From an uncultured Bacteroidaceae bacterium (GTDB lineage Bacteria; Bacteroidota; Bacteroidia; Bacteroidales; Bacteroidaceae), in assembly GCA_905235305.1 (NCBI GenBank), contig CAJOLC010000026.1, positions 1 through 40,451 of the forward strand: a stretch of DNA of 40,451 bases, read 5' to 3'. A program made the position numbers and the translations under genes. A model generated the notes under the pieces. It had not been told where the DNA came from, ran no database searches, and was given only the letters and a program-made list of their open reading frames with translations. This document shows, in pieces, positions 1-40,451 of the stretch; the stretch's first letter is position 1, and each line of letters starts with the position of its first letter.

Positions 1-57
1 GAGACCACCAAGAAACACAACAACTCACCATACGCTGCTATCCGCGCCTTGTTCTAA
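1..57 (+). CDS. Possible C-terminal tail of an unidentified protein (partial)
   Basis: Frame 1 from the window edge reads 18 codons and stops with TAA at 55-57. The peptide ends in NNSPYAAIRALF, which looks like ordinary protein sequence. It would converge on rpoC. It is too short to identify, and a minus-strand promoter-like sequence at 122-153 points towards it, which is an argument against it being real. Confidence 0.3.
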   Translation, partial: ETTKKHNNSPYAAIRALF

Positions 58-121
58 GCACGGACAACTGCTATATGGCAATCGCTGAATAGTTACTTTC
101 ATCACATTTACCTTTTTGCCA

Positions 122-153
122 CAAAGATACGACTTTTTATCTTTCCCGCCAAA
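122..153 (-). promoter_or_regulatory. Bacteroidetes-type promoter reading leftwards
   Basis: On the minus strand the sequence reads TTTG (150-153), 20 nt, TATCTTTG (122-129), a good match to the Bacteroidetes -33/-7 consensus TTTG...TAnnTTTG. It lies just beyond the rpoC terminator and would drive a minus-strand gene starting left of, or at the edge of, the window. Which gene is not visible. Confidence 0.5.
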
Positions 154-171
154 CAATCCCGCATATTTCAA

Positions 172-203
172 CAAAAAAACCGCAGGGCTTTCGCCTTGCG
201 GTC
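172..203 (-). terminator. Intrinsic terminator of rpoC
   Basis: About 25 nt after the rpoC stop codon, the minus strand shows a GC-rich hairpin. ACCGCAAGGC pairs with GCCCTGCGGT around a short loop, and a run of seven T follows. This is a standard rho-independent terminator closing the rplKAJL-rpoBC transcription unit. Confidence 0.9.
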
Positions 204-227
204 CTTTATCATAACGACTCTGTCGGT

Positions 228-3200
228 TTAGTAGATGCCGTCGGAGTAGTCGAGCAGTGTCTTGCGGTTGGCAAGGGTGCGGTCGTAGTCCTCGCGGTTA
301 GTAACCACAATCTTGTCGAACTCGCGCAGGCCGGTACCGGCGGGGATGAGGTGTCCGCAAATGACGTTCTCCTTCATGCCCTCCAGGAAGTCCGTCTTGC
401 CATTGATGGCAGCTTCGTTAAGCACCTTGGTGGTCTCCTGGAAGGAGGCAGCCGAGATGAAGCTACTGGTCTGCAAAGCTGCGCGGGTGATACCCTGAAG
501 GATTTGCTTCGAGGTGGCAGGACGTGCATCGCGCACCTGGACAATCTTCTTATCCTGACGCTTGAGGTAGGAGTTCTCGTCGCGCAGACGACGTGCCGTG
601 ACAATCTGTCCGTTCTGCATGTTCTCGGAGTCGCCACTATCGACAACCACCTTCTTGCCCCAGATATTGTCGTTCTCCTCGTTGAAGTCGAGCTTATCGA
701 CAATCTGCTGAGAGAGGAAGCGTGTGTCGCCAGCATCATCGATCTGCACCTTGCGCATCATCTGACGCACGATGACTTCGAAGTGCTTGTCGTTGATCTT
801 CACACCTTGCAGACGATAGACGTCCTGAATCTCGTTGACGATGTATTCCTGCACAGCGGTGGGACCCTTGATGGCCAGGATGTCGGCAGGAGTGATGGCA
901 CCGTCGGAGAGCGGTGTGCCGGCACGGACGTAGTCGTTCTCCTGTACCAGGATCTGGCGGTTAGCAGGAATAAGGTACTTCTTGACAGCCTCTTCACCAC
1001 CCAGACGGGGTGTGATGATGACTTCGCGATTGCCACGCTTGAGCTTGCCCATCGTGACTTCGCCGTCGATTTCGGCAACAGTTGCGGGATTGCTCGGGTT
1101 ACGAGCCTCGAAGAGCTCCGTCACACGAGGCAGACCGCCGGTGATGTCGCCGCCGCCGCCGATGACACGAGGTATCTTGACGAGTACGTCACCTGCCTTC
1201 ACTTCCTGACCATCCTCGACGGCGATGTGACCGCCAATGGGTAGGTTGTAGTGGCGAAGGATGTCGCCGTTCTCGTCCAGGATGTATACCGTAGGCACCT
1301 TCGTCCTGTCGTGCGACTCGATGACGATGAGTTCCTGCAAGCCTGTCTGTTCGTCGGTCTCGACCTTGTAGTTGACACCTTCGATGACGTCTTCGAACTT
1401 GACCTTACCGGCCATTTCCGTCACGACAACGGCGTTGAAGGGATCCCACTTGGCAACGATCTCGTCCTTCTTGACCATGTCACCGTCGTTCTTGTAGAGC
1501 GTACTACCGTAAGGAACGTTGGCCGTGAGGAGGACAATCTCCGTTGTCGGGTCAACGAAGCGGACTTCAGTCAGACGACCTACGACAACCTTTGCCTCCT
1601 TGCCAGCCTCGTCAACGACGTCAACCGTACGCAGTTCCTCGAACTCGAGGCGTGCATCGTACTTAGCCACGATACGTGCGTTGGCGGCAGCATTGCCTGC
1701 CACACCACCGGCGTGGAACGTACGAAGCGTCAGCTGTGTACCAGGCTCACCGATGGACTGTGCTGCAATGACACCCACGGCCTCGCCCTTCTGCACCATA
1801 CGACTGGTTTGCGGCCATAGCACTTCATGCAGACGCCCTTCTTGCTCTCGCAAGTGAGCACGGAACGTATTTCGACAGACTCGATGGGACTTTCCTCGAT
1901 TTCCTGTGCCTTGGCTTCCGTAATCTCGTCGCCGGAAGCACAGATGAGTTTGCCCGTAAGAGGATGGATGATGTCGTGGACAGACACACGGCCAAGGATG
2001 CGGTCATAGAGGCTGCTGATGACTTCGTCGCCGTTCTTCAAGGCAGAACATACGAGGCCACGCAGGGTGCCGCAGTCCTCCTCGTTGATGATGACATCGT
2101 GGCTGACATCGACAAGACGACGCGTCAGGTAACCGGCATCGGCTGTCTTCAAGGCAGTATCGGCAAGACCCTTACGGGCACCGTGGGTAGAGATGAAGTA
2201 CTCCAGCACGCTCATGCCTTCCTTAAAGTTAGAAAGAATAGGATTCTCGATGGTGTCAGGCTCTGCACCAGCCTTCTGAGGCTTTGCCATAAGGCCACGC
2301 ATACCGGAGAGCTGACTGATCTGACCGGCACTACCACGGGCACCGGAGTCGAGCATCATATACACGGCGTTGAAGCCTTGGTCGGCCTCCTTCATGGTCT
2401 TCATCAAGGCCTTGGAGAGGTCGTTGTTGACGTGCGTCCATATATCGATGACCTGATTGTGACGTTCCTTGTCGGTGATGAAGCCCATGCCGTACTCACC
2501 GCTGATGCGTTCAACCTCAGCATTGCCCTTGCGGATGAGTTCCTCCTTCTCTTCGGGGATGATGATGTCGCCGAGGTTGAAGGACAGTCCGCCTTCGTAT
2601 GCCAGACGGTAGCCGAGGTTCTTGATGCCGTCCAGGAAATCACAGGCACGAGCCACGCCGACGGTCTTGATGACATCGGTGATGATGCCGCGAAGGGTCT
2701 TCTTGGAGATGACGTCATTGAAGAAGCCGACTTCCTCAGGGATAATCTCGTTGGCAATGACACGACCGACGGAAGTCTCTACCATGCGCTTGCCAATCGT
2801 ACCGTCCTCGAGCTTGTCGTTCACCATCACAAAGACGGGAGCATGGACATCGACGCGCTTCTCGTTGTAGGCGATGATAGCTTCCTCTGGGCCGTAGAAC
2901 TTCAAGCCTGCGCCCTTTGCACCCGGACGAAGCTTCGTGATGTAGTACAGGCCGAGCACCATGTCCTGAGAGGGCACGGTGATAGGTGTGCCGTTGGCAG
3001 GGTTTAGGATGTTGTGGGACTGAAGCATCAGAATCTGTGCCTCGAGGATGGCCTCGTTGCTCAGAGGCAAATGCACAGCCATCTGGTCACCGTCGAAGTC
3101 GGCATTGAAGGCCGTACAAGCGAGGGGGTGCAACTGGATGGCCTTGCCTTCAATCATCTTAGGCTGGAAGGCCTGGATACCCAGTCGGTGCAGTGTCGGG

Positions 3201-4522
3201 GCACGGTTCAGCAGAACGGGATGTCCCTTCATGACGAACTCCAAGATGTCCCAGATGATGGGATCCTTGCGGTCTACTATCTTCTTGGCACTCTTCACCG
3301 TCTTCACGATGCCACGCTCGATGAGCTTGCGGATGATGAAGGGCTTATAGAGTTCTGCTGCCATCAGCTTGGGAAGTCCGCACTCGCCCATCTTCAGCTC
3401 GGGACCGACCACGATAACCGAACGGGCTGAGTAGTCAACACGCTTACCCAACAAGTTCTGACGGAAGCGGCCCTGCTTACCCTTAAGCGAGTCGCTCAAA
3501 GACTTGAGGGGGCGGTTGCTTTCAGTCTTGACAGCACTGCTCTTGCGGCTGTTATCGAAGAGACTGTCAACCGCCTCCTGAAGCATACGCTTCTCGTTGC
3601 GGAGGATGACTTCAGGAGCCTTAATCTCGATGAGCCTCTTGAGTCGGTTGTTACGAATGATGACGCGACGATAGAGGTCGTTGAGGTCACTTGTAGCAAA
3701 GCGGCCACCGTCGAGCGGCACCAGCGGGCGAAGCTCTGGCGGGATGACAGGCAGGGTGCGCATTATCATCCATTCGGGCTTGTTGACCTTGGCACTCAGG
3801 CGGAAGCTCTCGACAACCTGAAGACGCTTCAAGACGTCATTCTTGTGTTGCTGAGCATTCTCTTTGCTGGCCTCATCACGAAGCTGGTTGGAGAGGGAAT
3901 CAAGGTCGAGCTCGACGAGCAGGTCGTAGATTGCCTCTGCACCCATCTTGGCGATGAACTTGTTGGGGTCCTTGTCATCAAGATACTCGTTGCCTTGAGG
4001 CAGACGGTCCATGATGGCTTCATACTCATCCTCAGAGAGGAGGTCGAGCTTCTGAACAGGTATGTCCTTATTCTTTGCCATCACACCAGGCTGAAGCACG
4101 ATGTAACGCTCGTAGTAGATGACGGCATCGAGCTTCTTGGTGGGAATGCCAAGCAGATAACCTATCTTGTTGGGCAGAGAACGGAAGTACCAAATGTGAG
4201 CCACAGGCACCACGAGCTGAATGTGGCCACTACGCTCGCGACGCACCTTCTTCTCTGTAATCTCCACGCCGCAACGGTCGCAGACATTGCCTTTGTAGCG
4301 GATGCGCTTATATTTGCCGCAATGGCACTCGTAGTCCTTCGTAGGACCGAAGATGCGTTCGCAGAAAAGGCCGTCACGCTCGGGCTTGTAGGTTCGGTAG
4401 TTGATGGTTTCGGGCTTGAGCACTTCGCCATAAGAGTTTGCAAGAATCTCCTCGGGCGATGCCAAACCGATTGTTATCTTGGTAAAGTTTGTCTTTACCT
4501 TATTTTCTTTCTTAAAAGCCAT
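228..4522 (-). pseudogene. rpoC: DNA-directed RNA polymerase subunit beta' (rpoC), reading frame broken by an apparent 7-nt deletion
   Basis: Largest subunit of RNA polymerase. The N-terminal frame (4522 down to about 1811) holds the first zinc-binding site (C66, C68, C81, C84) and the catalytic NADFDGDQM motif (residues 473-481, Mg2+ aspartates). It reaches the second zinc site ([14 protein letters not shown]) and then goes out of frame. The C-terminal frame resumes at about 1808 with [20 protein letters not shown] (bridge helix/trigger loop region) and runs to the stop at 228. In relatives three residues close to N-L-A lie between the GR and the TSR; here only 2 of those 9 nt remain, so 7 nt appear to be missing. 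Repairing this gives about 1433 residues, the usual Bacteroidales length. rpoC is essential, so a consensus or assembly error is more likely than a true pseudogene. It starts 27 nt after rpoB in the same operon. Confidence 0.9.
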
Positions 4523-4549
4523 GTTTATCCTTTCTAAAAAAGCGATTCA

Positions 4550-7500
4550 TTATTCCAAACTTACACGCAATCCCAGACCGCGCAGCTCGTGGAGAAGCAC
4601 GTTGAGAGATTCGGGAATGCCCGGCGTGGGCATGTGATCACCCTTGACGATGGCTTCGTAGGCCTTGCTGCGCCCCACGACGTCGTCACTCTTGATGGTG
4701 AGGATTTCCTGCAGTACATGGGAAGCACCAAAGGCTTCGATGGCCCAGACTTCCATCTCACCGAAACGCTGTCCGCCGAACTGTGCCTTACCGCCGAGGG
4801 GCTGCTGTGTGATGAGTGAGTACGGGCCAATGCTACGAGCATGCATCTTGTCCTCGACCATATGGCCAAGCTTGAGCATATAGGAGACACCTACCGTGGC
4901 AAGCTGGTCGAAGGGTTCGCCTGTAGCGCCATCGTAGAGCTGAGTCGAGCAGTAGCGGGGAAGTCCGGCCTTGTCTGTCCATTCACAGAGGTCTTCGAGA
5001 GATGCACCGTCGAAGATAGGCGTTGCGAACTTGACGCCAAGCTTTTGGCCTGCCGCGCCAAGCACGGTCTCGAAGATCTGTCCGATGTTCATACGAGAAG
5101 GCACACCCAGCGGGTTAAGTACTACATCGACAGGCGTACCGTCGGCCATGAAAGGCATGTCTTCCTGACGAACCACCTTGCTGACGATACCCTTGTTGCC
5201 ATGACGGCCTGCCATCTTGTCGCCGACACCAATCTTACGCTTCTTGGCAATGTAAACCTTAGCAAGCTGAATGATGCCGTTGGGCAGTTCGTCACCAAGA
5301 CTGATGGCAAACTTCTTACGCTTCATTTCTGTCTCGAGAAGCTTGTACTTCTTGAGATAGTTGATGATAAGTTTGCCTATGAGCTCATTGATATGAGCAT
5401 CGTTGGTCCAACCGGTGAGCTGAACCGTAGTGTAATCGATGGTGTTGAGCACATTGGCTGTGATGCTGCCGTTCTTGGGAACAAGCACGACGCCGACATT
5501 GTCGACGATGCCTTGACTCTTCTTGCCCTTGGTGAGTTCGAGGAGCTTATCGATGAGAATAGCCTTCAGGTCTTCCACCTTGCTGTTGAACTCTTCGTCG
5601 ATAGCAGCAAGACGAGGCTTGTCCTGAAGCTTCACCTTACCAGTCTTAGAGGCTCTGGTGAAGAGTTTCTTGTCGATGACTACGCCATTAAGTGAGGGGC
5701 TTGCCTTGAGGGAAGCATCCTTTACATCGCCGGCCTTGTCGCCAAAGATGGCACGAAGCAGTTTCTCTTCAGGGCTGGGGTCGCTCTCGCCCTTCGGCGT
5801 AATCTTGCCGATCATGATATCGCCAGGAGCGACACGAGCGCCGATACGGATGATACCATTCTCGTCGAGGTCCTTGGTTGCCTCTTCGCTGACATTTGGG
5901 ATATCGGCTGTGAGTTCCTCCATACCACGCTTTGTCTCACGTACCTCAAGAGCGAATTCTTCAACGTGAACGCTGGTGAGAATATCTTCGCGGACGACAC
6001 GCTCGTTGAGCACGATGGCATCCTCGTAGTTGTAACCCTTCCAAGGCATGTAGGCCACAAGAAGGTTCTTACCGAGTGCCAGTTCGCCGTCCTCTGTGGA
6101 GTAGCCCTCTGTCAGGATCTGACCTTTCACAACCCTGTCGCCCTTGTTGCAGATGGGGCGGAGGTCGATGGTCATGTTCTGGTTCGTACGACGGAACTTA
6201 GGAATGCGATACTCCTTCAGAGCAGGTTCGAAGCTTACGAACTCCTCTTCCTCCGTACGGTCATAGAGGATACGGATGGTGGTTGCATCCACATAGTCGA
6301 CGACGCCATCGCCTTCGGCAGTAATCATCGTACGGGAGTCTTCGCAGACCTGACGCTCGATGCCAGTACCTACGATAGGAGCCTCGGTGCGCATGAGGGG
6401 TACTGCCTGACGCATCATATTGGAGCCCATCAGTGCACGGTGAGCATCGTCGTGCTCCAAGAAAGGAATGAGGGCTGCAGCGATAGAGGCAATCTGCTGA
6501 GGAGCAACGTCCATGAGGTTCACCTCCGAGGGAGGAACCACGGGATAGTCGTCGTCCTGACGGCACTTTACCTTGGCGCGGATGAACGTTCCGTCGTCGT
6601 TGAGAGGTGCATTACCCTGGCCGATGATGAGACCGTTCTCCTCTTCTGCCGTCATGTATCGAACGCCTTCAGGCGAAAGGTCTACCTTTGCATTCTCGAC
6701 CTTACGGTATGGTGTCTCGATGAAACCGAGGTCGTTTATCTTGGCATAGACGCAAAGTGAAGAAATAAGACCGATGTTAGGACCTTCAGGCGACTCGATG
6801 GGACAGAGACGGCCGTAGTGTGTATAGTGTACGTCGCGCACCTCGAAGCCGGCACGTTCACGAGAAAGACCGCCAGGGCCGAGGGCAGAAAGACGACGCT
6901 TGTGTGTTACTTCGGCCAAGGGATTGGTCTGGTCCATGAACTGGCTCAGGGCGTTAGTGCCGAAGAAACTGTTGATGACACCGCCAAGGCTCTTGCTTGT
7001 CAGCAGATCGGTGGGAGTGAACACTTCATTGTCGCGGACGTTCATGCGCTCGCGAATGGTGCGGATCATGCGGGCCAAGCCGATAGCGAACTGATTGGCG
7101 AGCTGCTCGCCTACAGTACGAACGCGACGGTTGCTCAGGTGGTCGATATCATCGACGCTTGCCTTGGAGTTGACGAGTTCAATCAGATACTTGATGATCT
7201 CGATGATGTCCTCCTTCGTCAGCACACGAATGCTCGGGTCAGTATCCAAGCCAAGCTTATGGTTGATGCGATAGCGGCCTACCTCGCCCAAGTCGTAACG
7301 CTTCTCGCTGAAGAAGAGATTGAGGATGACTTCCTTGGCGCTGGCATCATCGACGGGGTCGGCATTGCGCAGCTGCTTGTATATGTAGCTGATGGCCTCC
7401 TTCTCGCTGTTGGTGGCATCCTTCTGGAAAGTATTGAAGATGATGCTATAGTCCGACGACTGAGCGTCTTCCTTATGAACAAGTACAGAAGGTACATTGC

Positions 7501-8359
7501 TGGCCATGATCTTGTCGATGGCTTCCTCGTCGAGCACATTCTCGCGATCCAGGACAATCTCATTACGCTCGATGGATACGACTTCACCGGTGTCTTCATC
7601 GACGAAGTCCTCTATCCAGCTCTTCAGCACACGCGCGGCAAGCTTCTGCCCGATGTGTTTCTTCAGGTTCTCGCGCGTAGCCTGAACCTCCTCTGCAAGG
7701 TTGAAGATCTGGAGAATGTCTTTATCATTTTCGAATCCGATGGCACGAAGCAGCGTCGTTACGGGCAGCTTCTTCTTACGGTCGATGTACGCGTACATTA
7801 CGTTATTTATGTCCGTAGCGAACTCAATCCAGCTGCCCTTGAAGGGGATGATGCGGGCAGAATAGAGCAGAGAGCCATTGGCATGCACACTGCTGCCGAA
7901 GAAGACACCGGGCGAACGGTGCAACTGCGAAACCACAACGCGTTCGGCACCATTGATGATGAAGGTGCCGTTGTCCGTCATGTAAGGGATGAAGCCCAGG
8001 AACACATCCTGGACGACTGTGTCGAAGTCTTCATGGTCGGGGTCGTCACAGCTCAGCTTCAGCTTCGCCTTCAAGGGCACGCTGTAGGTGAGGTCACGCT
8101 CCAGACACTCCTCGATAGTATAGCGAGGGGGGTCGATGAAATAATCGAGAAACTCCAGATTAAAGTTGTTGCGCGTGTCGTTAATCGGGAAATTCTCAGA
8201 GAAGACCTTGTACAAACCATCGTACTTCCTCAGTTCAGGAGGAGTATCGAGTTGAAGGAAGTCCTTGAAAGACTTCAGCTGCACTTCCAGAAAGTCGGGA
8301 TAAGCCAGCGGACTCTTCACAGAAGCGAAATTAACTCTCTGATTCTTTTTGTTAGCCAT
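4550..8359 (-). CDS. rpoB: DNA-directed RNA polymerase subunit beta
   Basis: Full-length 1269-residue beta subunit, starting [11 protein letters not shown], typical for Bacteroidetes. It forms the catalytic core with beta'. The rifampicin pocket is clear: [17 protein letters not shown] followed by [16 protein letters not shown] and [13 protein letters not shown]. The residues equivalent to E. coli D516, H526 and S531 are all the sensitive type, so no rifampicin-resistance substitution is visible there. The gene lies between rplL and rpoC. The 272-nt spacer towards rplL is unusually long for this operon and contains a 22-bp-period repeat array, so the rpoB leader may carry attenuation or processing signals. 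Confidence 0.98.
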
Positions 8360-8394
8360 CTAAACTTGTATTGTTATCTCGTGATTTTTTATGT

Positions 8395-8526
8395 GGCACG
8401 CCCGGTTCGCCGACCAGGCACGTTATGTTTGCCAACGCGACGTGTCAAGTTTGCAATCGCGACACGTCATGTTTGAAATCGGGACACGTCGCGTTTTTCG
8501 ATGCGACTCATCGTCTGAAAATGAAG
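8395..8526. repeat. 22-bp-period degenerate array A, rplL-rpoB spacer
   Basis: Six consecutive 22-bp units start at 8395, 8417, 8439, 8461, 8483 and 8505. Their first eight bases are GGCACGCC, GGCACGTT, GACGTGTC, GACACGTC, GACACGTC and GACTCATC. The second half of units 2-4 contains a T-rich block (TGTTTGCCA, AGTTTGCAA, TGTTTGAAA). No indel breaks the register. The array lies between the rpoB start (8359) and the rplL stop (8632), inside the predicted operon, so it is probably transcribed as rpoB 5' leader. Small hairpins at 8586-8598 and near 8613 lie between array and rplL. Function unknown. Confidence 0.8.
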
Positions 8527-8631
8527 GACTTTTCTTTGGTGCGGAAACTCACGAAGAAGTTTATAGACACAAAAAGGCAAAGAACCCTCTACCAGAGGAT
8601 CCTTTACCTAAGTCCCTTTTCAGGGTGAGTA

Positions 8632-9006
8632 TTACTTCAGTTCAACCTCAGCGCCAGCTTCCTCGAGGGTCTTCTTCAGAGCCTCTGCGTCAGCCTTAGG
8701 CATGCCTTCCTTCAGCACGCTGGGAGCGCCGTCAACCATTTCCTTTGCTTCCTTCAGGCCAAGACCGCAAGCTTCCTTGACAGCCTTAACGACCTGCAGC
8801 TTAGCAGCACCTGCACTCTTGAGGACAACGTCGAAGTCGGTCTTCTCCTCAGCGGCAGCAGCACCACCTTCAGCACCAGCAGCAACAACAACAGCAGCTG
8901 CTGCAGGCTCGATGCCATAGGTTTCCTTAAGTTCGTTCTTAAGATCAATTACTTCCTGTACTGTGAGCGCTACGAGCTCAGCAGCAATAGCCTTAATATC
9001 AGCCAT
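8632..9006 (-). CDS. rplL: 50S ribosomal protein L7/L12
   Basis: 124 residues with the L12 plan: an N-terminal dimerisation helix region (residues 1-33), an Ala/Gly-rich flexible hinge (about 34-55), and the C-terminal factor-binding domain. The last contains the conserved stretch [20 protein letters not shown]. It forms the ribosomal stalk with L10 and recruits translational GTPases. It follows rplJ by 38 nt in the rplKAJL order. Confidence 0.97.
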
Positions 9007-9044
9007 TTCTTTAATGTATTTAAGTTGTTATTATACTTGGTTAA

Positions 9045-9614
9045 TTACTCAGCAGCTGCTTCGGCTGCAGGTTCTGTTGCAGCTTCAGCCGCAGGCTCAG
9101 CTGCAACTTCGGCAGCGGGCTCAGCAGCCTTTGCCTCCTCCTTGTTCTCCAAAGCGCTCAAGACGTTCATAATCGGAGATTCGAGAGCAGCAATTACATC
9201 TGCAATCAGTTCATTCTTACTCTTCAGAGCAACGAGAGTGTTCAACTGGTCAGCACCTACATAGATGGCACCCTCGGCATAAGCAGCCTTGAATGCGGGC
9301 TTCTCCTGTTTCTTGCTGTTCAGTTCCTTAATGAGCTTCGCAGGAGCATTCGCAGTCTCCGTAAGGAGCAATGCCGTTGTTCCAACCAATACAGGCTTCA
9401 GCTCATCGAAGTTCTCTTCCGCATTCTCAAGAGCCTTGTTCATCAGAGTGTTCTTCACAACGACCATCTTCAGGCCATTCTCGAAACACTTGCGACGCAA
9501 GCTGCTCGTGCTGGCAGCATTCATGCCCTCAACATCTACGAGGTAGAAGTGAGGATACTGCTTCAACAGTTCGCCAAGTTGCGCGATAACTGCAATTTTA
9601 TCTTCCTTTCTCAT
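9045..9614 (-). CDS. rplJ: 50S ribosomal protein L10 with a long Ala/Glu/Pro tail
   Basis: 189 residues. Residues 1 to about 155 are a normal L10, the base of the L12 stalk (start MRKEDKIAVIAQL; VVVKNTLMNKA near 51-61). After residue 157 comes a low-complexity tail built on AAEPAAE-type repeats (about 159-189), beyond the L12-binding helices. The tail is encoded by imperfect GC-rich repeats at 9048-9140. Extended acidic, Ala-rich tails vary among Bacteroidetes L10 proteins; their role is not established. The gene is 15 nt from rplA and upstream of rplL. Confidence 0.96.
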   Translation of the reverse strand: MRKEDKIAVIAQLGELLKQYPHFYLVDVEGMNAASTSSLRRKCFENGLKMVVVKNTLMNKALENAEENFDELKPVLVGTTALLLTETANAPAKLIKELNSKKQEKPAFKAAYAEGAIYVGADQLNTLVALKSKNELIADVIAALESPIMNVLSALENKEEAKAAEPAAEVAAEPAAEAATEPAAEAAAE

Positions 9615-9629
9615 GATGATACAGCTTTA

Positions 9630-10328
9630 TTAGATTTCCTCAGTAGCCTTAGGATCAACCTTGATGCCGCGGCTCATTGTACTTGAAAGATAAATACTCT
9701 TGATGTATGTACCCTTAGCAGCAGCAGGCTTCAACTTGTTGATAGTCGAGATGAACTCCTTTGCATTCTGAGCGATCATGTCAGCAGTGAAAGACACTTT
9801 GCCGATTGAGGTATGCACGATACCAGTCTTGTCGACCTTGAAGTCAATCTTACCCTGCTTCACTTCACGGACAGCCTTGGCTACATCCATAGTAACAGTT
9901 CCACTCTTGGGGTTCGGCATCAAGCCACGAGGACCGAGCACACGACCCAGCGCACCAATCTTACCCATAATGGAGGGCATCGTGATGATGACGTCGATAT
10001 CAGTCCATCCACCCTTAATCTTCTCGATATACTCATCGAGACCTACATAGTCAGCGCCTGCTTCCTTTGCAGCAGCTTCAGCATCCGGTGTGCAGAGGCA
10101 GAGCACCCGAGTCACCTTACCCGTACCGTTGGGCAGTGACACGACGCCACGAACCATCTGGTTTGCCTTCCTGGGGTCAACGCCCAGACGCACATCAATG
10201 TCAACAGAAGCATCGAACTTGGTGGTGGTAATCTCCTTCACCAAGGCAGCAGCTTCCTTCAAGGTGTATGCCTTCCCTGCTTCAATCTTATCAGCTACCA
10301 ACTTCTGATTCTTTGTCAGTTTACTCAT
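9630..10328 (-). CDS. rplA: 50S ribosomal protein L1
   Basis: 232 residues, full length. Typical L1 features are [20 protein letters not shown] near the N-terminus, [12 protein letters not shown] in the middle and [20 protein letters not shown] at the C-terminus. It binds 23S rRNA at the E-site stalk and, in other bacteria, represses its own operon mRNA. It lies 17 nt downstream of rplK. Confidence 0.97.
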
Positions 10329-10345
10329 CTTAATTGAAGTTTAAA

Positions 10346-10786
10346 TTATTCACCAGGGAACTCACCCTTGACAGTGATACCCATACTTCTGGCTGTACCT
10401 GCAACCAATTTCATTGCAGACTCAACTGTAAAGCAATTCAAGTCAGGCATCTTGTCCTGAGCAATGGTGCGAACCTGATCCCAAGTAATCTGGGCAACCT
10501 TCTTACGGTTGGGCTCTGCACTACCGCCCTTGATCTTAGCAGCCTCCATCAACTGTACTGCCACAGGAGGAGTCTTGACAACGAAGTCATAAGACTTGTC
10601 CGTATAGTAAGTGATGACGACAGGCAGCACCTTGCCGGCACGATCCTGTGTTCTGGCGTTGAATGCTTTGCAGAAATCCATGATGTTGATTCCCTTAGAA
10701 CCCAAAGCGGGACCTACTGGGGGAGATGGATTTGCAGCGCCTCCTTTAATCTGTAATTTGATTAATCCAGCAACTTCTTTAGCCAT
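10346..10786 (-). CDS. rplK: 50S ribosomal protein L11
   Basis: 146 residues, full length. The N-terminal domain carries the proline-rich [18 protein letters not shown] motif and [12 protein letters not shown]; the C-terminal rRNA-binding domain ends with [15 protein letters not shown]. It forms the GTPase-associated centre with 23S rRNA and is needed for stringent-response sensing by RelA/SpoT-type enzymes. It follows nusG by 58 nt. Confidence 0.97.
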
Positions 10787-10844
10787 TTGATTATACTTTA
10801 TTATTAATGATAATGTGAGGCCTCAGGGCACGTAACAAAATACC

Positions 10845-11405
10845 CTAAAGCTTCTCGACTTGAGTAAAACCAAGCTCTACGGGCGTCTTGCGACCGAAGA
10901 TCTTGACCATAACCTTCAGCTTCTTCTTTTCGCTATTGACCTCCTCGACAGTGGCATCAAATCCGCTGAACGGACCGTCGGTTACCTTAACGCTCTCACC
11001 AACCTCGAAGGAGATGAAAACATCTTCGGGCATTTCTGCCATTTCGTCGATGGTGCCAAGCATCTGGCTGACCTCAGCAGGTCTCAGAGGCATGGGTTTG
11101 TTGCTTGAACGGGAATCATTAAGGAAGCCCATCACGTTAGACACTTCGCGCAAACGAGCTTGAGTCTCTCCCACCAGCTCTGCTTCAACGAAGACATAAC
11201 CGGGGTAGCGATTCTTCTCTTTGATTTTGCGCTTGCCTGCGGAGACAGTGACAACCTTCTCTGTAGGAATCAGCACTTGAGAGACATGTTTGGCGAAATC
11301 GGGCACATTGTTCATCAGCGCCTCGATTACCTCCTTTACCTTGCCCTCTTTACCACTGATAGCACGCAACACGTACCATTTCATTCCAGCGTCCGCCATT
11401 TCCAA
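10845..11405 (-). CDS. nusG: Transcription termination/antitermination factor NusG
   Basis: 186 residues. The NGN domain starts at [17 protein letters not shown] and contains [13 protein letters not shown]. The C-terminal KOW domain includes [18 protein letters not shown] and ends with LGFTQVEKL. It couples RNA polymerase to Rho and the ribosome. Start choice: the Met at 11405 is used, but the third-codon Met (11399) would give the more usual N-terminus. It lies 9 nt after secE. Confidence 0.96.
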
Positions 11406-11414
11406 AGAAATACT

Positions 11415-11612
11415 TTATCGCAGCAAACCATAGATGACTTCCATTCCAGACTGGAACACGAAGTCCATAACGAAAACTACCAGTGCTATGCATAGGGAAG
11501 CAGTTAATACTACAACAGCACTGTTCATAAGCTCTGAACGTGTAGGCCAAGTTGTTTGGTTTACCAGTTCGTTGTATGATTCTTTACAATACTTCTTAAT
11601 CTTTTCGAACAT
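11415..11612 (-). CDS. secE: Preprotein translocase subunit SecE
   Basis: 65 residues with one transmembrane helix (about 29-55) preceded by the SecE signature YNELVNQTTWPTRSEL. It stabilises the SecY channel in the inner membrane. The start codon lies only 16 nt after the end of tRNA-Trp, so tRNA processing probably generates the 5' end of the secE-nusG message. This is the conserved bacterial secE-nusG pair. Confidence 0.96.
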   Translation of the reverse strand: MFEKIKKYCKESYNELVNQTTWPTRSELMNSAVVVLTASLCIALVVFVMDFVFQSGMEVIYGLLR

Positions 11613-11628
11613 AACTTTGACAGTTTAG

Positions 11629-11701
11629 CACGGGAAGTAAGACTCGAACTCACGACCCTCGGTTTTGGAGACCGATGCTCTACCAACTGAGCTATTCCCG
11701 T
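11629..11701 (-). tRNA. tRNA-Trp (CCA)
   Basis: 73 nt. The minus strand folds as a cloverleaf: acceptor ACGGGAA with TTCCCGT, anticodon loop CTCCAAA (anticodon CCA), T-loop GTTCGAGTC, and discriminator G73 as expected for tRNA-Trp. The CCA tail is not encoded. It lies between tuf and secE. Confidence 0.95.
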
Positions 11702-11704
11702 ATT

Positions 11705-11735
11705 TTGGGTGGGTAAACATTGTCCACCCACCCAA
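11705..11735. other. Inverted repeat between tuf and tRNA-Trp
   Basis: TTGGGTGGGT and ACCCACCCAA form a perfect 10-bp stem with an 11-nt loop, starting 4 nt from the tRNA-Trp 5' end. On the minus strand it is followed by AAAATA rather than a T run, so it is a poor intrinsic terminator in that direction. It may mark an RNA-processing point separating tuf mRNA from the tRNA-secE transcript. Confidence 0.65.
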
Positions 11736-11771
11736 TTTATCGTCTTTGAGTATTACCGAAAAAGCGGTTTC

Positions 11772-12953
11772 TTAGTCGAATACTTCAGTAATCTGACCAG
11801 AGCCTACGGTGCGACCACCCTCACGGATAGCGAAGCGGAGACCTACGTTCAGAGCCACAGCGTAGATGAGCTCAACCTTAATCTCTACGTTATCACCAGG
11901 CATTACCATCTCGATTCCATCGGGAAGATGAATCTCACCGGTGCAGTCCATGGTGCGCAGGTAGAACTGAGGACGATACTTGTTGCCGAACGGAGTGTGA
12001 CGGCCACCTTCTTCCTTCTTCAGTACATAGATAGAAGCCTTGAAGCCCTTGTGAGGAGTGATTGCACCCGGGTGGGTAATAACCATACCACGCTTAACTT
12101 CCTGCTTGTCGATACCACGGAGGAGCAGACCTACGTTATCGCCAGCCTCACCTTCGTCGAGAATCTTGCGGAACATCTCGACACCAGTGATGACAGACTT
12201 CTTGTCCTCACCAAGACCGAGGATCTGAACTTCGTCACCAACCTTAACGACACCAGTCTCGATACGACCGGTAGCAACGGTACCACGACCTGTGATAGAG
12301 AAGACGTCCTCGACGGGCATCAAGAATGCCTTATCCTTGTCGCGGACGGGCTCCTGAATCCAGTTGTCACAAGCGTCCATGAGTTCCATGACCTTAGCTT
12401 CCCATTCGGGCACACCGTTCAGGGCGCCGAGAGCAGAGCCACGGATGAATGGAGTATCCTCCTCGAACTCATACTGAGCGAGAAGTTCCTGCATTTCCAT
12501 CTCAACGAGTTCGAGCATTTCCTCGTCCTCAACCATGTCACACTTGTTCAGGAACACAACCAGACGGGGAACGTTCACCTGACGAGCGAGCAGGATGTGC
12601 TCACGAGTCTGAGGCATAGGACCGTCAGTTGCAGCAACTACGATGATAGCACCGTCCATCTGAGCAGCACCAGTTACCATGTTCTTCACATAGTCGGCGT
12701 GACCCGGGCAGTCCACGTGAGCGTAGTGACGCTTTGCAGTCTCGTACTCAACGTGAGCAGTGTTGATGGTGATACCGCGCTCCTTCTCTTCGGGAGCATT
12801 GTCAATCTGGTCGAAAGACTTAATCTCAGACAGACCCTGCTTTGCCAATACTGTGGTGATAGCAGCAGTCAGAGTAGTCTTACCGTGGTCGACATGACCA
12901 ATAGTACCAATGTTCACATGAGGTTTGGTACGTTCGAATTTTTCTTTTGCCAT
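11772..12953 (-). CDS. tuf: Elongation factor Tu
   Basis: 393 residues, full length. It has the G1 P-loop GHVDHGKT (19-26), switch [14 protein letters not shown], and NKCDMV for guanine recognition, followed by domains 2 and 3. The C-terminus is SGQITEVFD. It delivers aminoacyl-tRNA to the ribosome. It sits between a four-tRNA cluster and tRNA-Trp, the ancient tufB arrangement, and is probably co-transcribed with the tRNAs from the promoter at 13470-13500. Confidence 0.98.
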
Positions 12954-13013
12954 AACGTTGTTTTTACTATATTAAATAATGTAGTTAATTGTTTTCTTTT
13001 TCATCTTTGCTTG

Positions 13014-13085
<72 letters not shown>

Positions 13086-13115
13086 AACGCGTGTTATTAC
13101 ATCTCACTTATAGAG

Positions 13116-13188
13116 AGCGGAAGACGGGGCTCAAACCCGCGACCCCCAGCTTGGAAGGCTAGTGCTCTATCGACTGAGCTACTTCCGC
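13116..13188 (-). tRNA. tRNA-Gly (TCC)
   Basis: 73 nt on the minus strand. Acceptor GCGGAAG pairs with CTTCCGC. The anticodon loop CTTCCAA gives anticodon TCC, the T-loop is GTTTGAGCC, and discriminator U73 is typical of bacterial tRNA-Gly. Confidence 0.95.
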
Positions 13189-13233
13189 ATTTTCTTGTGA
13201 AGACTGGTTCTCCACATTTCCTTCAGTAAGATG

Positions 13234-13316
13234 TGGGTGGTGATGGATTCGAACCACCGAAGGCGAAAGCCAGCAGATTTACAGTCTGCCCCATTTGGCC
13301 ACTCTGGTAACCACCC
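13234..13316 (-). tRNA. tRNA-Tyr (GTA)
   Basis: 83 nt class II tRNA on the minus strand with a long variable arm. Acceptor GGGTGGT pairs with ACCACCC. The anticodon loop CTGTAAA gives anticodon GTA, the T-loop is GTTCGAATC, and the discriminator is A. Confidence 0.95.
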
Positions 13317-13353
13317 TTTCTTTTTCTATTCAGCCACCACTCTTGGTTTGCTG

Positions 13354-13427
13354 AGCCTCTTGTCGGATTCGAACCAACGACCCCGAGATTACAAATCACG
13401 TGCTCTGGCCAACTGAGCTAAAGAGGC
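13354..13427 (-). tRNA. tRNA-Thr (TGT)
   Basis: 74 nt on the minus strand. Acceptor GCCTCTT pairs with AAGAGGC. The anticodon loop TTTGTAA gives anticodon TGT, the T-loop is GTTCGAATC, and the discriminator is T. First gene of the tRNA-tuf unit. Confidence 0.95.
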
Positions 13428-13434
13428 GATTTAC

Positions 13435-13469
13435 AGCCAACAGGCGTACGCAAGACGCCTAATCGGCTG
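13435..13469 (-). other. Hairpin in the leader of the tRNA-tuf operon
   Basis: CAGCC and CGGCTG at the base and GGCGT and ACGCC at the top form an interrupted stem. It lies between the promoter's -7 box and the first tRNA, so it is in the 5' leader of the precursor and may serve tRNA maturation or transcript stability. Confidence 0.55.
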
Positions 13470-13500
13470 CAAAATTACATATATTTTTTGAACCAGCAAA
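13470..13500 (-). promoter_or_regulatory. Promoter of the tRNA-tuf operon
   Basis: On the minus strand TTTG (13497-13500), exactly 19 nt, TAATTTTG (13470-13477). It fits the Bacteroidetes sigma-ABfr consensus and precedes tRNA-Thr(TGT) by about 42 nt. Confidence 0.8.
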
Positions 13501-13516
13501 AGGTTTGGTCGTTTTT

Positions 13517-13816
13517 TTAACGATTTTTTTGCTTTTCCTTGTATTTGGAAGCTTGCCGCAGCAAAGAATCCACTGTTTGGTCGATTGCTTCTTCGAATGT
13601 GTTGCATGTTTCCTGAGCGAACAGTTCGGTGCCTGGCAGTATTGCTCTCAGTGCAGCTTCCTTGTTCATTGCGGTCTCAGGTTTTACAACCTTAAGTGAC
13701 ACCTCTATCCTTCCTATTTCATCGTTGAACTTTGCGAGTTTGGAGAGTTTCTTCTCTATGAATTTCTCCAACTTCTCTGTTGCCTCAAAGTGAATTGCCT
13801 GAATTTTAATTTCCAT
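13517..13816 (-). CDS. hpf: Ribosome hibernation promoting factor, short type (HPF/RaiA family)
   Basis: 99 residues with the S30AE/HPF fold pattern: MEIKIQAIHFEATEKLEKFIEKKL, then GRIEVSLKVVKP, and a C-terminal helix with EEAIDQTVDSLLRQ. Short HPFs bind the decoding centre and promote ribosome dimerisation or inactivation in stationary phase. Its start overlaps the 3' end of xerC by 11 nt, so the two are translationally linked. Confidence 0.9.
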   Translation of the reverse strand: MEIKIQAIHFEATEKLEKFIEKKLSKLAKFNDEIGRIEVSLKVVKPETAMNKEAALRAILPGTELFAQETCNTFEEAIDQTVDSLLRQASKYKEKQKNR

Positions 13817-14726
13817 AGTTACCTCCTTTTGTTTTGGCTCGGGGATGAGCCTGATTATACATTTCTTTCAATTGCTCGAAAGTGGTGTGCGTATAGATTT
13901 CAGTCGTTGACAGGCTTTCGTGCCCCAGCAGTTCCTTGACGGACTGGAGGTCGGCCTGATGGTTGAGCATTGCCGTGGCGAATGTGTGCCGAAGCACATG
14001 TGGGCTGTTGCGCTGCTGTGTGGTGACCATCGACAAGTACCTCTTGACGATGTTTCGCACCTTGGCGGGAGTCATTCTTTGTCCGCTCCTTTCGTCAAGG
14101 AAGAGGCTTGTGCTTTCCTCGTGTCGCTTTGCGAAGGCATCGCGCACTGCCAGATACTGCCGCAGGCTGTCGCCAAACTCATCGCCGTAAGGGATGATGC
14201 GTTGCTTGTTGCGTTTCCCTGTGACTTTAAGCTGCATCTGGTCCAGGTCCACATCTCTGTCATTGAGGCCTATGAGTTCTGAGAGCCTGATTCCTGTGGA
14301 ATAGAATGTGAGCAGGATCATACGGTCGCGCATCCCTTGGTAGTCGTCGCTGAAGAAGTCACTGTCGAAGAGTCTGTCCATTTCCTTTTCACGGACATAA
14401 GCCGGCAGTCTCTTTTCGACTTTCGGACCTGACATGTTGTGCACCGGGTCTTTTTCTACCAAGCCACGGCGCAGCAGGAACTTGTAGAAGGAGCGCAGCG
14501 AACTGAGGCGTCGGCGGACACTTGTGGCCGCGTTTCCCTTGTCCATCATCTCCACTACCCATTGCCTCACGATGTCGGCAGGCATTTCAGCCCAGCTCAG
14601 GCTGCTGTCAATTGCTTCATAGAACCGCTTGAACGCTTCCAAGTCGGCTTGATAACTTTCGGTTGTCTTGCTGGAATAATTCCGTTCGAACCTAAGGTAA
14701 TCTATGAAGTCTTCAATCCAATTCAC
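13806..14726 (-). CDS. xerC: Tyrosine recombinase, XerC-like
   Basis: 306 residues. The N-terminal SAM-like core-binding domain covers about 1-90 (FIDYLRFERNYSSKTTESYQ). The catalytic domain carries R147 (STGIRLSEL), K171 (TGKRNKQR), H243 and R246 (HVLRH), H269 (LGHE) and the nucleophile Y278 (TTEIYTH): all six active-site residues. The length and the hpf neighbour fit a housekeeping Xer recombinase for chromosome dimer resolution rather than an integrase; no att sites or element genes are nearby. The partner XerD is not in the window. Confidence 0.88.
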   Translation of the reverse strand: MNWIEDFIDYLRFERNYSSKTTESYQADLEAFKRFYEAIDSSLSWAEMPADIVRQWVVEMMDKGNAATSVRRRLSSLRSFYKFLLRRGLVEKDPVHNMSGPKVEKRLPAYVREKEMDRLFDSDFFSDDYQGMRDRMILLTFYSTGIRLSELIGLNDRDVDLDQMQLKVTGKRNKQRIIPYGDEFGDSLRQYLAVRDAFAKRHEESTSLFLDERSGQRMTPAKVRNIVKRYLSMVTTQQRNSPHVLRHTFATAMLNHQADLQSVKELLGHESLSTTEIYTHTTFEQLKEMYNQAHPRAKTKGGNYGN

Positions 14727-14750
14727 GCACTTCGCTTACTGTTTCTTCTG

Positions 14751-14781
14751 CGAAGGTAATGTTTTTTTCTGACAATCCAAA
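14751..14781 (-). promoter_or_regulatory. Promoter of xerC-hpf
   Basis: On the minus strand TTTG (14778-14781), 19 nt, TACCTTCG (14751-14758). The -7 box differs at one position from TAnnTTTG. It lies 25 nt before the xerC start. Confidence 0.65.
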
Positions 14782-14808
14782 GAGAAAAGTCAAAAATTTA
14801 AGGACTTT

Positions 14809-15000
14809 TTAATCTTCTACGCGGTGGAGCTTCTGTACATAGACAGCGCGTTCCATGGCGAGACGCTTCAGAACGGAGGGCTTGTCGAACTGCTGACGTG
14901 CGCGGAGTTCTTTCACTACGCCTGTCTTTTCGAACTTACGCTTGAACTTCTTCAATGCCCTTTCGATGTTCTCACCTTCTTTTACGGGTACTACAATCAT
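14809..15000 (-). CDS. rpsU: 30S ribosomal protein S21
   Basis: 63 residues, basic, start MIVVPVKEGENIERALKKFK, with the S21 helix-forming KRKFEKTGVVKELRARQQF. S21 is needed for initiation; in Bacteroidetes it belongs to the group of proteins around the anti-Shine-Dalgarno end of 16S rRNA. It is monocistronic, with its own promoter. A weak hairpin (AAAAGTC/GACTTTT, 14785-14809) touches the stop codon and may act as terminator. Confidence 0.95.
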   Translation of the reverse strand: MIVVPVKEGENIERALKKFKRKFEKTGVVKELRARQQFDKPSVLKRLAMERAVYVQKLHRVED

Positions 15001-15058
15001 TGTTTCTTTTTTTGTTGTTTTTAATAGGTTTGTTTGCTTATATAGCTAAAATGCGGCG

Positions 15059-15089
15059 CAAAATTACACATACTTTTTGAATTGGCAAA
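15059..15089 (-). promoter_or_regulatory. Promoter of rpsU
   Basis: On the minus strand TTTG (15086-15089), 19 nt, TAATTTTG (15059-15066). The -7 box and the flanking bases resemble the tRNA-tuf promoter, consistent with joint growth-rate control. Confidence 0.8.
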
Positions 15090-15129
15090 GCTTTTTTAGG
15101 AAAAAATTACACTAAGTATGTGCAGACGT

Positions 15130-15239
15130 CACTTGTCGCCCCTGAAAACATGACATGTCATGTCGGGAAAGATGACGTGTCGAGACAACAAATCAGACAC
15201 GTCGCGCTTGCAATGGCGACGTGTCTGATTTCGTATTGT
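15130..15239. repeat. 22-bp-period degenerate array B, rpsU-mdh spacer
   Basis: Five units start at 15130, 15152, 15174, 15196 and 15218, exactly 22 bp apart. The cores are CACTTGTC, GACATGTC, GACGTGTC, GACACGTC and GACGTGTC. Only the core is strongly conserved; the 14-bp remainders differ. It lies upstream of the rpsU promoter and downstream of the mdh stop codon. The rest of the 304-nt spacer shows only an AT-rich stretch near 15278-15293. Confidence 0.85.
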
Positions 15240-15304
15240 GCTTGGAGACCTCGCACTTCTTCTGATGAGCTGTGCCTATATATTATATATAATGTACGCG
15301 CGCA

Positions 15305-16297
15305 TTACAGGTTGGCGTTGTCGTCCTTCCAGTTTGCAACGGGCGGGATGATGCCGAGGTCGATGATCTCGTCGCGCATCTTCTGCAGGTGTTCGTAGGA
15401 AGCCTGGAGGGCTGCCATCTCCTCGGCGGTGCCTTCGGGAGCGGTGAAGTGCACGCCGTCCTTGTCGATGACGGTGGGCATTGCCATCATAACGTTCTTG
15501 AAGCCACACTTGTCGCAGTTCACGTAGCAACCTGCGGGCCACTTGAAGGGCTCGCCGCCCATGGCGCCTTCTATCATCTTGACGGCCTGGTAGGCTGGAC
15601 TCTGGAATGAGGAACGACCGCGAAGTTTGATGATGTTCGAGCCGCCCTGGGTGGTCATGTGCTTGATTTCTGCCCAGCGTTCCTCGGAGAGTGGGAGCTC
15701 GCTGAGGGGCTTGCCGTCGATCTTGGCCTTAGAAGCGAAGACTGCCATCTGTTCGCCGTGGCCGCCGTAAGTATAGGCGTCGGTCACCTTGTCCTGTTGC
15801 ACGCCGAATTCCTGCGCGAGCTGCTGCTGCAGGCGTGTGGAGTCGAGGGCTGCGAGAGAGGTGAGCTGGTTGGGCTTCAAGCCGGAATGGATGAGAGCCG
15901 TGAGGGCAGTCACGTCGGCGGGATTGAAGATGACGACCACATGCTTCACGTCGGGGCAGTACTTCTTGATGTTCTCGCCGAAGTCGGCTGCAATCTGGCA
16001 GTTGCCCTTCAGCAGGTCTTCGCGCGTCATGCCCTCCTTGCGGGGAGCGCCGCCACTGGAGATGATGTACTTTGCACCGGTGAAAGCCTCGGCAGCATCT
16101 ACGGTGTAGGAGATGTTGGCACCGGGAAAAGCGCAGTGGCACATCTCGTCGTAGACGCCATGCACACCTGGCTCATAGATGTCGTACAAACTGATGTTTG
16201 GGGTGAGGCCGAGCATCAAGACGCTCTGCACCATGTTAGAGCCGATCATGCCACCGGCGCCAACGATAACGAGTTTTTCGTCTGTAAGGAATTTCAT
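15305..16297 (-). CDS. mdh: Malate dehydrogenase
   Basis: 330 residues from the Met at 16297 (MKFLTDEKLVIVGAGGMIG); an in-frame upstream Met at 16324 would add nine residues not usual for the family. The NAD-binding glycine motif is GAGGMIG (13-19). Substrate and catalytic residues are R86, R92, D152, R155 and H180 (GGHGEQ). It interconverts malate and oxaloacetate, in Bacteroidales chiefly in the reductive branch to fumarate and succinate. It is monocistronic, with a strong promoter. Confidence 0.93.
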   Translation of the reverse strand: MKFLTDEKLVIVGAGGMIGSNMVQSVLMLGLTPNISLYDIYEPGVHGVYDEMCHCAFPGANISYTVDAAEAFTGAKYIISSGGAPRKEGMTREDLLKGNCQIAADFGENIKKYCPDVKHVVVIFNPADVTALTALIHSGLKPNQLTSLAALDSTRLQQQLAQEFGVQQDKVTDAYTYGGHGEQMAVFASKAKIDGKPLSELPLSEERWAEIKHMTTQGGSNIIKLRGRSSFQSPAYQAVKMIEGAMGGEPFKWPAGCYVNCDKCGFKNVMMAMPTVIDKDGVHFTAPEGTAEEMAALQASYEHLQKMRDEIIDLGIIPPVANWKDDNANL

Positions 16298-16338
16298 GAT
16301 TGTTGATGTTTTACTGGTTAACATATAATATTTGCCTG

Positions 16339-16370
16339 CAAAGTTAATGATTTTTCGTCAAGCCTCAAAA
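16339..16370 (-). promoter_or_regulatory. Promoter of mdh
   Basis: On the minus strand TTTTG (16366-16370), 19 nt, TAACTTTG (16339-16346): a perfect -7 consensus, about 42 nt before the chosen start codon. Confidence 0.85.
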
Positions 16371-16403
16371 CTTTTTGCATAAAAAAACACTACCTTCTGC
16401 CAA

Positions 16404-16583
16404 AACAGACTGAAAGTCTGACGGGCGCCCATTTATGGGCTGGCCGACAGCCCGGAAGGGACCGCCCAATCTTCAGGTCGCCGGCAGGATGGCGGGATGA
16501 TTTCCGCGGGCCGACGACGGCTCTGGAACGTGCCGAAAGTCGGAGTCGACTTGCGACTGTCATTTGCAGAAGAGGCCCTGGTC
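16404..16583. other. Non-coding stretch with small inverted repeats
   Basis: GC-rich spacer upstream of the mdh promoter. It holds several short palindromes, including GCCCATTTATGGGC (about 16427-16440) and GGCTGGCCGACAGCC (about 16438-16452). Open frames here are short and look like chance products of high GC. No promoter, tRNA or gene is recognised. Confidence 0.4.
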
Positions 16584-17045
16584 GACGAGTCTTCCGGCGG
16601 AAAATCTTTTACAAAATTCGCCTGCGGGAAACGTCTCGCCGTGCCATGCGACGAGTGAGTCATCCGAACGGCACGTGAGAACTTTGCCAACGACACGCGT
16701 GGTCTTTGGAAAAACCTCTGGTGAAGTTGGACGGCCTTTCACGTCGATTTTCGTCCAGGATTGACTGAATGTTTGCAGCACGACAGCCAGAACTGATACT
16801 TTCGTGACATCACGATGAAAACCGCCTCGTTGCAACCCTCTGATTTTCAGTAGTGACTTGAATAGAGACATTTTCTCGGGACGGGTGGCACCAAGTGCCG
16901 CAGAAGGTAAAAAAACGGGAAAATGAAGGGACGGAGAGGAAAAATCTTGACAAAAGCGACCGGACATCACCCGCCAGGGCACACGTCCGACGACCCGTTC
17001 CGACGTTTTGACAAAGTCCGCCTGAGACAAACTGCCGGTACAAAA
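16584..17045. repeat. Decayed 22-bp-period array F in the mdh/nagB divergent spacer
   Basis: The 700-nt stretch between the mdh and nagB promoters has no convincing gene. In 22-bp register from 16584, core-like octamers recur: GACGAGTC (16584), GAAACGTC (16628), GACGAGTG (16650), CACGTGAG (16672), CACGCGTG (16694), TTCACGTC (16738). Further ones occur in the same register at 16958 (GACCGGAC), 16980 (CACACGTC) and 17002 (GACGTTTT). The unit at 16672 continues with AACTTTGCCAA, close to AACTTTGCAAG in array D. Many intervening units have no recognisable core, so this is a weaker call than the other arrays. Confidence 0.45.
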
Positions 17046-17078
17046 TACCGCATTTCCCTCACTTTCTTCGCCATGTTC

Positions 17079-17109
17079 TTGCAGGATTTCTGAAAAAGGC
17101 GTACTTTTG
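17079..17109 (+). promoter_or_regulatory. Promoter of nagB
   Basis: TTG (17079-17081), 20 nt, TACTTTTG (17102-17109), matching TAnnTTTG. It lies 57 nt before the nagB start. Confidence 0.75.
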
Positions 17110-17166
17110 CACTCACATATATAATATTGAAATCATTTATTCACTAACCTAAAATCATTAAAGATC

Positions 17167-17958
17167 ATGCGTGTCATCATTGAACCCGACTACGAGAACC
17201 TGAGCCGCTGGGCAGCCGAATATGTTGCCGCGAAAATCAACGCAGCCAATCCAACCGCAGAGAAACCCTTCAAGCTGGGATGCCCCACAGGTTCCTCGCC
17301 ACTCGGACTCTACAAACATCTCGTGGAGATGAACAAGGCCGGCAAGGTCTCTTTCCAGAACGTCATCACCTTCAACATGGATGAATACGTCGGCCTGCCC
17401 GAAGAACATCCCGAAAGCTACCACAGCTTCATGTGGACGAATTTCTTCTCGCACATCGACATCAAGAAAGAAAACGTGCACATCCTGAACGGAAACGCCA
17501 AGGACCTCGCCGCAGAATGCGCCCAGTACGAGGCAGCAATCCAGGCAGCAGGAGGCATCGACCTCTTCATGGGAGGCATAGGCCCCGACGGACATATCGC
17601 TTTCAACGAACCCTTCAGCTCACTGCAAAGCCGCACACGCGTCAAGAGCCTCACCACGGACACTATCATCGCCAACAGCCGCTTCTTCGATAACGACGTG
17701 AACCTCGTGCCGAAGACAGCCCTCACCGTAGGCGTCGGCACCGTGATGGACGCCAAGGAAGTGCTCATCGTCGTCAACGGACACAACAAGGCCCGTGCCC
17801 TGCAGCATGCCATCGAGTGCGGAGTAAGCCAGGAGTGGACCATCAGCGCCCTGCAGATGCATCCGCACGCCATCATCGTCTGCGACGAAGCAGCCACCGA
17901 TGAGCTCAAGCATGGCACATACAAGTACTTCAAAGACATCGAGAAAGATAACCTCTAA
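17167..17958 (+). CDS. nagB: Glucosamine-6-phosphate deaminase
   Basis: 263 residues, full length. The family active site is complete and in E. coli numbering: D72 (NMDEYVGL), D141, H143 and E148 ([11 protein letters not shown]). It converts glucosamine 6-phosphate to fructose 6-phosphate and ammonia, the entry of amino sugars into glycolysis. It is followed after 12 nt by a small membrane-protein gene, with a shared terminator. Confidence 0.97.
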
Positions 17959-17970
17959 AACAAGACAAGA

Positions 17971-18210
17971 ATGCTAACGACAGTCATCGGCCTCTTGACA
18001 GGAATCCTGGCAGGCTTCATCGCAAGCAAGCTGCAAAGCGGTTCGGGCAAGGGTCTTCTCATCAATCTCTTCCTCGGAGTCATCGGCAGCGTAGTGGGCG
18101 GATGGGTATACAACCTGTTAGGCCTCACTGCAAATGGTTTCCTCGGCACCCTGGTATGTGCCGTCATCGGAGCGCTCATCGTGCTCTGGGTCGTCTCAAA
18201 GATTAAGTGA
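17971..18210 (+). CDS. GlsB/YeaQ/YmgE-family small membrane protein
   Basis: 79 residues, with three hydrophobic segments (about 3-20, 29-48 and 56-76) and glycine-rich turns such as GVIGSVVGGWVYN. This is the pattern of the transglycosylase-associated (GlsB/YeaQ/YmgE) family of stress-linked inner-membrane proteins, whose biochemical function is unknown. It lies 12 nt after nagB, so it is probably co-transcribed; the functional link is unclear. Confidence 0.85.
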   Translation: MLTTVIGLLTGILAGFIASKLQSGSGKGLLINLFLGVIGSVVGGWVYNLLGLTANGFLGTLVCAVIGALIVLWVVSKIK

Positions 18211-18216
18211 CATCAC

Positions 18217-18257
18217 CTCCCGGCCTCATCGACAAGACGAGACCGGGAGTATTTTTT
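18217..18257 (+). terminator. Intrinsic terminator of nagB operon
   Basis: CTCCCGGCCTC pairs with GAGACCGGGAG (18217-18249) and is followed by TATTTTTT. It lies 7 nt after the stop codon of the small membrane-protein gene. Confidence 0.88.
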
Positions 18258-18347
18258 CACTGCACCTCCACTGTAAATAAATGTTAAAAAGCAGTGGCGA
18301 CGACAAAATTCTTCACACATCATTCCTCATTCTTCATTTTTTTGTTG

Positions 18348-18355
18348 TACCTTTG
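18348..18355 (+). promoter_or_regulatory. -7 box upstream of tRNA-His
   Basis: TACCTTTG matches TAnnTTTG and lies about 87 nt upstream of tRNA-His. The -33 region is T-rich without a clear TTG at the right distance. Confidence 0.5.
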
Positions 18356-18441
18356 CACCGCAAATGAAGGAAGACACCCCTGGTGAGTCATCGTCAGCAA
18401 CGGCCTGACTTCCTGCCTGCCAGCCTTCGATTTGTTTACAC

Positions 18442-18516
18442 GGTGCCTATAGTTCAGTTGGTTAGAGCGTCAGATTGTGGTTCTGAATGTCGTCGGTTCG
18501 AGTCCGACTAGGCACC
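18442..18516 (+). tRNA. tRNA-His (GTG)
   Basis: 75 nt including the G(-1) typical of tRNA-His, which faces C73. Acceptor GTGCCTA pairs with TAGGCAC. The anticodon loop TTGTGGT gives anticodon GTG, and the T-loop is GTTCGAGTC. The CCA end is not fully encoded. Confidence 0.95.
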
Positions 18517-18526
18517 CACAAGACAA

Positions 18527-18560
18527 GGGAAGCAAGGTCACGCGACCTCACTTCCCTTTC
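18527..18560 (+). terminator. Terminator after tRNA-His
   Basis: GGGAAGCAAGGTC and GACCTCACTTCCC form a 13-bp stem with a few mismatches (18527-18556), followed by TTTC. It lies 10 nt beyond the tRNA. Confidence 0.8.
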
Positions 18561-18613
18561 TTCGTCACCTCACGTCGCACCCCTCGCGCCCCGTCACGCG
18601 GGCAGGAGAAACA

Positions 18614-18652
18614 AAAGCAGCGAGCCCGGCTCATGGCCAGACTCGCTGCTTT
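18614..18652 (-). terminator. Terminator of galM
   Basis: AAAGCAGCGAG and CTCGCTGCTTT form a perfect 11-bp stem. On the minus strand it lies about 19 nt after the galM stop and runs into TTTTGTTTC, a typical intrinsic terminator. Confidence 0.85.
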
Positions 18653-18670
18653 CACGTATGAAGTTCTGTC

Positions 18671-19834
18671 TTATTTCGTGCTGAACTTGTAGAGAGTTGT
18701 CGTGGCATACTCTTCGCCGGGACGAAGCGTCGTGGTGGGCCACTCAGGATGGTTGGGGCTGTCGGGATAGTGCTGGGTCTCGAAGCAGAATGCACTGCGC
18801 TGAGGATACCTCACACCTTGCTTGCCGACAAAGCTGCCATCCAGGAAGTTGCCTGCATAGAACTGCACACCGGGCTGGTCGGTAAACATATCCATTTGAA
18901 TGCCGCTGTTCGGGTCGTAGAGTGTAGCGAAAGGCTTTGTGATGTCGCCCTTCGTGTTGAGAATCCAGTTGTGGTCATAACCGTTACCATTGGCAATCTG
19001 CTGGTTGCTCACGTCGTTGATGCGTTCACCAATGACGGTAGGTGTGCGGAAGTCAAAAGGCGTGCCTTCCACGTCGAGGACTTCACCAGTAACTGCAACG
19101 TCGGCATCAACAGCGGTGAATTGATCAGCATCGAGCCAAAGCACTTCGTCGAGGCAATCTTTCGAGCCGTCGCCGCTGAGGTTGAAATAACAATGGTTGG
19201 TCAAGTTCAGGACCGTTGCCTTGTCTGTAGTCGCAAAATAGCTAATCTGCAGTCCATTGTCGTCCGTGACGATATAAGTCACCGTTACCTTGATGTTGCC
19301 GGGATAGCCATCTTCGCCGTCGGCACTTGTGGTGCTGAATGCAATGCTCTTGTCATCGATGGGCTCAGCCGTCCAGATACGGTTGTGGAAGGCAACCGGG
19401 CCACCTCCATGCAGGCTGTTAGGACCGTTGTTGATGGGAAGCTGATAGCTCTCGCCATCGAGCGTGAACTGACCCTTGGCAATGCGATTGCCGTAGCGTC
19501 CGATAAGGGCTCCGAAGTTGCAGCCTTCAGCACCGTAATTCACATAGTCGGCGATGTTGTCATGTCCGAGGCAGACATCCGTCATGTTGCCATCCTTGTC
19601 AGGAACCATGATGCTGACAATGCGGCCACCGAAGTTGGTGAAACACACCTCCATGCCCGCATCGTTCTTAATAACATACAGAGATGTCGAGTCGCTTTCA
19701 AAGTCAGCGGGATTGAGACCAGAGAGTGTGAGGCTATCCGCACTCCCATCATTGACGTCTGTCTTGCCCTCGCAAGAAGTCAGACCAAGTCCTGCAACGA
19801 TAGCAGCAAGACCAAGGAAAAGATTCTTCTTCAT
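18671..19834 (-). CDS. galM: Aldose 1-epimerase (mutarotase), predicted lipoprotein
   Basis: 387 residues. It opens with a lipoprotein signal peptide (MKKNLFLGLAAIVAGLGLTSC, lipid-modified C21), so the enzyme is exported and anchored rather than cytoplasmic. The mature part is a full GalM domain: NFGGRIVSIMVPDKDG, RYGNRIAKGQF, NGPNSLHGG, NLTNHCYFNLSG (probable catalytic His region), NGYDHNW, and FCFETQHYPDSPNHPEWP at the end. It interconverts alpha and beta anomers of sugars such as galactose and glucose. Divergent from a FAS1 lipoprotein gene, with its own promoter and terminator. Confidence 0.93.
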   Translation of the reverse strand: MKKNLFLGLAAIVAGLGLTSCEGKTDVNDGSADSLTLSGLNPADFESDSTSLYVIKNDAGMEVCFTNFGGRIVSIMVPDKDGNMTDVCLGHDNIADYVNYGAEGCNFGALIGRYGNRIAKGQFTLDGESYQLPINNGPNSLHGGGPVAFHNRIWTAEPIDDKSIAFSTTSADGEDGYPGNIKVTVTYIVTDDNGLQISYFATTDKATVLNLTNHCYFNLSGDGSKDCLDEVLWLDADQFTAVDADVAVTGEVLDVEGTPFDFRTPTVIGERINDVSNQQIANGNGYDHNWILNTKGDITKPFATLYDPNSGIQMDMFTDQPGVQFYAGNFLDGSFVGKQGVRYPQRSAFCFETQHYPDSPNHPEWPTTTLRPGEEYATTTLYKFSTK

Positions 19835-19874
19835 GATAAATAAATTAAGTATTGCTATGCTTATCTTTCTGCCA

Positions 19875-19904
19875 CAAAGTTACAACTATACAATCAAAAA
19901 GCAA
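19875..19904 (-). promoter_or_regulatory. Promoter of galM
   Basis: On the minus strand TTG (19902-19904), 19 nt, TAACTTTG (19875-19882). About 40 nt before the start codon; back to back with the FAS1 gene promoter. Confidence 0.8.
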
Positions 19905-19922
19905 AAAAAAGAGCATAAAATG

Positions 19923-19953
19923 TTGCTTTGTATTGAAAATTCAGCTAACTTTG
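19923..19953 (+). promoter_or_regulatory. Promoter of the first FAS1 lipoprotein gene
   Basis: TTG (19923-19925), 20 nt, TAACTTTG (19946-19953). It lies 24 nt before the ATG at 19978 and inside the longer open frame, which supports the downstream start. Confidence 0.75.
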
Positions 19954-19977
19954 TGGGCAAACATAACTGAACTACAC

Positions 19978-22113
19978 ATGTCATATCCCGTAAAACGTAT
20001 CAAACTGCTCATTATCACCGTTTGTGCCGTATTCTTGTGGAATTGCACAGAAACTGTCGACACATCGTCACGCTATGTCTTCCACGAAGAAACCATCCTG
20101 AGCTATTTGGAAAAGCATGAAGCCTACAGGAGCTATGTCGACGTACTTAAGCAGGTAAACATCAGCGAAGCCAGTGACTCGAAGGTAAGCCAGCTGCTGA
20201 GTGCCCGAGGTGTTTACACGGTATTCGCCCCCAATAATGATGCCATACAAAAGTATCTCGAGAGCCTCGTCGAGGAAGGACTCATCACAGAACCTTCGTG
20301 GGATGCTTTCCCCAGTGAACATAAAGCAGACTCCATCCGCAAAGTCATCGTATATAACAGTATCATCGATGGCGGAAACGAGCTGAACGCCTACTTCTAC
20401 TCATCGAACTTCCCTAATGATAAAGACGAGTTTACACTCGGGACACTCAACGACAAGAAACTTTCCGTAAGGCGGCCCAACAGCCAAACCGACAGCATCT
20501 ACATCAACGACAACTGTCCTGTCAGCAGTACAGAGCGAGATATTCTGGCCCTCAACGGCATCATCCATCAGATGGAGAAAGTCATCGCGCCCAAGGACAT
20601 CACTGCCACCAGCTATATCCAGCAATGTCTGGACGAACAGAGGGAAGGCTTCCTTACATGTTTCCGCGTCATTCAGGCTTGCGGTCTGCTCGACACGCTC
20701 AACAAGATACGCGATGAGAAATACGAGACGCTCTACCAGACCGGACAGATAAAGGACCTGGAAGGCATGCATGATAGCTATGGATTTGCCGAGGGTGACA
20801 TTGGCTATGCACCCAAGCATCGCCTTTACGGATTCACTATCTTTGCTGAACCCGACGAGCTCTGGCGCCGTGAGGGCATCGATCCCAAAGACCCAGACCT
20901 GCTGAGAAAACTCACGCAATGGATACTCGACAACCATCAGTATAGCGATGATGACCATTTCACTACCGACGAAAACTATCGGAGCGAAGACCACCTGCTA
21001 TATCAAACCTACCACATATTGCCTATGCGTATCCCGAAAGGCAAACTTGTGTTCCACATCAATGAGTATGGCTACAATCAAAGCAAGCCTTACCAATATT
21101 CTATTCCCGTCTATGAGTTCTACACGACGATGGGCAAGCGTCGTCTCTTTAAACTAATGGAGAGCGGTGCCAGCAATGGTGTCTGGATTAACCGTTTCCC
21201 CAATACTGACAACGGGCGGCACGGCACAGGAGAAGAGATCGGATGTGATGCGGACAAAATGGGCAGCCTCGTTGATACGGAGTCGGACCTGGCCATCCTC
21301 AACGATATGGTCAACTGCAACATATATCCCATCAGCGAACCCATTTCCTACGACGACAAGACACGCGACAACCTGTATCGCAATCGCATTCGTTTCGACG
21401 GCATGAGCCTCTTCCCCGAAGCAATGAACAACGACATCCGACTCAAGAAAGCATCTGAAGAGCGATACAAGCACGTCTATATTCCTAACACTGTCCGCTC
21501 TTACAACTACCTCGAAAACATGCAGCAGAACTCCGACATGAACTTTGTCTACTACAATGCCTGGAATGACGACTGGTGCAACCTGAACCGAGACGAGATG
21601 AAGGCCGTAGGCAGGTTCGATGTCATGTTCACCCTTCCTCCCGTTCCTCGCCGCGGAACCTATGAAGTTCGATATAAGGTTCTTGCCAATAGTAATCGTG
21701 GTGTGGCACAAATCTACTTTGGTTCCGACCCGGAAAAGCTGCCCGTTGCAGGCATTCCCATTGACCTGACGATGGACTGCCGCAATGCTCTCGATGCCTT
21801 GAAAGTGGGTTGGGAGGACGACAATCCTAATGACGATGACTACACAGCCGAGATTGACAAGCGCATGCGCAACAATGGCTACATGAAGGGGCCGAAGTCT
21901 ATCAACTCCAATGACGGCACGGAACGAGACAAGAGCGACCGTGAAAACATCCGACACATCTTTGTGCGTCAGACGCTCGATCCCGACAAGACGTACTACA
22001 TCCGCTTAAAGTCTGTCTTGGATTCCGACCGTAAAGAGTTCTACATGGACTTCATCGAATACTGCGCGAAAGAAATCTACGACAATCCCGAGAAGCCGGA
22101 AGACATCTGGTGA
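19978..22113 (+). CDS. FAS1 (fasciclin)-domain lipoprotein, paralogue 1
   Basis: 711 residues from the ATG at 19978; the frame is open further up, but the promoter at 19923-19953 rules out an earlier start. A lipoprotein signal ends at C23 (FLWNC). An N-terminal fasciclin-like domain follows (about 30-200): LLSARGVYTVFAPNNDAIQ, then a region ending LNGIIHQMEKVIAPKD. The remaining 500 residues are not recognised as a catalytic family. They include HILPMRIPKGKLVFHINEYGY, a beta-rich part VPRRGTYEVRYKVLANSNRG (carbohydrate-binding-like) and the tail EIYDNPEKPEDIW. It is probably outer-membrane or surface anchored. The same architecture and tail recur in the gene at 36535-38685. Related proteins often sit beside SusC/SusD pairs; none is present here. 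Confidence 0.85.
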   Translation: MSYPVKRIKLLIITVCAVFLWNCTETVDTSSRYVFHEETILSYLEKHEAYRSYVDVLKQVNISEASDSKVSQLLSARGVYTVFAPNNDAIQKYLESLVEEGLITEPSWDAFPSEHKADSIRKVIVYNSIIDGGNELNAYFYSSNFPNDKDEFTLGTLNDKKLSVRRPNSQTDSIYINDNCPVSSTERDILALNGIIHQMEKVIAPKDITATSYIQQCLDEQREGFLTCFRVIQACGLLDTLNKIRDEKYETLYQTGQIKDLEGMHDSYGFAEGDIGYAPKHRLYGFTIFAEPDELWRREGIDPKDPDLLRKLTQWILDNHQYSDDDHFTTDENYRSEDHLLYQTYHILPMRIPKGKLVFHINEYGYNQSKPYQYSIPVYEFYTTMGKRRLFKLMESGASNGVWINRFPNTDNGRHGTGEEIGCDADKMGSLVDTESDLAILNDMVNCNIYPISEPISYDDKTRDNLYRNRIRFDGMSLFPEAMNNDIRLKKASEERYKHVYIPNTVRSYNYLENMQQNSDMNFVYYNAWNDDWCNLNRDEMKAVGRFDVMFTLPPVPRRGTYEVRYKVLANSNRGVAQIYFGSDPEKLPVAGIPIDLTMDCRNALDALKVGWEDDNPNDDDYTAEIDKRMRNNGYMKGPKSINSNDGTERDKSDRENIRHIFVRQTLDPDKTYYIRLKSVLDSDRKEFYMDFIEYCAKEIYDNPEKPEDIW

Positions 22114-22155
22114 GCAGTCGACGCCGCTCACCCTTCCTGAGGGGAAGGGGAACTT

Positions 22156-22221
22156 CACTTGTCAAAACATAAAACTTCACCTGTCAAAACATAAAACTTC
22201 ACCTGTCAAAACATAAAACAC
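22156..22221. repeat. 22-bp tandem repeat array E, 3' of the first FAS1 gene
   Basis: Three nearly identical 22-bp units start at 22156, 22178 and 22200 (cores CACTTGTC, CACCTGTC, CACCTGTC), each continuing AAAACATAAAA. It is the most homogeneous of the 22-bp arrays. It lies between the stop codon of the FAS1 gene and its terminator hairpin, so it should be transcribed as 3' UTR. Confidence 0.9.
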
Positions 22222-22260
22222 ACCCTGTTAAGTTGACCGACTTAAGAGGGTGTGTTTTTT
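22217..22260 (+). terminator. Terminator of the first FAS1 gene
   Basis: AACACACCCTGTTAAG pairs with CTTAAGAGGGTGTGTT, followed by TTTTATT. The left arm overlaps the end of the 22-bp array. Confidence 0.88.
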
Positions 22261-22285
22261 ATTGTAACGGTAGGGATGGGTCGAC

Positions 22286-23401
22286 TTATGCTCCCACGAT
22301 CCACTTGCTGCCTGGCAGCAGGGTGATGAGCTTCGTGGTGATGAAGCAGCAGACGAACGTGCCTACGGCAATAACCGGTATAGCCAGCCACACGGGAAGC
22401 AGGGGTTCTGCCACGCTGCCACCAATGACGTAGCTTGCAATGGGAGCAAGGAAGAACAGATGCATCAGGTACATGCCGAAGCTGAGATTAGCCAAGGAGG
22501 TGATGATACGCGGTGCCGGACGGTGAATCGTCGAGAAGAGGAGGAAGAGTCCAAACGTGGCGAGAAGCACATTGGGCGTACAGAACTCCCAACTCCACTC
22601 GAGCATCGGGGTCTCGATGGCAACGCCCGGGACACCTTTCATCCAGAAGCTCGTAAACACTGCTCCGATGATGAAGCACCACAGTCCGACGTGCATCCTC
22701 TTACTGTCCGTCCAGTGGATATGGAAGCGGATGTAGTGCGCAAGGACAAGATATCCGAGGTAACCCGAGCAGTACCAAAGGGCATGGAAGCCGTTCCAGA
22801 AGCACTCGCCCCACAGTTCCTGACTGACAAACCTATGAAGCCAGGGCAGGAGTGTCGAGAATGCGAAGATGTAGAGGAACAGGCGTTCGTCCTTCGCGGA
22901 AGCCTTTTCGAGCCAGGGCGACACGACGGGGATGATGAGATAGAGGCTGATGAGTGGGTACATGAACCAAAGGTGTCCGGCCATCGACGGGAAATTCCAG
23001 GGCAAGAGACGCAGGTCGGCCATCGACGCTTCCCACGTCATGCCTCCCCAAGCCAGCGGGAGGAAGCAGTAGAGAAGCATGAAGATGAACATCGGAGGCA
23101 GTATGCGGAGGAACCGACGCTTGTAGAAGGCGCCCATGCTCAAGCCTGGTTTCATCGGAACGAGCAGGAACGCACTGATGGTCACGAAGAGAGGTACTGC
23201 CGTGCGCGCAACGGTTCCGTCGTAGAAAGCCACCCAGAAGCGGTTGGATTCATTGGCAAGTTTGGCCATGTTGCCAGCCAGTCCGCTGTCGTCGGCACCA
23301 TAGAAGTTCTCACTCGCATGTACGAGCATCACCATGAAACACGCGATGACGCGTATCCAGTCAACGAACGCTATGCGTTCTTCAGTTGTTTGTTGTGTCA
23401 T
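22286..23401 (-). CDS. Acyltransferase 3 family membrane protein
   Basis: 371 residues from the Met at 23401 (MTQQTTEERIAFVDWIRVIACF); the longer frame to 23473 would overlap the upstream gene by over 90 nt. About ten transmembrane segments. The acyltransferase-3 signature at the N-terminus (FVDWIRVIACFMVMLVHASE) contains the conserved arginine and histidine; FLRILPPMFIF and SMAGHLWFMYPLISLYLIIPV are typical too. Such enzymes O-acylate surface polysaccharides or peptidoglycan; the substrate cannot be read from sequence. Its start overlaps the end of the PH-domain gene by about 20 nt, suggesting coupled translation. Confidence 0.88.
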   Translation of the reverse strand: MTQQTTEERIAFVDWIRVIACFMVMLVHASENFYGADDSGLAGNMAKLANESNRFWVAFYDGTVARTAVPLFVTISAFLLVPMKPGLSMGAFYKRRFLRILPPMFIFMLLYCFLPLAWGGMTWEASMADLRLLPWNFPSMAGHLWFMYPLISLYLIIPVVSPWLEKASAKDERLFLYIFAFSTLLPWLHRFVSQELWGECFWNGFHALWYCSGYLGYLVLAHYIRFHIHWTDSKRMHVGLWCFIIGAVFTSFWMKGVPGVAIETPMLEWSWEFCTPNVLLATFGLFLLFSTIHRPAPRIITSLANLSFGMYLMHLFFLAPIASYVIGGSVAEPLLPVWLAIPVIAVGTFVCCFITTKLITLLPGSKWIVGA

Positions 23402-23939
23402 TGTCTTGAGTATTTTGAGTGATTTGATTAGCTTGAGCGCTCTGATTGGGCTGAGGTTTCTTGATGGAGGCACAGATGATCTTGCGTACCTTCATCGGCT
23501 CTTCGATGCAATGCACCTGGTGGGAAGTGCCGCCGCTACCTACCATCTCGACACAACCTGTGCCGAGGATGCGCTGCCAGAGCGACTGGTAGAAGTTCAC
23601 GGTTTCAATGCGAGCCAGAGGAATCTCAGTCATCTTGATGTTGAAGATGCCGTCCTTCTGCACGAAGCGGGTGTCGGTGATGGCAAACTCGCTGCGCGTC
23701 CTGACGATGCGCCCCACTATCCAGATGATGAAAGCCAGCACGAACAAGGCAATGCCTGCGTAAAAATACACACTCTTATTCTCTGCGGGTTGCTTGTAGG
23801 CCACGCAGATGACTGCAATGCCGATGCAAGTCAGCAGCAGGGAGAAAAAGATGTAGCGGAAGATGTACGACCAGTGAAGCCGTCCCTTGAAGATAATTGT
23901 CTCGCCTTCCTCAAGGCTCTGTTTGATGTAGTTTGCCAT
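23382..23939 (-). CDS. PH-domain (YdbS/DUF304-like) membrane protein
   Basis: 185 residues. Two transmembrane helices (about 27-47 and 57-80) are followed by a bacterial PH-like domain. That domain starts at RTRSEFAITDTRFVQKDGIFN, continues IKMTEIPLARIETVNFYQS, and is the YdbS/bPH2 pattern. The C-terminal 25 residues are Gln/Asn/Thr-rich and probably disordered. Function unknown; such proteins are inner-membrane accessory proteins. First gene of a two-gene operon with the acyltransferase. Confidence 0.85.
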   Translation of the reverse strand: MANYIKQSLEEGETIIFKGRLHWSYIFRYIFFSLLLTCIGIAVICVAYKQPAENKSVYFYAGIALFVLAFIIWIVGRIVRTRSEFAITDTRFVQKDGIFNIKMTEIPLARIETVNFYQSLWQRILGTGCVEMVGSGGTSHQVHCIEEPMKVRKIICASIKKPQPNQSAQANQITQNTQDNDTTNN

Positions 23940-23961
23940 TTCGTTATTGATTAAATCTCTG

Positions 23962-23991
23962 CAAATTTAGTGAAATTATCCGAATAAACAG
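23962..23991 (-). promoter_or_regulatory. Promoter of PH-domain/acyltransferase operon
   Basis: On the minus strand a -7 box TAAATTTG (23962-23969), with CTG in place of TTG 19 nt further upstream (23989-23991). It lies 22 nt before the start codon. Confidence 0.6.
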
Positions 23992-24130
23992 CTCGTCCCA
24001 CTTATTTTTTCATGTTTAGGCACACTTTTCATCGCCTGGCGCCACCCATCCACCTGCTTATCTTCTTTTGTTGGTGTCCGGCATAAAACGGCAGGAAGCC
24101 CCCTTTGTCTATAATGTGACGTTTTTCACC

Positions 24131-24240
24131 CTACAGTCGCACTGCCAATAGGGACGTGTCGCTCTGCCCGTAGGGACGCGTCGCATTGACCATAGGGACG
24201 CGTCCCTACTTGTGGCCCGACACGTGTAAACGCACGGGGT
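24131..24240. repeat. 22-bp-period degenerate array C, PH gene/sigma gene spacer
   Basis: Five units start at 24131, 24153, 24175, 24197 and 24219. The cores are CTACAGTC, GACGTGTC, GACGCGTC, GACGCGTC and GACACGTG. Units 1-3 also share the ending TAGG or ATAGG, so GGGACG-like 6-mers recur. It lies in the divergent spacer between the PH-domain gene promoter and the sigma factor promoter. The rest of this 490-nt spacer shows no other structure that I recognise. Confidence 0.85.
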
Positions 24241-24320
24241 ATAGTCAAGGATGGAACTTATTTACCGGACACCTCTGATTTCCTTTCATCTCCTGTTTCC
24301 TTATTATTGGAGAAAAACAC

Positions 24321-24328
24321 TATCTTTG
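24321..24328 (+). promoter_or_regulatory. -7 box of the ECF sigma operon
   Basis: TATCTTTG matches TAnnTTTG. It lies inside the longest open frame of the sigma gene, which implies that translation begins downstream, at 24433, after a leader of about 95 nt. No good -33 TTG is present at 19-20 nt. Confidence 0.55.
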
Positions 24329-24432
24329 CAGGCGAAAGGATACACAATATTATATATAATTATGGAAACCTGCACGCCCGGCGTGACATTTCGCGACTTT
24401 ATGTCTATATAAAGCAGAACGAAGAAAAGACA

Positions 24433-24981
24433 ATGACAGACGGCGACAACATCATCTTAGAACGCATCCGCGGCGGCGAGGCAAAGGAGTTCGGCCAGCT
24501 CGTGAAGCGTTACGGACCGCAGCTCATGGTGTTCGTCGGACGCATTGTCAAGGTGCAGGAGGACACCGAGGACGTGGTGCAGAACACTTTCGTCGCGGCC
24601 TATCAGCACCTGAAGGACTTCGACCCGCAGCGGGCTTCACTCCCGACGTGGCTCCAACGCATTGCCTATCACGAGGCGCTCTACCATCTGCGAAAGCACA
24701 GACGACAGGTCGTGCTGCCGCTCGACATAAGTGACGACGTGCCGGACGAGCTGCCGGAAGACACCACGGCACAGCAACTCGACGAAGCCATTCAGCAACT
24801 CTCGCCCGAAGACCAGACGCTCCTGCAGCTCTTCTACTTCGACGGACGCTCTCTCAAAGAGATTGCCTACATCACAGACAAGGCGAACGATGCCACGGCT
24901 CGCGAGGTGTCGCGCCTCACCAGCCAGCTCTATCGCATCCGCCAAAGACTCAGAATCATCTTAACACACAAGAAACCATGA
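24433..24981 (+). CDS. ECF-type RNA polymerase sigma factor
   Basis: 182 residues from the ATG at 24433 (MTDGDNIILERIRGGEAKEF); the frame is open upstream, but the probable promoter lies there. Region 2 includes LVKRYGPQLMVFVGRIV and DTEDVVQNTFVAAYQHL (core-polymerase binding and -10 recognition). Region 4 is the C-terminal helix-turn-helix around QLSPEDQTLLQLFYFDGRSLKEIAYI. It would direct RNA polymerase to a small regulon, probably including its own operon. The stop overlaps the next start (ATGA, 24978-24981). Confidence 0.92.
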   Translation: MTDGDNIILERIRGGEAKEFGQLVKRYGPQLMVFVGRIVKVQEDTEDVVQNTFVAAYQHLKDFDPQRASLPTWLQRIAYHEALYHLRKHRRQVVLPLDISDDVPDELPEDTTAQQLDEAIQQLSPEDQTLLQLFYFDGRSLKEIAYITDKANDATAREVSRLTSQLYRIRQRLRIILTHKKP

Positions 24982-25544
24982 ATGACGACAAGCTTTTCCG
25001 CCAAGCCCTACAAAGGCAGAACGACCGGGCCGCAGGCATGAAGATGCCCGACGACATGGAGCAGAGGGTGATGGGAAGCCTCACCCCTCAAGCCACCAAG
25101 CGTCGCTGGCTCTATCCTCTATCGGCAATAGCCGTCGCCGCCAGCGTGCTCCTGCTCATTATGCTCAATGTAGGGAAGCAAGAGCCTGACGGGCAGACAC
25201 CTGTTGTTGCAGAGGAAGTGACGGAGCCTAAGGACAATATGGAGGAAACGACGCAAGCGACAGCTCCTGAGGAAGTCACAGAACAGCCCGTCGCAGCCCA
25301 AACGGCAAAGCCTCAGCCAGCAAAGAAACGCAGGAAAGTCCGCAAGCCTATCCAAGAAGAAACTGTGCCCCGAGAAGCTGAGCCCGTACAAGCTGAGCCT
25401 GAGCAAGAGAATGAATACCTACCCCAACATCCCGACTTGTACCTGATGGCAGTAGCAGATGCCCGGGACATCCGCTCTCGAGGCGAACGCCTTTACCAGG
25501 AAGTAGCTCAGATCATTAATAACTCCAAAAATACAGAACGATGA
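24978..25544 (+). CDS. Membrane protein, probable anti-sigma factor
   Basis: 188 residues. A cytoplasmic N-terminal part of about 45 residues (MNDDKLFRQALQRQNDRAAG) is followed by one transmembrane helix (about 48-66: LYPLSAIAVAASVLLLIML). Then comes a long low-complexity extracytoplasmic part rich in Glu, Pro, Ala and Lys, and a short conserved-looking end (HPDLYLMAVADARDIRSRG). Position and topology match anti-sigma factors of ECF sigma genes; no named anti-sigma domain can be asserted. It overlaps the genes on both sides by 4 nt. Confidence 0.7.
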   Translation: MNDDKLFRQALQRQNDRAAGMKMPDDMEQRVMGSLTPQATKRRWLYPLSAIAVAASVLLLIMLNVGKQEPDGQTPVVAEEVTEPKDNMEETTQATAPEEVTEQPVAAQTAKPQPAKKRRKVRKPIQEETVPREAEPVQAEPEQENEYLPQHPDLYLMAVADARDIRSRGERLYQEVAQIINNSKNTER

Positions 25545-26659
25545 AAAAGACTCTTTCCTTTATGCTTTTGGCAGCCTTTACTGCCACAACATCAGGGCAG
25601 CAACCCAATGCTCACCTCACTCAGTTGGAACAATACTTGCCAACACAAAGCATTAATGTCCGCAAGCAACAGGACAATAGTGCAGGAAGAACCACGTATA
25701 GTGTAAGCACGGGTATCATCAACCACACAGGTGGATGGGAATCCTATTTCAAGAAGGAAATGACCGAAGAAGAGAGAGGACAGCGTGTCCTCACGGTCAA
25801 TAGCCGTATTACCGAGGAGCGTCAGAAGATAGAGGGAGTCATCGATTACTTCCGCACAACCTTCGCCAGCTTAGGCAAGGAGGCTTCGGAAAGCTACTTG
25901 TATGAGTTCCACAAGAACGGTTTGGACACCATCAAGTATTCCTATATGGGGCTTCCCAACGAAGCGGCCCACTTCGAATACTACAGTATTCCCCATAAAA
26001 ACAATGACCATGGGATTATTGACTATAGCGACTATCACTTCTCTTACTATCACTCACATACTGTCTCCACAGGCATCAAAGAGGACGACATGAAGCCCTT
26101 CGACGGCGAAGCCTTCTGCCAGCACATTCAGCCCGTTCTGAAGAAGTTCATGAAGCTGAAGGGAGCGAAGGCTTATCCTGTGCATTGGCAGCACGACGAA
26201 GGATTCGAGAAAGATAATGACTTCTTCCTGACACGCAGATATGGCCGTGACAAGCATGAGTTCGAAACGCATCCAGGCCTTGTTACCGGCATGCACTACA
26301 TCATTCCCTCTGAACACGAAGCCGAAGCAAAAGCCTTATACAAGGAACTGGATGCGCTGGCTCACGACTACGTCAACAGTCATCCCGAACAGCCCTACGC
26401 CTATAAATTCACTACTGAATTCGAAGGTTCAGACAGGGACCGCATTATTCATGGACTCCCCGATATGGTAAAAGGGAACATCCATAAAGGCAGCGACGAG
26501 TTCTTCCTCTGCTGCAAACGTGAACAGGACGGCAGCTACCACATCCTCACCCTCAACAGCAAAGGTGTCTATTGGGTTCCCGTCGACTATGCCATCCTGA
26601 AGAGCTATGTCAACGGAGAGAAGACTTACATCAAAGGCATGGAGCCGAAGGAGAAGTAA
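25541..26659 (+). CDS. Secreted protein of unknown function in the sigma operon
   Basis: 372 residues with a Sec signal peptide (MKKTLSFMLLAAFTATTSGQ, cleavage near 19-20) and no lipobox or later transmembrane helix. Its middle is His- and Tyr-rich (SDYHFSYYHSHTVSTG), and a paired cysteine occurs at EFFLCCKREQDG. No enzyme family is recognised. Its start overlaps the anti-sigma-like gene (ATGA, 25541-25544), so the three proteins are made together. It may be the periplasmic sensor input or the effector of the sigma system; this is inference. Confidence 0.8.
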   Translation: MKKTLSFMLLAAFTATTSGQQPNAHLTQLEQYLPTQSINVRKQQDNSAGRTTYSVSTGIINHTGGWESYFKKEMTEEERGQRVLTVNSRITEERQKIEGVIDYFRTTFASLGKEASESYLYEFHKNGLDTIKYSYMGLPNEAAHFEYYSIPHKNNDHGIIDYSDYHFSYYHSHTVSTGIKEDDMKPFDGEAFCQHIQPVLKKFMKLKGAKAYPVHWQHDEGFEKDNDFFLTRRYGRDKHEFETHPGLVTGMHYIIPSEHEAEAKALYKELDALAHDYVNSHPEQPYAYKFTTEFEGSDRDRIIHGLPDMVKGNIHKGSDEFFLCCKREQDGSYHILTLNSKGVYWVPVDYAILKSYVNGEKTYIKGMEPKEK

Positions 26660-26752
26660 GATACATTTAGGTTTTTAGTTGACTTCGTCGGGCTAAAGCT
26701 TCCGCCTGAGCCTGAGCGGAGCGAAGAAGTTAATAAATCGGTGCGCCACCCT

Positions 26753-26786
26753 GCTCCTGCGTCGCGAGACGCGGGAGCTGGTTTTA
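26753..26786 (+). terminator. Terminator of sigma operon
   Basis: GCTCCTGCGTC and GACGCGGGAGC form an 11-bp stem with a GCGA tetraloop (26753-26778), followed by TGGTTTTATCC. It lies about 95 nt after the last stop codon. Confidence 0.7.
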
Positions 26787-26874
26787 TCCTACTCATCGTG
26801 CGCGCCGCCGCTTCCCACCAGGAATCGTTTCAGATAGGTCTGCAAGGCATTCGTTGTCCCTGCATGCAAAGAAC

Positions 26875-26902
26875 GGTGGCAGAACCTTTCTGACCTGCCA
26901 CC
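26875..26902. terminator. Bidirectional hairpin between convergent genes
   Basis: GGTGGCAG and CTGCCACC pair (8 bp), with TTTCCTT on the right and, on the other strand, TTCTTT after the stem. It can serve the minus-strand repeat-protein gene (stop at 26916) and back up the plus-strand operon. Confidence 0.6.
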
Positions 26903-26915
26903 TTTCCTTATTGAC

Positions 26916-28172
26916 TCAATTTACTGCCACTTTCTTTCCACCTACGAGATAGATACCTCTGGGCAAACCCTTGAGCGTTGTCGCTTGTCTGCGAACGATC
27001 CTACCGTCAACCGTATAGACGTCAAAGGACTTATCTTCGTCGTAGATAGGAGCAATCGCGTCCCAGTCATCCACGACCTCAAACGCGTATGAGTATGTCT
27101 CTCCGAAGATTTCCGACCAGCCCTTTGCCCTGAAGTAGAGCGTGTGCATACCTACAGACAAGTTCTCCATGTCAACCTCCAGATTGACAATCCCCGGGCA
27201 TACACCGGCGGCTGTCACAGGCTCCTGTTCGTCAATCCAGTATTCATAGCTGATGAGTTCGTCGTCGAAGATGCCGTTGTTGATGTAGAACGGTATCTGC
27301 TTCCATGCACCGCCTTCGCCTTGCTCGTTCAAGGTTCGGTAGTTGAAGAAGTGCAGGCCGTAGCTCATCTGGCTGATGTCGATGTCGAACTTCACTTCGC
27401 CACCTTCGAAAGGCATACGGTGCGGCTGTCGGTCGTAGCCAGTCACCCAGTACTCAATCCATGCACCTTCATCGGAGCATGGCCAGCCTTCGGGAATCAT
27501 GAAAGCGATGCTTTTCCATGCTCCTCCTTCGCCTCTTGAATTGACAGTGCGATAGTTGAAGAAGTGCATCCCTGAAGAGAAGCGGCTGGCATCGATGCTG
27601 AGTGTTACGGCAGTGCCTGCGTATGGTTCTCTGTGCGGCGTGCTGTCGTAGCCTGTCACCCAATACTCAATGAGTGCAGCGTCGTTTGTGGCAGGCCAGC
27701 ACTCGGGCACGAGGAATGGTATCACCTTCCATACGTCGCCTTCGCCTCTTTCGTTCAGGGTGCGATAGTTGAAGAAGTGCATCCCTGGCGAATAGTTGCT
27801 TGCGTCGATGTTGAGCGTGACGGCAGTGCCGGCATAGGATTGACGGTGCGGTTGCTTGTCATAGCCAGTCACCCAATACTCCACCATCGTGGCATCGTTT
27901 GTGCCGGGCCAGTACTCGGGCATGAGGAAAGCGATGCATCGCCACACGCCCTTCTCGCCGCTTTCGTTGTAAGGCAGGATGTTGAGGAAGTGCAGACCAG
28001 GCGAGAGGGAAGCGATGCCGTCAAACGTGAAGGTCTGTTCGCCGAGTATCAGGTCTGTCCACCTTGCTGTGCCTCGGTTGTTGTCTATCCATTGTTCACA
28101 GCGTATCTGTGCCGACGTTTGCATCCAGACGGCAGTCAAGGCCACGAACAATAATAAGAGTCGTCGTCTCAT
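26916..28172 (-). CDS. Secreted protein with tandem 71-residue repeats and a sorting-like C-terminus
   Basis: 418 residues with a Sec signal peptide (first 21, ending MQTSAQ). Five copies of a beta-rich module follow. Three central ones have a 71-residue period (IEYWVTGYD, TAVTL.IDAS, GMHFFNYRT.N..GEG.W, PE.WP). The first (CEQWIDNN) and last (SYEYWIDEQEPV) copies are more diverged. The C-terminal 40 residues (FDVYTVDGRIVRR, then GLPRGIYLVGGKKV) resemble the type IX secretion C-terminal domain or the related end motif of Bacteroidetes surface proteins. It starts 4 nt after the beta-helix gene in the same operon. Probably an adhesin- or binding-type surface protein; ligand unknown. Confidence 0.8.
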   Translation of the reverse strand: MRRRLLLLFVALTAVWMQTSAQIRCEQWIDNNRGTARWTDLILGEQTFTFDGIASLSPGLHFLNILPYNESGEKGVWRCIAFLMPEYWPGTNDATMVEYWVTGYDKQPHRQSYAGTAVTLNIDASNYSPGMHFFNYRTLNERGEGDVWKVIPFLVPECWPATNDAALIEYWVTGYDSTPHREPYAGTAVTLSIDASRFSSGMHFFNYRTVNSRGEGGAWKSIAFMIPEGWPCSDEGAWIEYWVTGYDRQPHRMPFEGGEVKFDIDISQMSYGLHFFNYRTLNEQGEGGAWKQIPFYINNGIFDDELISYEYWIDEQEPVTAAGVCPGIVNLEVDMENLSVGMHTLYFRAKGWSEIFGETYSYAFEVVDDWDAIAPIYDEDKSFDVYTVDGRIVRRQATTLKGLPRGIYLVGGKKVAVN

Positions 28173-28176
28173 AGTT

Positions 28177-29161
28177 CTATTCCTTCGAAAGCGTGAGTGT
28201 CACATTGAGTTTCTTTTGTACGGCATCGACCTCCACGTTGCTCTTCGTGACGCGAGGCAGTTCAGGTGTTCTTCGGAAAGGATTCTGCCCGCCGTAGCAG
28301 CCTACCATCGTGCCGTCGTTGCCAAGATAAGAGGAAGAGCCATAGCCGACGACATTCTCGGGATCAATGTTTACTTGATAGCAGTTATTTAAGGTAACAG
28401 AAGGGTTGTAAAGAAAGTAGTTATAAGAGTCACTCTTAGTACTTCCCATATCTATAGAATATGAGCCCCAACTTCCGCCAGGATAAATACAATAATTCAG
28501 CGTACATCCGCCAATACAAGTTCCATAATAGGAACTATGATGCCATGCCTTACACCACCTCAGCACACAATTATCAAACGTAGCCAAGATCGTGTCGTTT
28601 ACCTCGCGGATGTTGCAGTGGTTGAAGTAGGCGCTACCATGAAGGTAGTCGTAAGGCTGCACGTATCTTTGTGTTGAAGCAATTAAACTCCTTCACCTTC
28701 TGCGTGAGGTGGAGCGTGCCTTGTATGTCGCAGCGGTCGAGCTTCACGTCGTGGAAGTCGCTCTCGGTGAAGTTGAGGTCGTTCATCTGGCATTTGCGGA
28801 TGGTGAACTGCTTGTTGGCACAAGTCACAGAGACATCACCTGTGAAGGTCAATGCGTCGAGGACAGGCATTGACAATGGGTTTTGCCCTGCGATATAGAC
28901 GGTGCAGCCACCCGAAATGATTGTCTCTGGGCCTGTGCCACGCACCATGATGCGCTTCGTCACATTGAAGGGTTCGAACGAGCCGTTGCTCAGATAGATG
29001 GTGTCGCCGTCGGAAGCGGCATCGACTGCTTGTTGCACCTGGTCGTACATGTACATCGTCCACTGTCCGTTGTGGCTCAGCATTACGGTAGGTGCTACAT
29101 CTGCCTTGGCCTGAACGAAACAAGCAGCCAAGAACGTTGAGAGTAGAAGTTTCTTGTTCAT
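28177..29161 (-). pseudogene. Secreted right-handed beta-helix-like protein, frameshifted
   Basis: The gene starts at 29161 (MNKKLLLSTFLAACFVQAKA, signal peptide) after an AGGAG sequence 9-13 nt upstream, unusual in a phylum that rarely uses Shine-Dalgarno pairing. The N-terminal frame reads VQQAVDAASDGDTIYLSNGS, the opening typical of pectate-lyase-like beta-helix proteins. It goes out of frame near 28655-28690 and stops at 28634. The C-terminal frame continues from PYDYLHGSAYFNHCNIREVND, with short N-rich coils, to the stop at 28177. The total length is 3n+1, so one extra or two missing bases restore about 327 residues. Either a recent inactivation or a sequence error. In operon with the repeat protein. 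Confidence 0.75.
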
Positions 29162-29194
29162 TATGAATTCTCCTTTTGCCCTCCAGCACCTCAA

Positions 29195-29504
29195 AAGGCG
29201 TTAAGTTAATATACGAGAAGCGCGGCACTGATATAACACTTCTTCAATCGGAGGTCGTGAGAAATACCTTGCAAGTAGAAATGTATTCAGGCCACGCAAT
29301 ACGCGCGAACCATCATACTCTCTTGCTTGCTTTGGAAGTTTCTCACGTTTCCGATTCAAGGCGAGCATAACGCTTCGTTATGAAATATGTTTCTTTCTAT
29401 ATGTATCTTCTTAATTATATCCCTTTCTATTACATTATATATATATATATTACAATCTTACTATGCCGTGAAACTATTGAGGAAGTATGCTGCGAGACGC
29501 TTTC
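29195..29504. other. Gene-free spacer between the beta-helix gene and V-ATPase subunit B
   Basis: No gene is visible. The spacer contains a pair of imperfect inverted repeats (29246-29265 and 29338-29356, sharing TTTCTCACG and CCGATT), a small perfect hairpin CATAACG-CTT-CGTTATG (29367-29383), and an AT-rich tract with alternating TA near 29434-29452. V-ATPase subunit D would be expected here in other Bacteroidales but is absent. Confidence 0.6.
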
Positions 29505-30827
29505 TTATTCTTTCCAGTAGATGTCGGTGAACTCTTTCTTGATGTTCACCTCTTCGAGCTTGAAGTACTTGCGGAAGAGGGTCCACGTCACGTCGAGCAT
29601 CTCCTCGGTGTTGAGGTTGACATCGATGGCAAGGAGCTTGCCGGCATAGTCCTTGGCAAAGTCGAGACAACGGTTGTCGTAGTCAGTGAGGTCGAAGCCG
29701 TTCTCCAGCTTCGTCTTGGCGTTGGCAGCGTCGGCATAGAGTCGGATGGCAGCGTTCATGACTTGGCTGTGGTCCTTCCTGGTCTTCTTGCCTGCAACAA
29801 GTTGCTTCAGAGACAGCGAACGGAACGGATCGACGATGACCTTGCCGATGTCACTGTCGCGACGGAGGTAGAGCTGACCTTCGGTGATGTAGCCCGTATT
29901 GTCGGGGACAGCATGAGTAATGTCGCCTCCCGAGAGGGTTGTCACGGCGATGATGGTGATTGAGCCGCCGCCTGCGCTCTCGGGGAACTGCACGGCCTTC
30001 TCGTAAATCTTCGCCAGGTCGGAGTACAACGAACCGGGCATGGAGTCCTTCGACGGGATTTGGTCCATGCGGTTGCTGACGATGGAGAGTGAGTCGGCAT
30101 ACGAAGTCATGTCCGTCAGCAGCACAAGAACGGTCTCGTGCTTCTCCACAGCGAAGTATTCGGCAGCCGTCAGCGCCATGTCAGGGATGAGGAGTCGCTC
30201 CACGGCAGGGTCTTCAGTGGTGTTGATGAAGGAGATGATGCGGTCGAGAGCACCGGCACCTGCGAAGGTGTTGCGGAAGAAGTAGTAGTCGTCGTTGGTC
30301 ATACCCATGCCGCCAAGGATAATCTTGTCGCACTTGGCACGCATGGCAACCATCGCCATCACTTCGTTGAAGGGCTGGTCAGGGTCGGCAAAGAAGGGAA
30401 TCTTCTGTCCAGAGACGAGCGTATTGTTGAGGTCGATGCCTGCGATACCTGTGGCGATAAGCTCGCTGGGCTGCTTGCGGCGGACAGGGTTCACAGAGGG
30501 TCCGCCAATCTCTACCTCCTTGCCTTCCACTTCCGGACCGCCGTCGATGGGATGACCGTAAGCGTTGAAGAAGCGTCCGGCCAGCTGGTCGCTGACCTTG
30601 AGAGACGGGCTCTTGCCCAGGAACACTACCTCAGCATTGGTGGGAATACCGCCTGTGCCTTCGAAGACCTGCAGTGTCACGTCGTCGCCAATTATCTTTA
30701 CTACCTGAGCAAGTTTGCCGTCGATAGTTGCCAACTCATTATAACCGACGCCTTTCGCCTTGAGCGAACAGGTGGCCTTCGTTATCTGGCTAATCTTTGT
30801 ATATACTTTCTGAAATGCTGTACTCAT
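29505..30827 (-). CDS. atpB: V-type ATP synthase subunit B
   Basis: 440 residues, full length for the bacterial/archaeal V/A-type B subunit (NtpB). Typical stretches are LDLNNTLVSGQKIPFFAD (as GIAGIDLNNTLVSGQKIPFF), MALTAAEYFAVEKHETVLVLLTDM, and ATLSGGDITHAVPDNTGYITEG (here VTTLSGGDITHAVPD). It is the non-catalytic nucleotide-binding partner of subunit A in the rotary head that couples ATP to Na+ or H+ movement. It starts 5 nt after subunit A. In other Bacteroidales D, I and K follow; here none does. Confidence 0.96.
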   Translation of the reverse strand: MSTAFQKVYTKISQITKATCSLKAKGVGYNELATIDGKLAQVVKIIGDDVTLQVFEGTGGIPTNAEVVFLGKSPSLKVSDQLAGRFFNAYGHPIDGGPEVEGKEVEIGGPSVNPVRRKQPSELIATGIAGIDLNNTLVSGQKIPFFADPDQPFNEVMAMVAMRAKCDKIILGGMGMTNDDYYFFRNTFAGAGALDRIISFINTTEDPAVERLLIPDMALTAAEYFAVEKHETVLVLLTDMTSYADSLSIVSNRMDQIPSKDSMPGSLYSDLAKIYEKAVQFPESAGGGSITIIAVTTLSGGDITHAVPDNTGYITEGQLYLRRDSDIGKVIVDPFRSLSLKQLVAGKKTRKDHSQVMNAAIRLYADAANAKTKLENGFDLTDYDNRCLDFAKDYAGKLLAIDVNLNTEEMLDVTWTLFRKYFKLEEVNIKKEFTDIYWKE

Positions 30828-30832
30828 CTTTC

Positions 30833-32578
30833 TTATGAATTAAGCAAGTTCTCAACTTGCGAAATGTAGTCGTAGTATTGTTCGCTCTTGTAGGTGGAGT
30901 AGTTCATCTGCTTGCAGAGGTTAATGAGCTTCTTGAAGAAGTCGGTGACGTCGAGGAAGGTCTCGAACTTGTAGTCTTCCTTCTCGCAAATCCTCGTAAC
31001 GAGGTTGAGTATCTCTTCCTGACGTTCGAGTGGCGTGACGGCATCAACCTCGTCGAAGGCATCCTGCTGGAGGATGACGTAGTCAATCACTTCGGACTTC
31101 CAGAAGACGATGTGGTAATCGACGGGTACACCGTCGTCGCCCAGAATGTTTATCTGCTCGGCAATCTCCTTGCCTCGCTGCATACGGGTCTTCAAGGCCA
31201 GCACCTTCGGAATCCATTCCTCGTTGATGTGGCTCTTGATGTACTCTGCGAACTCGGGGTACTCGAGGTACTTCGAATAAGAGTCAATGGGGTTGACGGC
31301 AGGATAACGCTTCTTGTCGGCACGGTCCTGCTCGAGGGCATAGAAGCAACGGGCAACCTTCTTGGTGTTCTCGGTTACAGGCTCCTTCAAGTTACCGCCG
31401 GCAGGCGACACAGTTCCGAGGAAAGTGACGGAGCCTACCTCGCCGTTGTTGAGATAGACATAGCCGGCGCGTCCGTAGAAGTTCGAGATGAGGGCACCGA
31501 GGTCCATTGGGAAGGCATCGGGGCCGGGCAGTTCCTCCATGCGGTTCGACATCTCGCGCAGAGCCTGTGCCCAACGGGAGGTAGAGTCGGCCATGAGGAG
31601 GACGCGGAGTCCCATCGAGCGGTAGTACTCGGCCATCGTCATGGCTGTATAGACGGAAGCCTCGCGGGCTGCGACAGGCATGTTGGAGGTGTTGGCTATG
31701 ATGATTGTGCGCTCCATGAGCTTGCGGCCAGTGTGCGGGTCGACCAGTTCGGGGAACTCCGTAAAGATTTCCACGACCTCGTTGGCACGTTCGCCGCAGG
31801 CAGCGATAATCACGATGTCGGCCTCGGCCTGCTTCGATATGGCGTGCTGGAGCACAGTCTTGCCCGTACCGAAGGGACCGGGGATGAATCCTGTGCCGCC
31901 TTCCACGATGGGGTTGAACGTGTCGATAGTGCGGACGCCTGTCTCGAGCAGTTTGAATGGACGCGGCTTCTCTTTGTAGTTGGTCATGGCGAACTTCACC
32001 GGCCAGTGCTGCACCATGTCAACCTTGATGTCGTTGCCCTGCTCGTCGGTCAGGACGGCGATGGTGTCGTGTATCTTGTACTGGCCTTTCTTTGCGATGG
32101 ACTTGACGGTTGCAGTGCCCTTCATCTGGAAAGGTGCCATGATCTTCAGGGGCTGATGGTTCTCTTCTACCTTGCCGAGCCAGTCGCTGGCCTGCACCTT
32201 GTCACCTTCCTTGGCGAGGGGTTCGAAGTCCCAGAGGCGTTCGCCATCAAGGGCCTCTGTATATTCGCCACGCTTCAGGAAGACACCCTCCATCTTGTCG
32301 AGGTCGTTCTGAAGTCCGTCGTAATTATGGCTGAGCATACCCGGGCCGAGTTGTATCTCGAGCATGTGTCCCGTGAACTCGGCCTCGGCACCGACCTTCA
32401 GACCGCGTGTGCTTTCGAAGACCTGCACATAAACGTCTCGTCCGACCACCTTGATGACCTCTGCCATCAATCGGTCGCCGCCTGTCGTGATGTAGCATAT
32501 CTCACCCTGGAGCACCGGACCATCCACTTGGAGCGTGACCATATTGGAGACTACGCCACTAACAATTCCTTTTGTCAT
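30833..32578 (-). CDS. atpA: V-type ATP synthase subunit A (catalytic)
   Basis: 581 residues. Walker A GPFGTGKT (234-241) and Walker B region LRVLLMADSTSRWAQALREM. The non-homologous region typical of V/A-type A subunits follows the N-terminal barrel (about 115-190). EELPGPDAFPMDL and FYGRAGYVYLNNGEVGSVTFLG also match. It is the catalytic ATPase subunit of the soluble V1 head. It starts 39 nt after the DUF2764 gene. Confidence 0.97.
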   Translation of the reverse strand: MTKGIVSGVVSNMVTLQVDGPVLQGEICYITTGGDRLMAEVIKVVGRDVYVQVFESTRGLKVGAEAEFTGHMLEIQLGPGMLSHNYDGLQNDLDKMEGVFLKRGEYTEALDGERLWDFEPLAKEGDKVQASDWLGKVEENHQPLKIMAPFQMKGTATVKSIAKKGQYKIHDTIAVLTDEQGNDIKVDMVQHWPVKFAMTNYKEKPRPFKLLETGVRTIDTFNPIVEGGTGFIPGPFGTGKTVLQHAISKQAEADIVIIAACGERANEVVEIFTEFPELVDPHTGRKLMERTIIIANTSNMPVAAREASVYTAMTMAEYYRSMGLRVLLMADSTSRWAQALREMSNRMEELPGPDAFPMDLGALISNFYGRAGYVYLNNGEVGSVTFLGTVSPAGGNLKEPVTENTKKVARCFYALEQDRADKKRYPAVNPIDSYSKYLEYPEFAEYIKSHINEEWIPKVLALKTRMQRGKEIAEQINILGDDGVPVDYHIVFWKSEVIDYVILQQDAFDEVDAVTPLERQEEILNLVTRICEKEDYKFETFLDVTDFFKKLINLCKQMNYSTYKSEQYYDYISQVENLLNS

Positions 32579-32617
32579 ATTTAGCTTGCTGTGTTTTGTT
32601 TAATCTTTCGTAATTCG

Positions 32618-33490
32618 TTATTTAGCTTTACCTTTCTGGGCAAGTCCCGGAGCGACGAATTCGGCGGGCACCTGAGCCTCGCTGCGAAGGTCGTCTATTA
32701 TCTTCTGGAAGGTTTCCTTGCCTCGTTCGACATCGAGCTTTGCCCAACGCTGCTGCATTTCAAGCTTGCAGATGTAGGCAAAGACAGCCGTTATATCGAA
32801 GGGTTCGAAGAATGTCTGCTCGTCGAGCCATATCCACTTGAAGGCATCTATCATCTTTTCCTTGCGGACAGGATCCTTCTCGTCCACGATCTTCATGAGT
32901 TGCGGGATATAGTCGAGCTGGTGGGAGAGGTCGAAGTCCTTTGTCTTGTTCTCGCGTATCATCTCCTGCACCTCACCCTCTCCCTTGATGAAGTCGCCTA
33001 TGCTCCAGCCCTGGCCGCGTGCGAGCATGGCTGTGAGGATGTTGGTGATGTCGAGGTTGAGCTTGTACCATCGGCGCATCAACTCGTTGGGACAGGTGCG
33101 GATGGCGTAGTCGAGGAACTGATAAGCCATCTCGTCCTCGGGGAAGTAGCCTGCCTTGTCCTTGTTGAAAGCATATTCGCGGGCGAAGATGCTCATGAAG
33201 GCTGGATAGCGGTGCACGTTGAAGTTGAGTTCCGTGGCGCTGGTGATGAGGTCGCGCAGCTGCTCGAGCGAGAAGTTGCCCCACTGGTCGATGTCTGCAT
33301 CGGGATTCTTAAGGAGCTTGACCAGGTTGACGCAATCGAAGCGGAGGAAGAAGTAGAAGAGCAGCTTCTTGTCCCTCGGCGTAAGAACCTCCTCGCATTG
33401 CTCCCGCATGTCCTCAAGGTTCATCCCTGGTTTCGCGTCCTGCAGGTCGATGTCCGGCAAGCCGGCTATCATGCAATAGTAATTGGCCAT
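32618..33490 (-). CDS. DUF2764 protein of the V-ATPase operon
   Basis: 290 residues, start MANYYCMIAGLPDIDLQDAK, no signal peptide or transmembrane segment. It matches the DUF2764 family found between E and A in Bacteroidetes V-ATPase operons. The helical, charged sequence and the YYMIAGLP-type start recall V-ATPase subunit C, so it may fill that central-stalk role; this is inference from position. The last residues are Lys-rich (GLAQKGKAK). Confidence 0.85.
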   Translation of the reverse strand: MANYYCMIAGLPDIDLQDAKPGMNLEDMREQCEEVLTPRDKKLLFYFFLRFDCVNLVKLLKNPDADIDQWGNFSLEQLRDLITSATELNFNVHRYPAFMSIFAREYAFNKDKAGYFPEDEMAYQFLDYAIRTCPNELMRRWYKLNLDITNILTAMLARGQGWSIGDFIKGEGEVQEMIRENKTKDFDLSHQLDYIPQLMKIVDEKDPVRKEKMIDAFKWIWLDEQTFFEPFDITAVFAYICKLEMQQRWAKLDVERGKETFQKIIDDLRSEAQVPAEFVAPGLAQKGKAK

Positions 33491-33497
33491 GTTCTAT

Positions 33498-33623
33498 TTA
33501 ATTCATAATTGTTAATTCATAATTCATAATTATTTCTACTCGCTCAATGCGCTGACTTCCGAAGGATGCTTTCTCAGGGGCTTCAAGGCGAGCCAAATTA
33601 TGAATAGTGAATTATGAATTATG
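33498..33623. repeat. AT-rich inverted-repeat element inside the V-ATPase operon
   Basis: The spacer between subunit E and DUF2764 is flanked by two arms built from AATTCATAATT-type words. The left arm (33498-33533) and the right arm (33595-33623, AATTATGAAT/ATGAATTATG) are roughly reverse complements. Between them lie about 60 bp with a short CTCGC/GCGAG pair. The whole could fold as one long hairpin, like a small non-autonomous palindromic insertion (MITE-like) or an mRNA stability element. No target duplication is evident. Confidence 0.6.
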
Positions 33624-33626
33624 CAT

Positions 33627-34213
33627 TCAGAATAACATCTCGACGAGCTGCGGACGCAGGAAGTTCTTAAAGTAGGTCTCGAACTCTTCCTTGCCGAAGT
33701 TCACCTTGTAGCTGCCGTCGGCGGAGCTATCGTGAGCAGGGTGTCCTTGCCATTCACCTTGTTGATGGTGACGCCCTTGTCGAGGAGAGCTTTGGCTTTG
33801 GCTGCGAAATATGCTTTCAGGCTATCGGCTTCGCTACTGGAAATGACTGGGGGTTCGCCGTCCTGCCACTTCTCTGCCAGAGCCACGGCGAACTGTCCGA
33901 GGAAGTCGGAACTTGCGGCCAGGCCGTTGACGGCTTCCTTCACGACGCCATCGGTCAGCACATTTGTCACTTCGCTCTTGAGTGCGCTGAGTGCCTGACC
34001 TGTGTACATCTTGAGTTCGTTGCGGGTGTTGGCATCTGTTTCGGCAGCTTTCTTCTGTGCCTGCTCTGCAATTTCCTGAGCCTGCTGGCGTGCTTCCTGC
34101 AGAATCCTCTCTGCCTGCTGCTTAGCCTCCTCAATGAGGCGGTCGGCTTCTGCCTGTCCCTTTTCAACGCCTTCGCGCAGGATTTTCTCGGTGAGTTCTT
34201 GTATCTTTTCCAT
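33627..34213 (-). pseudogene. atpE: V-type ATP synthase subunit E, frameshifted near the C-terminus
   Basis: Peripheral stalk subunit. The N-terminal two-thirds is the expected long coiled coil (ADRLIEEAKQQAERILQEAR). At about 33720 the frame breaks: the uninterrupted frame ends in LLTIAPPTAATR with a stop at 33701. In the next frame the normal subunit E ending continues (ADGSYKVNFGKEEFE, then TYFKNFLRPQLVEMLF) to a TGA at 33627-33629. Inserting one base (making CCGGCC) restores 195 residues, the usual length. The conserved downstream ending argues for a recent change or a sequencing error. First gene of the operon. Confidence 0.88.
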
Positions 34214-34248
34214 TATTATCTTAATATGATTTTATTCGAACAACGGCA

Positions 34249-34278
34249 CGAAGGTACAAAAATCCTTTGGGATTTCAA
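34249..34278 (-). promoter_or_regulatory. Promoter of the V-ATPase operon
   Basis: On the minus strand TTG (34276-34278), 19 nt, TACCTTCG (34249-34256), the same -7 variant as at xerC. It lies 36 nt before the subunit E start. Confidence 0.7.
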
Positions 34279-34701
34279 TGCATATCTGCAAAAAAAATGC
34301 CCTATCCGTCATTATCTGAACGGAAAGGACTGCTGGGAGTTGTTATTTAACGTGAGTTCGATGGAATTAACGGCCTAATGCCCATTCGTCTGACTCGCTT
34401 TAATGTGTGAAAATCGTGGTTTTTCTCCTGCCCCTTGCTCCTTGCTCCTTGCCACTTACCCCTTTGTCAAAATGTAAGCATTTCGGCTGTTTCGCTTACA
34501 CGCGACTTTTCCCGAGACACGTCAGAATCGCTTTTCTTGCCCCCTGCCCTACTTTTCGACCCCCGAGCAAAAATAAGGGCTTAAATCGCGGGCAATTTCG
34601 CAATCCCCTATGCCACAGATTGTTGGAAGCATCACGGTGCGTCGGACTTTTTATCGCGATTCGTCTGATTGACAACTGCACATGGCAAAAACAGCCGTTT
34701 T
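34279..34701. other. Gene-free spacer between V-ATPase promoter and array D
   Basis: No convincing gene. There are pyrimidine-rich stretches near 34422-34465 (repeated CCTTGCTCCTTGC words) and one isolated array-type core GACACGTC at 34516, not in 22-bp register with array D. The open frames seen here have no recognisable protein character. Confidence 0.45.
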
Positions 34702-34877
34702 GACACGAAATTGCACACTTTCTGACGTGAAGTTTTCACCAAGTTCACATGAGCATTTTTCAAACGCGACACGTGAACTTTGCAAGCGCGACACGTGAAC
34801 TTTTGAAAGACCTCACGTCGAGTCGGCAAAATCGACGTGAGAAGCGCTCTTTTTCGACACTTTTCAGTGTGTGCAAT
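34702..34877. repeat. 22-bp-period degenerate array D, upstream of the V-ATPase operon
   Basis: Eight units start at 34702, 34724, 34746, 34768, 34790, 34812, 34834 and 34856 without a break in register. The cores are GACACGAA, GACGTGAA, CACATGAG, GACACGTG, GACACGTG, CTCACGTC, GACGTGAG and GACACTTT. A T-rich block about 10-12 bp after the core start is common (AACTTTGCAAG, AACTTTTGAAA, CATTTTTCAAA). It is the longest array in the window. It lies between the GH29 stop (35004) and the V-ATPase promoter (34278), about 420 bp from the latter. Confidence 0.85.
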
Positions 34878-35003
34878 TTCTGACACTTTGACAGCTTTCC
34901 ATGCATTTCTGCTTACAATGAGGCATGGCATTCGACGCATGGCGCCCCAGGAAATCCTATGGCGAATTGCGCATGGCGATGACTTTCGGCAGACTGACTT
35001 TAC

Positions 35004-36377
35004 TCAGTAAACGCCTACCTCCGAAAGGGCCAGCTTGCCGTGATGTCGGGTAACGGTAATGCGGACTTTCTCTGCCTTGACCGGGCTGAAGCGATGTTGC
35101 TTGACGCGACACTCGGGGACAATGCCTTCGAAGATGGTATGCCACCGTTTCCCTTTCTTATACTCAAGTCTGTATGTCTGTATGCTGCCCTTCGTTTCTT
35201 CGACGATGGTGACGAGCGAGATGCGCTTCTTGCCGCCGAGGTCCACCTCCCACCAGGGTTCTTCCTTCGTGGGATGCGAGGTCCAGCCTGTAGCAAAGTC
35301 GTCGTCGTTGGCAAAGTCACCTATTCCGTAGTCGTAGCTCCAGCTGTACTCGGTAGGTTTCCCCTTGGCGATATTGTGGCCGATGATGGGAGCATCGCAT
35401 TCGGGAACAGGCTTCGTGGGGCCATCGTGATGCCAGATCTGCCCTATCCGGCGCAGTGCTTCGAGGGCGTTGGCGTCCATCAGACCGTCACGATTAGGGG
35501 CGACGTTGAGGATGAAGTTGCAGTAGGCGTCGTTGTAGGGACGGATGTTCTCGTCGACAAGCCAGCGGACGTCGCGCAAGAGGTCGGTTGGCATGGACGC
35601 TTTCCAGAACCACGTGCGCTGCAGGGGCAGGCAGGCCAGGGCGGGCAGGCGGTTCTCGCTGGTGCTTATCTTCTGCCCGGCGCCCTGCTCATACGACTTG
35701 ATGTCGGTGTAGAAGAGTGCCTCGCGGGGGTACTTGGCTGCATTGAGGTCCATGACGAGGCAGTCGGGTTGCAGGCTCTTGATGTAGTCGTAGATTTCCT
35801 CGAAAGGTATCTCGTCGTAGGATATGCGCGACCAGGGAGCGTCCCAGCCGTCGATGATGAGGGCCGTGATGTCGCCGTAATTGGTGAGAAGCTCTTTCAG
35901 CTGTGCCTTGATGAACTTCGTGTGATCCGGTTTGATGTGCCCCGGGCGGATGCGATGGTGCGTGTCGAGGATGCTGAAGTAGAGCATCACGGCAAGTCCC
36001 TCCTCGCGGAAAGCATCGACATACTGGCGGACGACATCCACTTTGGCGGGCGACTGCATGGAATTATAGTCGGTCGTCTTCGTGTCCCAAATGCAGAAGC
36101 CGCTGTGATGCTTGGTCGTCAGGCAGCCGTAAGTCATGCCCGCCGACTTGGCAGCCTTGGCCCACTGGCTGCAGTCGAGTTGCGTGGGAGCAAAGGCAGA
36201 CACGGGCATATCGGGGTCGGGCCAGTCCTCGATGGAATAGGTAGGCATGTTGTAGTGGATGAACATGCCGAAGCGCAGGTCGACAAAGGCTTGCTGCAGC
36301 TCGCGCAAAGGCTTCTGACGGGCCGACGACATCAGCGTTGCCAGCATAAATGGAAGGAGGAAAATGTAGCGGTTCAT
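35004..36377 (-). CDS. GH29 alpha-L-fucosidase with C-terminal discoidin-like domain
   Basis: 457 residues from the Met at 36377, which begins a signal peptide (MNRYIFLLPFMLATLMSSA). An earlier in-frame Met at 36416 would put charged residues before it. The GH29 barrel is clear: LRFGMFIHYNMPTYS, AGMTYGCLTTKHHSGFCIWDT, and ALIIDGWDAPW, whose Asp is the probable nucleophile. FILNVAPNRDGLMD follows. The C-terminal 130 residues, after NIAKGKPTEYS, form an F5/8 type C (CBM32-like) domain: DDDFATGWTSHPTKEEPWWEVDLG. It removes terminal alpha-L-fucose from glycans in the periplasm or at the surface. No SusC/D genes flank it; a FAS1 lipoprotein lies upstream on the same strand, behind a terminator. 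Confidence 0.92.
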   Translation of the reverse strand: MNRYIFLLPFMLATLMSSARQKPLRELQQAFVDLRFGMFIHYNMPTYSIEDWPDPDMPVSAFAPTQLDCSQWAKAAKSAGMTYGCLTTKHHSGFCIWDTKTTDYNSMQSPAKVDVVRQYVDAFREEGLAVMLYFSILDTHHRIRPGHIKPDHTKFIKAQLKELLTNYGDITALIIDGWDAPWSRISYDEIPFEEIYDYIKSLQPDCLVMDLNAAKYPREALFYTDIKSYEQGAGQKISTSENRLPALACLPLQRTWFWKASMPTDLLRDVRWLVDENIRPYNDAYCNFILNVAPNRDGLMDANALEALRRIGQIWHHDGPTKPVPECDAPIIGHNIAKGKPTEYSWSYDYGIGDFANDDDFATGWTSHPTKEEPWWEVDLGGKKRISLVTIVEETKGSIQTYRLEYKKGKRWHTIFEGIVPECRVKQHRFSPVKAEKVRITVTRHHGKLALSEVGVY

Positions 36378-36478
36378 GGGTTTCTTCTTATCTTTCTGTA
36401 TAAGGATTGGCTGCACTCAGCATTAATGCCCCGCCAAGGAATCGCATTGCCCAGGGCAGAAGCTATAGGCCTTTGAGC

Positions 36479-36519
36479 AAAGAGGGCGTGCTCTTTTTGC
36501 ATAGGAGCACGCCCTCTTT
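36479..36519 (-). terminator. Terminator of the second FAS1 gene
   Basis: AAAGAGGGCGTGCTC and GAGCACGCCCTCTTT form a perfect 15-bp stem with an 11-nt loop, 15 nt after the stop codon at 36535. It separates the FAS1 gene from the fucosidase gene. Confidence 0.85.
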
Positions 36520-36534
36520 GTTATCGGCGATGTC

Positions 36535-38685
36535 TTACCATACATCTTCAGGCTTCTCTGGGCTGTCGTAGATTTCCTTCGGGCAGTACTCGAAGTAGTC
36601 GAGATAGAGCTCCGGACGCGTCAAGTCGGGCTGAACGGACTTGAAGCGTACATAGTACGTCTCGCCCGGGTCGAGCGTCTGACGCACGATGATCTGGCGA
36701 CTGCAATTACTCTTGTCGCGCGCCGTTATGTCGTCGTGCTCGTGCTTCGTTGCCTTCATCAGTCCATGGTTACGGAGCTTGTGATCGATATCGATAATCT
36801 CGTCGTCGTCCTTGGAACCATCTTGCAAGTCGCTCCACGTAGCACCCTCGCCAAAGAAATCATTGACGTTCTTTCTCATGTCAATAGGAATACCTGCAAC
36901 AGGCAGCCTGTCCGGGTCATTACCGAAGTATACCTGCACAATGCCTCGCGCACCTGTGGCAAGAAGCTTATAGCGGAACTCATAGGTGTTGCGCTTCGGA
37001 ACGGGCGGCAACTTGAACATGATGTCGAAATGGCCGAAGGCTTTGTCCTCGTCGCCGGAGTAGTTAGCCCAGTTGGTACGGTAACCATTGTAATGAATGA
37101 AGTGGGTCTCCTCGTTCAGGATAGTCATATTGTCGAAATACTTGTACCTGTTGTAGAGAGACACGAACACGTGCTGCCACTTTCCTAAAGGACTGTCGGC
37201 ACGGCGAATACCGTTGGTGATAGCCTCGGGGAAGAGAGAGAAGAGGTCGAAGCGAATACGTTCCTTGCCCAGGTCCTCACGCGTCTCGTCGGTATAGGCC
37301 AAAGGCTTGTCGATGGGATAGATACAAGCATTGACGATATCGGTCACTACAGCTTGCTCACTCTCCGTCAGGATCTTAATGCCACGCTTATTGGGATCGC
37401 AATAACTCTCGCGTCCCGTACCCTTTATGGCATCATCCCTCTCGGGGAAGCTGTTCAGGTAGATGCCGTTGCTCTCAGCACTCTCATATATCTTCAACAA
37501 GCGGCCACCACCATACACGGGATACCACTCGAAGACAGGAATCGTATACTTACCGTTGGTATTATAGAAGTAACCATTCTCGTTGCAATGATAGACCAGC
37601 TTGTTGGAAGGTATCCTCATAGGCAGGATATGATATGCCATCCACTGGTACAGCATATTATTGGGCGACGTGTAGTCGTCGTTTACCTGATAGTCCCCGT
37701 CGCTCAAGTACATACCATTCGAGGCAATCCACTCCTGCAACCTCTCCACAGCATCGGACGCCTTAGGATCGATGCCCTGCGACTGCCAGAAGTCGTCGGT
37801 CTCGCAGAAGAGCGTAAAGCCATACTTACGATGCTCCGGAGCATAGGCATTCGGGTCGCCGGAGATTGAGGACATGTCGCCGCCGCCCTTATCAATGTAA
37901 TTATCCATATTGAGCGCATCGCCTTCTGCCTGATACAACGACTCGTATGCTTCGTCGCGTACCTTGCTCAGCGTATCAAGCAGTCCGCAGGCTTGAATCA
38001 CCTTGGCAAACATCAGGTAACCCTCAGTCTGCTCTTCAAGTATCTTCTGCAGGTAACGACTGCATGACTCGTCCTTAGGAGCAATCACCTTATGCAACTG
38101 GTGCACAACGCCATTAATAGCAGGAATGTCGCAGTTGTAAGGGTCAATATCACATTCTTCATCAAGGACAATAATATCATCCTTCGTTGCCTTGACCGTC
38201 AGCTTATGGTCATATATATTAGGCAGAGGGAACTCTGCATTTTCTTTTCCGCTTCCAATAGAAGTGATCAGAGCAATAGTATATCGCTGCTCTTCCATAT
38301 CACCTCCGTCGATGACAGTGTTCTGCACGACAACCTTACGAATGGAGTCGAGCTTCCTCTCATCAGTAAATGCGTCCCATGAAGGTTCGCTGATCATACC
38401 CTCTTCCACGAGGTCTTGCAAGAAATTATCAATCGCCTCATTGGTGAGGGCGAAACATGTGAAGTTACCACGAGCCGTGAGGAGCTGGTAGACGGAAGAC
38501 TTACTCCTTCCACTCACAGGCACCAGTTTCGTTAACTCTACATACTTCGAGTATTCCTCGTGTGCCTCCAGATAACTGGCAACAGTATATTCCGAGAAAA
38601 CATAACGGGCAGATGTATCAACATCCTCCGTACAGGAGCAGACAATAAAAAGTAAAGCAGTAAGTGAAAGAATGAACTTCCTCAT
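36535..38685 (-). CDS. FAS1 (fasciclin)-domain lipoprotein, paralogue 2
   Basis: 716 residues. A lipoprotein signal ends at C18 (MRKFILSLTALLFIVCSC). It is collinear with the lipoprotein at 19978-22113. Shared features are TEDVDTSARYVFSEYTVASYL at the N-terminus, LLTARGNFTCFALTNEAID in the fasciclin domain, and AINGVVHQLHKVIAPKDES at the domain end. YHILPMRIPSNKLVYHCNENG, PVPKRNTYEFRYKLLATGARG and the tail EIYDSPEKPEDVW continue the match. Probably anchored in the outer membrane; ligand and role unknown. It differs from paralogue 1 mainly in inserts, for example a Gly/Asp-rich stretch near residue 265. It is monocistronic between two strong hairpins. Confidence 0.85.
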   Translation of the reverse strand: MRKFILSLTALLFIVCSCTEDVDTSARYVFSEYTVASYLEAHEEYSKYVELTKLVPVSGRSKSSVYQLLTARGNFTCFALTNEAIDNFLQDLVEEGMISEPSWDAFTDERKLDSIRKVVVQNTVIDGGDMEEQRYTIALITSIGSGKENAEFPLPNIYDHKLTVKATKDDIIVLDEECDIDPYNCDIPAINGVVHQLHKVIAPKDESCSRYLQKILEEQTEGYLMFAKVIQACGLLDTLSKVRDEAYESLYQAEGDALNMDNYIDKGGGDMSSISGDPNAYAPEHRKYGFTLFCETDDFWQSQGIDPKASDAVERLQEWIASNGMYLSDGDYQVNDDYTSPNNMLYQWMAYHILPMRIPSNKLVYHCNENGYFYNTNGKYTIPVFEWYPVYGGGRLLKIYESAESNGIYLNSFPERDDAIKGTGRESYCDPNKRGIKILTESEQAVVTDIVNACIYPIDKPLAYTDETREDLGKERIRFDLFSLFPEAITNGIRRADSPLGKWQHVFVSLYNRYKYFDNMTILNEETHFIHYNGYRTNWANYSGDEDKAFGHFDIMFKLPPVPKRNTYEFRYKLLATGARGIVQVYFGNDPDRLPVAGIPIDMRKNVNDFFGEGATWSDLQDGSKDDDEIIDIDHKLRNHGLMKATKHEHDDITARDKSNCSRQIIVRQTLDPGETYYVRFKSVQPDLTRPELYLDYFEYCPKEIYDSPEKPEDVW

Positions 38686-38720
38686 TGTTATTTAATGTAT
38701 AATGTTATTGTTAAAGATAT

Positions 38721-38753
38721 TCTCTTGGTCAGGCACGAAGCCTGACCAAGAGA
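38721..38753 (-). terminator. Terminator of the dockerin-like gene
   Basis: TCTCTTGGTCAGGC and GCCTGACCAAGAGA form a perfect 14-bp stem with a 5-nt loop (ACGAA), 20 nt after the stop codon at 38774. The T run on the minus strand is poor (ATATCTTT), so it may also protect the mRNA end. Confidence 0.75.
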
Positions 38754-38773
38754 ATTAAGAGAGTTATCTGGGA

Positions 38774-40451
38774 CTATTGCTGTGCCATGATGTTCAGAAT
38801 TGTCACGAAGTCGGCGATGTCCACCTTGCCGTCACCGTTGACGTCGGCTGTGGGATCGTCAGTTTCTTCGGCCATGATGTTGAGGACGGTCACTGCATCG
38901 GCAATGTCCACCTTACCGTCAGCGTTCAAGTCGCCTTCAATACCATTCAGAGGCTTGCCGCCTTCGGCCTGCATCTGAGCCTTGGTGATGAAGCGGAAGT
39001 TGCGAGCCTGGAGGCTGATGCTTGCTTCCTTTTCACCCTGATAGTATACATACCAGCGGATACCATGGTCTGTAGCAGAACCGAAGTTAAGCTCCTTGAT
39101 GCCTTTCTGAACAGTGACGTAGGCAGTTGCCCAATCACTTGCTGCAGGAATTGTGCTGAGTTCCTCAACAGGATTTGTCAGGAAGCTGGGTGCATTGTAG
39201 TAAACGCGGCTTCCCTCGATGTCCTTCTTAGAAATGTAGTCGAAGGCAAGGATTACTTCGTCCTTCTTCAGAGGCTCGTAGAGGTTCTTCAGGTCGAGGT
39301 AAGGATTGTTGCCGCTTGTCGTGATGTCAAAGGTAAATACACTATCAACAACTTCGGAAAGTTTGTTGTCGATAAGCTCGAGGTATGAAGGATATTCAGT
39401 GTAGAGCTGAACCTTAGCAGCAGCAGCAGCCTCGGCATCAGCATAAGCACCTGAATCAAGGCCACCTCTTACTTCATAGATCTTTTCCTCGGCAGGGTAA
39501 CTAAGAGCATATTCAACCCACTTAACATAAACCTTGTCGGTTGCCTCGAAGAGAGTGATGTATGCCTGCTTAGTGTCGTAGATGGACTGCATAATTTCAC
39601 CGATAGCCTTTTCTGCCTCGTAGGTAGCCACACCGCTCAGTGCGGCAATAGCTTCCTTCTGAGCAGCTCCGAAGCCGGGAGCTTTTGCGTATGCATCAGT
39701 GTTCTCAGCGTATACATCAGTCTCATAGACATTTGTCAGCACTTCGATACGTGCAGCGTTGTAAGCAGCGACATCTTCGAGAGCTGCATTTACGAGAGCT
39801 TCATCCTCGCCGAGATATACGAGGCCGAAGTTACCGATGCCGGTCCATTCGTTGCCGCTGGTGCCTTCGTTCTTCACGCCGATGGTGAGCTTGCCGTCAG
39901 TTACCTTTGCAACCAATGTGACTGCATAGCGACCCTGACCGATGGCGTGAGACATGCCTTCGGGACTCCAAACAACGTATGCTACCTCGACAGAGTCGAT
40001 CTCGGGATCGCCTGTGGGATCTTCAAAGTCGCACTGATAGAGGATGTTGTCGTTATAAACGTGGCCCAGGTAAGCTTCTTCCTTATCATATACAGCCCCC
40101 TCAAGGATGACGGGAAGGTAACTCTGCACGTCGTTGGCATAAGCCATGGCAGCGTAGTTGTAGCTCTTGCGAGAGCCGTTGGCACGGAAGGCGGCGTTGA
40201 GTGTCACCTTGTAGTAACCGTTCTTCAGGTCGTTGAGAGTCTGGCTGATGTCGAACTTGGCGTTCTCATTGCAGAACTCGGCAGCAGAGTTGGCCTCGTC
40301 GCCGCCGCGGCGGTAGATGTAGCCATCCCAGCCTTCAGCCTCGCGACCGATGTTGTTGCCTGCTTCGTCCTGGAGAGTAGAGCCAGCCTTATCGAAGCTG
40401 CGGTTCACGATGAGAGAGCTGATGTCCACACCGGGAACATAGCCGGCTGCT
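38774..40451 (-). CDS. Secreted protein with C-terminal dockerin-like domain (5' end outside the window)
   Basis: The frame is open to the window edge, so the N-terminus is missing; at least 558 residues are visible. The visible start (GVDISSLIVNRSFDKAGST) and SAAEFCNENAKFDISQTLNDLKNGYYKVTLNA resemble a carbohydrate-binding-like beta-sandwich. A helical region with Ala-rich segments follows (GSGAYADAEAAAAAKVQL-like, about the middle). The last 56 residues are a type I dockerin-like pair of Ca-binding loops: GDLNADGKVDIADAVTVLNI and DVNGDGKVDIADFVTILNI. In Bacteroidales such tails are common on exported proteins without any known cellulosome; cohesin genes are not visible here. Function otherwise unknown. 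Confidence 0.75.
   Translation of the reverse strand, partial: AAGYVPGVDISSLIVNRSFDKAGSTLQDEAGNNIGREAEGWDGYIYRRGGDEANSAAEFCNENAKFDISQTLNDLKNGYYKVTLNAAFRANGSRKSYNYAAMAYANDVQSYLPVILEGAVYDKEEAYLGHVYNDNILYQCDFEDPTGDPEIDSVEVAYVVWSPEGMSHAIGQGRYAVTLVAKVTDGKLTIGVKNEGTSGNEWTGIGNFGLVYLGEDEALVNAALEDVAAYNAARIEVLTNVYETDVYAENTDAYAKAPGFGAAQKEAIAALSGVATYEAEKAIGEIMQSIYDTKQAYITLFEATDKVYVKWVEYALSYPAEEKIYEVRGGLDSGAYADAEAAAAAKVQLYTEYPSYLELIDNKLSEVVDSVFTFDITTSGNNPYLDLKNLYEPLKKDEVILAFDYISKKDIEGSRVYYNAPSFLTNPVEELSTIPAASDWATAYVTVQKGIKELNFGSATDHGIRWYVYYQGEKEASISLQARNFRFITKAQMQAEGGKPLNGIEGDLNADGKVDIADAVTVLNIMAEETDDPTADVNGDGKVDIADFVTILNIMAQQ

Follow-up and report, generated by a model that had tools for sequence, protein, structure and literature searches.

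The intergenic DNA of an uncultured Bacteroidaceae bacterium carries tandem arrays of mostly palindromic units that repeat every 22 bp, and the arrays are best read as MITE-like dispersed minisatellites resembling the BrickBuilt element of Porphyromonas gingivalis, with a dyad unit locked at 22 bp. They were noticed in a 40,451-nucleotide stretch of one contig (CAJOLC010000026.1; here called the window) and are real and far above chance. Across the host genome (G000, a 2.48-Mb draft assembly that is 88% complete), 169 pairs of GAC-RY-GTC cores were found at a spacing of 22 bp, compared with 1 for a reversed-pattern control. When spacings of 19 to 25 bp were allowed, there were still 169 pairs, every one at exactly 22 bp, and the control gave 2. 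In every one of the 19 stretches tested, lag 22 was the strongest intergenic periodicity, and it stood at z 28 above shuffled controls; in the intergenic DNA of the window by itself, it was the autocorrelation peak (z 8.2). Arrays were also present in related genomes, and thus neither of the two outcomes that the earlier note had named as refuting its claim was observed. All 43 pairs in G170, a single-contig genome from another genus, were spaced at 22 bp, as were 53 of the 55 pairs at 19 to 25 bp in G005 (the remaining 2 had other spacings), while three of the four pairs in G003 departed from 22. A period of 21 was considered as a second class and rejected: at a low threshold it accounted for 43 segments versus 86 for 22 in the host genome, and it was nearly gone at a strict threshold (9 arrays versus 132 over all sets). 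The letters of the unit vary by family and species, whereas the step departs from 22 bases only rarely.

Arrays were detected at all five regions of the window that an earlier note on this DNA had listed (Table 1). A probable sixth array, placed at 16584-17045, was not confirmed; weak segments were all that was found there, one at 16351-16410 (score 9.3) and the doubtful one in Table 1. The GAC-NN-GTC core said to be shared by these regions is present in the arrays beginning at 8395, 15121, and 24136, but the array at 22151 is built of AACTTCACCTGTCAAAACATAA, which lacks such a core, and the units at 34692 have GACACGTGAAC in place of GACACGTC. No counterpart of the array at 15121 was found in the orthologous spacer in G012 and G024. 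In G075, the spacer orthologous to that of the array at 22151 holds an array of CCGCGTGCGG.

Table 1. Arrays of 22-bp units and MITE-like elements in the window
Feature	Coordinates	Strand	Remarks
22-bp array, GAC-RY-GTC flavour	8395..8513	.	Three cores intact; within the 272-bp rplL-rpoB spacer
22-bp array	15121..15225	.	Four cores intact: GACATGTC, GACGTGTC, GACACGTC, GACGTGTC
22-bp array, different unit (AACTTCACCTGTCAAAACATAA)	22151..22231	.	Spacer between convergent genes
22-bp array, GACGYGTC flavour	24136..24206	.	Core of the MITE-like copy 24071-24275
22-bp array, GACACGTGAAC flavour	34692..34818	.	Within a 790-bp spacer
Weak 22-bp segment, doubtful	16651..16723	.	Score 11.3
MITE-like element	24071..24275	-	Flanks common to other copies; holds array 24136..24206
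Possible second MITE-like element around array 34692..34818	34708..34879	.	Inverted ends

A sequence-blind scan revealed many families of 22-bp units, of which GAC-NN-GTC is one flavour, so the single-core family first described was far too narrow. The idea that the core is a dyad was borne out, and the symmetry is general: units were palindromic in 93 of 132 arrays (p≤0.05) across unrelated unit sequences. The T-rich block noted half a period away was likewise confirmed; it forms a second dyad, TTGSCAA, found in the linkers of 34 of 161 arrays from nine species versus about 3.4 expected. In a second array family, 22 of the 23 copies matching the unit's regular expression consist of exactly three units.

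The arrays are concentrated between genes. In a sampled 412 kb, divided by our own simple gene caller, 64 cores fell in 59 kb of intergenic DNA versus 32 in 353 kb of coding DNA. The claim that none occurs inside genes was nearly correct, with 44 of 46 core pairs outside genes and 2 inside genes called by this simple method. Arrays were found in 27 of 49 convergent spacers, 77 of 217 co-directional spacers, and 23 of 82 divergent spacers, and they lie closer to gene 3′ ends, at a median distance of 228 bp from gene 5′ ends. This excess in convergent spacers and near 3′ ends is expected if insertions there are tolerated. In sampled stretches, part of which were picked because of their hits, the share of intergenic DNA made up of arrays was measured in nine species; it was 1.2% in G013 and about 7 to 15% in the other eight.

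Comparison of two close species, G012 and G024, indicated how the arrays change. Arrays differed in length by exactly 22 bp in one case and 66 bp in another, and a further array was present or absent as a whole. Substitutions affected 111 of 1,017 positions in arrays versus 1,072 of 9,335 outside; arrays thus mutate at the ordinary intergenic rate between these species. Conserved array columns had changed as often as variable ones (75/657 versus 66/525; Fisher p 0.59), and just 11 of 68 arrays showed column heterogeneity at p≤0.05. Small indels within arrays occurred at about half the outside rate (p 0.002 to 0.09 over eight settings); this depletion was not counted as support because detecting arrays through their period in a single genome by itself roughly halves the expectation. 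Outside arrays, there were about 0.11 indels per substitution. In the host genome, 46 linkers from 18 arrays had accumulated at least 98 substitutions and no indels, where 6 to 11 indels were expected. The earlier note had invoked selection on spacing rather than recent duplication. Its observation of exact spacing with divergent linkers was borne out in the host genome. No selection on core or spacing was seen between G012 and G024. The dismissal of duplication was not supported, given the exact one- and three-unit differences between these species and the finding that some of the arrays belong to copied, dispersed elements.

In the rplL-rpoB spacer, a 22-bp array occurs in each of the seven species whose RpoB is at least 93% alike, the host among them. 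About six different units are involved, and the six close relatives have units other than that of the host; in orthologous spacers, relatives have the period in common while the letters differ between species. We considered whether a sharp array boundary between the host and G005 proves that an array was replaced wholesale, and dropped this argument because the DNA for the RpoB N terminus differs by 9% between the two and because the upstream flank, although identical, is probably under constraint.

Some arrays belong to longer elements. A leader, a tail, or both are common to 12 of 18 sampled GAC arrays of the host, in an alignment whose members were picked by eye on the right-end motif, and 6 share neither. 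The best-kept copies end in ATTGGTGTCCGGTAAA...TTTACCGGACACCAAT. The element at 24071 bears the 15-base inverted end TTGGTGTCCGGTAAA on both sides, with no more than two mismatches in either, and no clear target-site duplication was seen there. At this tolerance, the 15-base end occurs at 40 places in the host genome versus 0 for a control and at one end or more of 9 of the 18 GAC arrays (a count without a control); both ends within four mismatches were found at 3 of 18 arrays versus 5 of 400 random intergenic places. It was not found at the window arrays at 8395 and 15121. The candidate element around the last array has the ends AAATTGCACAC (34708-34718) and GTGTGCAATTT (34869-34879), neither of which occurs elsewhere in the window, and the spacer holding it, 790 bp in the host, measures 136 to 159 bp in three relatives. 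In G170, four aligned array copies lie within one dispersed repeat, in an alignment that stops short of the repeat ends. Array-less copies with the same type of 15-base end are 111 to 115 bp long. Sister species carry IS4-type insertion sequences (1,418 bp in G014 and 1,437 bp in G013) that code for DUF4372 and DDE_Tnp_1 and whose ends differ from the 15-base end at three and two positions, respectively. Exact 9-bp flanking repeats, read by eye, bordered 3 of 15 related elements inspected, all three array-less, and the CATG family had ill-defined ends and gave no convincing target-site duplications. No DUF4372 gene and no autonomous transposase were found in the incomplete host assembly. Some 15-base ends lie near contig ends, which would fit unassembled copies and proves nothing.

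These arrays are probably dispersed non-coding repeats, that is, tandem minisatellites of 22-bp near-palindromic units, at least part of them forming the cores of MITE-like elements. The observed basis is the period, the dyads, the dispersal, the whole-unit differences, the ordinary substitution rate, and ends like those of the IS4-type element of sister species. Such an element would comprise a leader, an array, a tail, and terminal inverted repeats resembling the clade's insertion sequence family. Arrays would spread when the element is copied, presumably through transposase action, would lengthen or shorten by whole units, and would in other respects drift neutrally, at the rate of intergenic DNA. 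Arms and units could be homogenized when the dyads slip or the copying strand switches template from one dyad to another, and the palindromes and the exact step of two helical turns may be kept as phased sites for a dimeric protein or as propagation hairpins, with little effect on host fitness. Several observations run against this reading: both ends were recovered at few GAC arrays, G005 has its 55 pairs yet no match to the 15-base end with one mismatch allowed, no DUF4372 gene was found in the 88%-complete host assembly, and all seven close species have kept an array in the rplL-rpoB spacer. A plain slippage satellite, moreover, can account neither for 22 bp and dyads in unrelated families nor for the absence of linker indels. 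We tentatively entertain the possibility that machinery of the clade, cellular or element encoded, makes or keeps dyads at exactly two helical turns with the letters free, the same loci being rewritten with new families.

Binding of phased arrays by a host nucleoid-type protein, with spacing selected, letters free, and arrays turning over around a lasting 22-bp step, would fit the invariant spacing in the host and G170, the indel-free linkers, the different units in one spacer of seven species, and the TTGSCAA dyad common across families. It is nonetheless unlikely, since the deficit of small indels between G012 and G024 is of the size that one-genome ascertainment alone would give, conserved columns are not spared, an array can be present or absent whole, several unrelated cores within one genome fit no single protein, and other spacings exist in G005 and G003. 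It is similarly doubtful that the arrays are a neutral satellite, in which the copies of a single ancestral 22-bp minisatellite, dispersed in the distant past, diverged by concerted evolution, so that 22 was inherited and not maintained. Whole-unit differences, ordinary rates, and linker letters common across families agree with this, but indels should have broken the register of the sampled linkers, and dyads recur with different letters.

Transcribed hairpin arrays that, like REP/BIME sequences, influence stability or termination from an mRNA 3′ end or leader are a distinctly unlikely explanation. Arrays do fold much better than shuffled sequence (110 arrays from five species gave z values with species means between -3.4 and -4.5, compared with -0.7 to -2.2 for other intergenic pieces), they are in excess where genes converge and close to gene 3′ ends, and one follows the rplL stop and precedes the rpoB start. 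However, the GAC family showed no arm covariation about the core or linker centre (G000, G005, and G033; z -2.3 to 0.6), the substitution rate is ordinary, and an Rfam search of the window matched six tRNAs and none of the arrays. Elements of the REPIN kind, mobilized by a Y1 (RAYT) transposase, would also be short, dispersed, and palindromic, and the host has one Y1_Tnp gene. This sole gene is not flanked by arrays, the nearest one found in its 3.3-kb locus being separated from it by another gene and about 690 bp. Arrays, moreover, are common throughout; the missing flanking copies largely refute this very improbable reading. The reading as promoter arrays built of TTTG boxes was refuted. The linker dyad often includes TTTG, but the promoter consensus TTTG-N17-23-TAnnTTTG occurs 0 times in arrays (0.5 expected), whereas the rest of the intergenic DNA has 0.64 per kb. 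TTTG itself is not enriched, and the arrays are far from gene 5′ ends. CRISPR was rejected on repeat layout, since the 22-mers follow one another directly, with no spacers between them, and the arrays are scattered.

REP/BIME and REPIN sequences of enterobacteria and pseudomonads are dispersed intergenic palindromes near gene 3′ ends; the arrays described here differ in having no flanking RAYT gene and an exact 22-bp tandem register. Plasmid iterons are direct repeats of about two helical turns that are bound in phase, but they sit at one origin and are not dyadic, whereas these arrays are dyadic and dispersed over the chromosome. The statement that no described element has this pattern must be revised. 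BrickBuilt, a MITE of P. gingivalis also found in P. gulae, has a similar plan in the available part of its description: one sequence family forms a spacer-less tandem minisatellite of 23-nt units within an intergenic leader-tail element with IS5-type ends (PMC4596501). Most copies lack one or both ends, stem-loops are predicted, and unit number varies. The arrays share with BrickBuilt, as so described, the spacer-less minisatellite in a leader-tail plan, predicted stem-loops, and a variable unit number, and they may also resemble it in lying strictly between genes and in having IS-like ends that are often missing. They differ in period (22 rather than 23), many families, mostly palindromic units, occurrence in several species of one genus and in another genus, and an IS4-type end in one family. 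The same partial source gives P. gingivalis W83 tandem repeats of 41, 23, and 22 nt (PMC4596501), the last matching our arrays by length in another Bacteroidales species; the available text does not call these repeats palindromic. In the literature searched, including the available parts of PMC4596501 and PMC5771137, BrickBuilt was the sole relative found.

A ready test case is the rplL-rpoB spacer, where the arrays differ among seven close species. If the arrays are selfish, they constitute a large, fast-turning MITE-like class that may confuse annotation, typing, and assembly. If a protein or copying by a 22-base ruler keeps the period, they would reveal a rule of bacterial intergenic DNA that does not depend on sequence and can be measured.

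The window is contig 26 of G000, a 2.48-Mb draft genome (89 contigs, 88% complete). Among the matches listed, which may omit G000's own or very near records, the nearest named record to its RpoB was a goat-rumen Bacteroidaceae draft (86%), followed by other Bacteroidales drafts. The period was measured in 20 stretches of G000: contigs 1 to 4 whole and most of contig 5 (first in the hit list), with parts of contigs 6, 8, and 11 picked for hits, so that array density is biased upwards. This sample held 412 kb, of which 49.6 to 59 kb was intergenic. Intergenic identity at an offset (lag) of 22 was 0.31 to 0.32 versus 0.26 after shuffling (z, 27 to 28), with echoes at 44 and 66; sampled coding DNA showed no lag-22 peak. 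With the window counted, 19 of 21 pieces had enough intergenic DNA for the lag test, and 22 was the top lag in all 19. In the GAC family (tandem units with a GAC-RY-GTC dyad core), all 86 sampled pairs of cores no more than 150 bp apart were spaced at multiples of 22. Across the whole of G000, there were 169 core pairs at a spacing of 22, and a search permitting spacings of 19 to 25 likewise gave 169, with no pair at a spacing other than 22.

Annotated features of the window outside the arrays
Feature	Position	Strand	Remarks
rpoC	228-4522 (pieces 228-1853 and 1730-4522)	minus	apparently two overlapping pieces, frameshift-like; assembly error or real; named from position and length
RpoB	4550-8359	minus	
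tRNA genes (n = 6)	11629-11701, 13014-13427 (cluster of four), 18443-18516		Rfam
Tandem repeat of ~213 bp	27417-27994		about two copies, 74-78% matches, within minus-strand gene called at 26916-28124

Over lags of 15 to 70, 22 was also the top lag in the related genomes G005, G033, G027, G012, G013, G075, G076, and G024. It was not the top lag in G003 (top, 21), G082, G074, G036, or ten pooled outgroup loci. Hits guided the choice of stretches in G005, G033, and G027 and of some of those in G012 and G013; those of G024 and G075 were picked by synteny or contig number. Dominance of lag 22 in single stretches was less uniform outside G000 (G005, 9/10; G033, 4/5; G027, 2/2; G012, 3/4; G024, 2/3; G075, 2/2; G013, 1/3), and among other Bacteroidota loci it was seen in 2 of the 65 tested (of 80), both weakly. 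Of the 139 genomes examined from the genus, 32 carried the GAC pattern, a few of them strongly (G000, 169; G139, 87; G095, 84; G005, 55). A family sample of 201 genomes had it in 17, own genus counted; beyond the genus, G170 alone was GAC rich (43). Spacings other than 22 occurred in G005 (2/55 pairs), G110 (2/2 at 23), and G178 (4/4 at 24 to 25), with several further single pairs in the family sample. In G003, 3 of 4 pairs were at 21, and the array at 9310-9400 of locus L140 steps from 22 to 21 bp.

G170 belongs to a different genus and is a single 3.7-Mb contig, with 43/43 pairs at 22; faulty assembly of a single draft therefore does not account for the pattern. In its 12 stretches, all picked for hits, lag 22 was top, more palindromic 22-bp families were found, 21 of 57 cores lay inside called genes, and 5 of 31 pairs of cores no more than 150 bp apart were out of register. 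Four of its arrays (L274, L275, L276, and L285) lie within a dispersed repeat, conserved on both sides, whose length is no less than the 570-odd bp aligned. The pattern is real and striking, and it extends over several species of a single genus and one or more species of a second genus.

A motif-free scan for 22-bp self-similarity listed several unit families. G000 has the GAC family, TTGAACATACATGTATGTTCAA / TTGCAGGTTCATGAATATTCAA, GACACGTGAAC, and others; G012 and G024 have GGTTAACC, CACGTG, CTGCAG, and TTAACGTG; G075 has CCGCGTGCGG, and G076 has AAGAGCCAGGCTCTTCGG. In G005, AAATCC..GGATTT and AACTTCTCTGCAGAAGTT units adjoin GAC units, and in one case differing units share, by eye, a single continuous register. 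Dyad symmetry of the circular consensus of each array exceeded column shuffles in 93 of 132 arrays at p≤0.05 and in 75 at p≤0.01 (one array came from outgroup loci). A TTGSCAA linker dyad recurs across families and species.

The same spacer can carry different units. When 61 genomes of the genus were queried, rplL matched in 44 and loci were obtained for 30. A 22-bp array occupied the rplL-rpoB spacer in 7/7 of these genomes with an RpoB N terminus at least 93% identical to that of G000 (G000, G005, G012, G013, G024, G075, and G076). By eye, these arrays comprise about six differing units, those of G012 and G024 being alike. The scan scored six of the seven; that of G013 was seen by eye only, its lag-22 value (0.36) barely exceeding the 0.22 to 0.35 of the 23 other loci, in which no 22-bp array was visible by eye. 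The G082 spacer (L211) has a long repeat (GGTTTTCCGGTATTCCG...) with another period. Array families also differ between the window and G075 in the spacer at 22114-22285, and between G012 and G075 in that at 36417-36534, where the window has no array; the window spacer at 34214-35003 is 790 bp versus 136 to 159 bp in three relatives. Separately, the rplL-rpoB spacers (L205-L234) show by eye a conserved hairpin and then a CTTTT(T)GYKTCT-like sequence right after rplL, possibly a terminator or attenuator upstream of rpoB.

Several features point to mobile elements. A leader, tail, or both were common to 12 of 18 GAC arrays of G000 selected by eye on a right-end motif, and inverted ends, ATTGGTGTCCGGTAAA, are present in the copies that are best preserved. 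With at most two mismatches allowed, G000 has 40 matches to the 15-base end (control, 0), and copies of 111 to 115 bp without an array exist. Because 29 of 37 genomes, other families included, have a looser form, the end does not by itself distinguish array-bearing species. Elements of 1418 bp (G014) and 1437 bp (G013) in sister species, with 3 and 2 mismatches, respectively, to the 15-base end, encode DUF4372/DDE_Tnp_1 transposases, an IS4-type architecture. No DUF4372 gene was found in the 88% complete G000 assembly. A second dispersed family, CATG, had exactly three units in 22 of 23 sampled copies, which occupy convergent, divergent, and codirectional spacers. Both ends survive at ≤4 mismatches in only 3 of the 18 GAC arrays, which makes the element reading firm for some arrays and extrapolated for the remainder.

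Arrays are commoner in convergent spacers, and their median distance to gene 3′ ends is 84 bp versus 228 bp to 5′ ends, a bias that fits tolerated insertions and also a REP-like function. Searches gave no promoter signature in arrays, no base-pair covariation in the GAC family of G000, G005, and G033, and no Rfam match to the window arrays; the strong self-folding of arrays is expected from palindromic units. G012 and G024 (87 reciprocal best proteins; median identity, 96.7%) were compared over 41 common spacers of at least 60 bp in the sampled stretches, poorly alignable ones having been removed first. Substitutions numbered 111/1017 in arrays versus 1072/9335 outside, and columns conserved among the other units changed as frequently as variable ones. 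In two of the eight alignments inspected, the lengths differed by exactly 22 bp and exactly 66 bp, respectively; a third had an array in G012 that is absent in G024. At this distance, therefore, arrays behave like neutral DNA that is labile by whole units. Counting against purely neutral behavior, the G000 GAC arrays have at least 98 linker substitutions and zero indels versus 6 to 11 expected, and the search over spacings of 19 to 25 found none but 22 in this genome.

A literature search, with subscription papers mostly outside its coverage, turned up no publication describing palindromic 22-bp arrays from these bacteria. BrickBuilt of P. gingivalis is an intergenic element with a leader, 23-nt tandem repeats, a tail, and stem-loops, whose ends resemble resident insertion sequences (PMC4596501). 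The present arrays follow a similar plan but differ in period, palindromy, family number, and host range. Most likely, the arrays are a new form of MITE-like element, one that bears a minisatellite with an unexplained fixed period. The 22-bp step may matter for propagation of the element and not for the host, or new arrays may be assembled from mixed units; either would reconcile the strict register with neutral change between close species.
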